Shown one piece after another: positions 1 to 64,000 of a stretch of DNA of 64,000 nt. The position numbers and the translations under genes are program-made. Origin of the DNA: Sphingomonadales bacterium (lineage in GTDB: Bacteria; Pseudomonadota; Alphaproteobacteria; Sphingomonadales; Sphingomonadaceae). The notes below the pieces were generated by a model. It searched no databases. It was not told where the DNA came from and saw nothing but the letters and a program-made list of their open reading frames with translations. The stretch covers positions 1 through 64,000 of the forward strand of contig JAIXUQ010000099.1 in NCBI GenBank assembly GCA_027483465.1, written 5' to 3'. Positions within the stretch are counted from its first letter, which is position 1, and each line of letters starts with the position of its first letter.

Positions 1-8
1 CAAGCGGC

Positions 9-42
9 CAACCGGGCTGGGGGTTAACCCCCAGCCCGGTTG
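9..42. repeat. 34-bp perfect palindrome
   Basis: A perfect, loop-free palindrome centred on GTTAAC, with arms rich in C and G (CAACCGGGCTGGGGG on the left). It can fold into a very stable hairpin on either strand. It lies just before the first reading frame, so it may be a bidirectional terminator of a gene outside the window or a mobile-element end. No T-tract follows, so a classical intrinsic terminator is not clear. Confidence 0.6.
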
Positions 43-717
43 CCATCACGCCCGCACACGGGCATCAACAGGGCCGCCGGCTCTACTCTTAACTGGAGGA
101 GCTTCGGGGCTCAGACCACGATCAGTGTGATGTATGGCGTGCCCCGCAAGAAGGGTCGGGCGCCCTCCATCGACAGCTGGCGCGCGATCAGCAGCGAGCA
201 TAGGCTAGGCGGACCACACATCTTCATCAACGGCGGCCCGGGCATCGTCGATGCCAAGGGCAAGAAGCTCTATCCGGCGGCGAAGTCCAATGGCGTCACC
301 GATCTCTGGATGAAGCCGGACGAAGGTAAGCTCGGCTTCAGTATGGAGTTCGGCAACGACCCGCGCTTCCTGCCCGCGCTTTACAAGATCGGCCTCAATC
401 TTGTCGCTAGAAACTACTGCGCCGCGGCCGCCGCTCTTCCCGACTACGACCATATTCGCGCCTTCGTGGGCCAGGACAAATCCGCGCCAGCGCTCACAGC
501 CGTGCTGGCGACGGAAGTCATTCCGCGCGCGGTGACGCATGCGTCCGGACCAATCATGAAGCCGGGGCGACCCTATCCCATGTTCCAGGTCACGATATTG
601 GGTGTCACCCTGATCATCGACCTGGCGCCGGATCAGCCGGGGCTTCGCGATATGCGCGGCGCGGCGACAATCATGGGCGAGAGACTGTATGTCTTTCCGA
701 CCAAGCGCGCGGCCTGA
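40..717 (+). CDS. Hypothetical protein, possibly C-terminal part of an HNH-type protein
   Basis: An open frame of up to 225 codons, closed upstream by a TAA at 25. The only start at the extreme 5' end is TTG inside the palindrome; ATG at 130 is an alternative, but neither has a convincing ribosome-binding site. The coding quality is best from about residue 50 onward (HIFINGGPGIVD, SMEFGNDPRFLPALYKIGLN). The segment LPALYKIGLNLVARNY followed by DHIRAFV vaguely resembles the C-terminal region of HNH endonuclease-like proteins, but no HNH or zinc-binding cysteines are present. It could therefore be a 5'-truncated remnant. Function unknown; it lies in the decayed left flank beside another broken gene and IS debris. 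Confidence 0.4.
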   Translation: MPSRPHTGINRAAGSTLNWRSFGAQTTISVMYGVPRKKGRAPSIDSWRAISSEHRLGGPHIFINGGPGIVDAKGKKLYPAAKSNGVTDLWMKPDEGKLGFSMEFGNDPRFLPALYKIGLNLVARNYCAAAAALPDYDHIRAFVGQDKSAPALTAVLATEVIPRAVTHASGPIMKPGRPYPMFQVTILGVTLIIDLAPDQPGLRDMRGAATIMGERLYVFPTKRAA

Positions 718-1079
718 TCGGAATGCCGTGATCAAGTCGGCGAGGCGAGCGCGCTTTGCCGAAGTGCGGCGGTCATCCGCCCCTGGGCAGTTTGTGGATG
801 GACGGCGGTGATGATCGCCTCGATCACAGGCGATTCCAGCTCCGCGCGTCTCCAGTCGAGATGGACAGGCGCGTCATAGGCGAGCTCAAGCGGTTCAGGG
901 GGCACAGACAGGACAATTGTCCATCTTCATCTATGTCGTGGCAGCGGCGCCGGATCGGTCGCGGCGCGACGACCGCGATCTGGGTCTTGCGCGCGAGCGT
1001 TTCGCGCGGCGATCACCCGTCAGAAACAGCGGCGCGACGTTGTCCGTGTAGCGCTCGGACTATATGATCGCGATCGCAA
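718..1079. other. Gap with no recognisable gene; possible minus-strand fragment
   Basis: No complete gene is seen. On the minus strand, 905 to 732 is open for 57 codons from a GTG, with protein-like composition (AYDAPVHLDWRRAELESPVI and so on). It is closed upstream by an in-frame TGA, so it may be the tail of a degraded gene. I do not recognise the family. The plus-strand frame at 756-1067 has a composition typical of a shadow frame. Confidence 0.3.
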
Positions 1080-2200
1080 ATGGCGATCACGAGAGACAAT
1101 CACTTCGTTCCGCAATGGCATCAAAGGGGCTTCCTCGAACCCGGTCGCTCGACCTTGGCCTATCTCGACCTGGCGCCGCCCACCGAGCGTCTCGCCGACG
1201 GGCGCGTCATCCAAAAACGATCGCTGTTCTATGCGCCGACGAAGCGCTGCTTCTTCCAGACCGACTTATACTCGACCTTCTTTCTAACCGAGGTGAATGA
1301 CGAGATCGAGCGGAAGCTCTTCGGCGATATCGACACGCGAGGATCGCAGGCGGTCAGGGCCTTCGCGGGAACTGACATCGCCGCTTGGCACGAGCATTTC
1401 GGTACATTCTTCGAATATATCGACATCCAGAAGCTGCGAACGCCGAAGGGCCTAGCGTGGTTATGCGTGCCGACTTCATGCGCGACGTCCTGATGTGGCC
1501 CCGGGATGCACAAGAGGCCCGGATGCGTGAGAACTTTCCCGATCTGGATGAGGCCGGCATCGCGGAAATATGGTCCGAGCTGGAACGGCTGAAAGAAGAG
1601 GATCCGCTGACGGCACTGCAGGACGGCATCTTCGACGGCGGCAAGGTAGGCGGCCAGATGCGCCTGATGCAGTTGGGTCCAAATTTCGAGATGGCCATGT
1701 ATCTCGCGCAGGCGACCGGCGCCTCGATCGTGACCGACAGCGCATTCCGCTGGCGAGAAATCATACGCGCGGCGCGGCCCAAGTCGGGAGCGCGGCCGGC
1801 TAGCTTTAGGCGGCTTGCAGGCAACTTTGCTGATGCCGCCTTCCTGTTTCCTGACAATCCCGATCGCATCATCCATTTGGCACGCGAGGGCGCACTCGCC
1901 GGCTATCCGGCGCTGTTCGCCGAGATATTCCATTATCTAGCTGGTGCAGAGAAACGAGGCCTCCGGCTCAATTTTGAGGCGGGGCTTGCAGCCCGGTTTG
2001 CCCGCACTCATGCGGTGGCTCAGAAAGCGCTTCGCAAGCGCGCAGAGCCCGGCAATGTAGGTAGGATCTCCTGCGTCTTCGCGCCAACCGGTATTCAGGA
2101 CAATACGATCAATCGCCTACTGCTCATGTCTAGTTCCGAGCACCACCTGCCGATGGTGCCTATGGCCTTCTACATCCAGCGCATGAGCGGGGAGCGTTGA
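1080..2200 (+). pseudogene. DUF4238-family protein, frameshifted
   Basis: The first part (ATG 1080, MAITRDNHFVPQWHQRGFL) carries the N-terminal NHFVPQ..L.GF signature of DUF4238 proteins. This frame runs to the stop at 1493. The rest of the protein continues in another frame from about 1460 to the stop at 2200 (MRADFMRDVLMWPRDAQEAR onward). A single-base shift near 1455-1475, after YIDIQKLRTPKGLAWL, would restore a protein of about 370 residues, the usual size of the family. DUF4238 proteins are of unknown function and are common in accessory regions. Either the gene is inactivated, consistent with the IS debris beside it, or the base shift is a sequencing error. Confidence 0.7.
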
Positions 2201-2350
2201 TAGCCTGCTTCCCAGTGCCGGTGCGAACACACGGATGAACGCAGCTGGCAGGGATGCAATCTGAACGTAAGCGCTGTTTTGACCCCATCTTGCTGACGGC
2301 GGTTTGAGCCGCGAGTCCTGCTGGCCCGGTTTGCTGGCGGTGCTGATGCT

Positions 2351-2806
2351 ATGAGGATGTCATGTGACGATGCTAGCGCGATCCATGATGTGGATGCGCG
2401 GATCGAGGTGTTCACGGCGAAGGCGCGGCGGCGTGTCTGGTCGGATGAGGACAAGGCGCGGATCGTTGCCGAGAGTTATGCCGATGGTGGCGGCACGGTC
2501 TGCGATGTGGCGCGCCGGAACGGCATTTGTCCGAGCCAGCTGTTCACCTGGCGGCGCCAGTTGCGCACGCCGGTGGCGCTGGTCGACCCGCCACTGTTCG
2601 TGCCGGCCGTGGTCGAGGCACCGGCCGCCGTCGCGGCGCCGTCTGACCGTTCGCACCAGTCTGGCCGTCGTGCACGCCGGTCACGACGGACGGCATCTGC
2701 CGCGCCGATCGAGGTCAGCATGGACGGCATCTCGGTGCGCATCGGCCGTGGCGCCGATGCCGCGCTGATCACGGCGGTTCTGGACGCGCTGAAGGGCCGC
2801 CGATGA
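2351..2806 (+). CDS. tnpA: IS66-family accessory protein TnpA
   Basis: 151-residue protein with the N-terminal helix-turn-helix region typical of IS66 OrfA: RRRVWSDEDKARIVAESY near residue 27, then DVARRNGICPSQLFTWRRQL. This is the transposase orphan/IS3-IS66 type DNA-binding fold. The C-terminal end, VSMDGISVRIGRGADAALI, is also typical. It overlaps tnpB by four bases (ATGA), the usual translational coupling in IS66. The coding frame is intact although the element as a whole is truncated downstream. Confidence 0.85.
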   Translation: MRMSCDDASAIHDVDARIEVFTAKARRRVWSDEDKARIVAESYADGGGTVCDVARRNGICPSQLFTWRRQLRTPVALVDPPLFVPAVVEAPAAVAAPSDRSHQSGRRARRSRRTASAAPIEVSMDGISVRIGRGADAALITAVLDALKGRR

Positions 2807-3165
2807 CGAGCCTGGGCCCGACCGGCGCCACGCGGGTGCTGGTGGCAACGCGGCCAGTGGATTTCCGCAAGGGGATGGACGGGCTGGCGGCGCTGGTCAC
2901 CGCCGAGCTTGGCGGCCAACCCTACTCCGGCGTCGTGTATGTGTTCCGCGCGAAGAAGGCTGATCGGATCAAGCTGGTCTGGTGGGACGGCACCGGCCTG
3001 TGCCTGATGGCCAAGCGCCTGGAGAACGGCCGGTTCAGTTGGCCCGGCGTGCACGACGGGGTAATGCGGCTGACCGCTGCCCAGCTTGGCGCCCTGCTGG
3101 AGGGACTCGATTGGCGGCGTGTGCACCAGGCGCGTCGCACCAAGGTGCCGCACTCTGCGGGATAA
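2803..3165 (+). CDS. tnpB: IS66-family accessory protein TnpB
   Basis: 120-residue protein containing the conserved IS66 Orf2 core: ATRPVDFRKGMDGLAALV near residue 15, then YVFRAKKADRIKLVWWDGTG and LCLMAKRLENGRFSWP. It overlaps tnpA by four bases and precedes the truncated tnpC. TnpB is required for transposition of many IS66 elements, but its exact biochemical role is not settled. The gene is intact; the element is not. Confidence 0.9.
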   Translation: MTSLGPTGATRVLVATRPVDFRKGMDGLAALVTAELGGQPYSGVVYVFRAKKADRIKLVWWDGTGLCLMAKRLENGRFSWPGVHDGVMRLTAAQLGALLEGLDWRRVHQARRTKVPHSAG

Positions 3166-3247
3166 CCCGTTGATCCTGCGTTACATTGACTCAGTCGATC
3201 AGGTCCCACTCGACGCGCGTGTGCGCGCGTGATTCCTTCTGCTCATC

Positions 3248-4262
<1,015 letters not shown>

Positions 4263-4265
4263 CCT

Positions 4266-4365
4266 TTACAGCAAAGCAGCGCAGCCGCGGCGCTCGCTGA
4301 CGCCGAACTGGTTCTGCACCCAATGAACGATCTCTCGACGCCGCCCAGGCGCTAAACTTTTTTTG
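4266..4365 (-). pseudogene. IS3-family orfB, first ~30 codons only
   Basis: Minus-strand frame entered from orfA by the expected -1 shift. It reads KSLAPGRRREIVHWVQNQF then GVSERRGCAALL, which is the start of an IS3-family (IS407-like) OrfB transposase. A stop follows at 4266 where the element meets IS21 DNA. The DDE catalytic domain is absent. Confidence 0.75.
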
Positions 4366-4618
4366 CCAGAACCTCCTGGAGCATGGCTTTGTCGAGGCTG
4401 AGGTCCGCCACAAGCCGCTTGAGCTTCTGGTTCTCCTCCTCGAGCTGGCGCATCTTGCGCAGCTCGGACGGCCCAAGGCCCCCATACAGCTGCTTCCAGC
4501 GGTAATAGGTCGCCTCGGATATCCCCATCTTCCGGCACACCTCAGCCACCGGCGTGCCAACCTCCGCCTGGCGAAGGGCAAACGCGATCTGCTCGCCTGT
4601 GAACTTCGACTTCTTCAT
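4352..4618 (-). CDS. IS3-family transposase OrfA
   Basis: 88-residue protein beginning MKKSKFTGEQIAFALRQAE, with the helix-turn-helix VAEVCRKMGISEATYYRWK and a leucine-zipper-like region (QLEEENQKLKRLVADLSLDK). This is standard for OrfA of the IS3 family. It ends over an A7 tract (T7 at 4358-4364 on the plus strand), the slippery site that normally produces the OrfAB fusion by -1 frameshifting. OrfA is intact, but orfB is truncated, so the element is dead. Confidence 0.9.
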   Translation of the reverse strand: MKKSKFTGEQIAFALRQAEVGTPVAEVCRKMGISEATYYRWKQLYGGLGPSELRKMRQLEEENQKLKRLVADLSLDKAMLQEVLAKKV

Positions 4619-4721
4619 CAGCAAAACCCTCCGCTCAAAGCAGCTTCGATTTTGCCAGATTCCTCTCATTCAAACCGGATACATTTTGCGGGACAGGGTC
4701 AACGGGCAGTGAGGGTATAGC

Positions 4722-5099
4722 TTACAAAAATGAGCGCAGCCGGCGCAAATGCCGCCGGTGCAAGGCGGGCGCAAACAGGTGGTCATAAGCAGCGCAGGCA
4801 ATATGCCTGATCCCTGGCAAACCCACGATCCGTGCCAACCATCGATAACGCGGCATCCGGGACCACAACGCCAGAAAGGCAGGCACACCGGATATCAGCA
4901 TGCCTTCGTGCTGCACGTATAGTCGGCGTGCCGCCGTATCCGCATCCAGTCCCCACCGGGACAGCGCATCCGTGTTCAGGTCATCGAACCGGATCGGCAG
5001 CCCTGCGTTTTCGGCGGCACGCACATAATGTCCAACCTCGGCGGCGCACACTGAGCATTGCGCATTGTACAGGACTGACATCTCGGGTTCTTTGGCCAT
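4722..5099 (-). CDS. DCC-family thiol-disulfide oxidoreductase-like protein (DUF393)
   Basis: 125 residues from the ATG at 5099. An upstream extension to 5273 is possible, but it overlaps the preceding gene and has poor composition. The N-terminus SVLYNAQCSVCAAEVGHYVR has the C-x2-C motif (C15, C18) and the beta-alpha opening of the DCC/YuxK family. The usual Y/F-D-G-D-C-P is altered to LYNAQC. ALSRWGLDADTAARRLYV and the hydrophobic ISGVPAFLALWSRMP also fit the family. It lies 95 bases behind the CoA ligase, on the same strand, so it may be co-transcribed from the box-containing promoter at 6.8 kb. Family members are thought to act on thiols, but physiological roles are mostly unknown; a role in steroid metabolism is not evident. 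Confidence 0.75.
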   Translation of the reverse strand: MAKEPEMSVLYNAQCSVCAAEVGHYVRAAENAGLPIRFDDLNTDALSRWGLDADTAARRLYVQHEGMLISGVPAFLALWSRMPRYRWLARIVGLPGIRHIACAAYDHLFAPALHRRHLRRLRSFL

Positions 5100-5194
5100 C
5101 CCGTTCGCATAGTGCCAAACCACAATCTCTCCATGGCGCACCTCGCCGCACGACAAACGGCTTGCCGCTTCCGGGCCGGTACATTCGCAATCGG

Positions 5195-6784
5195 TCAACC
5201 ACCCGAGAGCAGCTGCCGGGCCCAACCATAATCCTGTTTGCCGGCAGGTGAACGCTTGACCTGTGGCACCCAAAGCACGGCCTTGGGCAGCTTGTAGCCT
5301 GCGAGGCGTGGCCGCAAATGGGCCCGCAGTTCGTCATCAGATGGGCGGGTCTGGTCTTCGCGCGCCGAGACAATTGCGACCACGCGCTGGCCCCAGCGGG
5401 CATCGTCCTGGCCAACCACCACCGAATCCAGCACCGCCGGATGGCTGCGCAGGGCCTCTTCCACCTCTTCGGGGAAGATCTTTTCCCCGCCGCTGTTGAT
5501 GCAGGTAGAGCCGCGGCCGAACACGGTGATCCAGCCGTCTGCGTCAAGCCGGGCGGTGTCGCCGCTCACGGCCCACAATCGGCCATTGATGGGGCGAAAC
5601 ACCTCGGCGGTTTTGGCCGGATCGCCATAATAGCCCACCGGCGTGTTGCCGCAGCGCGCCACCAGCCCGATCTCGCCCACCTCGCCAAAACGGTCACCCA
5701 CCACCACCTGCTGGCTCTCGCTGGCCTGAAGCCGCATCAGCCCCTCACTGCTGGGCGCCGCCGTGCCGGCAATGCCGGTTTCCGAGGATCCCATCCCGTC
5801 GGTGATGGAGGCACCGGACAGCAGGCGCTGCAGATCCGCCTTCACATGACCGGAAAAAACCGCGCCGCCCGAGCCGAAGCTCACCACCGCTGACAGGTCC
5901 CAGCGGCCGGGATTGCTGGCCAGGGAATCGCGCATCGGTATCGCCATGGCATCGCCAACCACCTGGACGATGTTCGCCTTGAGCAGCGCCGCCGTTTCCC
6001 AAACCGTCGCCGGATCAAAGGCCGGGCTTTCATCGAGCGCCACGGTCACGCCGTTGAGCAGGGCCGACCACACCGTCCACAAGGCGGCCGCATGCATCAG
6101 CGGCGCCACCGGGAAGATGCGCAAGGGATAGGCATTGGCCGCCCGGCTGGCGATATCGGCCGGCTGCTGCGCCGGGCCAAGCGGGTTGAAGAACCCGCCG
6201 CCGCCGGCGCAGGCGAAGAAGAATGCACGATGGGGCCACATCACGCCCTTGGGCATGCCGGTGGTGCCGCCGGTATAGGTAAGCAGTATGTCGGCCTCGT
6301 CGCGCGGCCAGGTGGTGCGGCCCGCGGGCGCGCCCTGGAGCGCCGACCAGGGCAGCGACTGCCCGGCGGCCACGCCGGACCCATCGGGCACGGCGACGGC
6401 AAGGCGCAACCCCGACAGGCGGGCTTGCAACCGCGCCATCAGGTCTGTCCAACGGGCACCGTGGATCACGGCCGCAGCGCCGGCATTGTCGAACAGATAG
6501 GCCAACTCGTCTTCGCCATAACGGTAATTGACGTTGAACGGGATGGCGCCAAGCTTGATGGCGGCGATGAAAGCCTCCAGATGCTCGACCTGGTTGTGGA
6601 GAAACAGGCCAACCCGATCGCCACGGCCCACGCCGTGCGCCTCAAGCCCGGCGGCGATGCGGGTGGTGCGGGCATCGAGTTCGGAAAAGCCGATCTGTTG
6701 GGACCGGGTGACGAGGGCAATCCGATCGGGAACGGCCGCGGCAACGGTTTCGAACAAATCGGCAAGATGGAACTGGCTTGCCAT
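5195..6784 (-). CDS. Steroid side-chain-type acyl-CoA ligase (FadD19/FadD17-like)
   Basis: 529-residue member of the ANL superfamily, which activates a carboxylate with ATP and CoA. The P-loop TYTGGTTGMPKG is at residues 169-180, and MGSSETG and GRGSTCINSGGEKIFPEEVE provide the adenylate and hinge motifs. The C-terminal VKRSPAGKQDYGWAR carries the catalytic lysine region. The N-terminal FNVNYRYGEDELAYLFDNA and the VKRSPAGK-DY end closely match FadD19, the C26 sterol-side-chain ligase of actinobacteria, rather than general fatty-acid ligases. I infer activation of a steroid carboxylic side chain; the exact substrate cannot be told. It is preceded by a regulatory region with two island operator boxes. 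Confidence 0.85.
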   Translation of the reverse strand: MASQFHLADLFETVAAAVPDRIALVTRSQQIGFSELDARTTRIAAGLEAHGVGRGDRVGLFLHNQVEHLEAFIAAIKLGAIPFNVNYRYGEDELAYLFDNAGAAAVIHGARWTDLMARLQARLSGLRLAVAVPDGSGVAAGQSLPWSALQGAPAGRTTWPRDEADILLTYTGGTTGMPKGVMWPHRAFFFACAGGGGFFNPLGPAQQPADIASRAANAYPLRIFPVAPLMHAAALWTVWSALLNGVTVALDESPAFDPATVWETAALLKANIVQVVGDAMAIPMRDSLASNPGRWDLSAVVSFGSGGAVFSGHVKADLQRLLSGASITDGMGSSETGIAGTAAPSSEGLMRLQASESQQVVVGDRFGEVGEIGLVARCGNTPVGYYGDPAKTAEVFRPINGRLWAVSGDTARLDADGWITVFGRGSTCINSGGEKIFPEEVEEALRSHPAVLDSVVVGQDDARWGQRVVAIVSAREDQTRPSDDELRAHLRPRLAGYKLPKAVLWVPQVKRSPAGKQDYGWARQLLSGG

Positions 6785-6918
6785 CCCACACCCTCCCCTG
6801 CTTCAGAGATTGCGCCTTGATGCGCTTCTTTTTTTACGCATACTAATATCTATATGGGTTTTAAGCAAACATATGCGTTTTCATTGACCGGGTCACCTGC
6901 ATGATTCGCTGGCCGGCA
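6785..6918 (-). promoter_or_regulatory. Promoter region with two TTACGCATA-type boxes
   Basis: Upstream of the FadD19-like ligase. Two inverted half-sites are present: TTACGCATA at 6834-6842 and CATATGCGTT at 6870-6879. They are separated by AT-rich sequence unlike the surrounding coding DNA. The same box occurs in the other promoter regions of the island. It drives the ligase and possibly the DCC gene. Confidence 0.65.
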
Positions 6919-8523
6919 TCAGCGCGCGCGCAACAGGTCTGCCGCCTTTTCCCCAATCATGATCGCCGCTGCATTGGTGTTGCCCGACACCAAACGGGGC
7001 ATGACCGATGCATCGGCCACGCGCAGACCGGTAACCCCGCGCACCCGCAGCTGGGGATCAAGCACGGCGGTGTCGTCGATCCCCATCCGGCAAGTGCCAA
7101 CCGGGTGATAGCCGGTGTTGCCATAACGCCTGGCATGATCCAGCAGCGCGGCATCGCTGGCGCATTGATCCCCGGGCCATTGTTCCACAGCGCCGAGGGC
7201 GGCGAGCGGCGCTGTGGCGGCCAGGGCGCGGGCCAAGCGCATGGCCTGCACCGAAAGACGGCAGTCATGCTCTGCGGTGAGATAATTGTGGACGATGTGG
7301 GGCACGGCTTCGGGATCGGCGCTGGCCAGCCGGACATGGCCGCGGGATTCGGGGCGCAGCACACAGGGTGCCAGCGTGAGCCCGGGCCAGGGCGACAGGC
7401 TGACGTCGCCGCCATCGGCCGCCGCCCCCAAATCACCGGAAACCGGCAGGCAATGGAATTGCAGGTCTGGCCGATCCAGCACCGGATCCGATTTCACGAA
7501 GGCGCCGGTCTGGGCGGCGGGGATGGTCATGGCGCCGCGGCGGCGCACCAGATAGTTGATCATGTTGCGAACCAGGCCAAAACCCGACAGCTCGCGGTTG
7601 AAGCTGAAGGCATTGTCGCGCAGCCGCCAGCACATCGTCAGGATGAAATGATCCTGCAGGTTGGCGCCAACCTCGGGGCTGTCGTGCACGGGCACGATGC
7701 CCTTCGCCGCCAGATCGGCAGCAGGCCCGATGCCCGACAGCATCAACAGCTTCGGGCTGTGGTAGGCACCGGCCGCCAGGATCACCTCCCGCGCGGCCGA
7801 CACGGTCTGGTTGCCGCCGGGCCCGGCCACTTCCACACCAACGGCTCGCCGGCCCTCGAGGACCACGCGGCGAGCAAGATGGCCGGTGAGGACGGTGAGA
7901 TTCGGGCGCTTGAGCACCGGCCGCAGATAGGCATCCGCCGCAGAGCAGCGCCGGCCATCGTGAATGGTGGTTTGATAATAGAAGACGCCGTGCTGATCCG
8001 CCCCATTATAGTCTGCCGTGGCCGGGACCCCAAGTTCGGCAAAACCGGCGAGCACGGCATCATTGGTCGGATCGCGGTGGACCACTTCCTCCACCCGCAG
8101 CGGGCCAGACCCGCCGCGCAGATCGGAACCGCCCCCGGCAAAATGCTCGGCCCGGCGGAACAGCGGGGCGACATCAGCCCAGCCCCAGCCGATGGCGCCC
8201 AGATTGCTCCAGCTGTCATAATCCTCGGCCTGGCCGCGGACATAGATCAGGCCGTTGATGTTGGAAGAACCGCCAAGGCCGCGCCCGCGCGGCACGAGCA
8301 TGGTGCGCCCCCCCAGGCCCGGTTCAGGCGCGCTGTGATAATGCCAGCTGTGGCCGAACTGCTTGACCGTGCGGCCATAACCGGCGGGCATCGACACCAG
8401 GAAGTCGCGCCCGTTGCCGCCAGCCTCGATCAGGATGACGGAAACCGCCGGGTCCTCCGACAGCCGGGCGGCCAGCACGCAGCCCGCCGACCCTCCACCC
8501 ACGATCACATAATCGGCCTTCAT
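6919..8523 (-). CDS. GMC-family FAD-dependent alcohol dehydrogenase
   Basis: 534 residues from ATG 8523 (MKADYVIVGGGSAGCVLAAR). The 16-codon upstream extension would overlap the divergent sulfatase promoter and has no better start. The N-terminal Rossmann motif VIVGGGSAGC is followed by the GMC signature RGRGLGGSSNINGLIYVRG. Catalytic histidine regions are YHPVGTCRMG and the C-terminal SGNTNAAAIMIGEKAADLL. It resembles choline- and alcohol-dehydrogenase members that oxidise primary or secondary alcohols to aldehydes or ketones. Substrate unknown; oxidation of a hydroxyl on the steroid or of an alcohol released by the adjacent divergent sulfatase is a guess. No operator box was found between it and the sulfatase. 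Confidence 0.8.
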   Translation of the reverse strand: MKADYVIVGGGSAGCVLAARLSEDPAVSVILIEAGGNGRDFLVSMPAGYGRTVKQFGHSWHYHSAPEPGLGGRTMLVPRGRGLGGSSNINGLIYVRGQAEDYDSWSNLGAIGWGWADVAPLFRRAEHFAGGGSDLRGGSGPLRVEEVVHRDPTNDAVLAGFAELGVPATADYNGADQHGVFYYQTTIHDGRRCSAADAYLRPVLKRPNLTVLTGHLARRVVLEGRRAVGVEVAGPGGNQTVSAAREVILAAGAYHSPKLLMLSGIGPAADLAAKGIVPVHDSPEVGANLQDHFILTMCWRLRDNAFSFNRELSGFGLVRNMINYLVRRRGAMTIPAAQTGAFVKSDPVLDRPDLQFHCLPVSGDLGAAADGGDVSLSPWPGLTLAPCVLRPESRGHVRLASADPEAVPHIVHNYLTAEHDCRLSVQAMRLARALAATAPLAALGAVEQWPGDQCASDAALLDHARRYGNTGYHPVGTCRMGIDDTAVLDPQLRVRGVTGLRVADASVMPRLVSGNTNAAAIMIGEKAADLLRAR

Positions 8524-8591
8524 GCCATCCTCCAGCCCCGGTCGGCACCGGGCACAAAATGAACAAAACACGCCAAGGGGAAATCAGGACC

Positions 8592-10571
8592 ATGTCCCAC
8601 GCACGGAAACGCACGATGATGCTGGCGATCGCGATGCTGGCGCTGCCCACGCTGGCGCAACCGGCGGCCCAGACGCCGCCCGTCCCGGCCGCCAAGCCGG
8701 CCACCGCTGCCACGCGGGCGGCCCTGGCCGCGCGCACGGCCAGCTTGCCGCCGGAGGATGAGCAGGATTTCGAGTTTGCCCGGCGTGGCTTCATTGCCAC
8801 CTGGCCGGAGGCCATCATCCGGCAGGCCAATGGCCAACCCAGTTTTGATCTTGCCGGCAATGATTTCATCGACGGGCCGGCGCCCGACACGGTGAACCCG
8901 GCGCTGTGGCGACAGAACCGCGTGCTGCGCAACGAGGGCCTGTTCCGGATCGCGCCCGGCCTCTACCAGGTGCGCAATTTCGACAACAGCAACGTGACGT
9001 TCGTGGAAACGCCGAATGGCTGGATCGTGATCGATCCGCTGACGGTCAGCGAGGTGGCCGCAGCAGCGCTTGATCTTCTGAAGAAGCATGTTGCCAACAA
9101 GCCGGTGCTGGCCGTGCTCTACACCCACAGCCACAGCGACCATTTCGCCGGAGTTGGCGGCGTGATCAGCCCGGCCGAGCTGGCGTCTGGCAAGGTGCAA
9201 GTGATCGCGCCCAAGGGCTTCATGGACGAGGTGGTGAGCGAATGGATGATTGCCGGCACCGCCATGGGTCGGCGCGCCTTTTATCAGTTCGGCTATTTCC
9301 TGCCTCGGGGGCCGCAGGCGCATGTTGGCATGGGCATGGGCACGGCGATCGCGGCCGGCAAACAGCTTCTGGTGCCACCAACGCTGGAGATCGAGCGCAC
9401 CGGCCAGAGCGTCACCATCGATGGCGTTGAACTGGTGTTCCAGATGACGCCGGGGACGGAGGCCCCAGCCGAATTCAACGTCTGGCTGCCGGCGCTCAAG
9501 GCGATGGTCAACTCGGAAACCGCGACGGGCACGCTGCACAATGTCCAGACCTTGCGCGGCGCCAAGGTGCGCGATGCCAAGGCCTGGTCCGAATATCTGA
9601 CCGAGGCCGTGCGGATGTGGGGCGACAAGGTGGAAGTGCTGGTCACCTCGCACCACTGGCCGCGCTTCGGCAATGGGGTGATCCGCGAGCATCTCGGACG
9701 GCAGCGTGATGCCTACAAGTTCATCCACGACCAGTCGGTGCGACTGATGAACATGGGCGAAACTCCGGACGAGATTGCCGAACAATTGCAGCTGCCGGCG
9801 CCGCTGCGGAGCGATTGGGCCCTGCGCGGCTTCTATGGCACGGTCAGCCACAACGCCAAGGCTGTCTATGACCGTTACATGGGCTGGTATGATGGCGTTC
9901 CGGCCAATCTGAACCGCCACCCGCCGGTGGAACGGGCCAAGCGGCTGGTGCAGGCCATGGGCGGGCCGGCGCGGCTGCTGCGGGAAGCAAAGCGGGCGTT
10001 TGCCGCCGGCGATTATCGCTGGTCGGCAGAACTGGCGCACAATGGCGTGTTTGCCAATTCCAAGGACATGGCCGCGCGCGCGGTGCTGGCCGACAGTTAT
10101 GAGCAGCTCGGCTATCAGGCGGAGAGCGCGGTGTGGCGCAACATCTATCTCACCGGGGCCCGCGAGCTGCGCCAGGGCCATCCGGACACGGTGCGCGAAA
10201 CCGGGCCGAACTTCCTGACCCTCGCGACCCCCTTGCACAATTTCATGGATCTGGTGGCGACCACGCTGGTGCCGGACCGGGCCGGCACAGCGACCCTGGC
10301 CTTCAATCTCGTCGACAGTGGTACCGGTGACCGCGTGGCGGTGCGGCTGGCCAACCAGGTGCTGGTGACCGAACCGGGCCAGACCCATGCCGATGCCCCG
10401 ACGCTGACGGCGCCCAAGCCGATGATCCTGGGCATATTGTTCGGCGCCCTGCCGCTGGACGCCGCGCTCAAGAGTGGCAGGGCGCAACTGGCCGGTGATG
10501 GCAGCCAGATCAGCCAGCTCGTGCCGATGCTGAGCCGGCCAAGCCTTGATTTCAACATTGTGGAGCCCTGA
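8592..10571 (+). CDS. Alkylsulfatase, metallo-beta-lactamase fold (SdsA1-like)
   Basis: 659 residues from ATG 8592, which has AAGGGGAA upstream and gives a clear signal peptide (MSHARKRTMMLAIAMLALPT ... AQP). The MBL domain carries YTHSHSDHFAG (H179, H181, D183, H184), GTEAPAEFNVWLP, TGTLHNVQTLRGAKVRDA and SHHWPRFGN, all diagnostic of class III alkylsulfatases that hydrolyse primary and secondary sulfate esters with two zinc ions. A central helical dimerisation region and a C-terminal SCP2-like region (LVATTLVPDRAGTATLAFNL) complete the family architecture. It is predicted to be periplasmic. Within a steroid island, a steroid or bile-salt sulfate is a plausible substrate, but this is inference. 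Divergent from the GMC gene and convergent with the dienoyl reductase-like gene. Confidence 0.88.
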   Translation: MSHARKRTMMLAIAMLALPTLAQPAAQTPPVPAAKPATAATRAALAARTASLPPEDEQDFEFARRGFIATWPEAIIRQANGQPSFDLAGNDFIDGPAPDTVNPALWRQNRVLRNEGLFRIAPGLYQVRNFDNSNVTFVETPNGWIVIDPLTVSEVAAAALDLLKKHVANKPVLAVLYTHSHSDHFAGVGGVISPAELASGKVQVIAPKGFMDEVVSEWMIAGTAMGRRAFYQFGYFLPRGPQAHVGMGMGTAIAAGKQLLVPPTLEIERTGQSVTIDGVELVFQMTPGTEAPAEFNVWLPALKAMVNSETATGTLHNVQTLRGAKVRDAKAWSEYLTEAVRMWGDKVEVLVTSHHWPRFGNGVIREHLGRQRDAYKFIHDQSVRLMNMGETPDEIAEQLQLPAPLRSDWALRGFYGTVSHNAKAVYDRYMGWYDGVPANLNRHPPVERAKRLVQAMGGPARLLREAKRAFAAGDYRWSAELAHNGVFANSKDMAARAVLADSYEQLGYQAESAVWRNIYLTGARELRQGHPDTVRETGPNFLTLATPLHNFMDLVATTLVPDRAGTATLAFNLVDSGTGDRVAVRLANQVLVTEPGQTHADAPTLTAPKPMILGILFGALPLDAALKSGRAQLAGDGSQISQLVPMLSRPSLDFNIVEP

Positions 10572-10603
10572 GCGGCGCCGAGGGCGGTGGCCGGGCGGCG
10601 CGA

Positions 10604-12724
10604 TCACAGCCCGGCCAGTTGCCGCACCGCCGCACGGGCTCCGCGCAGCGCCCCTTCGATATAGCCAACGCCGCCGGCATCGCCGATCAGCTGGACCTTG
10701 AAGCCGGCAGCCGCCAGCGCATCGGCCAGCGTGCTGTCTCCGGTGGCGCCGCGGGCGACGATCACCTGATCAGCCGGCACGACCCGCAGCTGGTCCTTCA
10801 CCTGAAAGCGGACCGCATCGGGGGTGATGGCAATATCCGTCACACCCTTGCACAAGGTGACGCCGTGGTGGGCCAGTTCGGGCACGATGCGCATGCGCCT
10901 GACCACCGTGAGGCCGCGGCCCAGCACCGGCGCTTCATCCACAACCGTCACGGTGCGGCCGCGTTCGGCCAGGAACTCCGCCAGTTCGAGGCCGACAAGC
11001 TCGCCACCAATCACGACAATGCGCTGGCCAAGTGGCATCCACGCCCGACTGGCCAATCGCGCTCGCGCCGGATCGGTGCTGAGCCCGGTTGCAGCACCGG
11101 CGCGGGTGAGCAGCCGCGTCACCAACCCGGTCTTGCGGGCAATGTCCTCGCTGCGTTCACCGAGCAGCAGCCCACGAAGATCGTCGCCGGACAGGACATG
11201 GGGCATATCACTGCCGGGCAGATCCGGCATCGGGCGGCGTGCGCCGGTCGCGACGATCACGGCATCGGGTTTCAACTCCGACAGCAGGGCCGGCGTGGCC
11301 TCCACACCCAGACGGACATCGATTCGCGCTTCGGCAACCCGTGCCTGCAGCCAGTCGAGCAGGCGGCCGTTGGGTTCATAGGCGAGCGCGGCAAAGCGCA
11401 AGGTGCCGCCCATCAGGCGGCTGCGTTCCAGGAGGGTGACGCGATGTCCCTGCCCGGCGAGCAGGCGAGCTGCCTCCATGCCGCCGGGCCCAGCACCAAC
11501 CACCACGACATGGCGGCGGTCCGGGTTGGCTGGCAGGTCGCCCTCGTGCTCGAACGCCAGATCGGTGTTGACGGCGCAGCGGACGTGGCTGCCGGCATAG
11601 ATGGCGCTGACGCAGGTGTAGCAATAGATGCAAGGCCGGATGCGCGCGGCATCACCACGGCAGACCTTGGCGGGCAGCGCCGGATCCGCCAGCAGCTTGC
11701 GGCCCATGGCGATGAAATCCGCCTGGCCGGACTGCAGCGCGCGCTCGGCGGAGTCCAGCTCGATGCGGCCGGCGGCCAGCACGGGAATATTGATCGCAGC
11801 GCGAATGGCGGCGGTGGCCGGCAGGTTGAAGTCCTCGATGTGCGGGATGTTGGACTCGCTGTGCAGCTCGCCCTTGCCGGTTTCGTGATAGGCCGAAACC
11901 GAAATGGCATCGGCACCGGCGGCCTGGGCCTGGCCGGCGGCAATGATGGCATCCTCAAGCGTGATGCCGCCGTCCTTGCCGACCTCGCGCGAATCGAGCT
12001 TCACGATGATCGGGAAATCGGGGCCGACACGGCGGCGTACTTCGGCCACAACCTCGCGCAGGATGCGCAGGCGGTTGTCGATGCTGCCACCATAGTCATC
12101 GGTGCGCGTGTTGGTCTTTGGCGAGATGAAGGACGACAGGAGATAGCCATGACCGGCATGGACCTCCACCGCGTCAAAGCCGGCCCGGCGTGCCCGGTCA
12201 GCCGCGTCGCCAAACTGGCCGACCACCTGCGCGATATCCGCGGGTGTCAGCAATTTCAGTTGCGGCGGCTTCATGCCCGCAAAGGCCTTCATCTCTTCCG
12301 GCAGGAAGCTCGACAGGAAATTGCCGGCGGGTGGCGGTGGCACCGATGGGGCCCACAGAGGATGATCCCAGCGGCTGGAATAGCCAGCGACCAGGCCGCC
12401 GTGATGCAGCTGGGCCGCGATGCGGGCACCATGGGCATGCACCCGTTCGCACAGATGTGTGAGGCCGGGCAGGAAGCGATCATCGGAAATGGCCGTCTGC
12501 CGCCAGGTTACAGCGCCCACCGGCCAGGCCACGCCAGACACACCGCAAATGATAAGGCCAACACCGCCGGCAGCCTGCGCCTCATGATAGGCGATCAGCT
12601 GTTCGCCGGCGGTGCCGTCCTCCTCAGCGAGGCTCACCCCCATGGCCGCAACCACCATGCGGTTGCGCAAGGTCAGGCGGCCAATCTGGCCCGGGCTGGC
12701 AAGATGCGTGTGGCTGGCTGTCAT
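10604..12724 (-). CDS. NADH:flavin oxidoreductase, 2,4-dienoyl-CoA reductase/BaiCD type
   Basis: 706 residues. The N-terminal TIM-barrel FMN domain (RLTLRNRMVVAAMG at the start; VEVHAGHGYLLSSFISP with the HxxH pair) is followed by a [4Fe-4S] cluster motif CIYCYTC plus a cysteine 12 residues on (C-x2-C-x2-C-x11-C). The C-terminus has FAD- and NAD-binding Rossmann domains (VVVVGAGPGGMEAARLLAG; RIVVIGGELVGLELAEFL). These large reductases reduce conjugated enone or dienoyl double bonds. In intestinal bacteria the BaiCD and BaiH relatives act on 3-oxo bile acids with double bonds. Here, reduction of a steroid enone such as delta-6 is plausible. It overlaps the OYE gene by four bases and follows the TonB receptor in one operon. 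Confidence 0.85.
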   Translation of the reverse strand: MTASHTHLASPGQIGRLTLRNRMVVAAMGVSLAEEDGTAGEQLIAYHEAQAAGGVGLIICGVSGVAWPVGAVTWRQTAISDDRFLPGLTHLCERVHAHGARIAAQLHHGGLVAGYSSRWDHPLWAPSVPPPPAGNFLSSFLPEEMKAFAGMKPPQLKLLTPADIAQVVGQFGDAADRARRAGFDAVEVHAGHGYLLSSFISPKTNTRTDDYGGSIDNRLRILREVVAEVRRRVGPDFPIIVKLDSREVGKDGGITLEDAIIAAGQAQAAGADAISVSAYHETGKGELHSESNIPHIEDFNLPATAAIRAAINIPVLAAGRIELDSAERALQSGQADFIAMGRKLLADPALPAKVCRGDAARIRPCIYCYTCVSAIYAGSHVRCAVNTDLAFEHEGDLPANPDRRHVVVVGAGPGGMEAARLLAGQGHRVTLLERSRLMGGTLRFAALAYEPNGRLLDWLQARVAEARIDVRLGVEATPALLSELKPDAVIVATGARRPMPDLPGSDMPHVLSGDDLRGLLLGERSEDIARKTGLVTRLLTRAGAATGLSTDPARARLASRAWMPLGQRIVVIGGELVGLELAEFLAERGRTVTVVDEAPVLGRGLTVVRRMRIVPELAHHGVTLCKGVTDIAITPDAVRFQVKDQLRVVPADQVIVARGATGDSTLADALAAAGFKVQLIGDAGGVGYIEGALRGARAAVRQLAGL

Positions 12725-13836
12725 GGCTGCATCACCGGATAATCCGTGTATCCCCGATCCTCGCCCACATAGAAACCGCGCCGGTCGGGCCGGGCAAGCG
12801 GCGCTCTCGCCGCCAGCCGGGCGGGCAGATCGGGATTTGCGATGAAAGCCCGGCCAAAGCTGACCGCGTCGGCGCGGCCCGAGGCGATCGCCGCAGCCGC
12901 GCTGGACCGGTCGAGATTGTTGTTGGCAATAAGGGGCCGGCGGCCGTGCCGCCGCAGCCAGGCCAGTATGTCGAAGCCGGGCAAGGCCATGTCGACCACA
13001 TGCACATAGGCGAGGCCCAGTTGCTCGACGCCGTGCAGGAACGGCGCGAAATTGGCTTCGGGATCGTCGGCTGCCATGCCGTTGTAGGGGTTGCCGGGTG
13101 AAATCCGCACCCCCACCCGGCCCGGCCCGACGGCGTCGGCCATGGCCGCCAGCACCTCCAGCGGGAACCGCGCGCGCCGTTCGGGTGATCCGCCATAATC
13201 ATCATCACGGCGGTTGCTGGCCGGATTGAGGAACTGGTTGATGAGATAGCCGCTGGCCGCGTGGAGTTCCACGCCGTCAATCCCGGCCGCCCGGGCGCGG
13301 CGCGCGGCCTCGGCATATTCTGCCACGATGCCCGGCAATTCGCTGGCGGCAAGCGCGCGCGGCATGGCGCAAGGCTGCGGCGTTCCATCGGGGCCGGGCA
13401 CCAGATCAGGGCAGGCCAGCGCACTGGGGGCCACCACATCTGCCGCATAGCCGCGATTGGCCGGCACCACGACGCGCCCGCAATGCATCAGCTGCATGAC
13501 AATGCGCCCGCCCGCGGCGTGGACCGCATCGGCCACCAGCGCCCAGCCGGCCTGCTGGGCTTCGTTCCAGATGCCGGGCGTGCGCCAATAGCCCTTGCCC
13601 TCGGCGGTGGGCTGCACGCCTTCGGTCACGATCAGGCCAGCACTGGCGCGCTGGGCATAGTGCAAGGCCACGAGATCGCCGGGCACATCGCCGGGCCCCG
13701 CGCGACCACGGGTCATTGGGGCCATGACGATCCGGTTGGCCAGCGCCAAATCGCCAAGCCGCACCGGCGCGAACAGCGCCGATGCGGCCGGGTCTTCCGT
13801 GCCTGTTGTGGCGAACGCGGCGTCAACAGGCGTCAT
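12721..13836 (-). CDS. Old Yellow Enzyme-family ene-reductase with atypical active site
   Basis: 371-residue FMN protein (APVRLGDLALANRIVMAPMT; NPASNRRDDDYGGSPERRAR; GRADAVSFGRAFIANPDLP). The fold and length match NemA-type ene-reductases, which reduce activated C=C bonds with NAD(P)H. Two positions differ from the classical family: the substrate-binding pair normally seen as HxxH or HxxN reads HAAS (VELHAASGYLINQFL), and LWHVGR reads LMHCGR. Activity towards a bulky or different enone is possible. It starts nine bases after the TonB receptor stop and overlaps the next gene, so it is in the TonB-OYE-dienoyl reductase operon. Confidence 0.85.
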   Translation of the reverse strand: MTPVDAAFATTGTEDPAASALFAPVRLGDLALANRIVMAPMTRGRAGPGDVPGDLVALHYAQRASAGLIVTEGVQPTAEGKGYWRTPGIWNEAQQAGWALVADAVHAAGGRIVMQLMHCGRVVVPANRGYAADVVAPSALACPDLVPGPDGTPQPCAMPRALAASELPGIVAEYAEAARRARAAGIDGVELHAASGYLINQFLNPASNRRDDDYGGSPERRARFPLEVLAAMADAVGPGRVGVRISPGNPYNGMAADDPEANFAPFLHGVEQLGLAYVHVVDMALPGFDILAWLRRHGRRPLIANNNLDRSSAAAAIASGRADAVSFGRAFIANPDLPARLAARAPLARPDRRGFYVGEDRGYTDYPVMQP

Positions 13837-13845
13837 GGCAGCCGA

Positions 13846-16386
13846 TCAGAAGGCGATATCGAGGGTCATGCCATAGGTGCGCGGATCGCCGAAGATCACC
13901 GAGCCAAACCCGAGCTGGCCAAAGTCGATGCCGCGGTTGACATAGGCCTGGTTGGTCAGGTTCTTGCCCCAGAAAGTCAGGGCAGCATTCTTCACCGGAC
14001 CAACCTTCAGGCCTTCGAAGCGCAGCTGGGCATCGAGCAGGCTGCGGGCATTGCCGCGGATCTGATCGGCAAAGGGCGTGTTGAGCGGATTGCCGAAATA
14101 TTCCTGGCTGGAGACATAGGACCAGCCGACACGGCCCACCATGCGGACATCATCCTTCAACCGCACGCGCACGTTGCCTGAAAGATTTCCCGTCCATGCC
14201 GGCGCGTTGCCCGGCGTTGCCACCGAGGCAATGTTCACGATAGCACCGGTGCTGCTGGTACCCGGGAAATTCTTCACCCTGGGCACCACATGGCCAACGC
14301 CGCCATCGATCGAGAACATGCTGCTGATCCGCAGTTGGCCCTCGATTTCGAACCCGGTGTATTCGATCTTGCCGGCGTTCACGACCTGGGTGCCAAAGCT
14401 GCCACCACCCGTGATCGGGATCGGCACCGTGGCCTGCAGGTTGGAATAATTGTTGCGGAACACGGCAGCATTGATGCGCAGCCGGTCAAACAGCTCCAGC
14501 TTGGTCCCCAGTTCGTAAGACCAGATCTTCTCTTCCTCGAAGGGGATCAGGCCGATGTTGTTGGCGACGCTGGTGGACTGGCGCAGGTTGAAGCCGCCGG
14601 AGCGATAGCCCTTCGCCACCCGTGCGTAGAAATTGACATCATCGGTGGCGCGATAATCAACCGTCAGGTGCCCGGTCGGAGCCGAGAAGCTGACGTTGCG
14701 CTGGTTCAGCGCCACATCGGCGCCGGCAAAGGGCGTCGCACCGTTCTGGAAGCGATCAACCCACTTGCGGTCCCACGTGTAGCGCATGCCCAGTGTCACG
14801 CCGAGCTTGCTGTCCAGCGACTCCGGCCGATAGCTGGCTTGACCATAAACGGCGACCGAACGGCCGCCGGCGCGATAACCCAGCGTGGAGCTCTGGACGA
14901 CGGCGCGGAAGCGCGCCGGATTGCCGGCCTGCAACAGCGGCGCAAGAGCGCCAAAGTTGGTGCTGCTGAACACCGCCTGATTGGTATCGAGCACGAACGC
15001 AAAGTCCTGCGGATTCCGCTCGTAGCCGCGCTCGCTGTAATAGAATGCGCCCAGCACCCACTGGAACGGCCCGTCACCAGCCGAGATCAATTCGAGTTCC
15101 TGGCTGAACTGGGTCTGACGACGATCGTTGCTGGCCTGGAACAGCGGCTGGGTCGTGGTGGGCACCGCCTGCGAGGCGAGGAAGGCGGCCGTGCCGGCTG
15201 GCTGGAACAGCGCCAGCGTGGATTGCGGCAGACCGTTCAGCGTGGTGGCCTGGGTGAAGGCGGGGCCACGGATGGTGCCAAGGCCATCCAGATCGCTGCC
15301 TTCGATCACGTTGCGCCACTTGCGCCAGCTGGTGCTGCTGCGGATGGTCACTGCCTCGCCGCTGTATTCGACGCGGGTCAGATTGCCCCAGATGGTGTCG
15401 GTCGACGGACGCGCCTGGTCGAGGCACATGCTGGACAGACGCCGGGTCGTGACAGATGCCAACGGCGCGCCGCACTGGGGCTGAAGCGCGGTCGCGGCCG
15501 CCAGGTAGCCCGCCACGTTTGCCGGCTGCACCCGCGGCACCTGCACGCCATCAATCACGGCATTGGGACGGAAGACGCCATCGCCAACACCCGTCAACTG
15601 GTTGGCCATCGGCACGCCCTTGGTGCGGGTCCAGTCAAAGGTGTTGCTGACCTTCAGATTGTCGGTGACATCCCACACCGCCGCGACGCGCGCCGTGTCC
15701 GTCTTGAAGCCGCCGGGATCCTGCGAACTGTCAGGCTGCAGGATATTGTCGACAACGCCGTCGCGGCGGCGATGCAGATACGACGCCGACAGCCGCAGCG
15801 CATCGCCGATGCGTCCGCTGTTGATCGAGGCGCGAACCATACGCTGGTCATAATTGCCGAGGCCGCCGCGCAGGGCAAAACCGAATTCCTCCGCCGGCGC
15901 CTTGGTGATGAAGTTGACAGCCCCGCCCGTCGTGTTGCGGCCGAACAGCGTGCCCTGCGGGCCGCGGAGCACTTCCACGCGCTCGATGTCGGCCACTTCG
16001 AAGGTGGAGGCCGACGAGCGGCCGAGATAGACGCCGTCCAGATACATACCGATCGGCGAGTCAAAGCCCATGCTCTCGTCGGCATTGGTCGGAATGCCGC
16101 GGATCGTCACCACGGCTGCCGCGGCGTTGGTGGTACCACCATTGACGGCAATATTGGGGGCGATAGCCGAAAGGTCTCGGGCCTCGGTGATCTGCCGGAC
16201 GTCAAGCTGTTCAGACGTGATGGCGGAAATGGAAATCGGAACCCGCTGCAGGCTCTGGCTGCGGCGCTCGGCCGTCACCACGATTTCCGGAATACCATCA
16301 TTCGTGTCTGCGGCGGCCTGCTGCTGCGCAAGCGCGCCGCCGGACGTTCCGGCCAGCAACGCGGCCATGACGATGCGCGTGATCAT
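13846..16386 (-). CDS. TonB-dependent outer-membrane receptor
   Basis: 846 residues from ATG 16386 (GGGGAGGATGAAGGG upstream). The signal peptide MITRIVMAALLAGTSGGALA is followed by a TonB-box-like EIVVTAERR and the plug domain (RDLSAIAPNIAVNGG; ERVEVLRGPQGTLFGRNTTG). A long beta-barrel ends in a C-terminal aromatic residue (YGMTLDIAF), as required for barrel assembly. Such receptors in sphingomonads import siderophores but also hydrophobic or aromatic substrates. The operon with two enone reductases and the operator boxes upstream suggest steroid or bile-salt uptake. Confidence 0.92.
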   Translation of the reverse strand: MITRIVMAALLAGTSGGALAQQQAAADTNDGIPEIVVTAERRSQSLQRVPISISAITSEQLDVRQITEARDLSAIAPNIAVNGGTTNAAAAVVTIRGIPTNADESMGFDSPIGMYLDGVYLGRSSASTFEVADIERVEVLRGPQGTLFGRNTTGGAVNFITKAPAEEFGFALRGGLGNYDQRMVRASINSGRIGDALRLSASYLHRRRDGVVDNILQPDSSQDPGGFKTDTARVAAVWDVTDNLKVSNTFDWTRTKGVPMANQLTGVGDGVFRPNAVIDGVQVPRVQPANVAGYLAAATALQPQCGAPLASVTTRRLSSMCLDQARPSTDTIWGNLTRVEYSGEAVTIRSSTSWRKWRNVIEGSDLDGLGTIRGPAFTQATTLNGLPQSTLALFQPAGTAAFLASQAVPTTTQPLFQASNDRRQTQFSQELELISAGDGPFQWVLGAFYYSERGYERNPQDFAFVLDTNQAVFSSTNFGALAPLLQAGNPARFRAVVQSSTLGYRAGGRSVAVYGQASYRPESLDSKLGVTLGMRYTWDRKWVDRFQNGATPFAGADVALNQRNVSFSAPTGHLTVDYRATDDVNFYARVAKGYRSGGFNLRQSTSVANNIGLIPFEEEKIWSYELGTKLELFDRLRINAAVFRNNYSNLQATVPIPITGGGSFGTQVVNAGKIEYTGFEIEGQLRISSMFSIDGGVGHVVPRVKNFPGTSSTGAIVNIASVATPGNAPAWTGNLSGNVRVRLKDDVRMVGRVGWSYVSSQEYFGNPLNTPFADQIRGNARSLLDAQLRFEGLKVGPVKNAALTFWGKNLTNQAYVNRGIDFGQLGFGSVIFGDPRTYGMTLDIAF

Positions 16387-16564
16387 CCCTTCATCCTCCC
16401 CTTTGCTCTGCCGAATCCGCGCCCAATTGATCGCCGGGTCTTCGCTTCGGTTGCACAATGAATGACGGAAAGCGCAATGTCGGTCAAACGGTTTTACGCG
16501 TTAAATGCCCCAATCGCGATATGCGCTTCATTTTGCGTAACAGTATATGCGGAGTGTTGCGCTT
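16387..16564 (-). promoter_or_regulatory. Promoter region with at least four operator boxes
   Basis: Between the TonB receptor start and the KshA-like gene stop. Box-like sequences: TTTACGCGTT at 16493-16502, ATATGCGCTT at 16520-16529, TTTGCGTAAC at 16532-16541 and TATATGCGG at 16544-16552. A further CTTTTACGCC at 16562 overlaps the kshA stop codon. This is the densest group of boxes in the island, upstream of the putative uptake operon. Confidence 0.65.
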
Positions 16565-17644
16565 TTACGCCACTTTTCCCCAGGGGTCGCGCTGGGTGCC
16601 GCGCGTGGTCACCACGCCATTGACCCGAGCATGGAATTCGCCCGCCCGCGCACGCGGATTGAAGAACTGGCGATACCAGATGCGCACCTTGCCGAAGGGG
16701 CCATCGCCGGGTACGGCCAGCGGCTGCAGGCACGGCCGCTTGTGGGCCCAGATCTCGAAATCCTGGGCAAAGGCCAGCCGCCCGGCTTCCTCATACCCAC
16801 GCGCGGCGGCGACATCGGCCTCACCCGGCTCTGCCGCAGCCACCTTCACGGCAAGGCCGTACCAAACCTTCACCAACCCATCGTCCACCGGCGTATGGGT
16901 GATCAGCATGAGGCTGGGATATTCACCAACCATGGTGGATTGCAGGATGCCGGGGCCGGTGTACCAGGTGTCGTTGGTCATCGGCTCGGCACCGCTGCCG
17001 GCCAGCGTCTTGTGGCCAGCTGTCAGGATCTGGCGCACGACATGGCCGTCAAACACATTGTCGAACAGCACCAGGTCGATCGATCCATGGACGGGCTCGA
17101 GATGGCCCTTGTCACAGATATTGTCGATGATCTCCTGCGGGTGACAGGCAAGTTCACCCAGACAGGCCACGTTCCAGTTCACCCAATGCGCGGCACCAGC
17201 ATGATCGAAGGCCGGCAGCTCGTAATCCGGCTCACCACCCTCGGTATCGTGCCACACCCAGAGGCAACCGGCGCGTTCGATCACGCTCCAGCTCTTGAGG
17301 CAGGCCGCCTTGGGAATGGGTGCCGGCGAATAGGGGATTTCATTGCAGCGGCCATCAGGCCCGAACCGCCACGCATGATAGGGGCAGCGGATATTGTCCC
17401 CTTCCACATGCTTGCCGTCGGTCACCACATAGGAGGTGGTGTTGCGGGCGAGATGCGTGCCCATGTGGGGGCAATAGGCCTCCACCAGGAACACGCGGCC
17501 AGACTGGCCACGATACAGCACCATGTCCTGACCGAAATAGCGCACCGCCAGCGGGGTGGTGGTCGCATCGGCTGACGTGCCGATCATGAACCAGCCGCGC
17601 GGGTAGGTGAACTCCCCCAGGCCATAGTCCGCCGTCGTTGCCAT
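16565..17644 (-). CDS. kshA: Rieske oxygenase, 3-ketosteroid 9alpha-hydroxylase oxygenase subunit-like
   Basis: 359 residues from ATG 17644 (GGAGGACGGTATC upstream). The Rieske [2Fe-2S] ligands are C58, H60, C87 and H90 (YCPHMGTHL; CPYHAWRF). The mononuclear iron site is in DNICDKGHLEPVH (D178, H181, H186). The opening YPRGWFMIGTSADA, IIDNICDKGH and the closing FEIWAHKRP ... IWYRQFF match KshA, which hydroxylates C9 of 3-ketosteroids so that, with KstD, ring B opens. No KshB-type ferredoxin reductase is encoded in the window, so electrons must come from elsewhere. The assignment is strong at family level; exact position specificity is inferred. Confidence 0.8.
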   Translation of the reverse strand: MATTADYGLGEFTYPRGWFMIGTSADATTTPLAVRYFGQDMVLYRGQSGRVFLVEAYCPHMGTHLARNTTSYVVTDGKHVEGDNIRCPYHAWRFGPDGRCNEIPYSPAPIPKAACLKSWSVIERAGCLWVWHDTEGGEPDYELPAFDHAGAAHWVNWNVACLGELACHPQEIIDNICDKGHLEPVHGSIDLVLFDNVFDGHVVRQILTAGHKTLAGSGAEPMTNDTWYTGPGILQSTMVGEYPSLMLITHTPVDDGLVKVWYGLAVKVAAAEPGEADVAAARGYEEAGRLAFAQDFEIWAHKRPCLQPLAVPGDGPFGKVRIWYRQFFNPRARAGEFHARVNGVVTTRGTQRDPWGKVA

Positions 17645-17765
17645 GATACCGTCCTCCCTTGGCCGGGACGATATCAATAGCGTAGATCGATAGCAATAGG
17701 TTTGACTGATAAGGAGGCAGATAGCCGATTTACGCTGCTATATGCGTAAAATCATGGCTTATACG
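17645..17765 (-). promoter_or_regulatory. Promoter region of kshA with a perfect inverted repeat operator
   Basis: Contains TTTACGC-N8-GCGTAAA at 17729-17750, a perfect 7-bp inverted repeat, about 85-105 bases upstream of the kshA start. A second box, GTTACGCAT at 17765-17773, overlaps the stop codon of the upstream Lrp/AsnC gene. This is the clearest two-fold symmetric copy of the island operator. Confidence 0.7.
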
Positions 17766-18266
17766 TTACGCATCATCGCCGGCGTCCGCGGCGGGCGCGC
17801 TTGCCGCCGTGATGCGCACGACCCGGGGGTCATATTTGAACGTCTTGACCGCGATTGAGGTTTCCACGTGGTGCACGCCCGGCAACGCCAGGATGCGGTC
17901 CGACGTTTCCAGCACCAGATTTTCAAGCTCGGCGAACAGGCAGATCGCCAGGATGTTGAACTGCCCCATGGTGACCATGACGGCATTGACCTGCGGCACC
18001 TCGGCGATGGCCTGCGCCACCGCACGAACATCATCCACCTGGGCCTGGACACCGATGAAAGCCAGCCGCGCGGCGCGGTTGATGCCAAAGCCGGTGATGG
18101 CGGTGAAGGCGATCAACCGCTCCTCCTGCAGCCGCTTGATGCGGCCGCGCACCGTGCCTTCGGTCACACCAAGGTCAGCGGCGATGCGCCGGTTCGACAC
18201 GCGGGCATCCTTGGCCAGCACATCGATCAGCTGGCGATCGAGATCATCAAGCTGGGGCAGGCTCAT
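17766..18266 (-). CDS. Lrp/AsnC-family transcriptional regulator (second gene of pair)
   Basis: 166 residues. The N-terminal winged helix-turn-helix (LDDLDRQLIDVLAKDARVSN; IAADLGVTEGTVRGRIKRLQ) is followed by a C-terminal ligand-binding RAM domain (VVRITAAS at the end). These regulators form octamers or multimers and bind several spaced sites, often sensing a small molecule. It overlaps its paralogue by four bases, so the two are co-translated and may form mixed oligomers. The gene lies amid the steroid genes and its operon promoter holds the shared boxes; I infer it regulates the island. Regulation of steroid degradation by Lrp/AsnC proteins is not something I know to be described. Confidence 0.9.
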   Translation of the reverse strand: MSLPQLDDLDRQLIDVLAKDARVSNRRIAADLGVTEGTVRGRIKRLQEERLIAFTAITGFGINRAARLAFIGVQAQVDDVRAVAQAIAEVPQVNAVMVTMGQFNILAICLFAELENLVLETSDRILALPGVHHVETSIAVKTFKYDPRVVRITAASAPAADAGDDA

Positions 18267-18751
18267 GATGCTGCGCGATCCTCGATGGGGGCCACGTCGA
18301 ACTTGTATTTGATGACGTCGACCGCAATGGCCGGCAGGATCGAACGGATGCCGCGCACCTGGCCGAACTTGTTGAACAACAGGGTTGGCAGCTCGTCGAA
18401 ATCGTGGAGCACGACCAGGAGGTCGATGTCATAGCGGCCCGTCACCACATGGGCGGCAAACACCTCGGGGAACTGGGCCAGCTCGGCCGCGACATCGGAG
18501 GCCGGGCGCCCTTCCACCTCGACCGCCACCTGCATCAGCACATTGTAACCATGCGCCGAAAAATCCGACACGGCGACAACGCGCAGCTGATTGGCGTCTT
18601 CCATGCGGCGGATCCGGGTTGAAACGGTGGTTGCCGTCAGCCCGAGCGTGTCCGCAATCTGCTGGTTTGATGCGCGACCATTGTTGCGCAACTGCTCAAC
18701 GATGGCGCGGTCGATGTCGTCAAGCACGAATTCCTGTCCCATAATCGGCAT
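18263..18751 (-). CDS. Lrp/AsnC-family transcriptional regulator (first gene of pair)
   Basis: 162 residues from ATG 18751 (GGGGTGGC upstream); ATG 18742 is an alternative. Helix-turn-helix region: DDIDRAIVEQLRNNGRASNQ, then IADTLGLTATTVSTRIRRME. The C-terminal effector domain includes VTGRYDIDLLVVLHDFDELP. It is clearly paralogous to, but distinct from, the downstream Lrp/AsnC protein. The promoter region towards the divergent SDR gene contains the operator boxes, which suggests autoregulation. Confidence 0.9.
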   Translation of the reverse strand: MPIMGQEFVLDDIDRAIVEQLRNNGRASNQQIADTLGLTATTVSTRIRRMEDANQLRVVAVSDFSAHGYNVLMQVAVEVEGRPASDVAAELAQFPEVFAAHVVTGRYDIDLLVVLHDFDELPTLLFNKFGQVRGIRSILPAIAVDVIKYKFDVAPIEDRAAS

Positions 18752-18947
18752 TACGCCAGCCACCCCACGGCATGGCAAGTGGTTTTGACAGCGAGGGCGG
18801 GCGCGATGCTGCTTGACCGGCCCGCCAGCGCGTTTACGCATATAGTGGCAATTATGCCTGATAAAGCGCAATTATTCGCATGACCTTATTGTAAATTCTA
18901 CGCATATATAAGCCGTCGCACAACGAACCCTGGGCAGGAGCCACGAT
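18752..18947. promoter_or_regulatory. Divergent promoter region, regulators / SDR, with boxes
   Basis: Separates the lrp pair (minus) from the SDR (plus). Boxes: TTTACGCATAT at 18833-18843 and CTACGCATAT at 18898-18907, with a weaker TTCGCATGA near 18875. The right-hand box lies just upstream of the SDR start region, where it could overlap the core promoter. The region is AT-rich. Confidence 0.65.
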
Positions 18948-19724
18948 ATGAACCGGCTTGAAGGCAAGGTGGCATTGGTAACCGGCGCGTCGCGCGGCAT
19001 CGGGGCCGCCATTGTTGCCCGGTTCCTGGCCGAAGGGGCACGGGTGATGGCAACAGACGTGCTGCCAGCACCGCCGGACCGGGATGGCGACAGAGCCGAT
19101 TTTGCCACGCTCGATGTGACGGATGCCGCCCAATGGGCCGCCGCAGTCGCCGCGACCGAGCAGCGTTTTGGCCGGCTCGACTGCCTCGTCAACAACGCCG
19201 GGATCATCCGCTTCAGCCGTTTTGATGACCTGGACGAGGCCATGATGCGCCAGATCATCGATGTGAACCTGATCGGCACCATGCTGGGCTGCCACGCCGC
19301 GATACCGGCGCTGGAACGGGCCGGCGGCGGCAGCATTATCAACATGAGCAGCGCCGATGGCATCTCGGGCGCCAATTCGCTGACCGCCTATTGCGCCTCC
19401 AAATTCGGCGTGCGTGGTTTCACCAAGGCCCTGGCGCTGGAACTGGGGCCCCGCCGCATCCGGGTGAACAGCATCCACCCCGGCGGCATCCTCACCGAAA
19501 TGGCCAACCCGACCAACATCCCGCGGCACTTGTACGACCGGGGCTACTGGATTTACCCCGCCCAGCGATCAGGCGATCCGGCGGACGTGGCCGCGGCTGC
19601 GGCCTATCTGGCATCAGATGATGCCGCCTATTGCATCGGCACGGAGCTTTCGGTCGATGGCGGGCTCAACGCCGGCCATTATTACATGACCATGCCGGGC
19701 GCGCCCCGAAACCCCACCGCCTGA
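18948..19724 (+). CDS. Short-chain dehydrogenase/reductase (SDR)
   Basis: 258 residues, ATG with AGGAG upstream. Classical SDR: cofactor loop VTGASRGIGAAIV near residue 12, NNAG, catalytic serine in NMSSADGISG and YCASK. The C-terminal LSVDGGLNAGHY fits hydroxysteroid-dehydrogenase-type SDRs. It most likely oxidises or reduces a hydroxyl or keto group of the steroid (3alpha, 3beta, 7alpha, 12 or 17 position cannot be told). It is the first and only gene of its plus-strand unit, divergent from the regulators, and meets the next minus-strand gene tail to tail with three bases between them. Confidence 0.88.
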   Translation: MNRLEGKVALVTGASRGIGAAIVARFLAEGARVMATDVLPAPPDRDGDRADFATLDVTDAAQWAAAVAATEQRFGRLDCLVNNAGIIRFSRFDDLDEAMMRQIIDVNLIGTMLGCHAAIPALERAGGGSIINMSSADGISGANSLTAYCASKFGVRGFTKALALELGPRRIRVNSIHPGGILTEMANPTNIPRHLYDRGYWIYPAQRSGDPADVAAAAAYLASDDAAYCIGTELSVDGGLNAGHYYMTMPGAPRNPTA

Positions 19725-19727
19725 GGG

Positions 19728-20486
19728 TCAGTCGCGCATCTGGGCGCCGCCATTGACGTGCCACACCTGCCCGTTGACCCATTCGCCATCAGCGGACGCC
19801 AGGAAAGCAACCGCTGCCGCAATGTCATCCGCCTTGCCCAGCCGCGTGTGCGGCAGCGCCTTGAGGGCGCGGGCCGTATACTCCTCGGTCAGATGCTGAG
19901 TGACAGCCTCGGTCAATACCACGCCGGGGCAAATGACATTGGCCCTGATGCCCTTGCGGCCCCATTTGCTGGCGATGTGGCGGGCGAGCGCATGGATGGC
20001 ATTCTTGGTCATCGGATAGGCCACCTGCCAGGGCGCACCACCTGAGGCGGCACCAGACGAGGTGAAGATCATCGCACCGCCGCCGCCGGCCAGCATCACT
20101 GGCAGCGCCGCCTGCGTCGCCAGGAAATGGCTCTTGGTGTTGATGGCAAAGCTGCGTTCCAGCACCTCGACCGGGCAATCAAGGGCATCGACATCGCCCT
20201 GGGTGCCGCCGGCGAGGTTGGAGTGATAGATGTGCAGGCCGCCGAACTGGCTAACAGCCGCCTCGACGATGGCTGTCTGGGAGGCCGCATCAGTGCCATC
20301 AAGCCGGACCGCAATGGCCCGACCGCCATCGGCATTGATGGCGGCAGCCACCGCCTCCCCTTCATCCACCAGCAAGTCACCAATCACCACGGCGGCGCCC
20401 TCCGCCGCCAGGCGGCGCGCTGTGGCCGCGCCAATGCCGCGCGCACCACCGGCCACGATGGCCACCTTGTCTGCCAGACCACGCAT
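19728..20486 (-). CDS. SDR-family oxidoreductase, last gene of the side-chain-type operon
   Basis: 252 residues. ATG 20486 is chosen because GGGGAG lies eight bases upstream; a GTG at 20489 is possible. Cofactor motif VAGGARGIGAAT. The usual NNAG is changed to HSNLAGG. Serine and YPMTK catalytic residues are in TSSGAASGGAPWQVAYPMTK. The C-terminal WHVNGGAQMRD closes a normal-length classical SDR. It lies 31 bases behind the small membrane protein gene and is transcribed with the Rieske/amidase group. Substrate unknown. Confidence 0.85.
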   Translation of the reverse strand: MRGLADKVAIVAGGARGIGAATARRLAAEGAAVVIGDLLVDEGEAVAAAINADGGRAIAVRLDGTDAASQTAIVEAAVSQFGGLHIYHSNLAGGTQGDVDALDCPVEVLERSFAINTKSHFLATQAALPVMLAGGGGAMIFTSSGAASGGAPWQVAYPMTKNAIHALARHIASKWGRKGIRANVICPGVVLTEAVTQHLTEEYTARALKALPHTRLGKADDIAAAVAFLASADGEWVNGQVWHVNGGAQMRD

Positions 20487-20517
20487 CACATCATCTCCCC
20501 GCAGGCCAGATCGGCCA

Positions 20518-20808
20518 TCACATCACGGCGCGCAGCAAATAGGGAATGCCGGCCACGCCCAGCAGCCCGGCCTGGCCCCAGCGCGCCAGGGTGGGTGACT
20601 GGTGATTCCACAGTCCCAGCGAGCCAAAAGCACCAGTGGCCCCGGCGCCATCGATCCAGATGCCGGTCAGCCCGGCAAAGCCCAGCAGCCCCAGCACGCG
20701 CATGGCAAGGCCAGGGCGGTCCTTGGCCACCGGATTGCGCAGGCCGGCGAGACCGGAAAGCCCGATCAGACCGATCAGACCGACAAAGGGCGCGAATGTG
20801 TCGAGCAT
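20518..20808 (-). CDS. Small hydrophobic membrane protein
   Basis: 96 residues, starting within the stop of the amidase gene (TGATG overlap), so translation is coupled. Two to three hydrophobic stretches: PFVGLIGLIGLSGLAGL at the N-terminus, AMRVLGLLGFAGLTGIWI in the middle and GLLGVAGIPYLLRAV at the end. These are consistent with a small inner-membrane protein. I do not recognise the family. Its fixed position between amidase and SDR in the Rieske/amidase operon suggests an accessory role in transport or anchoring, but nothing in the sequence proves this. Confidence 0.65.
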   Translation of the reverse strand: MLDTFAPFVGLIGLIGLSGLAGLRNPVAKDRPGLAMRVLGLLGFAGLTGIWIDGAGATGAFGSLGLWNHQSPTLARWGQAGLLGVAGIPYLLRAVM

Positions 20809-22319
20809 CAGAGCGTTGGCCTTCGTTGTGCCCAGGGTTGGGCGGTTTCCAATTGCATGGCGAGCTGCAGCAGGCCCGCCTCGTCACCATAGCGGCCGGT
20901 GAACATCACACCGATCGGCAAGCCGTCGCGGCTGCTGCCCAGCGGCACCGACATGGCGGGCTGGCCGGTGAGATTGGCGATCTGGGCAAAGGGCGTGAAG
21001 GCCGCCGCCCGCTGCCCCCAGGTCGGGAAATCGCAGTCTGGCGACAGGCTGATCTGGCCCAGCGGCAGTGGCGGCGCCGCCAGCGTGGGCGACAGGATCA
21101 TGTCGTGGCTGGTCAGGAACTGCGCCATCGTCAGGGCGGCCGCCTGCAGCGTGTTGTTTGCCCGAGCGAGATCACGGCCGGTGACGCTGCGGCCATAGGC
21201 GAGGAAGGCCAATGTGATCGGTTCCAGAACGTCAGGACCGGGCGTGATGTTCAGCAGTTTGGCCCTGTCCTCGATGTCGGCGGCGACCGCTGAGGCGATG
21301 ATGGCAAAGCTGGCCATGCCAATGGCGGCCGGGTCAATGGCGGGCGCCGCAATCTCGACATGGTGGCCAAGCTGTTCGCACAGCCGGGCCGCCGCCTCGG
21401 CAGCAGCAACGCATTGCGGGTCAACCGGGCTGCCGCTGAATGGCCGGGTCATCAGGGCCAATCGCAGGGCACGCGGCTTGCGCCGGGCCGCTGCCAGAAA
21501 GCCGCCGGGCGGAGGCGGCGGAGCGCCGTAACGGCTGCCCGGCTCGATCCCGGCCGTCACATCCAGCATGGCGGCCGAGTCGCGCACGGAGCGGCTGATC
21601 ACGTGATGCGCTGAAAGCCCGCCCCAGCCCTCGCTGCGCGGCGGGCCCATCGGCACGCGCCCCCGGCTGGGCTTGAGGCCGAACAGGCCGCAGCAGGAGG
21701 CCGGCAGCCGGATGGAGCCGCCGCCATCGGTCGCATGGGCCATGGGCACGATGCCGGCCGCCACCGCCACCGCTGCACCGCCCGAAGAGCCGCCGGCGAT
21801 GCGATCGGGCGCCCAGGGGTTGCGGGTGGCGCCGGTCAGCCGGTTTTCAGTGGTGCCGGTCAAGCCGAACTCGGGCGAGGTAGTCTTGCCGAAGATCACC
21901 AACCCGGCCCGCTGGTGGCGCAGCACCAGTTCCGATGAAGCGCTGGCCCGATACCCCTTGAACAGGCGGCTGCCGCCCTCGGTCAGTTCGCCGGCGATAT
22001 GGGTGTTCAGGTCCTTCAGCAGGAACGGCACCCCGCCAAAGGGGCCAGCGGCCGGCTGCCCCGACAATTGGCGGGCGGCCTGTTCGTACAGGCGCTGGGC
22101 CATGAAGGAAAAGCGTGGATCGAGCGCCTCGGCCCGCGCGATCGCGGTCGTCAGCAGTTCGCGCGCCGACAGCTTGCGGGCGCGCACCAGGGCCGCCAGC
22201 GCCAGCGCATCGTGCTGCTGCAGGTCATCGCCGGGCAGCGATGTGCCGCTACCCAGCGCCGGCGCCGCCGCCAGCGCGGCGAGCCCGGACAGAACCGCGC
22301 GGCGGCTGGCGTCGATCAT
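20808..22319 (-). CDS. Amidase-signature hydrolase with Tat-type signal peptide
   Basis: 503 residues from ATG 22319, which overlaps the Rieske gene stop (ATGA). The amidase-signature triad is visible: K102 in PFLLKD, S178 in AGGSSGG and S202 in ATDGGGSIR. The N-terminus, SRRAVLSGLAALAAAPALG, looks like a twin-arginine signal, so export to the periplasm is likely, unusual for an intermediary catabolic enzyme. Published work on Sphingobium sp. Chol11 places an amidase, Rieske oxygenase and CoA ligase in a cluster for the C5 bile-salt side chain; this gene fits that pattern. An alternative role is cleavage of the glycine or taurine amide of conjugated bile salts. Confidence 0.88.
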   Translation of the reverse strand: MIDASRRAVLSGLAALAAAPALGSGTSLPGDDLQQHDALALAALVRARKLSARELLTTAIARAEALDPRFSFMAQRLYEQAARQLSGQPAAGPFGGVPFLLKDLNTHIAGELTEGGSRLFKGYRASASSELVLRHQRAGLVIFGKTTSPEFGLTGTTENRLTGATRNPWAPDRIAGGSSGGAAVAVAAGIVPMAHATDGGGSIRLPASCCGLFGLKPSRGRVPMGPPRSEGWGGLSAHHVISRSVRDSAAMLDVTAGIEPGSRYGAPPPPPGGFLAAARRKPRALRLALMTRPFSGSPVDPQCVAAAEAAARLCEQLGHHVEIAAPAIDPAAIGMASFAIIASAVAADIEDRAKLLNITPGPDVLEPITLAFLAYGRSVTGRDLARANNTLQAAALTMAQFLTSHDMILSPTLAAPPLPLGQISLSPDCDFPTWGQRAAAFTPFAQIANLTGQPAMSVPLGSSRDGLPIGVMFTGRYGDEAGLLQLAMQLETAQPWAQRRPTL

Positions 22320-23416
22320 TCGGCCGCCATCGCGGCCGGACCGGCGCCGGGCGTGACATAGAATTTGGCATACCATTGGCGGAACTGGGCAATGGGGCCG
22401 TCGCCGGCGCACACCAGCGGCTTTTCGAGATAGCGTTGCCGGTCCCAGACCACCTTGTCCTGATCAAACTGCTTGCAGATATCTTTGATGATGGCGCGCG
22501 CCGCGCCCGCGCGTGGGCCGGCGGCCTGTGCCTTGGGCTGGGTGAAGCAGAAGCGCGCCACACAATGATCCTTGTCCACTGGCGTGATGCAGGCGATCAG
22601 CAGCGTCTCGGAAATGCCGGTGAAGCGGGTATAGCTCTGGCCCGGGCCGATGTTCTTGTAGGCAATCTCGCCGTTCACCTCGCCCTGGGGCGTGCCAAGT
22701 CGCACGAAGAGCCGGGCCGAGCGCCAGAAATGATCCCAGGAAAACTCGTACTCGGGCACATTGGCGGCGCCGTGGATATATTTGAAGTGGGCCGCATCCA
22801 CGCCGTTCTCGGCCATGTTCTGCAGGTTGCCCCAGACATTCCACTCGAACACGTCATAGTCGGTCCACGCCGGGTCGGTGGCTTCCGGAACATGCTCAAC
22901 TTCCCACAGCGGCGCGATACCTTCCGGGTGATACCAGAACCAGATCCAGCGGTTGGCCTCGGTCACCGGCCATTGGGTCGGGCACGGGCGCTTCACCTGC
23001 GGCGGAATGGTGCGGGAATAGGGGATATGCTCCACCACACCCTCACCATTATACTGCCAGGCGTGGAACGGGCATTCGATGTTGTTGCCGTTGACCTTGC
23101 CGCCATGGCCCATATGGGCCCCAAGGTGGCGGCAATAGGCGTCCAGCATGCGCACCTGGCCATCCTCGCCGCGCCAGATCACCAGGTCGGTGCCGAAATA
23201 GCGCAGGGGCCGCACCTCGCCGATGGCCAGTTCGGCCGACAGCAGCGCCGGGTACCAGCCAAAGGGATAAGGCATGTCGAGGTTGCGTTCGGCCGCACTG
23301 GGGCGGCCTTTCACCTCGGCCGTGCGCCAGGCCAGCAACTCTTCCCGGCTCATGCGTTCCAGCACCTGCCACACCGCCACGGGCGGTGTGCGGGCATCGG
23401 TGGTTTCAGTGGTCAT
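22316..23416 (-). CDS. Rieske non-heme iron oxygenase, second KshA-like protein
   Basis: 366 residues from ATG 23416; the longer frame runs into the amidohydrolase gene. Rieske ligands are C95, H97, C115 and H118 (YCRHLGAHM; CPFHAWQYNG). The mononuclear iron site is in NMAENGVDAAHFKYIHG (D207, H210, H215). The MPYPFGWYPALLS opening and the iron-site context also resemble KshA and the cholesterol-desaturase type of Rieske proteins. It overlaps the amidase gene. Because the other Rieske gene better fits KshA, I infer that this one acts on the side chain or another ring position. No reductase partner is encoded nearby. Confidence 0.85.
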   Translation of the reverse strand: MTTETTDARTPPVAVWQVLERMSREELLAWRTAEVKGRPSAAERNLDMPYPFGWYPALLSAELAIGEVRPLRYFGTDLVIWRGEDGQVRMLDAYCRHLGAHMGHGGKVNGNNIECPFHAWQYNGEGVVEHIPYSRTIPPQVKRPCPTQWPVTEANRWIWFWYHPEGIAPLWEVEHVPEATDPAWTDYDVFEWNVWGNLQNMAENGVDAAHFKYIHGAANVPEYEFSWDHFWRSARLFVRLGTPQGEVNGEIAYKNIGPGQSYTRFTGISETLLIACITPVDKDHCVARFCFTQPKAQAAGPRAGAARAIIKDICKQFDQDKVVWDRQRYLEKPLVCAGDGPIAQFRQWYAKFYVTPGAGPAAMAAE

Positions 23417-23427
23417 GCTCACAACTT

Positions 23428-24312
23428 TCAGGTCAGGTTGAAGACACGGCGCGCATTGTCGCGCAGGAACTTGGGCCACACCTCGGGCTTGAACGGCACC
23501 TTGGGCATGTCGGCAAAGATGCGGTCCAGCGACAGGCCCATCGGGAAGTAGCCGGCGTAGATGATCTTGTCGGCGCCGCGGGTGTTGGCGTAATCGATGA
23601 TCGCCTTGGGATAATGGCGCGGCGCGAAGGCGCTGGTGGAATAATAGAGGTTGGGCCATTTCAACATCAATTTGACGGCCAGCGCCTCCCATGGCTCTGC
23701 GCCATGGCGCATCACGATCTTCAGATCCGGGAAGAACCAGCACACCTCGTCGAGATACTCGACCTTCTGGGTGTCCATCGGAATCCGGGGGCCGGGCACG
23801 CCGACATTCAGGCAGACCGGCAGGCCGAGTTCGCTGGCGACCGTGTAGAGCGGGAACATATATTTGTGATTGATCGGCACCTGCGGGCAGGTGCCGGCCG
23901 GAAACACGCTGATGGCCGACAGGCCCACCTCGGCGTGGATGCGGCGGATGCGGGCCACTTCGGCCATGCCATCGTTGGGATTGCAGGGCAGGTCAAAGAA
24001 GAACCGGTCGGGGAATTCGGCCTTGGCGCGCCGCGAGGTTTCATTGTCGTTCCAGCCGACCAGCGCCTTCTCGATCCCGAACCGGTCCATCTGCGCCACC
24101 GTCCAGGCAACAAAATCACCCGGGTTGCCGGTCTGGGGCACGTCCTTGAACATATACTGCGCCGGCATCGAGAACTGCTTCAGCGTCTCCTCGTCCTTGA
24201 TCATCGGCCGGAACGCGGCAAACCAGTCGGACCGGTCTTCGGCTTCGGGAATGCCCAGCATGCAATCGATGATGCCAAGGCCGGTCGGGATAGGGTTCGT
24301 GGGTTCAGTCAT
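23428..24312 (-). CDS. Amidohydrolase-2-fold protein lacking usual metal ligands
   Basis: 294-residue TIM-barrel protein of the amidohydrolase_2 (ACMSD-like) type: the HGAEPWEALAVKLMLKWPNL segment near residue 205 matches the usual HGG-PW-E--- region. The N-terminal HxH metal motif is absent (IIDCMLGIPEAED). The barrel histidine usually in HxG reads NVGVPGPR, and the late GSDYP aspartate motif reads YAGYFPMG. It may therefore be metal-free, with a changed activity such as a lyase or hydratase, or a binding role. It sits between the CoA ligase (two bases) and the Rieske gene (11 bases), so it probably acts on the same substrate. Confidence 0.75.
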   Translation of the reverse strand: MTEPTNPIPTGLGIIDCMLGIPEAEDRSDWFAAFRPMIKDEETLKQFSMPAQYMFKDVPQTGNPGDFVAWTVAQMDRFGIEKALVGWNDNETSRRAKAEFPDRFFFDLPCNPNDGMAEVARIRRIHAEVGLSAISVFPAGTCPQVPINHKYMFPLYTVASELGLPVCLNVGVPGPRIPMDTQKVEYLDEVCWFFPDLKIVMRHGAEPWEALAVKLMLKWPNLYYSTSAFAPRHYPKAIIDYANTRGADKIIYAGYFPMGLSLDRIFADMPKVPFKPEVWPKFLRDNARRVFNLT

Positions 24313-24314
24313 GA

Positions 24315-25967
24315 TCAGGGGGTTCCGTTTGCGGCGACCAGCGCCGGCCAGCGGGTGCGCAACTGCACCTTGTCAATCTTGCCCACGGCATTGCGGGGCA
24401 AGGGTTCGGGGGAGAAGATCACCTGGCCCGGCGCCTTGTAGCGCGCCAGCGCATCGGCAACCCGGGCAATGACGGTGCCAGCATCAAGCCCGTCGGCCAC
24501 GACCATGGCGACCAGCAATTCGCCCAGCCGTTCATCCGGTATGCCGAACGCAGCGCATTCCGACACCTCGGGCATCTCGTTGATGACCCGTTCCACCTCG
24601 GCGCAATAGATGTTCTCGCCGCCGGAGATCACCATGTCCTTCTTGCGATCGACGATGAAGACATAGTCCTCCTCGTCGATCAGGCCGATGTCACCGGTCT
24701 TCAGCCAGCCGTCCGGCGACAGCACCGCCGCGGTTTCTTCGGGCCGGCCATGATAGCCCTGCATGACCATATCACCGCGCACGACGATCTCGCCGGCCTG
24801 GCCGCGCGGCAGCGGTTGGCCGTCCTCGCCCATAATGCGCATCTCGACCAGCGGCAGCACCCGGCCGGCCGATGCCCGCTTGCGGATGAAATCCTCGCCA
24901 ATCGCCATCGAGAGGCTGCCGGATGTTTCCGTCATGCCATAGCCGGTGCCCATCACGGCATGCGGGCAGGCCTGACGGATGGCTTCGAGGAGATTGATCG
25001 GCAGCGCCTGGCCGCCGCTCGACACGCTGCGCAGCGAGGAGAGGTCGGCGTCGGCCACCCGGGCGCGGTTGAGCACGTCCCACAACATGGTGGGCACGGC
25101 GGTGAACTGGGTGACCTTTTCCGACTCGATGAGGCGCAGCGCGTCTTCCGGATCCCAACGGCGCATGATCACCAGCTTGGAACCGGAGAACATCGGCGAG
25201 AGGAAGGCCGCACCCAGGCCCGAAATATGGAACAGCGGGAACACCACCAGCACCGCCGCCTGCGGCATGGCCGCGATGATCTGTTCCGGCGTGATGCCAA
25301 GCTGGGCGGCCTTGTCGTGCAGGATCATCAGGCCCGACAGCTGCATGGCCATGATGCCGGTGATCAGGTTGCGGTGGCTGAGCACGGCCCCCTTGGACCG
25401 GCCGGTGGTACCGGAGGTGAACAGGATTACGGCCGGATCGTCGGCGCGGCAAGGCACCGGGGGCGGCAAGGCCTGGGCGGCCGGCGGCGGAAACTCACCG
25501 GCCAGCAGCAGGCGCCCGGCATGGCCGGCCGCCCGGAGCAGATCCGCCCGCTCATCATCCGCGATTACCAGGGCAGGTGACACCTCGGCCACGGCGGCGG
25601 CATGTTCGGCCGGCGATCCGCGGCTGTTGGCCAGGGCCGGCACGCCGCCGGCGCGCCACACGGCGAGGCAGGCGATCACCCACTCGGCCCGGTTTCGCAT
25701 CGAGATCACCACCCGGTCGCCCGGCGCGATCCCCAGCAGCGGCACCAGCGCATCGCGACGGGCAAACACGTCGGCATAGCTGTAGCGCCGGTCGCCTTCG
25801 ACGATGAAGATGGCATCGCCATGCCGGCGCGCCGCCTCGATCAGCAGGTTCAGATCCGGCGGCAGCGCGGTGAAATGCTTGCGGCCATCCTGTTCGGCCA
25901 TGGCAAAGGGCTGCCCTGGCGCCGTCAGGCGCTGCAGGATGGGATCGACGTGGGGCTGGCCGGTCAT
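24315..25967 (-). CDS. Acyl-CoA ligase, candidate bile-acid/steroid carboxylate ligase
   Basis: 550 residues from ATG 25967, overlapping the SDR stop by one base (TGATG). ANL-superfamily motifs: FTSGTTGRSKG at 183-193, GYGMTETSG, DGWLKTGDIG, DRKKDMVISGGENIYCAEVE and the C-terminal LPRNAVGKIDK lysine. It forms acyl-CoA thioesters through an adenylate. It is distinct from the FadD19-like and FadD3 ligases in this window, so three different steroid acids or intermediates are probably activated. The operon with Rieske oxygenase and amidase makes the C5 carboxylic side chain of bile acids its most likely substrate (inference). Confidence 0.85.
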   Translation of the reverse strand: MTGQPHVDPILQRLTAPGQPFAMAEQDGRKHFTALPPDLNLLIEAARRHGDAIFIVEGDRRYSYADVFARRDALVPLLGIAPGDRVVISMRNRAEWVIACLAVWRAGGVPALANSRGSPAEHAAAVAEVSPALVIADDERADLLRAAGHAGRLLLAGEFPPPAAQALPPPVPCRADDPAVILFTSGTTGRSKGAVLSHRNLITGIMAMQLSGLMILHDKAAQLGITPEQIIAAMPQAAVLVVFPLFHISGLGAAFLSPMFSGSKLVIMRRWDPEDALRLIESEKVTQFTAVPTMLWDVLNRARVADADLSSLRSVSSGGQALPINLLEAIRQACPHAVMGTGYGMTETSGSLSMAIGEDFIRKRASAGRVLPLVEMRIMGEDGQPLPRGQAGEIVVRGDMVMQGYHGRPEETAAVLSPDGWLKTGDIGLIDEEDYVFIVDRKKDMVISGGENIYCAEVERVINEMPEVSECAAFGIPDERLGELLVAMVVADGLDAGTVIARVADALARYKAPGQVIFSPEPLPRNAVGKIDKVQLRTRWPALVAANGTP

Positions 25968-26842
25968 CAATACACCGCCGCCGGGTTTTTCGGGCGGGGG
26001 TCGCCCAGCATGGCCCGGTAGGACGGACGGTCATGCCCGCGATCCTGCACACCCAGCGTCGCGGCGATCTCGGCCCCCACCAGGGTCTGCCCTGACAACT
26101 CATCGCGCTGCGGCGAGGCATCGATGGCGTGGATGATGTGGGCGGTGAACTCCGGGTTCTCGGCACTGGCGATGAAGTCGCGATATTGCTCGGGATTGGT
26201 CTGGCTGGCGATCAGCGAGCGTTCGGTGACCAACGGCCCCATCCAGATCGACACGGCAATCACCCCGGTGCCGCGCAGATCATGCTCCATGTCATGCGCC
26301 AGCTTGTCGACCCCGGCCTTCTGGGCGCCATACGCCGGGCCGTGCATGTAGCAGGACCCGCCGAACGACGAGCCGAAGGCAATCACGCCCCGGCCGGCCG
26401 GCACCATCATCTGCGCCGCGTGCCAGGACGCGACATAGGCCGAACGCAAGCCGACATCGAGGATGCGGACGGCGTCCAGTTCCTTCTCCCAGAATGGCTT
26501 TTTCTCGATGAGCTGGTGGTGGATGTAGGTCGCGTTGTTGACCAGCACATCCAGCCGGCCCGATTCGTCGGCAATGCGCGCAAACAGCGCCGCGATCTGC
26601 GCATCATCGCCATGATCGCACATCACCGGAATGCCGCGGCCACCCGCCGCTGTCACGGCAGCCGCCGTTTCGGCCACGGTGCCGGGCAGGATGGTGCCAT
26701 CCCAGCCACGGGCATCACCGGGGGACACGGTGCGGCCGGTGACATAGACCGTGTAGCCCAGCTCACCAAAGCCGCGGGCAATGCCGGCGCCGGCACCACG
26801 ACTGGCGCCGGTGACCAGCGCCACCCGTTCATGATTGGGCAT
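25967..26842 (-). CDS. SDR-family oxidoreductase, first gene of the side-chain-type operon
   Basis: 291 residues from ATG 26842 (GGAGGGTTT directly upstream). Cofactor motif VTGASRGAGAGIARG, NNATYIHHQL, catalytic FGSSFGGS and YGAQK. The middle and C-terminus are longer than in a classical SDR (extra region RSLIASQTNPEQYRDFI ... LGVQDRGHDRPSYRAML), a form also seen in predicted dehydrogenases of the DHRS1-like group. Function unknown; as the promoter-proximal gene of the seven-gene operon it probably acts on the same compound as the CoA ligase. Confidence 0.82.
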   Translation of the reverse strand: MPNHERVALVTGASRGAGAGIARGFGELGYTVYVTGRTVSPGDARGWDGTILPGTVAETAAAVTAAGGRGIPVMCDHGDDAQIAALFARIADESGRLDVLVNNATYIHHQLIEKKPFWEKELDAVRILDVGLRSAYVASWHAAQMMVPAGRGVIAFGSSFGGSCYMHGPAYGAQKAGVDKLAHDMEHDLRGTGVIAVSIWMGPLVTERSLIASQTNPEQYRDFIASAENPEFTAHIIHAIDASPQRDELSGQTLVGAEIAATLGVQDRGHDRPSYRAMLGDPRPKNPAAVY

Positions 26843-26984
26843 AAACCCTCCCCACTCGCAACGCATATCGCGCTTTTTTTGGATTATTGACCACGTAACG
26901 CGAAATTGAAAGCCCCTTTTCGTTACGCATTATGCGATTTGTCCGCCCCGCTGGCGTTGATATGCGCAGCCATGCCCGATCGGC
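26843..26984 (-). promoter_or_regulatory. Promoter region of the Rieske/amidase operon with boxes
   Basis: Boxes: CAACGCATATCG at 26859-26870, GTAACGCG at 26895-26902 and the nearly symmetric GTTACGCATTATGCGA at 26922-26937. TATGCGCA at 26961 is a weaker copy. The first box is within 20-30 bases of the start codon, where a bound regulator could repress. Confidence 0.65.
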
Positions 26985-27746
26985 TCAGTCGAAATTGGCC
27001 TGCCCACCATCCAGCGGTATCGTCGCGCCGGTGAGATAGGCCATGGCCGGATCGCACATAGCCACCACGGCAGCGCCGATATCCTGCTCGATATGGCCAA
27101 CCCGGCCCAGCGGGATGGTCTTGAAGAACTCGGCAGCTTCGGCCGGGTGGTTGGCAATCCACCATTTCATGCCGGGCGATTCGGCGTGAGGCGCAATGGT
27201 CAACACCCGGATGCCATCGCGGCCCCATTCGGCGGCAGCGGCCCGGGTCAACGCGCGCGTCGCCTGTTTGACCGCCCCATAGGCACCATAGCCCGCCATG
27301 TCCCACCGGATCCCGGCCGACGATGCCAGATTGAACATCACACCGCCGCCACGCGCTGCCATGATCGGCTGGGCAAGGCGCATCAGCCTGAAGCTGGCCA
27401 TTGGCCCGGAGGTGAAGCCGGCCAGGAACTGCTCGTCGCTCACTTCCAGCAAGCGCCCGAGCGGCGCCTGCTGCGCGTTGTTGACCAGGATGTCGAGACC
27501 GCCAAACCTGGCGACGGTGGCATCAATGAGCCCAGCCAAGGCCGCGGCATCGTTCACGTCGGCCACGTGCGTGGCACAGACTCCACCGCGCGCTTCGATC
27601 AAGCCTGCTGTCTTCTCCAGCTTGGCAAGCGTGCGCCCGGCCAGCATGACAACAGCACCCGCGCTTGCCATGGCCAGCGCTATCCCCTGCCCCACGCCCT
27701 GGCCGGCGCCGGTGATCAGGGCAATCTTGCCCGCCAGATTGGTCAT
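26985..27746 (-). CDS. SDR-family oxidoreductase
   Basis: 253 residues. ATG 27746 is chosen because GGGGG lies seven bases upstream; GTG 27764 and ATG 27752 are less well placed. TGAGQGVGQGIAL cofactor loop, NNAQQAPLG, catalytic LASSAGIRWDMAGYGAYGAVK with YGAVK, and C-terminal IPLDGGQANFD. A single-gene minus-strand unit, divergent from another SDR across a box-containing region. Hydroxysteroid dehydrogenase is the natural guess; the position acted on is not inferable. Confidence 0.85.
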   Translation of the reverse strand: MTNLAGKIALITGAGQGVGQGIALAMASAGAVVMLAGRTLAKLEKTAGLIEARGGVCATHVADVNDAAALAGLIDATVARFGGLDILVNNAQQAPLGRLLEVSDEQFLAGFTSGPMASFRLMRLAQPIMAARGGGVMFNLASSAGIRWDMAGYGAYGAVKQATRALTRAAAAEWGRDGIRVLTIAPHAESPGMKWWIANHPAEAAEFFKTIPLGRVGHIEQDIGAAVVAMCDPAMAYLTGATIPLDGGQANFD

Positions 27747-27884
27747 CTCCATACCCCCATCCACGATTCACGTAATTTTTTCTGCATTTCTCTACGCATA
27801 ATGTTGACATATTGCCATATTCGGCCAAGGATTGCGATGAATAATGCTGGGACGAGCGAGATTCCCGCAGCAAAGGGGAGAGCC
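27747..27884. promoter_or_regulatory. Divergent promoter region between two SDR genes
   Basis: One clear operator copy, CTACGCATAAT at 27792-27802, and a CACGTAATTT sequence at 27769-27778. It serves the minus-strand SDR and the plus-strand SDR-kstD pair. The region is AT-rich compared with the genes. Confidence 0.6.
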
Positions 27885-28670
27885 ATGGCAAACGCGGCAC
27901 AAGCCGGCGACCTTTCCGGCAGGGTGGCCCTGATCACGGGCGGCACCGATGGGATCGGATTGGCAACCGCCTTGTTGCTGGCCCGGCGCGGCGCCCATGT
28001 GGCGGTGTGCGGGCGCAATGCCGAAAGACTGGCCAGCGCAGGCGCCGCGCTGGCCGCCGCCGGTAGCGGGGAGACCATGGCGCTCGACGTTGGCGATGCG
28101 GTCGCGCTGGAAGCCTGGATCAGTGATGTGGCGACCCGCCATGGCCGTCTCGACATGATGGTCAACAATGCCATGTCGGTTCACTACGCCCCGATCACCC
28201 GGCTGACGCTGGACCATTGGCGCAAGGATTTCCTGGTGAATGCCGATGCCGTGTTCGTTGGCACCCGCGCCGCGCTCAAGATCATGCTGAAGGCCGGCCG
28301 TGGCAGCATTGTCAACGTGGCCTCGACCTGCGGGATCAAGGCCGCGCCGATGATGTCGAGCTATTCAGCCTCGAAAGCAGCGCTGATCCAGTTTTCGGCG
28401 GTTGCCGCCATGGAGGCCGCCGCCAGCGGCGTCAGGGTCAACGCCGTGGTGCCCGGTCAGGTGCAGACGGCCGGCAACGAGGATTTCGCCGCACGCGCAC
28501 CCGACGTCGCCCGCCGCACCGCTGAGGCCATCCCGATGCAGCGCGGCGGCCAGCCGGACGAGATCGCCGAAGTGATCGCCTTCCTGCTGTCGGACGCGGC
28601 AAGCTATGTCACCGGCGTGGCACTGCCCGTCGATGGCGGCAAGGCCGCCCAACTCTACCTGCCGTCATGA
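27885..28670 (+). CDS. SDR-family oxidoreductase, co-translated with kstD
   Basis: 261 residues from ATG 27885 (AAGGGGAGAG upstream). ITGGTDGIGLATALLLARRG cofactor region, NNAMSVHYAP, catalytic VASTCGIKAAPMMSSYSASK, and C-terminal ALPVDGGKAAQLYLPS. Overlaps the KstD-like gene by four bases (ATGA). The pairing suggests that it makes the 3-keto group that KstD requires, or acts on a related hydroxyl. Confidence 0.87.
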   Translation: MANAAQAGDLSGRVALITGGTDGIGLATALLLARRGAHVAVCGRNAERLASAGAALAAAGSGETMALDVGDAVALEAWISDVATRHGRLDMMVNNAMSVHYAPITRLTLDHWRKDFLVNADAVFVGTRAALKIMLKAGRGSIVNVASTCGIKAAPMMSSYSASKAALIQFSAVAAMEAAASGVRVNAVVPGQVQTAGNEDFAARAPDVARRTAEAIPMQRGGQPDEIAEVIAFLLSDAASYVTGVALPVDGGKAAQLYLPS

Positions 28671-30358
28671 GCCAGGCCTGGGACAAGAGCGTCGACGTGC
28701 TGGTCGTGGGCTCCGGTGCCGGTGGCATGATGGCGGCCCTGGTGGCCAGCCACGCCGGCTCCGACGCGCTGGTGATCGAAAAGACCGCCCAGTGGGGCGG
28801 CACGTCGGCCACCTCTGGCGCCGGCATCTGGATCCCGGCGAGCGACCAGGCCCGGGCCGCCGGTTTCGAGGACAGCACCGAAGACGCGTTTCGCTATGTC
28901 CGCGCCCTGTCGGCCGACAATGTGCCGGATGCCAACATCCGGGCCTTTGTCGAGAATGCGGCGCCGATGCTGCGCTGGCTGACGGCCAACACCGACATCA
29001 ACTACCAGTCCTTCCCCTATCCCGATTATCACGCCGAGAATCCCGGCGGCAGCCCGACAGGCTATCGCACGCATATGCCACTGCCTATGGATGGCCGGCA
29101 GTTGGGCCGCGACGTGGAAACCCTGCGCTTCGCCTCGCCGGCCGCCAGCCTGTTCGGTTATCTGAACTGGCATTTCGACGAGACCTATATCCTGCTGTTC
29201 CGCGCGCCGCGCTGGTGGCTGCACCTGGCCAAATCCTTGGCGCGGTATTGGTTGGATCTGCCGTTCCGCCTGAAATCCCGCAAGGATCGCCGGCTCACCC
29301 TGGGCAATGCGCTGGCGGGTGGGCTGCGGCTGGCGCTCAATCGGCGCGGGGTGCCGCTGTGGCTCAACAGCCCGATGCGCGAACTTGTGCGCGAGAATGG
29401 CCGCATTGTCGGCGCCGTGATCGAACAGGGCGGCAAGCAAATTCGGGTGGAGGCGCGCAGGGGCGTCGTGCTGGCGGCCGGCGGCTTTGACAAGAACCAG
29501 GCTATGCGTGATGCGCACAGCCCGCTGTACGGCAAGGCGCTGCTGTCGGGCGGGGTGGAGGGCAACACCGGCGATGCCATCCGCGTCGGCACGGCTGTTG
29601 GCGCGGCCACCATGAACCTGCAATCGGCCTGGGCCGCGCCCGTGTTCCACGTGCCTGGCGAGGATCGCGGCCGGCTGTGCACCATCGAACGGGCCCTGCC
29701 CGGCTGCCTGATGGTGAACCAGCGCGGCGAGCGTTACCTGAACGAGGCCGCCTCCTATCATGTTGTCGGGCAGCAGATGGCCCGCCGCCAGCGCGAGCAC
29801 GGCGACGCCAGCCCCAGCTGGTTCATCTTCGACAACCGCTACCGCCACCGCTATCCGGTCGGGCCGCTCTATCCGCTGCTGCCCAAGTGGCTGCACCGCA
29901 AGGCCGTGCGCGACATGGTGCACAGCGCGCCGACCATCGCGGCGCTGGCGCGGCGGATTGGTGTGCCGGCCGAAACCCTGGACGCCAGCATTGCCCGCTT
30001 CAACGCCGGCGCGACCAAGGGCGAAGACCCGGATTTCCAGCGCGGCCAGGCCGCCTATGATAAGCTGTATGGTGATGCCCGCGTGGCGCCCAACCCGTGC
30101 CTGGCGCCGCTGGAAGCCGGCCCGTTTCATGCGGTGCCGATCTATCCCGGCGATATCGGCACCAATGGCGGCCTCCTCACCGATGGCAAGGCCCGGGTGC
30201 TCGACGAGCAGGGAGCGGCAATCCCCGGCCTGTACGCCGTTGGCAACAACGCCGCTTCGGCCATGGGCGAAAGCTACCCCGGCGCCGGCGTCACCATCGG
30301 CCCGGCCCTGACCTTTGCCTATCTGGCCGCCCGCGACATGACCGGCGCCAACGGCTGA
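28667..30358 (+). CDS. kstD: 3-Ketosteroid delta-1-dehydrogenase-type flavoprotein
   Basis: 563 residues. N-terminal FAD motif DVLVVGSGAGGMMAALVAS, then the WGGTSATSGAGIWIP signature of the fumarate reductase/KstD flavoprotein family. The C-terminal IYPGDIGTNGGLLTDGKAR and MGESYPGAGVTIGPALTF match the KstD family, where the tyrosine and glycine of the first motif bind the 3-keto group. It introduces a double bond into ring A, which together with 9-hydroxylation opens ring B. Whether it makes a delta-1 or delta-4 bond cannot be settled by eye. It is co-translated with an SDR and meets a SnoaL-like gene tail to tail. Confidence 0.85.
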   Translation: MSQAWDKSVDVLVVGSGAGGMMAALVASHAGSDALVIEKTAQWGGTSATSGAGIWIPASDQARAAGFEDSTEDAFRYVRALSADNVPDANIRAFVENAAPMLRWLTANTDINYQSFPYPDYHAENPGGSPTGYRTHMPLPMDGRQLGRDVETLRFASPAASLFGYLNWHFDETYILLFRAPRWWLHLAKSLARYWLDLPFRLKSRKDRRLTLGNALAGGLRLALNRRGVPLWLNSPMRELVRENGRIVGAVIEQGGKQIRVEARRGVVLAAGGFDKNQAMRDAHSPLYGKALLSGGVEGNTGDAIRVGTAVGAATMNLQSAWAAPVFHVPGEDRGRLCTIERALPGCLMVNQRGERYLNEAASYHVVGQQMARRQREHGDASPSWFIFDNRYRHRYPVGPLYPLLPKWLHRKAVRDMVHSAPTIAALARRIGVPAETLDASIARFNAGATKGEDPDFQRGQAAYDKLYGDARVAPNPCLAPLEAGPFHAVPIYPGDIGTNGGLLTDGKARVLDEQGAAIPGLYAVGNNAASAMGESYPGAGVTIGPALTFAYLAARDMTGANG

Positions 30359-30365
30359 CGCCGGA

Positions 30366-30992
30366 TCAATCAGCCCTGACCTTTACTTTCGGCGCGGCCT
30401 GGCCGCGCCGCATGGCGTTGAGGAAACCGTCCAGCGGGGCCGGTTCGGCCACCGGCCCGCCATGATCGCCGCTGCGGGCCCAATACTCGGCAAAGCTGGG
30501 AAACAGCTTGTGGAAATTGCCCTCGGCCCACGGCGTGCCCGGCCAGCGCATCTTGTTGTCACCAACGGGCGGCTTGTTGAGATCGGTGGCATACCAATAG
30601 AGCGGCAGGCGGCGGGCGAAGTACCAGCGCCCGTCCTGGCGGACATAGTCATCGGCATACATCATCTGCATGATCACCCATTCATCGCCGGTCTCATGCT
30701 CATTCTTGGAATAGACGATGCCGTGGGCGTGATCGGGATCATCAAACTCGATGACATGGCCGCCGATATGGTGCGACGTGCCGGTGAACGGCGAGCGCAG
30801 CGTGGCATCCATATAGGCCCGCAAGGCCAGACGCCCGCTGCCGGCCTTGCCCACCTTCACATCCTCGGGAAACAGCGTGACCATGGCATCCATGTCCCGC
30901 ATGTCGAGCGCCAGCGCATATTTGGCCGGCAGTTGGCGGATGGCATCAAGGGATTCCAACCGATCGATGCGGGCGGCAAGCGTGTCGGACAT
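30366..30992 (-). CDS. SnoaL-like protein, candidate hydroxysteroid dehydratase
   Basis: 208-residue alpha+beta barrel protein of the SnoaL/NTF2 superfamily. In KYALALDMRDMDAMVTLF, Y25 and D30 have the same Y-x4-D spacing as the catalytic pair of the bile-acid 7alpha-dehydratase BaiE. SHHIGGHVIEF (H74/H75) is at the expected place of the catalytic histidine. Bile-salt-degrading sphingomonads use a SnoaL-type 7-hydroxysteroid dehydratase (Hsh2) in the delta-4,6 pathway, so this is a reasonable candidate for that role. The C-terminal extension (about 50 residues after DLNKPP) is longer than BaiE. Its promoter region, shared with a divergent SDR, has strong operator copies. Confidence 0.7.
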   Translation of the reverse strand: MSDTLAARIDRLESLDAIRQLPAKYALALDMRDMDAMVTLFPEDVKVGKAGSGRLALRAYMDATLRSPFTGTSHHIGGHVIEFDDPDHAHGIVYSKNEHETGDEWVIMQMMYADDYVRQDGRWYFARRLPLYWYATDLNKPPVGDNKMRWPGTPWAEGNFHKLFPSFAEYWARSGDHGGPVAEPAPLDGFLNAMRRGQAAPKVKVRAD

Positions 30993-31193
30993 GTTCGCTC
31001 CTCAAGGCAGACCAGCAGGCGATGGCAACGACAGGGCAGGCCACCGAACACGGGCCACGTTGCGCATCTACAGGTCACATCAATTACGCCATCACAATAT
31101 CATTTGCACCTAATGTCGTATACGCGTAATTTTGTATGCTATTCATTACGCATATATGCGTCGCTCGAGCGGTGCAGGCCACAGGAGAAGAGC
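30993..31193. promoter_or_regulatory. Divergent promoter region with the most symmetric boxes
   Basis: Between the SnoaL-like gene and the SDR. Boxes: ATTACGCCA at 31083-31091, TATACGCGTAAT at 31119-31130 and ATTACGCATATATGCGTC at 31145-31162, with ACGCATATATGCGT at 31148-31161 a perfect palindrome. The rest is AT-rich non-coding sequence. The AGGAG of the SDR follows at 31183. Confidence 0.7.
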
Positions 31194-31931
31194 ATGCGTT
31201 TTGACGGCAAACGGGCGCTGATCACCGGGGCCGGGGGCGGCATTGGCCGCGCCACGGCGATGCTGTTTGCTGCCGAAGGGGCTGATCTGGTGCTGGCCGA
31301 CATCAACGCATCAGCGCTGGCCGAAACCGCGGCCCTGCTGCCACGGCCCGTCACCACCTGCCACCATGATGCGGGCAGCATCCCGTCGTGCGAGGCACTG
31401 GTCGCAGCGCTCGATGGCCGGCTCGACATCTTGCTCAACATCGCGGGCATCCTGAAATGGGGGCCGACGGCGGATTTCAGCGCCAAGGACTTTGCCGCCG
31501 TGATGGCGGTGAACGCCACCGGCACCTATGCCCTGTGCCGGGCGGCGTTGCCATTGCTGGTCGCCAGCCGGGGCTGCATCGTCAACACCGCCTCCACCGC
31601 GGCCCTGCAGGGCATCGCCTACACGGTGGCTTATGCCGCCTCGAAACATGCGGTGGCCGCGATCACCAAGAGCCTCGCCATCGAATATGCCGCTGCCGGC
31701 GTGCGCATCAACGCGGTCTGCCCCGGCCATGTCGATACCGGCATGGGACGCCAGGCACCGCCCGCCGGCGTGACCGACTGGTCGCTGGTGATGCGCAACG
31801 CGCCCAAGCTGCCAGACGGGACATTGCCGCCGGCCGATGTGGCAGATGCGATTGCCTATCTGGCCAGCCCCGCGGCGGCACGGATGACCGGCAGCCTGCT
31901 GGTCATCGATGGCGGCCAGCTGGCCGGCTAG
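31194..31931 (+). CDS. SDR-family oxidoreductase
   Basis: 245 residues from ATG 31194 (ACAGGAGAAG upstream). Cofactor loop ITGAGGGIGRATAM. The usual NNAG is NIAG (LLNIAGILKWG). Catalytic NTASTAALQGIAYTVAYAASK. C-terminal LLVIDGGQLAG. Overlaps by four bases, tail to tail, with the second SnoaL-like gene, an arrangement that leaves no terminator. It is divergent from the first SnoaL-like gene. A 3- or 7-hydroxysteroid dehydrogenase role would suit the neighbourhood, as inference. Confidence 0.87.
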   Translation: MRFDGKRALITGAGGGIGRATAMLFAAEGADLVLADINASALAETAALLPRPVTTCHHDAGSIPSCEALVAALDGRLDILLNIAGILKWGPTADFSAKDFAAVMAVNATGTYALCRAALPLLVASRGCIVNTASTAALQGIAYTVAYAASKHAVAAITKSLAIEYAAAGVRINAVCPGHVDTGMGRQAPPAGVTDWSLVMRNAPKLPDGTLPPADVADAIAYLASPAAARMTGSLLVIDGGQLAG

Positions 31932-32389
31932 GCCCCGGTAAACAGGGCGCGCGCAGCTTCGCTGCCGTCAAGCAACCGGTTGTCACGCCGCACCACTTCC
32001 CAGCCGCTGTTTCCGCGACGCAATTGCCAGCGATTGGCGGCAATGCGGGCCACGGCCACGCCTTCGGGGCGCTGTTCGAACAGCACGCTGTGGCCAACAG
32101 CGGTGGCACCATCGCCCTCCAGCGTGATCGCCACCGGGCCGAGCAAGTGGGCACAGCCTGCCGCCATCAACGCCTGGTGGACCGACCCGGTAATGAACCC
32201 GGCAATGGCGGCGCGGCCAACGGCTTCGTGCATGCCGCCCACGGCATAGCGGCCGTCCTCGGCCCACAGGCCGGAAACCGCATCGGCATCCCCGGCATCG
32301 GCCAGCGGACCATAGCGGGCGATGAGCGTGCGGATGGCCTCCAGATCCTCCAGCCGTTGCAGCCGGGCCGCCAGCGTCACCTCAGCCAT
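31928..32389 (-). CDS. SnoaL-like protein, second
   Basis: 153 residues from ATG 32389, overlapping the flavoprotein gene by eight bases; ATG 32401 is an alternative. NTF2-like fold with RYGPLADAGDADAV (Y26, D31; Y-x4-D as in BaiE) and CAHLLGPVAI (H81). It is clearly different from the 208-residue SnoaL-like protein upstream. It is the last gene of the hsaA-to-kstD-like operon, so it is expressed with the ring A/B enzymes. It could be a dehydratase or an isomerase of the ketosteroid-isomerase fold; the sequence alone does not decide. Confidence 0.75.
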   Translation of the reverse strand: MAEVTLAARLQRLEDLEAIRTLIARYGPLADAGDADAVSGLWAEDGRYAVGGMHEAVGRAAIAGFITGSVHQALMAAGCAHLLGPVAITLEGDGATAVGHSVLFEQRPEGVAVARIAANRWQLRRGNSGWEVVRRDNRLLDGSEAARALFTGA

Positions 32390-33851
32390 GGCCTGCGGCA
32401 TGGCGCGCGGCCGCTGCCCCGGCCTGCCGGCCAAAGAAGGTGCAGTCCGCAAGGCTGAGGCCAGAGGCATAGCCATGGCCCCAGGCCGGCAGGCCCGACG
32501 TGCAGCGTCCGGCGGCATAGAGCCCGCGCACCGGCGCGCCACCCCGGTCAAGCACGGCGCCATCGGTGTTGGTCGCCAGCCCGCCCAGCGTGAAGAAGCT
32601 GAAATAACTGGTCTGGAAATTCAGCTCCAGGGCAACGAACGGCCCCTGGTCCAGGGGAACCAGCATCGGCGGGCGCTTGTCGAACAGCGGGTCGTGCCCA
32701 TCGGCTGCGTGGCGATTGTAGACGGCCATGGTCGCGCTCAACGTGCCGGCCGCCATGCCCAGTTCGGCTTCCACCTCGTCCCAGCTGTCACCGGTGCCGG
32801 CGATCGTCATGCGGGCAAAATCCGGCGGTTGCTGGAACCGGGCATTGTCGAGCAGCAGATAGACCCGGCCGCCGGGCTGATCGACGGCCGTGCGGCTCAC
32901 CCGGCCGTGATAGCAATCCTCGTTGATGAAGCGCTGGCCGGCCACGTTGACGAACACGCCCTGGGCATGGCTTTCCGGGATGGTCCATGGGCAGGTGGTG
33001 AAGAACTGCTCCATATGGATGGCGTCGCCGCCGGCGCCCATCCCCATCAGGATGCCGGCGCCATCGTCCTTGTCGCCAATGGGATCATTGATCCGGAACG
33101 TGTCGGGGCAATAACGGCGGCGCATGTCCTCATTCATCACGAAGCCGCCGCTCGCCAGCACCACGCCGCCCAGGGCACGCACATGGAACAATTGGTTGTC
33201 CATGCGCACCACGAGGCCCACAATGGCCGCACCATCGGCCACCAGCGACACCACGCGGGCATTGCAGCGCACATCCACGCCGACAGCGCGCACGCGCGCT
33301 TCCAGCCGGTCCATCAAGGTGCGGCCGCCGCCCCAGCCCATGTGCTGCACGACATGGCCGCGCGGCGCGGGGCGGGCCTGGTCCACATAGGGCGCCGCTG
33401 CCTCGCTGCCGGACCAGATGAGGGTGGAATCGTCGGTGGGTTCGATATGCTTGCCGGGCAGATAATTGCCGCGATAGGGCACGCCCTGCGCCTGCAGCCA
33501 CGCAAAATGCGCCACGGCCTCGCGGGCATAGAGGTCACACTTGGCGACATCGACACAAGGGCCGCCAGCCGCTTTCAGATAAGCGGCGAAATCGGCGACA
33601 TCATCGTCAAAGCCCGCCGCCCTTTGCACCGGCGAGCCGCCGCCGACATAGATTTCTCCGCCTGACAGGCCCGATGCGCCGCCGCTGCCGGCATTGCGCT
33701 CGAACAGCATGACATTGGCCCCGGCTTCGCGCGCCGCCAGTGCCGCACAGGCGCCGGCGGCACCAAAGCCGACGACGGCGACATCGCAGGCCAGATCCCA
33801 CTGCGGGACTTCGGCCAGCGGCAACGGCCTGTGCAGCGAGACGCCGGTCAT
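32382..33851 (-). CDS. KstD-family FAD-dependent steroid dehydrogenase, second
   Basis: 489 residues, overlapping hsaF by four bases. FAD-binding [37 protein letters not shown], the middle [15 protein letters not shown] and the C-terminal [16 protein letters not shown] then [11 protein letters not shown] and [18 protein letters not shown]. It is shorter and of a different subfamily than the protein at 28.7 kb, closer to delta-4 ketosteroid dehydrogenases. I infer that one of the two makes the delta-1 bond and the other the delta-4 bond, as needed for bile salts that have a saturated 5beta ring junction. Its position at the end of the hsa operon supports a ring A role. Confidence 0.8.
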
Positions 33852-34885
33852 GCCATTCCTTTCGCCTTCACCATGTCGAGCGCGACATCGACGATCATGT
33901 CTTCCTGCCCGCCCACCATCTTGCGCCGTCCCAGTTCCACGAGGATGGCGCGCGTATCCAGATTGAAATCGGCGGCTGCCTTCTCGGCATGGCGCAGGAA
34001 GCTGGAATAGACCCCGGCATAGCCCAGGCTCAGGGTTTCCCGGTCAACCCGCACCGGTCGGTCCTGCAGCGGGCGCACCAGGTCTTCGGCGGCGTCCATC
34101 AGCTTCATCACGTCGCAACCATGGTTCCAACCCTTGCGGTCGGCGGCGGCGATGAACACCTCCAGCGGCGCATTGCCGGCGCCAGCCCCCATGCCGGCCA
34201 GGCTGGCATCGATGCGCACCGCGCCATATTGCGCGGCGACGATCGAATTGGCTACGCCAAGGCCCAGATTGTGGTGAGCGTGCATGCCGCGTTCCGTCTC
34301 CGGCTTCAGCACCCGGTCATAGGCCTCGAGCCGTTCGCGCACGCCATCCATGTCAAGCGCGCCGCCGCTGTCGGTCACATAGACACACTGGGCACCATAG
34401 CGTTCCATCAGCGCCGCCTGCGCCGCCAGTGCCTCGGCCGGGATCATGTGGCTCATCATCAGGAAGCCGGCAACATCCATGCCAAGGTCGCGCGCGATGC
34501 CGATATGCTGTTTTGAGACATCCGCCTCGGTGCAGTGTGTCGCCACCCTGACCGATCGCACGCCCAGCGCATGGGCACGGCGCAACTCGTCCACGGTGCC
34601 AACGCCAGGCAGGATCAGCGTGGTCAGCACCGCTTGCTGCAGCACCTCGGCCACCGCCTCCAGCCATTCCCAATCGGTGTGGGCACCAAAGCCATAGTTG
34701 AAGCTGGCACCCGACAGGCCGTCGCCGTGCGCCACCTCGATGGCACTCACGCCGGCTTCGTCCAGCGCGCGGGCGATGGCACGCACATGATCGGTACCGT
34801 ACATGTGGCGGATAGCGTGCATGCCATCGCGCAGCGTCACATCCTGGATATAGAGCCGATCGCCCCGTTCGACAGCGAAGGTCAT
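33848..34885 (-). CDS. hsaF: 4-Hydroxy-2-oxovalerate/2-oxohexanoate aldolase
   Basis: 345-residue DRE-TIM metallolyase: [18 protein letters not shown] at the start contains the conserved R-D pair, and [13 protein letters not shown] holds the metal-binding H-x-H. Splits the hydroxy-oxo acid derived from steroid ring A into pyruvate and an aldehyde (propanal for the C6 intermediate). The aldehyde is channelled to HsaG, with which it forms a complex. It overlaps both neighbours by four bases. HsaF/HsaG equivalents are BphI/BphJ and DmpG/DmpF in aromatic pathways; the steroid name is chosen from context. Confidence 0.93.
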
Positions 34886-35808
34886 GCCGCAATCCTCTGC
34901 GCGATCAGTTCACCGGTGGCCTTGGCGGCCGCCGTCATGATGTCGAGATTGCCGGAGTAGCTGGGCAGGTAATCACCGGCGCCTTCCACCTCCAGCAGGA
35001 TCATCGTCTTGATGCCAGCAAACTCGCCCATGCCGGGGATCTTCAGTCGGTTGTTGTCGCCAAAGCGTTCGAACTGCACCTGCTGTTTCAGCCGGTACCC
35101 CGGCACATAGGCCTGCACCCTTGCCACCATGGCCTCGACGCTGGCACGGATCGTTTCCTCGTCTGCGCCTTCAGACAAGGTGAAGACCGTGTCGCGCATG
35201 ATCATCGGCGGTTCGGCGGGGTTGAGGATGATGATGGCCTTGCCCCGTGTGGCACCGCCCACCGCCTCGATCGCGCGGGCCGTGGTGCGGGTGAACTCGT
35301 CGATGTTGGCGCGCGTGCCGGGCCCGGCCGAACGCGACGACACGGAGGCGACAATCTCGGCATAATGCACCTTCGCCACCTGGCTGACCGCTGCCACCAT
35401 CGGGATCGTGGCCTGTCCGCCGCAGGTAACCATGTTGACATTGGGCGCATCGAGATGGGCCTCCATGTTCACCGGCGGCACAGTGAACGGGCCGATGGCG
35501 GCCGGCGTCAGGTCAACCACGCGGATCCCGTCGGCCCGCAGCGCGGCATCATGCAACTTGTGGGCATAGGCGCTGGTCGCGTCGAAGGCGATGCGGATAT
35601 CGCCATAACAATCCAGCCGCTTCAGACCCTCGATCCCCTCGTGCGTGGTCGCGATGCCACGGGCGCGGGCCATGGCCAGCCCCTCGCTGTCCGGATCGAT
35701 GCCCACCACCGCCGCCAATTCCATGTTCTGCGGATATTTCAGCATCTTCATCATCAGATCGGTGCCGATGTTGCCCGAACCGATGATCGCGACCTTCACG
35801 GGTGTCAT
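34882..35808 (-). CDS. hsaG: Acylating acetaldehyde/propanal dehydrogenase
   Basis: 308 residues with [20 protein letters not shown]-binding motif and the catalytic cysteine C129 in [12 protein letters not shown]. Oxidises the aldehyde released by HsaF to acyl-CoA (propionyl-CoA in steroid degradation). The ending [18 protein letters not shown] is typical of BphJ/DmpF proteins. It overlaps hsaF by four bases and starts nine bases after hsaE. Confidence 0.94.
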
Positions 35809-35817
35809 GTCATGTCC

Positions 35818-36603
35818 TCAAAGAAATCGGGCGGTGCAGCCGCCAATGCCGGCCAAGTGCATTTCGAACACATCACCGGCCACGGCCGGCGCCAACGGCA
35901 CCATCGATCCCGACAGGATGATGTCGCCGGCATCCAGCGTGACGCCATATTGGCCCAGCGTGTTGGCAAGCCAGGCGACGGCCTGGGCCGGATTGCCCTG
36001 CACGGCCGCACCCACCCCTTCGGACAACGGGGCGCCATTCTTGGTCACCGTCACCCGCAAGGCCGGCAGATCATGGGCGCGCGGATCGGCGCGCGCGGCA
36101 CCCAGCACGAACACGCCGCAACTGGCATTGTCGGCCACGGTATCGACAATGCCGATCTTCCAGTCGGTGATGCGGCTGTCGACGATTTCAAAACAAGGGG
36201 CGATCGCGGCGGTAGCGGCAATCACCTGTTCAGCCGTCACGCCCGGCCCGCGCAACGGTTCCGCCAGGATGAAGGCGATCTCGGCTTCGGCCCGCGGCTG
36301 GATAAGGCGATGCGCGGCGACGTCGATGTCGCCTTCCACGAGCATGGCATCGGTCAGGAAACCGAAATCCGGCTGGTGCACGCCCAGCATGTCCTGAACC
36401 GCCTTGCTGGTCACGCCGATCTTCTTGCCCACGACCCGTTCGCCATCGGCAAGACGGCGCGAGAGGAAATCCAGGCTGATGGCATAGGCATCATCAATGG
36501 AGAGCGAGGGGTCCTGTGCGATCAGCGGTGCCACGGTGTGGCGACCACGCAGGGCCCGGTACAATTGCTCTCCGTGCCGGGCGGCAATGACCTCGCGGCT
36601 CAC
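35818..36603 (-). CDS. hsaE: 2-Hydroxypenta/hexa-2,4-dienoate hydratase
   Basis: 261 residues. The fumarylacetoacetate-hydrolase-like fold carries the metal ligands in RAEAEIAF (two glutamates) and CFEIVDSR, with VGKKIGVTSKAVQDMLGV near residue 58. Adds water to the dienoate released by HsaD. It overlaps hsaB by four bases. Order and function are as in the hsaEGF module of steroid degraders. Confidence 0.93.
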   Translation of the reverse strand: MSREVIAARHGEQLYRALRGRHTVAPLIAQDPSLSIDDAYAISLDFLSRRLADGERVVGKKIGVTSKAVQDMLGVHQPDFGFLTDAMLVEGDIDVAAHRLIQPRAEAEIAFILAEPLRGPGVTAEQVIAATAAIAPCFEIVDSRITDWKIGIVDTVADNASCGVFVLGAARADPRAHDLPALRVTVTKNGAPLSEGVGAAVQGNPAQAVAWLANTLGQYGVTLDAGDIILSGSMVPLAPAVAGDVFEMHLAGIGGCTARFL

Positions 36604-37094
36604 AAATAGCCTCCGTCCTGGTAGATCAGCGGTTCAACGGTGTCGCTGACCCGGGCCCGGATCACCCGCGCAATCACGATGCTGTGCGTGCCATAGGCCA
36701 GCATTGCATCGATAACGCATTCCAGATTGGCCTGGGCGTCGGCCAGCGCCGGCAAGCCATTGTCCGCTGGCTGCCAGTTGCCCACCTGAAACCGTTCGGC
36801 GCGCGGCATGCCGCCGCCAAAGGCCATCGACACGTTCTTGTGGTGGCGGGCCAGCAGGTTCACCGAAAGCGGGGCCGTGGGCACCAACGAGGCATGCAGA
36901 CTGGTCATGCGGTTGACGCAGACGAGCACCGCCGGTGGATCGGCGGTGAGCGATGTGATCGACGTTGCCGCCATGCCAACCGGCCCATCATCCCCCCTGG
37001 CGACCACGATCGAAACCGAGGCCGCCAACCGCCGCATGGCCGCCTTGAACAGGTCTGGCAGGTCGGCAGCGACGAGGGGATAACCTTCAGCCAT
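36600..37094 (-). CDS. hsaB: Flavin reductase component of steroid A-ring monooxygenase
   Basis: 164-residue flavin reductase-domain protein (GMAATSITSLTADPPAVLVC; MTSLHASL; FQVGNWQPADNGLPALADA). It supplies reduced flavin to HsaA, which hydroxylates 3-hydroxy-9,10-seconandrostatriene-type intermediates. Located between hsaD and hsaE and overlapping both, it fits the two-component HsaA/HsaB system. Confidence 0.9.
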   Translation of the reverse strand: MAEGYPLVAADLPDLFKAAMRRLAASVSIVVARGDDGPVGMAATSITSLTADPPAVLVCVNRMTSLHASLVPTAPLSVNLLARHHKNVSMAFGGGMPRAERFQVGNWQPADNGLPALADAQANLECVIDAMLAYGTHSIVIARVIRARVSDTVEPLIYQDGGYL

Positions 37095-37905
37095 TCAGGA
37101 AGCCGATGGCATGGGTGTTGAACTCGGCCGCCCGCTCCACCTGCACCCAATGCCCGGTCCGGGTGAAGGTCATGGTGCGCACATCCGGGCAGTGATCAAG
37201 GAACAGCCTGGCATGGCTTTCCGGGCAGAATTCATCGTTCAGGCCCCACATGACCAGCATGGGGCAGGTGATTCCGGCAAGGCGCAGGCCCAGGTTGGGC
37301 GTCCGCATCCGCACCAGCACATCCTTGGGCTGGGTGCGTGCCACCGCAAACCGCTCCTCCACCAGCCAATCCGGAATCTGTGCCACGAAATCGGGATGCA
37401 CCAGGTTGCAGACCAGCCGGCGCTGCTCGGCAAGGTTGAAATCCGGCCCGCCAAAGTTGGAGACCATCTTGGCAATTCCCGGCATGGTGAAATAGCTGGC
37501 CTGCTCCGCCACGCAGCCCGGCGCCATCAACACCAATCGATCGGTGCCAGCCGGATTGTCCAGCGTAAGCTGCAGCGCAATGCCGCCCCCCAGCGAATTG
37601 CCGACAAACGAGGCCTTGCCGATCCCATGCAGGTCAAGCGCCTCGCGCACCGTGTCGGTAAACAATTGCAGCGTGTAGTCGATGCCCTCAGGCTTTGACG
37701 ACGCGCCATAGCCGATGAGATCGGGCAGGATCACCCGCCAGCCAGCCTCCACAAAGGCCGCGATGTTCTGCCGGAAGTTGGACGCGCCCGAAGCGCCGGG
37801 CCCGCTGCCGTGCAGGAACACCAGCGGCGGGCCATCCCCGGCCTCGGCGATGTGGATATCGTGGCCACCGGTCACGCGGTGGGTGCGCGAACGCAATGCA
37901 GCCAT
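37087..37905 (-). CDS. hsaD: Meta-cleavage product hydrolase
   Basis: 272 residues from ATG 37905; a longer frame would read through the hsaA end. Alpha/beta hydrolase: nucleophile S104 in FVGNSLGGG, oxyanion region FLHGSGPGASGASNFRQN, acid in LNDEFCPE and catalytic histidine in RTGHWVQVE. HsaD cleaves the C-C bond of the diseco dienoate formed by HsaC, giving the C6 dienoate and the HIP acid. It begins 13 bases after hsaA and overlaps hsaB by eight bases. Confidence 0.94.
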   Translation of the reverse strand: MAALRSRTHRVTGGHDIHIAEAGDGPPLVFLHGSGPGASGASNFRQNIAAFVEAGWRVILPDLIGYGASSKPEGIDYTLQLFTDTVREALDLHGIGKASFVGNSLGGGIALQLTLDNPAGTDRLVLMAPGCVAEQASYFTMPGIAKMVSNFGGPDFNLAEQRRLVCNLVHPDFVAQIPDWLVEERFAVARTQPKDVLVRMRTPNLGLRLAGITCPMLVMWGLNDEFCPESHARLFLDHCPDVRTMTFTRTGHWVQVERAAEFNTHAIGFLNG

Positions 37906-37918
37906 GACCGCCCCCGCC

Positions 37919-39130
37919 TCAGAGGAAAGTGAAGGCGGGCGCTTCGCCCAGCAGCGTGCCGACAACATCACCGGTGCGATTGGCCGGATCGTTGGCAACA
38001 TGCGCCCGCGCGGCATTGAGATCCAGCCAGGGCTGGATGATCTCGCTGCTGGTGTAGATGGCGCGACCACCCAGCAACTGCATCACATCATCCACCAGAT
38101 CAACGATCCGGCGCACCACCATGGAGGATTGGTAGGTGTACATGGCGCGCTTCTGCATCGGGATCGCCTCGCCGCGCTCGGCAATGGCCATCAGATCCTC
38201 AAAGCTCAGCCGAAGGGTGGTTTCCATCTCGTCCACCTGCGCAATGGCCTTGGCCAAGGCTGCGTGAAGGATCGGGTCCGCCTTTGACGCCTTGCCGGTG
38301 TTGGTCGAAATGCGCGACTGCATGATCGCCATGGCCGCGTTGATGGCCGCCCGCGCGCCGCCAAAGGCCGCGGTAGACACCGAGCGGACGAACACCTGTG
38401 CCCACGGCAAGCGATAGAGCGGCCCGTCATTTTCGGCCTGACCGGGGTTCTGGCACAGGAAGCCGTCCACCGCCCGGTGAGTGCGATATTCGGGCACGAA
38501 CACATCATCGACGATGATGTCATGGCTGCCTGTGCCCTGCAGGCCGAACACGTGCCAGGCATCACGATCGATGGTGTAATCACTGCGCGGCAGCAGGAAA
38601 GTGCGCATGTCGGGCGCCCCGCCGGGCGTGTCCGAAGGCACCAGCGCGCCCAGCAGCACCCAGCCGCAATGCACGGAACCGGTCGAGAAGCCCCAATGGC
38701 CCGAGAGCCGGAAGCCACCGTCCACCCGGGTCACCTTGCCCACTGGCTGATAGGTCGACGACACCAGCATGCCCGGGTTGCCACCCCACACCTCGGCCTG
38801 GGCATGATCATGGAACAGCGCCAACTCATAGGGATGGCAGCCAACCACGCCATACATCCAGCCGGTGGACATGCAGCCTTCGGCCAGCGCCTTCTGCACT
38901 TCGAAGAACACGTTGGGGTGCATTTCATACCCGCCCCAGCGCCGCGGCTGCAGGATACGGAAGAAGCCGGAGTCCTGCATTTCGGCAATGGTTTCGGCCG
39001 GGATGTCGCGCGCGGCAATGCAGGCACGCGCCCGCGCCTTCAGCACCGGGATCATCGCCCGCGCGCGCGCCACCAACTCGTCGGCGCTGGGCAAGCCGGC
39101 ATCGGCATCATGGGCAAAGGCTGTCGCCAT
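37919..39130 (-). CDS. hsaA: Flavin-dependent secosteroid monooxygenase, oxygenase component
   Basis: 403 residues from ATG 39130 (GGAGGAGAAGCAGG upstream). An acyl-CoA dehydrogenase-fold group D flavin monooxygenase: MQDSGFFRILQPRRWGGYEM, GHWGFSTGSVHCGWVLLGA, and the C-terminal GGRAIYTSSEIIQPWLDLNA match HsaA and p-hydroxyphenylacetate hydroxylase relatives. It uses reduced flavin from HsaB to hydroxylate the phenolic A ring to a catechol. First gene of the minus-strand hsa operon, divergent from the hsaC-fadD3 operon across a box-containing promoter region. Confidence 0.93.
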   Translation of the reverse strand: MATAFAHDADAGLPSADELVARARAMIPVLKARARACIAARDIPAETIAEMQDSGFFRILQPRRWGGYEMHPNVFFEVQKALAEGCMSTGWMYGVVGCHPYELALFHDHAQAEVWGGNPGMLVSSTYQPVGKVTRVDGGFRLSGHWGFSTGSVHCGWVLLGALVPSDTPGGAPDMRTFLLPRSDYTIDRDAWHVFGLQGTGSHDIIVDDVFVPEYRTHRAVDGFLCQNPGQAENDGPLYRLPWAQVFVRSVSTAAFGGARAAINAAMAIMQSRISTNTGKASKADPILHAALAKAIAQVDEMETTLRLSFEDLMAIAERGEAIPMQKRAMYTYQSSMVVRRIVDLVDDVMQLLGGRAIYTSSEIIQPWLDLNAARAHVANDPANRTGDVVGTLLGEAPAFTFL

Positions 39131-39354
39131 CCTGCTTCTCCTCCCCGGGGCAGGTCGACTCATCCGGCCATGCCCATTGTTCGTAAAAAAATATGGCTCA
39201 CTCTACGCAAATCGTCAATTGAATAGCGCCGGACTATCGGATACTGTTCATTCAACGCCCCAAAAGCGCGTGATTCAGCAATCGTCCAGATTGCCGCATC
39301 ACCCAGCGGGGCACCGGCCGGCGCAAAGATGACGGCCACACGAGGGGGAGGCAG
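39131..39354. promoter_or_regulatory. Divergent promoter region of the two main nucleus operons
   Basis: Contains CTCTACGCAAAT at 39201-39212 and a weaker TTCGTAAAAAA at 39180-39190. The operator copies here are fewer and less symmetric than elsewhere. The region controls hsaA to the SnoaL-like gene (minus) and the SDR-hsaC-fadD3 operon (plus). No other gene is present in the 224 bases. Confidence 0.6.
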
Positions 39355-40122
39355 GTGGCAGTTTCCGGGCATTATGGCCTGCAAGGCAAGGTGGCGCTGG
39401 TGACAGGCGGCACGCGCGGCCTTGGCCGGCACATCGCGCAGGGCCTGGCCGGCCAGGGCTGCCGGGTGGCGGTGTGCTCGCGCACGCCGGCGGCGGATCC
39501 CCTGCCCGGCATCGATGCCCATGTCCTCGATATCCGGGATGCCGAACAGGCCCAGGCCCTGGTGGCCTCTGTTGCGGCCAGCCATGGCGGCATCGACATT
39601 CTGGTCAACAATGCCGGCGGCTCGCCGGCGGTGCCGGCGCAAGCGGCCAGCCCGCGGCTGGTTGACGCCTTGCTGAAGCTCAATCTGGTGGCCCCGTTCA
39701 CGCTGGCACAGGCCGTGTATCCGCACATGGCGGCCCGCGGTGGCGGCAGCATCATCAACATCGCCAGCGTCTCAGGCGCGCGGCCATCGCCGGGAACGGC
39801 CATCTACGGCGCGGCCAAGGCGGGGCTGATGAACCTCACACAGAGCCTGGCCCAGGAATGGGGCCGCGATGGCATCCGGGTGAACGCGATCATCGCCGGC
39901 CTGATGGCCACCGAAACGGCCGAGCACACCTATGGCGATGCCGCGGCCCAGGCCGCGGTGGGCCGTTCGATGCCGTTGGGCCGCATGGGCACCGGCGATG
40001 ATCTGGCCGGTGCCGTGTGCTGGCTGTGCAGCGACGATGCCGCCTGGGTCAGTGGCGCGCGCCTGCAGGTCGATGGCGGCGGCGAGCGCCCCTATTTCCT
40101 CGAACTGGTGAAAGGAAGCTGA
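39355..40122 (+). CDS. SDR-family oxidoreductase, first gene of the ring A-D operon
   Basis: 255 residues from GTG 39355, preceded by GGGGGAGGCAG, the only good ribosome-binding site. VTGGTRGLGRHIAQGL cofactor loop, NNAGG, catalytic NIASVSGARPSPGTAIYGAAK, and C-terminal LQVDGGGERPYFLEL. It begins the 16-gene operon and is followed by hsaC after three bases. A dehydrogenase for a hydroxyl on the steroid rings or on a HIP intermediate is likely; the substrate is not shown by sequence. Confidence 0.87.
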   Translation: MAVSGHYGLQGKVALVTGGTRGLGRHIAQGLAGQGCRVAVCSRTPAADPLPGIDAHVLDIRDAEQAQALVASVAASHGGIDILVNNAGGSPAVPAQAASPRLVDALLKLNLVAPFTLAQAVYPHMAARGGGSIINIASVSGARPSPGTAIYGAAKAGLMNLTQSLAQEWGRDGIRVNAIIAGLMATETAEHTYGDAAAQAAVGRSMPLGRMGTGDDLAGAVCWLCSDDAAWVSGARLQVDGGGERPYFLELVKGS

Positions 40123-40125
40123 GCG

Positions 40126-41064
40126 ATGGCGATCAAGGCGCTTGGCTATGTTGTGATCGGCACCCAGAAGCTGGCGGCGTGGCGACAGTTTCTTGTCGAC
40201 GTGGTGGGCATCATGCCGGCCGGCGCCGCGCCCGGCGGTGCCGAACTCTACCGCCTCGATGACCGGCCCTTCCGCTTCTGGGTGGAACCGTTTGATGGCG
40301 AGCGGCTGCTGGCTGCGGCCTATGAGATCAGTGACGCCGCCGCATTCGAAGCGCTGGCCGGGCGCCTGGCCGCTGCCGGCCGGCCCGTTGAGCGCGGCAG
40401 CGCCGAACTGGCGGCCGCGCGCGGCGTCGATGCCGTTTTGCGCACCAGCGATCCGGCCGGAAACGGGCTGGAATTCTATTGTGGCGACCGGCGCGACAGC
40501 GTCCCCTTCGTTTCGCCCCAGGGGGTCGAGGGCTTTGTGACCGGGGTGCTGGGCATGGGCCATGCCGTGGTTGCCGCGCCCGATCTGGCCGCGTCGCACC
40601 GTTTCTATCGCGATGTCGTCGGCTTTCACGACACCGACGTGCCGCGCTTCTACTTTGGCGGCGGCCCGCCCGATGATCCGGGCATGGGCTTTGTTTTCAT
40701 GCACGCCGACAATGGGCGGCATCACAGCATCGCCTTTGGCGAAAGCCCGGTGCCGCCATCGGGCTGCATTCACCTGATGCTCGAGATGACCAGCCTGGTT
40801 GACGTGGGCCGGTGCCATGACCGCATGCGCCTCGCTGGCGTGCCCGAAAGCGCGACGCTGGGCGGCCATGTCAACGACGAGATGACCAGCTTCTACATGC
40901 AGACCCCGTCGGGCTTTGATCTCGAGATCGGGTGCAATGGGTTGGTGATCGACCCAGCCAGCTGGCAGGCCACGGCCCACACCCGCATCAGCGAGTGGGG
41001 CCATGTCTGGGCCTGGCAGGTGGCCATGGCCAAGGCCGCCGCCCAGGCGGAGGCCGCCGAATGA
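40126..41064 (+). CDS. hsaC: Extradiol (meta-cleaving) dioxygenase of secosteroid catechol
   Basis: 312-residue two-domain type I extradiol dioxygenase of the vicinal-oxygen-chelate fold. Fe(II) ligands are H146 (GMGHAVV), H216 (CIHLMLE) and E268 (FDLEIG), at the same spacing as BphC. It cleaves the catecholic A ring produced by HsaA/HsaB next to a hydroxyl. It overlaps ipdA by four bases. Context with hsaA, hsaB and hsaD makes the steroid substrate very likely; 2,3-dihydroxybiphenyl-type activity may be a side reaction. Confidence 0.94.
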   Translation: MAIKALGYVVIGTQKLAAWRQFLVDVVGIMPAGAAPGGAELYRLDDRPFRFWVEPFDGERLLAAAYEISDAAAFEALAGRLAAAGRPVERGSAELAAARGVDAVLRTSDPAGNGLEFYCGDRRDSVPFVSPQGVEGFVTGVLGMGHAVVAAPDLAASHRFYRDVVGFHDTDVPRFYFGGGPPDDPGMGFVFMHADNGRHHSIAFGESPVPPSGCIHLMLEMTSLVDVGRCHDRMRLAGVPESATLGGHVNDEMTSFYMQTPSGFDLEIGCNGLVIDPASWQATAHTRISEWGHVWAWQVAMAKAAAQAEAAE

Positions 41065-41948
41065 CGGCCATGCTCGACAAGCGCCTGTCCGCTGCCGAAA
41101 TCGTCAGCCGCCTTCAGGACGGCATGACCATCGGCATTGGCGGCTGGGGGCCGCGCCGCAAGCCAATGGCCCTGGTGCGGGAAATCCTGCGCTCAGGCCT
41201 GAAGGACCTGACCATCGTCTCTTACGGCGGCGCCGATGTCGGCATGCTCTGTGCTGCCGGCCGGGTGAAGAAGCTCGTTTTTGCCTTTGTCTCGCTGGAT
41301 GCCATTCCGCTCGAAGCCTGGTTCCGCAAGGTGCGGGAAGCCGGCGCCATCGAGGTGATGGAGCTGGACGAGGGCATGCTGCAATGGGGCCTGAAGGCGG
41401 CCGCCTTCCGCCTGCCGTTCCTGCCAACCCGTGTCGGCCTGGGCACCGATGTCGTGCCGCTGGCCGGGCTGAAGACCGTGCAATCGCCCTATGCCGACGG
41501 CGAGGTGCTGGTGGCCATGCCGGCGCTGCGCCTTGATGCGGCCCTGCTCCACGTCAATCGCTGCGATTGGCGCGGCAATGTGCAGTTGCTCGGGCCCGAC
41601 CTTTACTACGACGAGTGGTTCGCTCGCGCGGCCGATGCCACCTATGTCTCGACCGAGGTGCTGGTCGACCGGATGGAAGATCATTTCCCCGGCGATGCCG
41701 CCGCCAACCTGTTCGAACGCAGCTTCGTGCAGGGCGTTGCGCATCTGCCTGGCGGCGCACATCCGTCCAGCCTGCCGCCCCTGCACGGGCCCGACATGGC
41801 CTGGTTCAAGGCCTATTCCGACGCCGCCCGTGACCCTGGCGACTGGGCCGCCGTGGCCGAGCGGTTCGTGGGCGCAACAGAAGCCGATTACATGGCCGGC
41901 ATCGGCGGCCCGGAGGCGGTGGCGGCAGTGCCACTGGCGATCTACTGA
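41061..41948 (+). CDS. ipdA: Ring-C/D CoA hydrolase, alpha subunit
   Basis: 295 residues of the class I CoA-transferase alpha fold (GMTIGIGGWGPRRKPMALVR; LTIVSYGGADVGMLCAAG). Within steroid degraders the IpdA-IpdB pair has diverged to hydrolyse the last carbocyclic ring intermediate (COCHEA-CoA) rather than transfer CoA. Length, adjacency to ipdB and operon context support this name. It overlaps hsaC and ipdB by one to four bases. Confidence 0.9.
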   Translation: MTAMLDKRLSAAEIVSRLQDGMTIGIGGWGPRRKPMALVREILRSGLKDLTIVSYGGADVGMLCAAGRVKKLVFAFVSLDAIPLEAWFRKVREAGAIEVMELDEGMLQWGLKAAAFRLPFLPTRVGLGTDVVPLAGLKTVQSPYADGEVLVAMPALRLDAALLHVNRCDWRGNVQLLGPDLYYDEWFARAADATYVSTEVLVDRMEDHFPGDAAANLFERSFVQGVAHLPGGAHPSSLPPLHGPDMAWFKAYSDAARDPGDWAAVAERFVGATEADYMAGIGGPEAVAAVPLAIY

Positions 41949-42733
41949 TGATCACCCTTGCCGAACTGTGCATCCACGCCTGTGCCGAGGCCTTCCGCAC
42001 CGACCGGGAAATCATTGCAACCGGTATTGGCCCGGTGCCGCGACTTGGGGCCGGGCTTGCCAAGCTGACCCATTCGCCCGGCCTGATGATGACCGATGGC
42101 GAGGCCTATCTGGTGGAACAGCCGGTGCCATTGGGCCCGCGCAGCACCGCCCCCAAGGCGGCCGGCCATCTCCCCTTCTCGCGCTTTTTCGATGCAGCGG
42201 TCTGGTCGGGCCGGCGGCATGCCATCGTTACGCCAACCCAGATCGACCGTTTTGGCCAAACCAACCTGTCGTGCCTGGGCGGCGATCATGCCCGCCCGCG
42301 CACACAGATGCTGGGCGTGCGCGGATTTCCGGGCAATTCCATCCATCACCGCAATTCGCTGTTCGTGCCGGCCCATGGCACCCGCACCTTCGTGGCGGGC
42401 GAAGTCGATATGGTGTCGAGCGCTGGCTACAACCCGGCCCGGCGCCTGCCCGGCGGCCATTATGGCGACATCGACCTGCACCGCATCATCACCAACCTGT
42501 GCGTGATGGACTTCGGTGGACCGGATCATGCGGTGCGCCTGGTATCGCTGCATCCCGGTGTCAGCGTGGATGACGTGCAGGCCGCCACCGGCTTCCCGGT
42601 GCTGGTCGAAGGGCAGGTGCCGGAAACCGCCCTGCCCGACGCCGATGCGCTGGCCATCATCCAATCGCTGGATCCCCACAATTTCAGGGGCAGCGTCATC
42701 CAGGGCAATCCGCCGGTGGGGAGAGAAGCATGA
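41948..42733 (+). CDS. ipdB: Ring-C/D CoA hydrolase, beta subunit
   Basis: 261-residue partner of IpdA (TDREIIATGIGPVPRLGAGL; GVRGFPGNSIHHRNSLFVPA; VVSL-type ending GVSVDDVQAATGFPV). Its ATG shares a base with the ipdA stop (TGATG). The heteromer opens ring D/C intermediates in the last steps of HIP degradation. Confidence 0.9.
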   Translation: MITLAELCIHACAEAFRTDREIIATGIGPVPRLGAGLAKLTHSPGLMMTDGEAYLVEQPVPLGPRSTAPKAAGHLPFSRFFDAAVWSGRRHAIVTPTQIDRFGQTNLSCLGGDHARPRTQMLGVRGFPGNSIHHRNSLFVPAHGTRTFVAGEVDMVSSAGYNPARRLPGGHYGDIDLHRIITNLCVMDFGGPDHAVRLVSLHPGVSVDDVQAATGFPVLVEGQVPETALPDADALAIIQSLDPHNFRGSVIQGNPPVGREA

Positions 42734-43629
42734 GCGATGAGATTGTCGCGCGCCAACCGCAGGCGCCGGTCTATGAAACTGACGAGCCGATCACCTACCG
42801 GGCCGATGGGCCGGTGGCCTGGGTGATGATGAACCGGCCCCAGTTCCACAATGTCCAGAACTCGCAGATGACCTATGCGCTGGATGCGGCCTTCGCCCGC
42901 GCCATGGCGGACGATGCCATCAAGGTCATCGTGCTGGGCGGCGAAGGCAAGCATTTCTCCGCGGGGCATGACATCGGCACACCGGGGCGGGACCATCTTG
43001 TGCCGTTCGATCGGGCCTTCCTGTTTGGCGATCACAGCACGCGTCCCGGCGCCGAGCTGCTCTATACGCGCGAGCAGGAAGTCTATCTGGGCATGTGCCG
43101 GCGCTGGCGGGAAATGGCCAAGCCGACCATTGCCATGGTGCAGGGCGCCTGCATCGCCGGCGGCCTGATGCTGGCCTGGGTGTGCGACCTGATCGTCGCA
43201 TCCGAAGATGCCTTTTTCCAAGATCCCGTCGTGCGCATGGGCATCCCCGGTGTCGAGTATTTCGCCCATGGTTTCGAGCTGCCGCCGCGCATCGCCAAGG
43301 GCTTCCTGATGCTGGGTGAGCGCATGCCGGCCGCGCGCACCTACCAGTTCGGCATGATCAACGAGATGGTGCCGCGCGATCAACTGCAGGCCAAGGTGGC
43401 GGCCATGGCACACGAGATTGCCAGCCGTCCCCGGCTGGGCAACTGGCTCACCAAGCAGGCCCTCAATCACGTGGAAGACCTGCGCGGCAAGCGCACCGCG
43501 ATGGATGCCGTGTTCCACATGCACCATTTTGCCCATGCCCAGAACGATCTGGTCACCGGGCACAGCCTGGGCGGGCTGGACGGCGCCGCCATGGCCAAGG
43601 CCAACAAGCGCCAGGCCGGCGAAGGCTGA
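42730..43629 (+). CDS. Enoyl-CoA hydratase/isomerase family protein
   Basis: 299 residues, longer than a typical crotonase (about 260), with an N-terminal extension of about 20 residues. Crotonase motifs: LGGEGKHFSAGHDIGTPGRD (oxyanion hole), MVQGACIAGGLMLAWVCDLI and DPVVRMGIPGVEYF. It overlaps ipdB by four bases. Its large insert (LFGDHSTRPGAELLYTREQ) puts it in a separate subgroup from EchA20 in the same operon. It likely hydrates or isomerises a steroid-derived enoyl-CoA. Confidence 0.85.
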   Translation: MSDEIVARQPQAPVYETDEPITYRADGPVAWVMMNRPQFHNVQNSQMTYALDAAFARAMADDAIKVIVLGGEGKHFSAGHDIGTPGRDHLVPFDRAFLFGDHSTRPGAELLYTREQEVYLGMCRRWREMAKPTIAMVQGACIAGGLMLAWVCDLIVASEDAFFQDPVVRMGIPGVEYFAHGFELPPRIAKGFLMLGERMPAARTYQFGMINEMVPRDQLQAKVAAMAHEIASRPRLGNWLTKQALNHVEDLRGKRTAMDAVFHMHHFAHAQNDLVTGHSLGGLDGAAMAKANKRQAGEG

Positions 43630-43641
43630 CGGGCAAGCGCG

Positions 43642-44709
43642 ATGGCTGATCCGCTGACAACGCCGCTGACGCGCCTGCTCGGGTGCCGCCTGCCTGTCGT
43701 GCAAACGGCGATGGGCTGGGTGGCAACGCCGGCGCTGGTGGCCGCCAGCAGCAATGCTGGCGCGTTCGGCTTTCTGGCCGCAGCCGTCATGCAGCCCGAT
43801 GAACTGGAACGCGCCATTGCAACCTTGCGTCAGCTGACACCGCACCGGTTCGGCGTGAATTTCCATGCCTTCCAGCCAGGGGCCGAGCGGATTGTCGACA
43901 TCATCCTGGCCAATCGTGACCGGGTGGCCGCCGTCAGCTTCGGGCGCGGCCCTGATGCCCGCATGATCGCCCGTTTTCGCGCTGCCGACATCATTTGCAT
44001 GCCAACGGTCGGGGCAGCCAAGCATGCCGAAAAGATGGTCAAGCTCGGCTGCGAGGCCATCACGATACAAGGCGGCGAAGGTGGCGGCCACACCGGGTCG
44101 GTTCCCACCACCATCCTGTTGCCGCAGGTGCTGGCCCGCGTGAACGTGCCGGTGGTGGCAGCCGGGGGTTTTGCCGACGGCGCCGGGTTGGCCGCCGCGT
44201 TGGCGTGGGGCGCATCCGGCATCGCCATGGGCACCCGCTTTCTGATGACGGCAGACAGCCCGGTCCCTGCTGCACCCAAGACCGCCTATTGCAAGGCGGG
44301 CACCGACGACATCATCGTTACCCGCAAGGTCGATGGCGTACCGCAGCGCCTGATCCGCAATGCGGCCCTGGCCCGCATCGAACGCGCCGGGCCGCTGGCC
44401 ACGTGGCTGAGGGCACTGGATGCCGGCCTCGCCATGAAGTCTGCAACCGGGATGGGCTGGAGCGACGTGCTGCGCACCGCCCGCGGGATGACCAGCCATG
44501 GCGAGATGAGCCTGGCGCAGGCCCTGATGGCCGCGGCCGCCCCGATACTGATCCAGCGCGCCGTGGTACAAGGCGATGCCGAAGCCGGGCTGATGGCGAC
44601 GGGCATGGTTGCGGGCCGGCTGACCGACCTGCCCAGCTGTGCCGATCTTCTTGCCGGCATCGAACGCGATGCCCGCACCCGCATTGCGGCCCTGTGCCGG
44701 GAGGCCTGA
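43642..44709 (+). CDS. ipdC: Nitronate-monooxygenase-fold flavoprotein IpdC
   Basis: 355-residue FMN TIM-barrel protein of the nitronate monooxygenase/IpdC type: PVVQTAMGWVATPALVAASS, GCEAITIQGGEGGGHTGSVP, AAGGFADGAGLAAALAWGAS, GTRFLMTADSPVP, and QRAVVQGDAEAGLMATGMVAG match actinobacterial IpdC. In HIP degradation IpdC is a reductase acting on a ring intermediate before ring opening by IpdAB. It begins 12 bases after the hydratase stop. Confidence 0.9.
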   Translation: MADPLTTPLTRLLGCRLPVVQTAMGWVATPALVAASSNAGAFGFLAAAVMQPDELERAIATLRQLTPHRFGVNFHAFQPGAERIVDIILANRDRVAAVSFGRGPDARMIARFRAADIICMPTVGAAKHAEKMVKLGCEAITIQGGEGGGHTGSVPTTILLPQVLARVNVPVVAAGGFADGAGLAAALAWGASGIAMGTRFLMTADSPVPAAPKTAYCKAGTDDIIVTRKVDGVPQRLIRNAALARIERAGPLATWLRALDAGLAMKSATGMGWSDVLRTARGMTSHGEMSLAQALMAAAAPILIQRAVVQGDAEAGLMATGMVAGRLTDLPSCADLLAGIERDARTRIAALCREA

Positions 44710-44712
44710 ACC

Positions 44713-45462
44713 ATGCCCATCACCGTGTCCGTGAACGAGCGCATCGCCGAGATCATATTCGATGTGCCACCGGTCAACGCCTTCGACAGCACGACGTGGA
44801 ACAGCATCCCGGCGTTGATCAGCGAAGCCGCCCGCCGGGAGGATGTGCACTGCATCCTTATCCGGGCCGAAGGGCGCGGCTTTTGCGGCGGTGTCGACAT
44901 CAAGGAAATGCAGAAACACCCCGAGCGGATCACGCTGCTCAACCGCGGCAACTACCTTACGTTCAAGGCCATCCGTGATGCCGAGGTGCCGGTGGTCGTT
45001 GCCCCGCACGGTTTCATCATCGGGGGCGGCATCGGCATCTGCGGGGCGGCTGACACCATCATCGCCGCCGAGGATGCCTGGTTCTCGCTGCCCGAGGTTG
45101 ACCGCGGGGCCATGGGCGGCGCCAGCCACTTGTCGCGCATGCTGCCCTTGCACAAGGTGCGGGCTGCCTTCTTCACCGGCGGCCAGATCCCGGCCAGTGA
45201 AGCCTGGCGGTTGGGCGCAGTGGAGAAACTTGTTCCGAAAGATCAACTCGCCGCCGAGGCCCGCGCCTTTTGCGCCGTGATCGCGGCCAAGTCGCGCAAG
45301 GCGCTGGTGATCGCCAAGGAAGCCCTGAATGGCCTTGAGCCGCGCGATGTCGACCATGGCTATCGCTGGGAACAGGGCTTCACACTGGAAATGTACATGC
45401 ACGCAGATTCGCAGAAGGCCCGCGATGCCTTTGTGGAAACCGGCAAGGCGGCGGAATTCTGA
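44713..45462 (+). CDS. echA20: Ring-D-opening enoyl-CoA hydratase-family hydrolase EchA20
   Basis: 249-residue crotonase: YPPVNAF-like start VPPVNAFDSTTWNSIP, LIRAEGRGFCGGVDIKEMQK, PHGFIIGGGIGICGAADTII, LPEVDRGAMGGASHLSRM and HGYRWEQGFTLEMYMHADSQ. Alignment by eye with mycobacterial EchA20 is strong from end to end. EchA20 hydrolyses ring D of the CoA-activated indane intermediate. It precedes the acyl-CoA dehydrogenase pair, whose first start overlaps its stop. Confidence 0.9.
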   Translation: MPITVSVNERIAEIIFDVPPVNAFDSTTWNSIPALISEAARREDVHCILIRAEGRGFCGGVDIKEMQKHPERITLLNRGNYLTFKAIRDAEVPVVVAPHGFIIGGGIGICGAADTIIAAEDAWFSLPEVDRGAMGGASHLSRMLPLHKVRAAFFTGGQIPASEAWRLGAVEKLVPKDQLAAEARAFCAVIAAKSRKALVIAKEALNGLEPRDVDHGYRWEQGFTLEMYMHADSQKARDAFVETGKAAEF

Positions 45463-46625
45463 TGCAGCTCCAATACACCGAACGCCAGCAGGCCTTTCGC
45501 GCCGAGGTGCGCGCCTGGATGGCCGCGCATGTGCCCAAAACGCCGCTGGTCACCCTGGAATGCCGCGAAGGCTTTGATCAGCATGTCGCCTGGGAACGCA
45601 CCTTGGCCAGTGGCAACTGGGGCATGGTCACCTGGCCCGAGGACTATGGAGGCCGCGGCCTCGACCTTATCGAATGGCTGATCTTTGAAGAGGAATATTT
45701 CCGGGCCGGCGCGCCGCTGCGCGCCAACCAGAACGGCATCTTCCTGCTCGGCCCCACCATCATGGAATTTGGCACGGCCGAGCAGAAGGCGCGCTTCCTC
45801 ACCTCCATGGCGCGTGGCGAGGTGATCTGGGCCCAGGCCTGGTCCGAGCCTGGCGCCGGTTCGGACATGGCGGCGATCAAGACCAAAGCCATTCGCGACG
45901 GCGACCATTATGTCATCACCGGGCAAAAGACCTGGTCCAGCCGGGCCAGCTTTGCCGATTGGGGCTTTGGTCTGTTCCGCACCGACCCTGACAGCAAGCG
46001 CCACCGGGGCCTCAGCTTCATCCTGTTCGATCTGAACAGCCCGGGCATCACCCGCCGGCCCATCCGCCAGCTCCACGGCCATCCCGGTTTTGCCGAACTG
46101 TTCTTCGACGAGGTGCGGGTACCGGTGGAAAACTGCATCGCCGGCGAAGGCAAGGGCTGGGACGTGGCGATGGCGACTGCAGGCTTCGAGAGGGGCCTGA
46201 TGCTGCGTTCACCGGGGCGGTTCCAGGCCACAGCCCGGAGACTGGTCGAACTGTATCGCCGGCATGCGCACAACGCTGCACCAGCCGCCCGCGAGGCCGT
46301 GTTGCAGGCGTGGATGGGCACACAGGCCTATGCCTACAACACCTATTCGGTGGCAGCGCGCATCATGGCCGGTGGCCGCATCGGTGCCGAAGCCAGCCTC
46401 AACAAGATCTTCTGGTCCGAGCTGGATCGCGCCATGCACAGGACAGCCATGCAGTTGCTGGGGGCAGCGGCGGAGCTGAAGCAGTTCGGCGATGGCACCG
46501 CCAATGACTGGCTGGATGGCTATATCTTCTCGCTGTCAGGGCCGATCTATGCCGGTTCCAACGAGGTGCAGCGCAACATCACGGCAGAGCGCCTGCTGGG
46601 CCTGCCACGCTTGGGAGCCGGCTGA
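45462..46625 (+). CDS. Acyl-CoA dehydrogenase, FAD-binding large subunit of first pair
   Basis: 387 residues (GMVTWPEDYGGRGLDLIEWL; WAQAWSEPGAGSDMAAIKTK; GSNEVQRNITAERLLGLP). It is encoded next to a shorter ACAD-like gene, overlapping by one base, the arrangement of alpha2-beta2 heterotetrameric steroid acyl-CoA dehydrogenases. Sequence is closer to the FadE31/32-type than to IpdE1, which is present separately at 50.7 kb. The substrate is probably a later ring or chain CoA ester. Confidence 0.85.
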   Translation: MQLQYTERQQAFRAEVRAWMAAHVPKTPLVTLECREGFDQHVAWERTLASGNWGMVTWPEDYGGRGLDLIEWLIFEEEYFRAGAPLRANQNGIFLLGPTIMEFGTAEQKARFLTSMARGEVIWAQAWSEPGAGSDMAAIKTKAIRDGDHYVITGQKTWSSRASFADWGFGLFRTDPDSKRHRGLSFILFDLNSPGITRRPIRQLHGHPGFAELFFDEVRVPVENCIAGEGKGWDVAMATAGFERGLMLRSPGRFQATARRLVELYRRHAHNAAPAAREAVLQAWMGTQAYAYNTYSVAARIMAGGRIGAEASLNKIFWSELDRAMHRTAMQLLGAAAELKQFGDGTANDWLDGYIFSLSGPIYAGSNEVQRNITAERLLGLPRLGAG

Positions 46626-47563
46626 TGACGATGCTGATGGACCCGGCCCCGTCCGCCGATGCGCTGGCGCTGGCTACGAGCGTGCGGGAGTATCTTGCCG
46701 AAACCCATGGGCCGGAGGTGCTGCGCCGGCTTGATGCCGCCTCCGGCCGTGATCCGGCGATCTGGCAAGGGCTGGTTGCCATGGGTCTGCCCGGCCTTAT
46801 GGTGCCAGAAGATGCAGGCGGCATGGGCCTTGGGCTTGAGGAAGCTGCCCTGATCGCCGCCGAATGCGGGCGGGTCTGCCTCGCCGAGCCCCTGGTGGAC
46901 ACCGCCTTCATCGCGGTGCCGTGGCTGCTGGCCCATGGGGACACCGCCCTGCTGGCCGATATCGCGGCCGGCAACCGCACGATTCCCCTGCCCCACGCGA
47001 TCAATCCATGGGTGGACGGCGGCGAGGGCCTCCACAGCGTCGATCCGCTGCGGCGACTTGGAACCGCGCCGTCTGATCCCCCGACCGATCCCCATCTGCT
47101 GAACCTGGGTGCCCTGATGACAGCGGCCCAACTGGTCGGCCTGGCCGAAGCCATGCAGGATCAGGCCGTGGCCTACGCCAAGCTGCGCGAACAATTCGGC
47201 CAACCGATCGGTGCCTTTCAGGCGATCAAGCATCAGCTGGCCAGTTGCACGGTTGCCATCGAATTCGCCAAACCGGTGGTCTGGCAGGCCGCCGCCGCTC
47301 TCGCCGCGGGCCGCAGCAGCGCAGCGATCCATGTCAGCCATGCCAAGGTCGCAGCCAGCGACGCCGCGTGGGCGATGGCCGAAACAGCCATCCAGGTGCA
47401 CGGTGCCATGGGCTACACCTACGAGGTTGACCTGCATTTCTGGATGAAGCGCACCTGGGCCCTGTGCGGGGCCTGGGGCAGCCGCGCCTTTCACCTCGCC
47501 CGGCTGGACGACGCCATCATCGGCGGCGCGCATCCTATCGGCCCCGAACACACATTCGCCTGA
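46625..47563 (+). CDS. Acyl-CoA dehydrogenase, short subunit of first pair
   Basis: 312 residues, shorter than ordinary ACADs (about 380-400). VAMGLPGLMVPEDAGGMGLG, YAKLREQFGQPIGAFQAIKH and HGAMGYTYEVDLHFWMKRTW; the last segment holds a glutamate at the place of the classical catalytic base. Its start ATG overlaps the large subunit stop. It should form the heterotetramer with the preceding protein. Confidence 0.85.
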   Translation: MTMLMDPAPSADALALATSVREYLAETHGPEVLRRLDAASGRDPAIWQGLVAMGLPGLMVPEDAGGMGLGLEEAALIAAECGRVCLAEPLVDTAFIAVPWLLAHGDTALLADIAAGNRTIPLPHAINPWVDGGEGLHSVDPLRRLGTAPSDPPTDPHLLNLGALMTAAQLVGLAEAMQDQAVAYAKLREQFGQPIGAFQAIKHQLASCTVAIEFAKPVVWQAAAALAAGRSSAAIHVSHAKVAASDAAWAMAETAIQVHGAMGYTYEVDLHFWMKRTWALCGAWGSRAFHLARLDDAIIGGAHPIGPEHTFA

Positions 47564-47571
47564 GGTTCCCC

Positions 47572-48723
47572 ATGCCCGAAGCCTATATCATCGACGCGGT
47601 GCGCAGCCCGATTGGCCGCAAGAAGGGCAGCCTTGCGCATCTGCATCCGGCCGACCTGGCCGCCCACCCGATTGCCGCCCTTATGGCCCGCACCGGCATC
47701 GATCCGGGCGCGGTGGAGGATGTGGTGTGGGGCTGCTGCGACACCATCGGCCCGCAGGCGGGCGATATCGCCCGCACGGCCTGGCTGGTCGCTGGTCTGC
47801 CCACCCATGTGCCGGGCACTACGGTTGACCGCCAGTGCGGCTCCAGCCAGCAGGCCGTGCATTTTGCCGCGCAAGGGGTGATGTCGGGCACGCAGGATCT
47901 GGTGGTGGCCGGCGGATCGCAGGCGATGAACGCCATCCCGATTTCCGCTGCGATGCTGGCGGGCAGCCCCTATGGCTTTGACAATCCGTTCAACACCTCG
48001 CCTGGCTGGATCGCCCGTTATGGCCCCGGCCTGCTGAACCAGATCCGCTCGGCCGAAATGATCGCGGAAAAATGGGGTCTGACCCGGGAAGCCATGGAGG
48101 CCTTTGCCTGCGCCAGCCATGCCCGCGCCGATCAGGCCACGCGCGAAGGCTGGTTCGCCGGTGAGATCGCGCCGCTGGAAGGGCTTTCCCATGATGAAAC
48201 CATCCGGGCCGGCACCACGGCGGAAGGGCTGGCCGGCCTGCGCCCGGTAGAAGACGGCGGCCGCATCACGGCGGGCGTTGCCAGCCAGAATTGCGACGGG
48301 GCGGCATCGCTGCTGATCGCGTCGGCCCAGGCGGTGAAGGATCATGGTCTCAACCCCCGCGCCCGCATCCACCACATGAGCGTGCGGGCCGATGATCCGG
48401 TCTGGATGCTGACCGCCCCGATTGCCGCCACCAGGCATGCGTTGGCCAAGACCGGGCTGACCGTGGCCGACATCGACCTGTTCGAATGCAACGAGGCCTT
48501 TGCCAGCGTGCCCATGGCCTGGATGCAGGCACTCGATATCCCGCACGACAAGGTCAATGTCTGCGGCGGCGCCATTGCGCTTGGCCACCCCTTGGGCGGC
48601 ACCGGCGCACGGCTGATGACAACGCTGCTGAACGCACTGGAACGCACCGGTGGCCGTTATGGTCTCCAGACCATGTGCGAAGGCGGCGGCCAGGCCAATG
48701 TCACCATCATCGAGCGGCTGTGA
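47572..48723 (+). CDS. fadA6: Thiolase FadA6-like (steroid acyl-CoA thiolase)
   Basis: 383 residues from ATG 47572. Catalytic C89 in VDRQCGSSQQAVHFAAQGVM, the NEAF motif (LFECNEAFASVPMAWMQAL), the histidine in GGAIALGHPLGGTGAR and a second cysteine in MCEGGGQANVTI. The opening EAYIIDAVRSPIGRKKGSLA and RIHHMSVRADDPVWMLTAPI match FadA6, which thiolyses the last C-D ring intermediates to acetyl-CoA and succinyl-CoA precursors. Nine bases separate it from the ACAD gene. Confidence 0.92.
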   Translation: MPEAYIIDAVRSPIGRKKGSLAHLHPADLAAHPIAALMARTGIDPGAVEDVVWGCCDTIGPQAGDIARTAWLVAGLPTHVPGTTVDRQCGSSQQAVHFAAQGVMSGTQDLVVAGGSQAMNAIPISAAMLAGSPYGFDNPFNTSPGWIARYGPGLLNQIRSAEMIAEKWGLTREAMEAFACASHARADQATREGWFAGEIAPLEGLSHDETIRAGTTAEGLAGLRPVEDGGRITAGVASQNCDGAASLLIASAQAVKDHGLNPRARIHHMSVRADDPVWMLTAPIAATRHALAKTGLTVADIDLFECNEAFASVPMAWMQALDIPHDKVNVCGGAIALGHPLGGTGARLMTTLLNALERTGGRYGLQTMCEGGGQANVTIIERL

Positions 48724-48730
48724 GGACGCC

Positions 48731-49642
48731 ATGACCGCAGTACTTTGCACAGGCCGCACCGTCATCATCACCGGCGCCGCGCGCGGGCTGGGCCGCGCCT
48801 ATGCGCTGGCGTTTGCCGCCGAAGGCGCCAACGTGGTGGTCAACGACATCGGCACCTCGCTGAACGGCGAAGGCCGCGACACCAGCGCGGCTGATGCCGT
48901 GGTGGCCGAAATCTTGGCCAGCGGTGGCCAGGCCATTGCAAACCACGAAGACATCACCGACTGGGACGCCGCCAAACGCATCGTCGATGCGGCGGTGGCG
49001 GCCTTTGGCGATCTGCACGTGGTGGTCAACAACGCCGGGATCGTGCGGGACCGCATGTTCGTTTCGGCCACGCTGGAGGAATGGGACGCGACCATGCATG
49101 TCCACCTGCGCGGGCATTTCTGCCTGTCGCGCCACGCGGTGGATTATTGGCGCAGCCGGCAGAAGGCCGGCCATGCCGTGGACGCCCGGATCATCAACAC
49201 CTCGTCGGGCGCCGGCCTGCAAGGCTCCATTGCGCAGGCGGCCTATTCCACCGCCAAGGGCGGGATTGCCGCCCTCACCCTGGTGCAGGCGGCCGAACTC
49301 GCCCGTTATGGCATCACCGCCAACGCGCTGGCGCCATCGGCAAGGACCCGCATGACCGAACAGGCCTTTGCCGAGAAGATGGCCACCGAGGGCCAGAGCT
49401 TTGACGTGATGGACCCGGCCAACATCGCGCCAACCGTCGTCTGGCTGGGCTCCGCCCATTCGGCGCACGTCACCGGCTGCGTCTTCGAACTCGAGGGCGG
49501 CAAGATCATGATCGAGGACGGCTGGCGGGAAGGCCCGGTTGTCGACAAGGGCGCACGCTGGGCGCCGGCTGAGGTGGGCGAGGCTGTCGCCACCTTGCTG
49601 GCCAGCCGCGTGCCGCCCCGCAAGGTATGGGGGACGGCCTGA
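48731..49642 (+). CDS. SDR-family oxidoreductase, 17beta-HSD4-like
   Basis: 303 residues. VIITGAARGLGRAYALAFAA, DIGTSLNGEG insertion after the second strand as in the 3-hydroxyacyl-CoA dehydrogenase domain of multifunctional protein 2, NNAGIVRDRM, catalytic NTSSGAGLQGSIAQAAYSTAK. Such SDRs oxidise the hydroxyl formed by hydration in side-chain or ring beta-oxidation. Between fadA6 (seven bases) and ipdE2 (TGATG overlap). It is probably a beta-hydroxyacyl-CoA dehydrogenase of HIP degradation. Confidence 0.87.
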   Translation: MTAVLCTGRTVIITGAARGLGRAYALAFAAEGANVVVNDIGTSLNGEGRDTSAADAVVAEILASGGQAIANHEDITDWDAAKRIVDAAVAAFGDLHVVVNNAGIVRDRMFVSATLEEWDATMHVHLRGHFCLSRHAVDYWRSRQKAGHAVDARIINTSSGAGLQGSIAQAAYSTAKGGIAALTLVQAAELARYGITANALAPSARTRMTEQAFAEKMATEGQSFDVMDPANIAPTVVWLGSAHSAHVTGCVFELEGGKIMIEDGWREGPVVDKGARWAPAEVGEAVATLLASRVPPRKVWGTA

Positions 49643-50694
49643 TGGAATTCGCATTCACCGCCGAACAGCAGATGATCGGCGAAACCGCACGCAGCTGGTT
49701 TGCGCAAGCGGCGACATCGGCCCGCACCCGGGCGGCCATGGCCGGCGATGGCATGGATGCAGCGCTCTGGTCTGGCTTCTGCCGCGAGCTTGGCCTATCG
49801 GGCGTGGCCTTGCCGGAGCATCGCAGCGGTGCCGGGCTGGGCCTGGTGGAACTGGCGATCATTGCCGAAGCCGCCGGCGCACAGGTGGCCGCCATGCCGC
49901 TGCTGGGCCATGCCGTGGTGGCCCGCGCCATTGCGGCAGGCGGCAGCGACGCCCAGCAGGCCCATTGGTTACCGCGCCTGATCGGCGGGGAAACCCTGGC
50001 CGCGGCCGCGCTGGATGCCGAGGTCACGGCTGATGACGACGCCCTTACCGGCAGCGCCCGCCTGGTACCGCATGGCGGCAATGCCGGCCTGTTCCTGGTC
50101 AGCCGAACCAACCAGGCCTGGTTGGTACCCGCCGGCGCTGGCGTGACGGCCCACACGCCGGTCACCATGGACCAGACCCGCCCCCTTGCCACCATCACGC
50201 TGAACGCCGCGGCTGCCGAGCCGTTGGCCGACAGTGCAGCCGCACTGGCCACCGCCCAGACGACGGGTTGGGTGGTGCTGGCGGCCGAGGGCCTTGGGGT
50301 CGCTCAGGCGGCGCTTGATCGCACCGTGGCCTATGCCAAGGACCGCGTGCAGTTCGGACGCGCCATCGGCTCCTTCCAGGCCTACAAGCATCGTCTGGCC
50401 GACATGATGATCGCCATCGAACAGGCGCGCTCGGCCGTCTATTGGGCGGCCTGCGCCATGGACGAGGGCAGTGACGAGGCCGTGCTGGCTCTGCATGCCG
50501 CCAAGAGCTTTGCCGCCGACACCGCCTTCAAATGTGCCGCCGACATGATCCAGCTGCATGGCGGCATTGGTTTTACCTGGGAACATGATGCGCATCTGTT
50601 CTTCAAGCGGGCGCGATCATTGCAGACCATGATGGGCAGCGGCGCCTGGCACCGCGAACAGGTGGCCCGCATGGTGCTGGGAGATGTGGCATGA
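49642..50694 (+). CDS. ipdE2: Acyl-CoA dehydrogenase beta subunit IpdE2
   Basis: 350 residues from ATG 49642 in TGATGG at the SDR stop. Short ACAD: ALPEHRSGAGLGLVELAII, YAKDRVQFGRAIGSFQAYKH, and QLHGGIGFTWEHDAHLFFKR with a glutamate in the catalytic position. It overlaps ipdE1 by four bases. IpdE1-IpdE2 is a heterotetramer that dehydrogenates the 5-OH-HIP-CoA intermediate. In many steroid-degrading proteobacteria the two are adjacent, as here. Confidence 0.87.
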   Translation: MEFAFTAEQQMIGETARSWFAQAATSARTRAAMAGDGMDAALWSGFCRELGLSGVALPEHRSGAGLGLVELAIIAEAAGAQVAAMPLLGHAVVARAIAAGGSDAQQAHWLPRLIGGETLAAAALDAEVTADDDALTGSARLVPHGGNAGLFLVSRTNQAWLVPAGAGVTAHTPVTMDQTRPLATITLNAAAAEPLADSAAALATAQTTGWVVLAAEGLGVAQAALDRTVAYAKDRVQFGRAIGSFQAYKHRLADMMIAIEQARSAVYWAACAMDEGSDEAVLALHAAKSFAADTAFKCAADMIQLHGGIGFTWEHDAHLFFKRARSLQTMMGSGAWHREQVARMVLGDVA

Positions 50695-51869
50695 AATTGG
50701 GATTCTCCGCCGCCGACGAGGCCTTTCGCGCCGAATGCGCCGACTGGCTGCAAGGTCAGATGGCCGGCGAATTTGCCGACATCAAGGGCATCACCAAGCT
50801 GACCGCCAAGCCGGAACGCCGGCGCGAATGGGAACAGCAACTGGCCGAACATGGCTGGGCCTGCATCGGCTGGCCAAAGGCCTGGGGTGGACGTGACGCC
50901 ACGCTCGCCCAGCAAGTGATCTTTGCCGAAGAATATGCCCGCGCTGACGTGCCCGGCCGGGTCAACCATATCGGCGTTGAGCTGGCCGGCCCCACTATCC
51001 TGGCGTTTGGCAGTGACGAGCAGAAGCAACGTTTCCTGCCTGGCATTGCCGCGGGCAAGACCATCTGGTGCCAGGGCTTCTCCGAGCCCAACGCCGGCTC
51101 GGACCTTGCCAGCGTGCGCACCCGTGCCCGCCTGGACGGCGAGGAATGGGTGGTCAATGGCCAGAAGATCTGGACCAGTCTCGCCCATATCTCGGACTGG
51201 ATCTTCGTCGTGACCCGCAGCGAGGAGGGCTCGGCTGGGCCGAAGGGCTTGACCTTCCTGATGATGAACCTGCACCAGCCAGGCATCGAGGTGCGGCCCA
51301 TCCGCCAGATCAACGGCGACGCCGAATTCAACGAAACCTTCTTCACCGATGCGCGCTGCCCGGCTGACAGCCTCATCGGCGCGGTTGGCGATGGCTGGCG
51401 CATTGCCATGGGCCTGCTCGCCTTTGAACGGGGCGTGTCCACGCTGGGCCAGCAGATGGGGTTCCGCAATGAACTCGATGGCATCATCGCCGCCGCCAAG
51501 GCCAATGGTGCCGCGCAAGACCCCCTGATCCGCCAACGCATCGCCCAGGCCGAAATCGGCCTCAGGCTGATGCGTTATGGTGCGCTGCGCATGCTCTCGC
51601 AAACCGATCATTCGGCCATCGGCGGCGCGGCCCTCACCTACAAGATCCAGTGGGCCAGCTGGCGTCGCAGCCTCGGCGAACTGGCCATGGACGTGCTGGG
51701 TCAGGCCGGCGAGGTCAGCGCCCACGCCGATTATGAGTGGGACATGCTGCCCAACCTGTTCCTCTATTCACGGGCCGACACCATCTATGGTGGCACCAAC
51801 CAGATCCAGCGCAACCTGATTGCCGAACGCGGGCTGGGCATGCCGCGCGAACCGCGGGGCCAGGCATGA
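50691..51869 (+). CDS. ipdE1: Acyl-CoA dehydrogenase alpha subunit IpdE1
   Basis: 392 residues. MAGEFADIKGITKL, HGWACIGWPKAWGGRDATLA, WCQGFSEPNAGSDLASVRTR, RPIRQINGDAEFNETFFTD, FERGVSTLGQQM, ELAMDVLGQAGEV and LYSRADTIYGGTNQIQRN follow mycobacterial FadE30 (IpdE1) almost segment by segment. It overlaps ipdE2 and ipdF. It carries the FAD-binding C-terminal motif of the pair. Confidence 0.92.
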   Translation: MKLGFSAADEAFRAECADWLQGQMAGEFADIKGITKLTAKPERRREWEQQLAEHGWACIGWPKAWGGRDATLAQQVIFAEEYARADVPGRVNHIGVELAGPTILAFGSDEQKQRFLPGIAAGKTIWCQGFSEPNAGSDLASVRTRARLDGEEWVVNGQKIWTSLAHISDWIFVVTRSEEGSAGPKGLTFLMMNLHQPGIEVRPIRQINGDAEFNETFFTDARCPADSLIGAVGDGWRIAMGLLAFERGVSTLGQQMGFRNELDGIIAAAKANGAAQDPLIRQRIAQAEIGLRLMRYGALRMLSQTDHSAIGGAALTYKIQWASWRRSLGELAMDVLGQAGEVSAHADYEWDMLPNLFLYSRADTIYGGTNQIQRNLIAERGLGMPREPRGQA

Positions 51870-52642
51870 ACGCGCCAGCCTATCCTCCACCCCGCGGCCT
51901 GCTGGCAGGCAAGACCGTAGTGGTCACCGCCGCCGCCGGCACCGGCATCGGTTATGCCGTCGCTCGCCGCGCAGCGGAGGAAGGTGCCCGCCTGCTGATC
52001 AGCGACATTCACGAGCGTCGCCTCGGCGAAGCCGCCGAGCGCCTTGCTGCCGAAACGGGCCACACGCCGCTCACCTGCCTGTGCGATGTCACGGTGGAAG
52101 AGCAGGTGCAGTCCCTACACGCCGCCGCGCTGGCGGGCCTTGGCCATGTCGACGTGCTGATCAACAACGCCGGCCTGGGCGGTGAGGTGCCGGTGGTAGA
52201 CATGACCGATGCGCAGTGGAGCCGGGTGCTGGACGTGACGCTGACCAGCGTGTTCCGCATGACCCGCGCCTTCCTGCCCGCCATGCAGGCGCGCGGGTCG
52301 GGCGTCATCGTCAACAACGCCTCGGTGCTAGGCTGGCGCGCGCAAAAGGGCCAGGCCCATTATGCCGCCGCCAAGGCCGGCGTGATGGCCTTCACCCGGT
52401 GTTCCGCGCTGGAGGCGGCCGATCATGGCGTGCGCATCAATGCCGTGGCGCCCTCCATTGCCATGCACCCGTTTCTGGCCAAGGTGACCAGCGACGAACT
52501 GCTTGGCCAATTGGCCGCTCGCGAAGCCTTCGGCCGCCCCGCCGAGGTGTGGGAGGTGGCGAACGTGATGATCTTCCTGGCCAGCGATCTTGCTTCCTAT
52601 CTGACCGGCGAGGTCATCTCGGTATCGAGCCAGCGGGCATGA
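51866..52642 (+). CDS. ipdF: HIP-pathway 5-hydroxy dehydrogenase IpdF (SDR)
   Basis: 258 residues. GKTVVVTAAAGTGIGYAVAR, DIHERRLGEAAERLAAE, NNAGLGGEVPVVDMTDAQW, NNASVLGWRAQKGQAHYAAA and GEVISVSSQRA match IpdF closely, including the unusual TAAAGTGIG cofactor loop. IpdF oxidises the 5-hydroxyl of the CoA ester of hydroxy-HIP. Overlaps by four bases with ipdE1 and with the MaoC gene. Confidence 0.93.
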   Translation: MNAPAYPPPRGLLAGKTVVVTAAAGTGIGYAVARRAAEEGARLLISDIHERRLGEAAERLAAETGHTPLTCLCDVTVEEQVQSLHAAALAGLGHVDVLINNAGLGGEVPVVDMTDAQWSRVLDVTLTSVFRMTRAFLPAMQARGSGVIVNNASVLGWRAQKGQAHYAAAKAGVMAFTRCSALEAADHGVRINAVAPSIAMHPFLAKVTSDELLGQLAAREAFGRPAEVWEVANVMIFLASDLASYLTGEVISVSSQRA

Positions 52643-53115
52643 GCGAGGCCGCGCCTGCCCGGGTGTTTACCACACCCGCCGCTTTGCTGGAGGCCGTTGG
52701 CACCCAGCTTGGCCCCACCGGGTGGCTACTGGTCGATCAGCCCATGGTCGATGGCTTTGCCACCGTAACGCGCGACCATCAGTGGATCCATGTCGACCCG
52801 GTCCGCGCTGCCGAAGGCCCCTTTGGCGGCACCATCGCCCATGGCTATCTCACGCTCAGCCTGGTCAACGCGCTGCTGCCCGAACTGCTCGATGTGCAGG
52901 GCTTTGCGCATGCCGTGAATGTGGGTGCTGACCGGCTGCGTTTCCTGAACCCGGTGCGCGTGGGCAAGCGCATCCGCGCCCGCGGCGAGATCATCGCCGC
53001 CAGCCCGGAAAAGGGCGGCATCCAGTCGGTCGTGCGGGTGACGGTGGAGATCGAGGATGCCGACCGGCCCGCCTGCGTCGTGGACACCATCAGCCGCTAT
53101 TTCCCGGCCGATTGA
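52639..53115 (+). CDS. MaoC-like hot-dog fold hydratase
   Basis: 158 residues. DGFATVTRDHQWIHVDPVRA and FGGTIAHGYLTLSL form the hydratase-2 motif with the conserved aspartate/histidine pair. It hydrates enoyl-CoA esters in the (R) sense. It is a single-domain protein between ipdF and fadD3; a MaoC protein inside the HIP operon suggests that a second hydration enzyme takes part in ring C/D or side-chain degradation. Overlaps ipdF by four bases. Confidence 0.88.
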   Translation: MSEAAPARVFTTPAALLEAVGTQLGPTGWLLVDQPMVDGFATVTRDHQWIHVDPVRAAEGPFGGTIAHGYLTLSLVNALLPELLDVQGFAHAVNVGADRLRFLNPVRVGKRIRARGEIIAASPEKGGIQSVVRVTVEIEDADRPACVVDTISRYFPAD

Positions 53116-53118
53116 ACC

Positions 53119-54663
53119 ATGCTGCAGCCCCTGCCCCCGACAATTCCCCACGCTGTCGCTGCCGCCGCCGCACGGTGGGGCGAGGCGCCAGCCATCATCG
53201 ACGCTGGCGAGACCTGGAGCTTTGCCGCGCTTTGGCGGCAATGCCGCGCTGGCGCAGCCGCCATGCTGGCCGCCGGCATCGGCGCTGGCGACCGGGTTGC
53301 GATCTGGGCGCCCAACCGGCGCGAATGGATCGTGGCGGCGGTGGCGGCCATGGCGGTGGGCGCGGCCATCGTGCCGCTCAACACGCGGCTGAAGGGCCAT
53401 GAAGCGGGCGAGATCCTGCGGCGCACCTCGGCCCGTATACTGGTGACAGTCGGCAACTTCCTGGGCACGGATTATCCGGCCTTGCTGGCCGAAGAAGCTC
53501 TGCCAGCACTGAACCGCACGATCTGCATTGATCGCGAATGGGAAGCCTTCATCAGCAGCGGCAATCACATTCCGGGAGCCGCCGTCGACGCGGCGATGGC
53601 CGGCATCGGGCCTAACACGATTTCCGACATCATGTTCACCAGCGGCACCACCGGCAGCCCCAAGGGCGTGCTGATGACCCATGGCCGCATCATTCCGCAG
53701 TTCGGCACCTGGATCGAAAACACCGGACTTGCCACCGGTGAACGCTATCTGATCGTCAATCCCTTCTTCCACAGCTTTGGCATGAAAGCCGGTTGGGTGG
53801 CCTGCATCCTGGCTGGCGCCGTGATCGTGCCGATGCCGGTCTTCGATGTCGATGCCGTGATCGCCGCCATCGAACAGCATCGCATCAGCTTCCTGCCCGG
53901 CCCGCCCACCATCTTCCAAGCCCTGCTCGCGGCACGCGAGAACAGGCCGTTCGATGCCTCTTCGCTGCGCGGCGGCACAACGGGTGCCGCCGTGGTGCCG
54001 CCCGTGCTCATCGAGCGCATACGCGCCGAATTGGGCATGCCCGACATCATCACCGCCTATGGCATGACCGAATGCACCAACATCACCGGCTGCCGCCGCG
54101 GCGACCCGGCGGAAATGATCGCCAACACCTGTGGCGTGGCGGTGGCAGGCAATGAATTGCGCATTGTCGATGACGAAGGCCTGCCGTTGCCCGTGGGTGA
54201 AGCTGGCGAAATCTGGGTGCGCGGCCCGGGCGTCATGCTGGGCTATCTGGACGACCCGGCTGCCACGGCCGAAGCACTTGATGCCGATGGCTGGCTGCAC
54301 ACCGGCGACGTCGGCCGCCTCGATGACGCCGGCTATCTGGCGATCACCGATCGCAAGAAGGACATGTTCATCACCGGCGGCTTCAACGTCTATCCGGCCG
54401 AAGTGGAAAAGCTGCTGCTGCGGCATCCGGGGGTCGCACAGGTGGCCGTGATCGGCGTGGCAGACGAGCGCATGGGCGAAGTGGGCGCCGCCTTTGTGGT
54501 GCTGCGCGCCGGCAGCGCGGCCACCGCCGAAGACTTGGCCCAATGGTGCCGGGCGGAGATGGCCAACTACAAGGTGCCACGGCGGATCAGTCTGGTCAGC
54601 GCCCTGCCGGTCAACGCCGCCGGCAAGGTGCTGAAAGACGAACTGCGCCGCCTCGCCGGCTGA
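53119..54663 (+). CDS. fadD3: HIP-CoA ligase FadD3
   Basis: 514 residues. ANL P-loop FTSGTTGSPKG at 173-183, NPFFHSFGMKAGWVACILAG, FLPGPPTIFQALL, AYGMTECTNITGCRRGDP, ITDRKKDMFITGGFNVYPAE and a C-terminal AAGKVLKDELRRL. It closely follows mycobacterial FadD3, which adds CoA to the C17 indanedione propionate (HIP) left after ring A/B removal. Last gene of the plus-strand operon, three bases after the MaoC gene. Confidence 0.92.
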   Translation: MLQPLPPTIPHAVAAAAARWGEAPAIIDAGETWSFAALWRQCRAGAAAMLAAGIGAGDRVAIWAPNRREWIVAAVAAMAVGAAIVPLNTRLKGHEAGEILRRTSARILVTVGNFLGTDYPALLAEEALPALNRTICIDREWEAFISSGNHIPGAAVDAAMAGIGPNTISDIMFTSGTTGSPKGVLMTHGRIIPQFGTWIENTGLATGERYLIVNPFFHSFGMKAGWVACILAGAVIVPMPVFDVDAVIAAIEQHRISFLPGPPTIFQALLAARENRPFDASSLRGGTTGAAVVPPVLIERIRAELGMPDIITAYGMTECTNITGCRRGDPAEMIANTCGVAVAGNELRIVDDEGLPLPVGEAGEIWVRGPGVMLGYLDDPAATAEALDADGWLHTGDVGRLDDAGYLAITDRKKDMFITGGFNVYPAEVEKLLLRHPGVAQVAVIGVADERMGEVGAAFVVLRAGSAATAEDLAQWCRAEMANYKVPRRISLVSALPVNAAGKVLKDELRRLAG

Positions 54664-54677
54664 TCACTGCACCCAGT

Positions 54678-55430
54678 TCATTGCACGGTAGCGCCGCCAT
54701 CCACCACCAGCGGATGCCCAGTGATAAAGCTGGCAGCGTCCGAGCACAGGAACAGCACGGCTGCCGCAACTTCTTCGGCGCGGCCCATGCGGCCCATCGG
54801 CGTCATGCCATCCACGATCTTGCGCATCGCCGGATCGGCCGTCAGCGGGGCGGTCATCGGGGTTTCGATGACGCCCGGGCACACCGCATTGACCCTGATG
54901 CCCGCCTTCGCCCATCGCAGCGCGCCATGGCGCGTCAGGCCCACCACGCCATGCTTGGTGGCGACATAGGCCGGCTGCGCCGCATTGCCGGTCAAACCGT
55001 TGATCGACGATGTGTTGACGATGGCGCCGCCGCCGGACTTCAGCATGACCTCGGCCTCTTCGCGCATGCACAGCATCACTCCGGTCAGGTTGATACCAAG
55101 GCTGCGATCCCACACGGCGTCATCATATTCACTGGCGGCCAGATTGGTGATGCCAGCATTGTTATGGGCAAAGTCCAGCCGCCCCCAGGCATCCACCGCC
55201 CGCGCCACCATGGCCTTCACCTCGGCTGCATCGGCGACATTGCAATGCTGGTACACGGCCTCCCCACCGGCGGCCGCGATCATCGCCACCGTCTCCTCGC
55301 CGCCGGCATCATTGACATCCGACACCAGAACCCGCGCGCCACAGGCGGCAAACGCGATTGCCGTTGCCCGGCCAATGCCGCCACTCGCCCCGGTCACCAG
55401 GGCCACCCTGCTGGAAAAATCGTAAAGCAT
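54678..55430 (-). CDS. SDR-family oxidoreductase
   Basis: 250 residues. VTGASGGIGRATAIAFAACG, CNVADAAEV, NNAGITNLAAS, catalytic NTSSINGLTGNAAQPAYVATK and LVVDGGATVQ. A single-gene unit convergent with fadD3, 14 bases away, and with three operator boxes upstream. A hydroxysteroid dehydrogenase is likely. This is the right-most gene that I assign to the island. Confidence 0.87.
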   Translation of the reverse strand: MLYDFSSRVALVTGASGGIGRATAIAFAACGARVLVSDVNDAGGEETVAMIAAAGGEAVYQHCNVADAAEVKAMVARAVDAWGRLDFAHNNAGITNLAASEYDDAVWDRSLGINLTGVMLCMREEAEVMLKSGGGAIVNTSSINGLTGNAAQPAYVATKHGVVGLTRHGALRWAKAGIRVNAVCPGVIETPMTAPLTADPAMRKIVDGMTPMGRMGRAEEVAAAVLFLCSDAASFITGHPLVVDGGATVQ

Positions 55431-55545
55431 GCCCCTAGCTTAACGCGTATCTGAAGCAGATCAAGATCATATCATTGCATTATCGATCATTAGGAAAACT
55501 TACCTTAATGCGTAAAAATATGTGATCTATTTTACGCGTTGCGGC
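55431..55545 (-). promoter_or_regulatory. Promoter region of the last SDR with three boxes
   Basis: CTTAACGCGTAT at 55439-55450, TAATGCGTAAA at 55506-55516 and TTTTACGCGTTG at 55530-55541, in an AT-rich stretch. This is the right-most occurrence of the operator in the window. Confidence 0.65.
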
Positions 55546-55685
55546 AACTGCGCGCCTTGCCATCGGGCAGTGCCGCCAGCCTCCAATGCCGCAAGGCCGG
55601 CGTGGCCCAGCCTGAGCGCATGGGCCTCGCGGTTGACCGTATCCGCCGCAGAAAAGCCCCGACCATCACCAACGTGTTTGCTCAT
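55527..55685 (-). CDS. Small open reading frame, doubtful
   Basis: 52 codons from ATG 55685 (MSKHVGDGRGFSAADTVNRE onward) to a TAG at 55527 that lies against an operator box. Protein-like composition, but no family recognised and a weak ribosome-binding site. It could be a remnant of a gene cut by the island border, or chance. Confidence 0.25.
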   Translation of the reverse strand: MSKHVGDGRGFSAADTVNREAHALRLGHAGLAALEAGGTARWQGAQLPQRVK

Positions 55686-56036
55686 CGCCAACTCAAGACA
55701 GTTTCGGCGACATGATGAGCCGAAGCATGGCGGATCAAATGCGATCTTTGCGTTTCAGGCAAACGGGAATGAACGTTTAAACCCGCCAACGAGGGAAAGG
55801 ACCAGCAACCGTGGGCCAGGTGCAGATCGTATGCGCTCGACATGAGCAATCTGACAATCGACTTGCCCGGTTCAACCTCGCTCGACCTCGCGGAATTGGT
55901 CACGGAGGCCCATCAAACTCCTTAAATGGCTCGGCACAATCTTCCAACTCGGGCGTCGATAAACCGGCAATCGGTGTGTAGGGACCAACACCGTCCGGGG
56001 CCGAATGCCCCGGGGTCTGCTGCCTTCAAGCCAGTA
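55686..56036. other. Intergenic stretch without a recognisable gene
   Basis: I see no coding sequence of good quality. The only clear structure is a GC hairpin near 56.0 kb, listed separately. The base composition is closer to the right flank than to the island, so the island border may lie between 55.5 and 56.0 kb. Confidence 0.4.
55995..56013 (-). terminator. GC-rich hairpin downstream of the hypothetical gene
   Basis: CCGGGGC and GCCCCGG arms with a five-base loop (CGAAT), 24 bases after the minus-strand stop at 56037. No clear T-tract on the minus strand, so it is a weak terminator candidate. Confidence 0.4.
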
Positions 56037-56834
56037 TCATTGGTCCTCGTTTCGAGTGGGCTGACGCCAAGAAGCTGATGCTCTAACGGCGTCTGCGAAA
56101 GCCTTGGCCGCAAACTCGTCAAACTCCGGATGCGATTGCCGATATGTCGAAACCGCGAACGGCAGATTCTCCTTGATCACCGCCATCACTGCATCGCCGA
56201 GATCGGAGCGAAACACCCGGTCATCGCGCAGAGCCGTCAAGACAAAGGCGACCTTGTCGTCCTCGTCCCGCTCGCCCAACTCGACCGCCAGCGGATACAA
56301 CGGGCCCAGCTGCATCGGCTTTTCCACAGCGCGAACCAGCGCCTCCAACATCACGAAGAAGGTCGAGGAGCGCATGAAGCCCTCCTCATTTTCAATCTCT
56401 TTTCGATATGTCCCGATCTTCGCCCGCGCGCTCTCGATCTCTGCCTGGGCGGCATCGATGCGCATCTCTTCATTGGAGATCAGCCGCTCGCGATTGGATA
56501 TGAAATCGCTCGAACGCTTGAGATTCTGCGACACATACTGTGGAGGACGACCACGCGGCCTAACCACCTTGTCGAACGGCGACCTTTCGTCGATCGGCCG
56601 GTGAAGCCACGATGCAAACCGATCTGGATCAAGCCGACCAGCTGTAACCAACTCGATCAAAGCCTTGAGCCGATCGTCCATCTCGGACGCCCGCATCTGC
56701 GAGCGAATGAACGCATAAACTTCCTTCGCCGAAGCCCCCGGGATGTCGCTCGGATCGTTGAGAAGAATGGTGGCCAGCAAGGTCCTTGCGCGGTCGTCCA
56801 GACCTATCGGCCAGTCGATTTCATCATCACGCAT
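56037..56834 (-). CDS. Hypothetical protein with AT-hook-like motif and coiled coil
   Basis: 265 residues from ATG 56834 (GGAGGTG six bases upstream, the best ribosome-binding site in this flank). No family recognised. VRPRGRPPQY at residues 91-100 looks like an AT-hook (RGRP core), which binds the minor groove of AT-rich DNA. Residues 112-152 (RERLISNEEMRIDAAQAEIE and following) form a charged coiled coil. The C-terminus is helical and acidic. It might be a DNA-binding or scaffold protein; it lies next to the AT-rich gap and the type I restriction genes but has no shared operon evidence. Confidence 0.65.
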   Translation of the reverse strand: MRDDEIDWPIGLDDRARTLLATILLNDPSDIPGASAKEVYAFIRSQMRASEMDDRLKALIELVTAGRLDPDRFASWLHRPIDERSPFDKVVRPRGRPPQYVSQNLKRSSDFISNRERLISNEEMRIDAAQAEIESARAKIGTYRKEIENEEGFMRSSTFFVMLEALVRAVEKPMQLGPLYPLAVELGERDEDDKVAFVLTALRDDRVFRSDLGDAVMAVIKENLPFAVSTYRQSHPEFDEFAAKAFADAVRASASWRQPTRNEDQ

Positions 56835-57474
56835 GGGAAACACCTCCAGGCAAAAGGCGGGCAACCCCGCCCGCACTCATCGCGCAATTCACAAACGTTT
56901 TTCGCCAGCAACACGGGCCTGAAACGGGCGTCCTCGCCGGCGCGCAACGAGGAAAATTTGAAGGCACCACCGCCAGTGCGCATGACAAAAAATGCGGCTC
57001 GCTGTGCAAGCCCATCAACGGTCTTGGATTTTTTTCGGGCATAAATGTGAAGTGCCATATCCCGGATTTTCTGAAAAGTGGGCACTTCACATTTATTTCA
57101 GGCTCTCCTTGGAAGAAAAATCCACCAACCGCATACACATTTACCCCTCAAAAAAATCATCAAAAAAAGGCGCAATACCGCAAATATGCATTTGCTGCAA
57201 TTTTTTCCACGGGTAAAAATTGCTTAACTGCGCCTAGAATGGCACAACATGCTCCAACGCCCAGCGGTACATCATCAAGTCGCTGGTCCTCCAACCTGCA
57301 TTCAGGTTTCCGGAAGGCTGCTCGCAACGAAGGCTGCACAACCGCAACCAACCCACCATGGGTGTGGCAGCTTTTGCGCTGCTGACCCGCCACGCCACGT
57401 CATTCGTCACAACAAAAATCAGCAAGCTGCACGAGCATCAGCTCAATGCCCGGCGGGCAGTAGCTGGCCGATTT
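56835..57474. other. AT-rich intergenic gap
   Basis: 640 bases between the hypothetical gene and the metallopeptidase, much richer in A and T than the rest of the window (runs such as AAAAAATCATCAAAAAAAGG near 57150). No convincing gene; short minus-strand frames at 57.2-57.4 kb look like shadows. A perfect inverted repeat lies at 57041-57096. Composition suggests foreign origin or a regulatory/recombination site. Confidence 0.55.
57041..57096. repeat. Perfect 16-bp inverted repeat with 24-base spacer
   Basis: Left arm ATAAATGTGAAGTGCC at 57041-57056, right arm its exact reverse complement at 57081-57096. The spacer includes CCCGGATTTTCTGAAAAG. Could be a stem-loop in a transcript, an operator for an unseen regulator, or the ends of a tiny mobile element. 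Confidence 0.8.
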
Positions 57475-58188
57475 TCACGCAAGCAAGGGCAATGCGTTGA
57501 GGTCCGCACGCACCTGGCGCCAGCCTGGCATTTGACGGTCCAAGACGCCAACGAACGTCGGGTCATGTTTCGCGGAAATGAAATGCGCAAGTTCATGCAG
57601 GATGACATAATCAAGGGCCTGCACAGGCTTCTTGGCAAGGTCCAGGTTGAGCCAGATCAACACTTTCTCGGGATTGCAACTGCCCCACTTGGTTCGCATC
57701 TGGCGAACACCCCAGCGCGGCACCGTGATGCCAATCCGCTCCGACCATTTCGCCATCCGCGGCTCGGCCTTCTGCTTCAATTCATGTCGATACCAAGCAT
57801 CTAGCCACCGCGCCTTCTGGTCCACCGTCGCGGCAGCAGGCACCACCATCAGCAGGCGATCGGACGAACTCCGCTCAATCTGGCAGCGGCCTGATTCAAC
57901 GGTTCGGATGTGGAGACGCAGCGGCCTTCCAAACACATAATGGGTCTCACCCGAAACAAAATCTCGCCGGGTTTGCCGTGCCTGTCCCTGAAACTCGCGC
58001 TGCTTCCTTTTGATCCAGCCGAGGCGTGTCACCACCGCCACCCGTATGGCATCCTCACTGACCGCAGGGGGCGCCGCAACCCGCACGCGGCCGGCCGGCG
58101 GATAAACCCCGATGTGCAAATTCCTGATGGGTTTGCGCACCAGTTCGACGAACAGGCCGGCAATCTCGAGAACGTCAGAACTCATCAT
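57475..58188 (-). CDS. YgjP/SprT-like zinc metallopeptidase (DUF45)
   Basis: 237 residues from ATG 58188, within the 3' end of hsdR (14-base overlap). Zinc motif HELAH at 198-202 with a following H208 in KHDPTFVGV. WGVRQMRTKWGSCNPEKVLI is the WGSC segment typical of the YgjP/DUF45 family. Such genes are often next to type I restriction genes; their function there is unknown. It may be translated together with hsdR, the last gene of the hsdM-hsdS-hsdR operon. Confidence 0.85.
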   Translation of the reverse strand: MMSSDVLEIAGLFVELVRKPIRNLHIGVYPPAGRVRVAAPPAVSEDAIRVAVVTRLGWIKRKQREFQGQARQTRRDFVSGETHYVFGRPLRLHIRTVESGRCQIERSSSDRLLMVVPAAATVDQKARWLDAWYRHELKQKAEPRMAKWSERIGITVPRWGVRQMRTKWGSCNPEKVLIWLNLDLAKKPVQALDYVILHELAHFISAKHDPTFVGVLDRQMPGWRQVRADLNALPLLA

Positions 58189-61100
58189 GGGTCCGGATGA
58201 TCTCAATGATGGCATCCACCGCATCGTCGCTTTGCAGCACGTCCTGCAGGCGCCGTCGGATCATCTTCTCTTTCATTCGATTGCCACGCCAACCCACCTG
58301 GGCTGCGCCCCGGATCGCGTCGTCCACCGCGCTGGTCAGGGCTTCGTCCCGGCCAAGATTGTCATACAGCGCCTTGCGACCAGGCGTGTTCATCGTTGCC
58401 GGATATTCGCCGCCATGACCGGCCTTGAGAGCCCTCACCAGCTCGGCAATCTTCTCAAGATACTCGGCATAGGCAATCGCATCGTCCTTGCGCTTTTTGA
58501 CCAGGTCGGTGAGCAATTCCGACATGCGTTCGTAGAATTTCGGGTTCACCGGCGTCTCATCAATGATCAGCCGGCGCACGTTGTTCTCGATCGCCTCAGC
58601 CACATTCTCCGGCTTGGATTTCACTGGATCGGGCAGCCCTTCCCCAACATCAGCGCCCTTGCTCGCCACCAGATCAATCAGGCTGATATCGTCCAGATGC
58701 GAAATGATCTCGGACTCGTCGGCCTTGATGTAGGTATCGATCAAGTGCCGCATCGCCGGCTCAAACTGCTTCATGTCGACAGCATCGCCGCTGTGCAGGC
58801 GAACGGCATCCCGCAGCGCGATGGCATGCTCAACCTCACTGCGATATTGGGCCAGCTGCAGATCGTTCACACCCGACGCGGCCGGGTCCTCGGCAACGCC
58901 GGCAAAGGCCCGGGCATAGGCTCCGGCAAGCTTGTACAACGCCTGCCGTCGGCGCGCCTTTTCGTCAGACTGCGGGTCATTTTCCCAACCGGCGGGGCTT
59001 GAGAAATAGGCCAGGATCTCATCATCACCCTTTGGCTGTTCAACCGGATCAAGCAGGCCAAACCACGCATCGCGCGCGGTCATCAGATCAAGGCCGGCCT
59101 TCTCAGCGCGCGAGGTGATCAGCCCCTTCACATCGGCTGCATCAAACCCATCAAACGCGCCCGAGGTGTAATCGTCCACCGCCGTTTCGATGTTCTTGAA
59201 CAGGTCCTTGTAGTCGACGACATAGCCGTAATCCTTGTCGTCGCCGTCCAGCCTGTTCACCCGGCAGATCGCCTGGAACAGGCCATGGTCGCGCATCTGC
59301 TTGTCGATATAGATGTAGGTGGCTGTCGGCGCATCGAACCCGGTCAACAGCCGGCTCACCACGATCAGCAGCTTCATCTGCGCCGGCTCTTTCCGGAACT
59401 TGGTCAGCGCCTCCTTCTCATATGCCTCCTCGTCCGTGCCCAGACTGGTCATCAGCTGATCATAGACCTTGTGGACATATTGCTTCTCGGTCTCGCCCAT
59501 CCCGGCTTCCTCGCCGGTCAGCTCCGATGCACTGCGCGTGTAAGACGTCACGATGGCGCATTTGCCGGCGAGGTCAGAACCGGAACCGCGGAAAATCTCG
59601 AACAGCCGGCACGCTTCCGGGATGGAGCCGGCCACCAGCATGGCGTTGCCGCGGCCGGCCTTCAGGCGCGGCTTCAACTCCATGTCCATGATGATGTCGT
59701 TGGCGATCTGCTGCAGCCGGTCCTTGGAGGACAACACCCGCTGTAACGTGCCCCAGCGCGCCTTCAGCGTGGCCTTGGCCACCGGGGTCAGACCCTTGGT
59801 CTTGGCCTCGAACCACTCATCGATTTTCTTCGGCGAAGCCACGCGCTGGTCGATGTCCCGCGCCTCATAGCGAAGGTCGAGCACCACGCCGTCTTCCACC
59901 GCCTCGTTGAAGCGGTATGGCGTGCCGATATAGGGCCCGAACACCTCCAGCGAGGTCTGCTTGTCCGTGCGCAGCAATGGCGTGCCTGTGAAGCCATAGA
60001 ACAGCGCATCCGGCAGGATCATCCGCATCGCCTTGGCCAGCTTGCCGGATTGGGTGCGGTGCGCTTCGTCGATGAAGACGAAGAACTCGCCCACCGGTGC
60101 GCCGATGTTGCTGCGCTGGATGTCGGCGATCATCGCGCCCAGCTCATCCTCTTCCCGCCGGCCAAACTTGTGCACCAGCGATGCCACCACCCGGTCCTTC
60201 GGGTCGGCCAGTGCTGCCAGCAGATCGGCGCCAGACTTGGCCCGGCGCACCTTGTCGCCGGTGTTGCCGAACACGCTCTCGATCTGCTCGTCCAGTTCCT
60301 TGCGGTCGGTCACCACCAGGATGCGAGCATCGGGCCGATGTTCGCGGATCCAGCGCGCCAGCATCACCATGATCAGGCTTTTGCCCGATCCCTGCGTCTG
60401 CCAGATGATGCCGCCCTGGCGGGCCTGAACGGCCGCCTGCGCGGCCTTCACGGCGAAATACTGGTTGGGGCGGGCCAGCTTCTTGATGCCGGCATCAAAA
60501 AGCGTGAAATCGTGGATCAGCTCCAGGAAGCGCGTCGGGCTGAGCATCTGGCCCACGTCGCGATCGAGCGGGTTCTTGATCGCGCAGTCTTCCTTCCACG
60601 CCAGCCAGAAGGGTTGCGGCGTCATGATCGGGGCATAGCGCAGGCCCTGCACATCGTTGCCGGCCAATGTGATCTGCATTGTGGTGAAGAAGTGCCGGAT
60701 GAACTCCGGCCGCTGGTTGTCCAGCGTCTGGCGGATGCCCTCACCCACCTCCACCGTGGCCTTCTTCAGCTCGATCACCCCCAGCGCGATGCCATTCACA
60801 TACAGCACCAGGTCGGGCCGCTTGTTGTAGGCCTTGGGGTTCTTGGCGCTGATCGCCACCTCTTCGGCCACGCCCAGATCGTTGGCGGCAGGATCGCCCC
60901 AATCAACAAAGCGCACCGTCACCGGCGCCTCACCGGGGCCGGGCACCACCTGCACGCCATACCGCAGCATGTCATAAGTGGCGCGGTTGGCTTCATACAG
61001 CTTCAGCCCATCCATGCGGGCGGCACGCTGCAATTCGGCAATCGCCTTGCTCACCACCTCGGGCGCATGGCCGCGCGACATCAGCCACGGGCGCAGCAGC

Positions 61101-61246
61101 TCAGGCTCGATATTGGCGTTGCCCTCACGCTGGTGCCAATCGCCCAGATAGCGCCAGCCCAGGCCGCCGGGCATGCCCGATGTGCCGCCGCACAGCAGGG
61201 CAATCAAACGGTTCTGCGTGGCGCGTTCCGGATCGCCGATGGCCAT
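58175..61246 (-). CDS. hsdR: Type I restriction enzyme, R subunit
   Basis: 1023 residues. The N-terminal PD-(D/E)xK nuclease has D145 (KRPDLVLYVNGIALG) and E159-x-K161 (VIELKK). Helicase motor: Walker A TQGSGKS at 284-290, DEAH box near 393 (FIDEAHRTQSGKLA), TGTPLLRTDKQTS, and VVSRLLTGFDAPTATYIY. The C-terminal helical region is complete. It cuts DNA after translocation together with HsdM and HsdS. It starts 28 bases after hsdS. Confidence 0.95.
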   Translation of the reverse strand: MAIGDPERATQNRLIALLCGGTSGMPGGLGWRYLGDWHQREGNANIEPELLRPWLMSRGHAPEVVSKAIAELQRAARMDGLKLYEANRATYDMLRYGVQVVPGPGEAPVTVRFVDWGDPAANDLGVAEEVAISAKNPKAYNKRPDLVLYVNGIALGVIELKKATVEVGEGIRQTLDNQRPEFIRHFFTTMQITLAGNDVQGLRYAPIMTPQPFWLAWKEDCAIKNPLDRDVGQMLSPTRFLELIHDFTLFDAGIKKLARPNQYFAVKAAQAAVQARQGGIIWQTQGSGKSLIMVMLARWIREHRPDARILVVTDRKELDEQIESVFGNTGDKVRRAKSGADLLAALADPKDRVVASLVHKFGRREEDELGAMIADIQRSNIGAPVGEFFVFIDEAHRTQSGKLAKAMRMILPDALFYGFTGTPLLRTDKQTSLEVFGPYIGTPYRFNEAVEDGVVLDLRYEARDIDQRVASPKKIDEWFEAKTKGLTPVAKATLKARWGTLQRVLSSKDRLQQIANDIIMDMELKPRLKAGRGNAMLVAGSIPEACRLFEIFRGSGSDLAGKCAIVTSYTRSASELTGEEAGMGETEKQYVHKVYDQLMTSLGTDEEAYEKEALTKFRKEPAQMKLLIVVSRLLTGFDAPTATYIYIDKQMRDHGLFQAICRVNRLDGDDKDYGYVVDYKDLFKNIETAVDDYTSGAFDGFDAADVKGLITSRAEKAGLDLMTARDAWFGLLDPVEQPKGDDEILAYFSSPAGWENDPQSDEKARRRQALYKLAGAYARAFAGVAEDPAASGVNDLQLAQYRSEVEHAIALRDAVRLHSGDAVDMKQFEPAMRHLIDTYIKADESEIISHLDDISLIDLVASKGADVGEGLPDPVKSKPENVAEAIENNVRRLIIDETPVNPKFYERMSELLTDLVKKRKDDAIAYAEYLEKIAELVRALKAGHGGEYPATMNTPGRKALYDNLGRDEALTSAVDDAIRGAAQVGWRGNRMKEKMIRRRLQDVLQSDDAVDAIIEIIRTHDEF

Positions 61247-61274
61247 GGATGCTCCCTGTTGTGCCGCGCCCCAG

Positions 61275-62444
61275 TCAGACCAGCCTGACTCGCCCTGTCA
61301 AAAGATTCTGCATCATCCCCTCCTTGATCGCCCGCGCCTTGGCGAGGCGGGCTTCGAGGGTTTGGATTTCGGCGTCCATATCAGACAGGACGGCGGCAAT
61401 GGCATGTTGTTCCTTTAGCGATGGAAACGGCAATACAGCGTCACGAACTTGACGAAGGCTTATCTGCGGGTACGCCTGACCAGTTACAATCGAATTGAAA
61501 TATTTCACATATTTCTGCTGCGAGAGCTGATGAAACACATATTCACCGTTCGAGCTTTCGGACGAAACCCTTATCCTTGCGATATGCTGGTTGATATTAC
61601 CGAATCCGAATTCGGCTGGGAGTCGGACTACTCGGCCAACATTTCCAGTAATTGTTACAAGAACGTCTCCTGATCTAACCTCGCTCCTATTCAACATCTT
61701 ATGGGCATCCTCGCAGATAAACATTGACTGCGATAAATCTAAACCCAGAGGGCCGACGCACTCACTCCTTAAAAACAAAACCCCGTGCCTCTGCCATTCA
61801 AACCCGTACGTCGTAGGAGTCGCGCCCTTGGTAATAAACGCGGAGACGCTGCCGAGCGACTTATACTCCCACTCCCCCGAAAAGCCCGGGAGGCGGCGGC
61901 GGGCGGTGAGGAGGTCTTGCATCGCGCCCTGCTTGATCAGGCGCTTCTTGGCGATCAGCCGCTCCAACCCCGCCACCACCCCATCCGCATCCGACAGCGC
62001 GGCGACCACTCGCTCTTGTTCACTGCAGTCTATTGGGAACATGATTTCCATGTCCGCAATCATCTCTCGGCGAACGGAGTCGACAGACGATTTAGCTGTC
62101 ATGGCCATGATACGGTCATAAAAAAAATAGCTAAAGTAGTAGAAGAAATACCGACCGCTGACCCCTTCCGAAAAACTGTGCATCAGATAAACGCGCTGAT
62201 GGAAGTCAAATTTCCCATTAATGTAGTGAAAAATCTTACCCGTTCCGACGCCGTCGCCAGCCGTCAGGACGCCTTCGCCATCGAACCCTATCGAGTTGAT
62301 GCGTTCCACGGTTTGGGAACGGACGAAGAACGGATAAAGGCCGCTGTCCACGCGATCCTTAGTATCCTTATCGCCAGTCGTGATCCGCGCGACGGCCTTT
62401 ATAAACTTTCGGTCCCACCCTGCTGGGATTGTCGGCACGGTCAT
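61275..62444 (-). CDS. hsdS: Type I restriction-modification specificity subunit
   Basis: 389 residues with two target-recognition domains separated by the conserved helical spacer (EQERVVAALSDADGVVAGLE ... LLTARRRLPGF) and closed by its copy at the C-terminus (EQHAIAAVLSDMDAEIQTLE ... LLTGRVRLV). The target-recognition regions are AT-rich compared with hsdR and hsdM, as usual for exchangeable specificity modules. HsdS sets the DNA sequence methylated and cut. It overlaps hsdM by four bases. Confidence 0.93.
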   Translation of the reverse strand: MTVPTIPAGWDRKFIKAVARITTGDKDTKDRVDSGLYPFFVRSQTVERINSIGFDGEGVLTAGDGVGTGKIFHYINGKFDFHQRVYLMHSFSEGVSGRYFFYYFSYFFYDRIMAMTAKSSVDSVRREMIADMEIMFPIDCSEQERVVAALSDADGVVAGLERLIAKKRLIKQGAMQDLLTARRRLPGFSGEWEYKSLGSVSAFITKGATPTTYGFEWQRHGVLFLRSECVGPLGLDLSQSMFICEDAHKMLNRSEVRSGDVLVTITGNVGRVVRLPAEFGFGNINQHIARIRVSSESSNGEYVFHQLSQQKYVKYFNSIVTGQAYPQISLRQVRDAVLPFPSLKEQHAIAAVLSDMDAEIQTLEARLAKARAIKEGMMQNLLTGRVRLV

Positions 62445-64000
62445 CCCGCGACTCCCATCGCCGCCAGATGCCCGACCACCCGCGCCTCCAGCCCAGCCAA
62501 TTCATCGACGATCTGCGGCAAGGTCTTACCATAGCGCTCCGTCAGCACCCGCACGCGCGCTGTCAGCGCCTCGGTTCGCGCCTCCACCTCGGAATCGATC
62601 GCAGACGTGATGTCGGCCAGCCACTTGTCCTCCACCACCAGGGTGCGGATCTCGGCCTCGGTCAACCTGGGATAGCGTTTCAGCACTGCCTCGGTCAGAT
62701 CGGTATCAGCCTCCTTGGCGGCCTTCTTCGCCGCCGCCTCGTCGGCAACCAGCTTGGCGGCCTGCCTCAACAGCTTCCTCTCATCTGCATCGGCATCGCC
62801 CGACTTATCCCGCGCCTTCACCGATGCGGCGGTCAGCTTGCCGGTGTCAGACAGGGCGGATTCAAGCAGGCCACCCTCCCCGCCATACTCTTCCACCAGT
62901 TCGTCGATCTCGCGGCCCAAGTCCTCGGCGCGGACAGTAGCAGCATCCAGCTTGGCCTGCAGCTCGGGAAAGAGGCGGGCAATCACCAGCGCCGGCGGGA
63001 TGACATCGGCGACCAGCCGGGCCTTGCCCACCACCAGATCGCCCTCTTCCAACCATTTCACCTTGCCATCGCTGCCGGTTTCCTTGCGCGCCTCCCGCAA
63101 TTCCCGCGCCGCCAGCCAGCCATCGCCGGCGATGATGAACACATCATCCTGCATGGTGTCGGCCCAGTAGGACATGAGCCGCTGATAGGCCTCATATTTG
63201 TCGATCAGCGGCGCGGCCTCGAACCGGGCCAGCATGTCTTCGGCGATGCTGTGGATCAGGTCTTTCGGATGATCGCCCTGCTGGATACCCTCAAGGGCCG
63301 GCCTGTTGGCGGCAATCCAGCCGTCCAGGATTGCCGTCACCTGCGCGCGGAAGGCGGCGAAATCCGGGTGGTTGCGGATGGTCGCCCGCACCTGATCCGG
63401 CGCCACCAGCGGATCGGCATAGCCGGCGCGGGCATTGGGCCCGAACAGCGTGGCCCGCAACGTGGGCATCACCGCCCAGAAATCGCCCAGGGCATCCACA
63501 TCCCGTTCTGGCACGCCGCCATGCAGATGGGCACTGATGTCCTGCAGGTCCTCAGGCTCCGACCCGTCAATGTAGCGCGGGATATTGAGGTTGAAATCAT
63601 TGCGCACGATCTCGGCAAAGGGGACAAGGCGGGAATAGCCGGGGATCGCCTCTGCCTTGGTGAAGGCATCGATGATCTTGTGGATGTCCCGCTCCCGCAG
63701 GCGGTTCTTGTTGCCATCCTTCACAAAACCCTTGGAGGCATCGATCATGAACACCGGCCGGTTGGCAGTGGCCTCCGACTTGTCGAGCACGATGATGGAG
63801 GCCGGGATGCCGGTGCCATAAAACAGGTTGGCCGGCAGACCGATGATGCCCTTGATATAGCCGCGCTTGAGGATGCGTTCGCGCAGGCGCGCCTCGGCAT
63901 TGCCGCGAAACAGCACGCCGTGCGGCAGGATGACGGCGCCGGAACCGGTGGCCTTCATCGACGCAAGGATATGCAGCAAAAAGGCGAAATCGCCGTTCTT
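62441..64000 (-). CDS. hsdM: Type I restriction-modification methyltransferase, C-terminal part
   Basis: The reading frame continues beyond the right end of the window, so only the C-terminal 519 residues are seen. GAVILPHGVLFRGNAEARLR, IKGIIGLPANLFYGTGIPAS, NDFNLNIPRYID and the C-terminal helical region are typical for HsdM. The catalytic NPPF motif must lie just outside the window. It methylates adenine together with HsdS and precedes hsdS with an ATGA overlap. Confidence 0.93.
   Translation of the reverse strand, partial: KNGDFAFLLHILASMKATGSGAVILPHGVLFRGNAEARLRERILKRGYIKGIIGLPANLFYGTGIPASIIVLDKSEATANRPVFMIDASKGFVKDGNKNRLRERDIHKIIDAFTKAEAIPGYSRLVPFAEIVRNDFNLNIPRYIDGSEPEDLQDISAHLHGGVPERDVDALGDFWAVMPTLRATLFGPNARAGYADPLVAPDQVRATIRNHPDFAAFRAQVTAILDGWIAANRPALEGIQQGDHPKDLIHSIAEDMLARFEAAPLIDKYEAYQRLMSYWADTMQDDVFIIAGDGWLAARELREARKETGSDGKVKWLEEGDLVVGKARLVADVIPPALVIARLFPELQAKLDAATVRAEDLGREIDELVEEYGGEGGLLESALSDTGKLTAASVKARDKSGDADADERKLLRQAAKLVADEAAAKKAAKEADTDLTEAVLKRYPRLTEAEIRTLVVEDKWLADITSAIDSEVEARTEALTARVRVLTERYGKTLPQIVDELAGLEARVVGHLAAMGVAG

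Follow-up and report, generated by a model that had tools for sequence, protein, structure and literature searches.

A conserved 38-bp inverted repeat in the steroid-gene promoters of sphingomonads and its candidate Lrp/AsnC regulator pair

Promoters of the steroid island in the window (the whole 64,000-bp stretch of sphingomonad DNA that was analysed) share a 38-bp inverted repeat, approximately TATATGCGTAAT-N14-ATTACGCATATA, of which TTTACGCATA is one arm. What computation shows is the operator with its spacing and target genes, its clustering in the island, its conservation in relatives and its occurrence together with a pair of Lrp/AsnC genes. The best overall explanation, and one we consider likely, is a conserved steroid/bile-salt regulon in which paired Lrp/AsnC paralogues act on the 38-bp operator. 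The original prediction was of a short repeated operator uniting these promoters in one regulon. The shared box holds, but its unit is the 38-bp repeat and not the 10-mer, which was rejected as the motif because its arms pair at 26 bp, and only five of the nine copies in the window are strong, the other four being weak.

All nine intergenic regions said to carry TTTACGCATA-like copies contain at least one site, five strong and four weak. The arms are inverted, as had been proposed, but the main unit, a 38-bp repeat whose arms start 26 bp apart (as do their centres), had been missed. Scores are from a matrix of 40 columns, for whose training only relatives were used. Model R1 was likewise trained only on other genomes, and its E-values are rough. 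The sites, listed without strand, are:

17738..17777, operator at the kshA promoter, overlapping the 3' end of lrp2; arms TATGCGTAAA / GTTACGCATC; score 34.8; R1 E 0.0053; exact match to the bipartite pattern given below
27764..27803, operator in the divergent SDRd/SDRe gap; score 31.0; R1 E 0.19; TTGACA directly after it on the SDRe side
31118..31157, top-scoring operator of the window, in the divergent snoaL/SDRf gap; score 38.8; R1 E 6.2e-4
39175..39214, operator between the divergent hsaA and SDRg/hsaC operons; score 29.6; R1 E 0.025; exact pattern match
55504..55543, operator 5' of SDRj; score 35.9; R1 E 0.0021
18870..18909, weaker operator in the lrp1/SDRa gap; score 21.9; one mismatch to the bipartite pattern
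16529..16568, weak operator 5' of a TonB-dependent receptor gene; score 20.3
26894..26934, variant operator with 27-bp spacing, 5' of SDRc; arms-only score 21.6
6806..6845, weak operator 5' of an acyl-CoA ligase gene, one arm good and the other poor; score 16.8

The lrp1/SDRa gap has an extra single arm at 18833-18844. Nowhere else in the window does the score reach 16, in agreement with the predicted absence of the box at the restriction genes, the IS remnants and the sulfatase/GMC gap. When the window was Markov-shuffled 60 times, the top score was 14.5 and no shuffle reached 16. The reversed matrix attains 20.5 in the window, with three matches of at least 16 (16518, 18871 and 31117), all on or beside the sites listed above, so that the four weak copies are individually less secure.

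At the level of short patterns the signal is one of position, not abundance. Seven window matches to TTTACGCATA with at most one mismatch compare with 0.70 expected, and none of 100 shuffles reaches seven; of the 12 TACGCA copies in the window, 10 fall inside 1.9 kb of intergenic DNA (12 listed stretches). The whole genome (3.58 Mb) has 23 TTTACGCATA matches with at most one mismatch and 24 to the reversed pattern. Seven of the 23 fall in the window, as do three of the four exact copies; the 10-mer thus clusters in the island instead of being common throughout the genome. The independent bipartite pattern TNCGTA-N18-TACGNA behaves in the same way: with at most one mismatch it is found at 11 places in the genome, six in the window and five lesser ones elsewhere, and both exact matches are in the window (17738 and 39175), while its reverse gives 30 matches against 11 forward, counted per strand. 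With R1 at E<=10 the same 3.58-Mb genome yields nine matches at five places, every one a steroid-island promoter.

The targets include the following genes and units:

16565..17644, minus strand, kshA (KshA_C, Rieske; Pfam; putative start)
25967..26842, minus strand, SDRc (Pfam; putative start), heading a unit of ligase, amidohydrolase, a second KshA-type protein and amidase
28667..30358, plus strand, FAD-binding dehydrogenase 3' of SDRe, in a target unit (Pfam FAD_binding_2; KstD is our label)
33848..39163, minus strand, hsa-type unit (Pfam; aldolase by NCBIfam TIGR03217; hsa names are our labels)
39355..42733, plus strand, SDRg, an HsaC-like extradiol dioxygenase and the genes after it (Pfam)
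54678..55430, minus strand, SDRj (Pfam)

The hsa-type unit encodes an HsaA-like member of the acyl-CoA dehydrogenase family, a flavin reductase, a hydratase, an acetaldehyde dehydrogenase and an aldolase. SDRc is preceded by operators in relatives too, and there the SDRj operator is often common to SDRj and a flavin oxidoreductase gene.

The operator is found 5' of orthologous steroid genes and is conserved in relatives. A hard-assignment search for a preset 18 sites gave the motif; a soft EM search without overlap limits converged on palindromic AT-rich noise and was dropped. In 54 stretches (1.38 Mb), which include close relatives and whose counts are therefore not independent, 153 operators score at least 22 bits, against none for five column-permuted palindromic controls. 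These controls, with spacing scans, replaced the reversed matrix, since the matrix is nearly symmetric; its reverse gives two matches of at least 22 across all 54 stretches. Intergenic positions account for 132 of the 153, though the crude gene caller marks 95% of the DNA as coding; the 21 called intragenic include window site 27764, which truly lies between two genes. Twelve of the 153 have no called start within 320 bp, including two window sites that do precede genes. In relatives, operators stand before flavin-oxidoreductase, kshA, hsaA, hsaC-like, TonB and SDR genes, and do so on further contigs as well; 12 of 17 remote operators adjoin homologues of island genes with at least 50% identity. 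The operator in the SDRg-hsaA gap is also present in G261, G185 and G135, and one lies in the hsaC-hsaA gap of G273. Operator and Lrp pair are kept across many sphingomonad genera and are present on pNL2 of the laboratory strain N. aromaticivorans DSM 12444, whose Lrp genes are SARO_RS19400 and SARO_RS19395. In genome G107 an operator-like site precedes serS/dksA-like genes, which are off the pathway, and five of the 54 stretches around Lrp genes (G253, G071, G273, L139 and L140) have no operator of at least 22.

In 22 relatives, 35 of 53 plus/minus arm pairs (within 80 bp) lie at exactly 26 bp. When 31 named loci from outside the training set were scanned, 26 bp separated the arms of 72 pairs (seven letter-identical to a training site, the other 65 unique), and every one of the 19 remaining spacings from 18 to 37 gave 0-3 pairs. 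The half-sites are asymmetric: at the position where a perfect palindrome needs C, 233 of 265 unique half-sites have T and 25 have C. Several imperfect inverted repeats at regular spacing characterize operators of the Lrp/AsnC type, and the present operator has two arms at a fixed 26 bp.

Sequence points to one specific candidate regulator, the overlapping pair lrp1-lrp2:

18263..18742, minus strand, lrp1, Lrp/AsnC-family regulator (Pfam AsnC HTH and AsnC_trans_reg; putative start codon)
17766..18266, minus strand, lrp2, second Lrp/AsnC-family regulator (Pfam)

The two genes overlap by 4 bp in the window. They lie side by side in 51 of the 54 stretches, and in 33 of these the overlap is likewise estimated at 4 bp. 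Both products score above cut-off for PF13404 and PF01037, and the solved relatives among the matches listed for them are Lrp/AsnC-type regulators. All their scores for NCBIfam equivalogs such as Lrp, AsnC and LysM, which are not needed for family membership, are far below cut-off, indicating a separate, unnamed subgroup. Among 60 scanned window ORFs they are the only transcription regulators; no TetR domain, as in a KstR/KstR2 or EdcR regulon, was detected in these ORFs. Among the Lrp1 proteins, as among the Lrp2 proteins, conservation of the recognition helix is good, but the two paralogues differ in it. Sphingobium TomTYG46 (L167) has GGA-type arms together with changed helices; G273 has nearly the same helices, yet its hsaA operator is of the GTA type.

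Very probably the Lrp pair binds the operator. Lrp1 and Lrp2, co-translated, would do so as two facing dimers, and the bound dimers would sit on promoter elements and block transcription until a steroid or steroid-CoA intermediate freed them. A ligand of steroid type is quite probable. Whether binding is by a hetero-oligomer is close to evenly balanced, leaning slightly against. More tentatively, the hetero-oligomer could be obligate, each arm being read asymmetrically by one Lrp1 and one Lrp2, with two heterodimers inverted 26 bp apart that sense the steroid or steroid-CoA. If true, this would make the obligate Lrp1-Lrp2 heteromer a steroid-responsive branch of the Lrp family. We know of no bacterial Lrp regulator shown to act solely as a heteromer, and none was among the entries listed in a search.

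Lrp-family proteins are activators or repressors, and the sign of regulation was considered from promoter geometry. TTGACA-like hexamers occur at fixed offsets in or beside the operator: of 179 oriented promoters, 25 have one at -7 and 19 have one at +18, the average per position being 1.25. A -10-like hexamer follows in only a minority (for example 4/25 at -7, 3/19 at +18). In 17/19 tonB (+18), 17/22 SDRj (-7) and 6/15 SDRb (-7) promoters the putative -35 is covered by the operator or lies immediately before it. As operators often overlap -35-like elements, repression relieved by steroid is the likeliest mode, and we favour it with some confidence over activation. That the bound pair instead chiefly activates when a steroid inducer is present appears unlikely in view of the tonB, SDRj and SDRb arrangements, though the family's known capacity for both modes speaks for it, as does SDRe, where the operator is directly 5' of TTGACA in four of six promoters, as at window site 27764, which could be an activating position.

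The prediction that the regulon has its own regulator is supported: the bipartite sites are concentrated in the island, kept in relatives and track the Lrp pair across 298 family genomes. Twenty-two of these are operator-positive, and a close Lrp1 (at least 58% identity) is present in 21 of the 22 against 4 of 276 operator-negative genomes, where operator-negative means no match at E<=0.01 under tighter filtering that scored no more than 22 candidates in any genome, and includes G189 and G230 although each gave a training site. Such figures argue against a real operator and steroid regulon served by a factor encoded elsewhere (e.g. AraC-, TetR- or LysR-type) with the Lrp pair merely co-travelling, which we regard as quite improbable. 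Among 40 genomes with an ACAD4 orthologue, all five without any Lrp1 match are operator-negative (E<=0.01), as are 10 of the 11 with only a distant Lrp1 (<=51%). The exception, G296, favours another factor: it has an operator before SDRb, near a contig end, but no close Lrp1 (best 35%), and no Lrp2 was found in it. Pathway genes and Lrp pair are also co-inherited, so that profiles cannot fully separate the pair from the pathway or from another co-inherited factor. AraC and TetR regulators have been proposed for the C. tardaugens bile-salt clusters in the account of PMC12882949, but the EdcR and bsd I palindromes, as far as published descriptions give them, differ in sequence from the operator, and the Lrp pair comprises the only regulators in the scanned window ORFs. 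To read the repeats as AT-rich promoter DNA or as chance matches, without a common regulator, is scarcely credible: four window copies are weak, intergenic DNA is AT-rich and reversed patterns are no rarer genome-wide, but the matches are concentrated in the island, the 26-bp spacing is fixed in untrained loci, permuted matrices match nothing and all 60 shuffles stay below 16.

With this result, the control of bile-salt and steroid breakdown can be approached through a candidate operator of defined geometry, a set of target genes and one particular pair of candidate regulators, and the operator sequence is a handle for finding unlinked steroid genes. No operator of this kind was found in the literature searched.

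The KstR and KstR2 cholesterol regulons resemble the present system in having one operator repeated before many genes, and their operator differs from that of the window. KstR and KstR2 are dedicated regulators of sterol-degradation genes in Actinobacteria according to a review (PMC8399759), which in the same account describes knowledge of bile-acid regulation as limited; they are TetR proteins, whereas the candidates here are Lrp/AsnC. EdcR of Caenibius tardaugens is described as an estrogen-degradation repressor with a putative palindromic operator over the -10 box (PMC8700777). It is likewise a sphingomonad steroid regulator with a palindrome, but it belongs to the TetR family and has, in that description, two operons as main targets. 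Its palindrome, TnnCnnTACnAnTnGTAnnGnnA, differs from the window operator and had no match to the operator alignment when consensus letters were compared by eye. The bile-salt cluster of Sphingobium sp. Chol11 contains two contiguous Lrp/AsnC genes, NCHOL11_RS15865 and RS15860, for which the authors invoke amino-acid metabolism (PMC12882949). From the published description alone these are probably the same pair as lrp1-lrp2, and that description gives neither operator nor test for them. Sa-Lrp at gltB is reported to have a bipartite site with centres 24 nt apart (PMC3584215). For archaeal Lrp proteins a review (PMC2995911) describes degenerate sites that lie two or three helical turns apart; 26 bp corresponds to about 2.5 turns. 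Like these proteins, Lrp1 and Lrp2 combine an AsnC HTH with a ligand-binding domain, and their putative operator consists of two partly palindromic, AT-flanked sites. Unlike the archaeal systems as described there, the present system has information-rich conserved arms at a fixed 26 bp, two co-translated paralogues and a steroid regulon.

The short box that the original prediction placed in the promoters of the steroid island is real and concentrated in the island, but it did not stand as the full unit: it is one arm of a predicted inverted-repeat operator of about 38 bp. In the window TTTACGCATA has 7 matches at no more than one mismatch against 0.70 expected, and 10 of the 12 occurrences of TACGCA are intergenic, within 1.9 kb of intergenic DNA. 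The box is not frequent genome-wide (23 matches, versus 24 for the pattern read backwards), and 7 of the 23 fall in the window, 1.8% of the genome. The proposed motif search on the nine promoter regions, with the number of sites fixed at 18, gave a common 12-mer, TATATGCGTAAA (reverse complement TTTACGCATATA), with a total information of 237 bits versus at most 168 in six shuffled-promoter sets. The names hsaA, KstD and SDRa-j (short-chain dehydrogenase-type genes) were assigned here from Pfam domains and context.

In a Pfam scan of 60 window ORFs, two Lrp/AsnC proteins are the only transcription regulators; the remaining HTH matches are transposases. The genes of these two candidate regulators are:

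17766-18266, minus strand, lrp2
18263-18742, minus strand, lrp1, overlapping lrp2

The structure of the operator was derived from DNA stretches, at most 40 kb long, that surround Lrp1 orthologues in 22 other genomes, out of the 24 with Lrp1 at ≥58% identity. The 12-mer is enriched in most, not all, of these stretches and occurs there as inverted pairs; of 53 plus/minus pairs no more than 80 bp apart, 35 have starts separated by exactly 26 bp. An ungapped alignment of 56 such pairs yields nnnTATGCGTAATn11TnnATTACGCAAAnnn, and the predicted length follows from this alignment, which omits the window, duplicate sequences and G228, whose pairs almost match those of G265. The 26-bp spacing recurs in 31 named loci outside training (drawn from 38, the other 7 duplicating unnamed contigs), with 72 arm pairs versus 0-3 at every other spacing from 18 to 37; 7 of the 72 repeat a training site letter for letter, and the other 65 are unique. 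The half-sites are asymmetric: at one position 233 of 265 unique half-sites carry T, and the C of a perfect palindrome is present in 25. Two same-orientation arms lie 64 bp apart at 18833-18909 (lrp1/SDRa region), and distances of 63-64 bp between such arms recur in relatives (6 of 45). Operator spacing may have a second level of this kind.

A model built from the 56 sites of relatives has 9 matches at E≤10 in the 3.58-Mb genome. All lie in the island, at five places (kshA, SDRd/SDRe, snoaL/SDRf, hsaA/SDRg and SDRj), and bear out the expected enrichment; weak sites were possibly missed, since this search starts with a first-look filter. The bipartite pattern occurs at 11 places genome-wide at no more than one mismatch, 6 of them in the window (0.12 expected), and exactly at only two, both in the window; read backwards, it has 30 matches per strand. 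With a 40-column matrix trained on relatives, 54 stretches (1.38 Mb) contain 153 predicted operators of ≥22 bits, in 49 stretches, and five permuted palindromic matrices find none at that score in the same DNA. Intergenic positions account for 132 of the 153, as judged by a crude gene caller that assigns 95% of the DNA to coding sequence; 65 are identical to training sites and 88 are not.

The operator and Lrp1 occur together. In 298 family genomes, Lrp1 is matched at E≤1e-20 in 36 and reaches ≥58% identity in 25 of those; 22 genomes are operator-positive (E≤0.01), and all but one of the 22 belong to the 25. The exception is G296, whose SDRb operator lies close to the end of a contig and which yielded no Lrp2. 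Close-Lrp1 genomes lacking an operator match are G116, G189, G230 and G253; L126, taken as the counterpart of G116, has a 35-bit site by matrix, and G189 and G230 were negative in this search yet both gave training sites. Training sites came from 18 family genomes. The other 280 include 6 operator-positives (G000, G071, G107, G228, G273 and G296), 5 of which are among the 7 non-training genomes with close Lrp1; the operator sites of G228 hardly differ from those of a training genome, and the G107 match is off-pathway. Forty genomes have an ACAD4 orthologue. The five of them with no Lrp1 match (G012, G098, G160, G209, G282) are operator-negative, as are ten of those with distant Lrp1 only (G011, G057, G084, G139, G161, G168, G174, G206, G220, G289).

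In 51 of the 54 stretches the lrp1 and lrp2 orthologues are same-strand neighbours, and 33 of these pairs have an estimated overlap of 4 bp. At L147 the Lrp1 match is really its Lrp2, and lrp1 probably lies past the contig end; L135 and L142 are lone lrp1 copies, each with a pair elsewhere on its contig. These contigs belong to N. subterraneum and N. jiangmenense, whose pairs (L140, L139) have no operator ≥20 nearby; the operator has perhaps diverged there. In N. aromaticivorans DSM 12444 the pair is on pNL2 (SARO_RS19400, SARO_RS19395), and operators ≥22 precede a FAD-binding (KstD-like) gene and hsaA and lie between SDRb and lrp1. The recognition helices in the window, LTATTVSTRIRRM (Lrp1) and VTEGTVRGRIKRL (Lrp2), are each well conserved among orthologues, with two variable mid-helix positions in Lrp1. 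On a Sphingobium sp. TomTYG46 plasmid (L167, 5445-5673 and 12975-13014) the arms, TTCGGAAT / ATTCCGCA, are in part of the GGA type, and both helices differ at a few positions; a specificity shift is possible, and G273 contradicts it.

Targets were taken as the first downstream gene, by best BLAST match among island proteins. In relatives and window these are kshA (31), the flavin oxidoreductase gene oye371 (22), SDRj (22, plus one below 50% identity), tonB (19, 8 below 50%), SDRb (15, plus one below 50%) and an hsaC-like gene (14, all below 50%), with fewer operators before SDRe (6), SDRc (5) and others; for 16 operators the first gene has no island match. All 17 family-genome model matches outside the Lrp-gene stretches were fetched. 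Twelve adjoin island-gene homologues of ≥50% identity, at hsaA promoters (G273, G261, G185, G135) and at SDRb, SDRc, ligB, SDRf (two), SDRj/oye371, snoaL and ligC. Two adjoin weaker TonB or SDR homologues (L153, L160), two have no clear target (L152, L159) and one, in G107, is off-pathway. The last is a strong operator-like site (L148 4990-5040, score 37.1) between serS-like and dksA-like genes recognised by eye, away from steroid genes. Since operators are kept when the genes scatter over contigs, a trans-acting regulator is needed, in agreement with the proposal of one regulon with its own regulator.

The predicted operators often overlap putative promoter elements. Relative to the operator start, a TTGACA-like hexamer lies at +18, inside the spacer, in 17 of 19 tonB promoters, at -7 in 17 of 22 SDRj and 6 of 15 SDRb promoters, at -1 in 9 of 21 oye371 promoters and at +40 in 4 of 6 SDRe promoters; the kshA and hsaC promoters have no common offset, and a -10-like hexamer at the expected distance is found in a minority of promoters. 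Most hexamer positions would fit steric repression, and the SDRe layout would fit either activation or repression. Lrp1 and Lrp2 may act as a mixed complex, as hinted at by the overlap of their genes, their differing but conserved helices and the asymmetry of the arms.

The island was probably acquired together with its regulator, because neither Lrp1 nor ACAD4 passes the thresholds used in any of the six other sampled genomes of the genus. Transposase genes (IS66 proteins, HTH_Tnp_1) border it on the left (1-5000), and its right flank (57475-63979) holds a YgjP-like metallopeptidase gene and type I restriction genes.

Regulation in bile-acid-degrading Proteobacteria is described as largely unknown in the accessible part of one account (PMC8399759). 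A literature search, largely outside subscription papers, found no description of an Lrp operator governing steroid degradation in sphingomonads, as had been anticipated for this sequence, and the operator proposed for EdcR, as given in the accessible text of PMC8700777, differs from the one predicted here. In strain Chol11 nearly all enzymes of a large steroid cluster are more abundant on bile salts, according to the portion of PMC8540908 consulted. The Chol11 bile-salt cluster is reported to have two contiguous Lrp/AsnC genes; the available part of that paper (PMC12882949) gives no operator for the pair.
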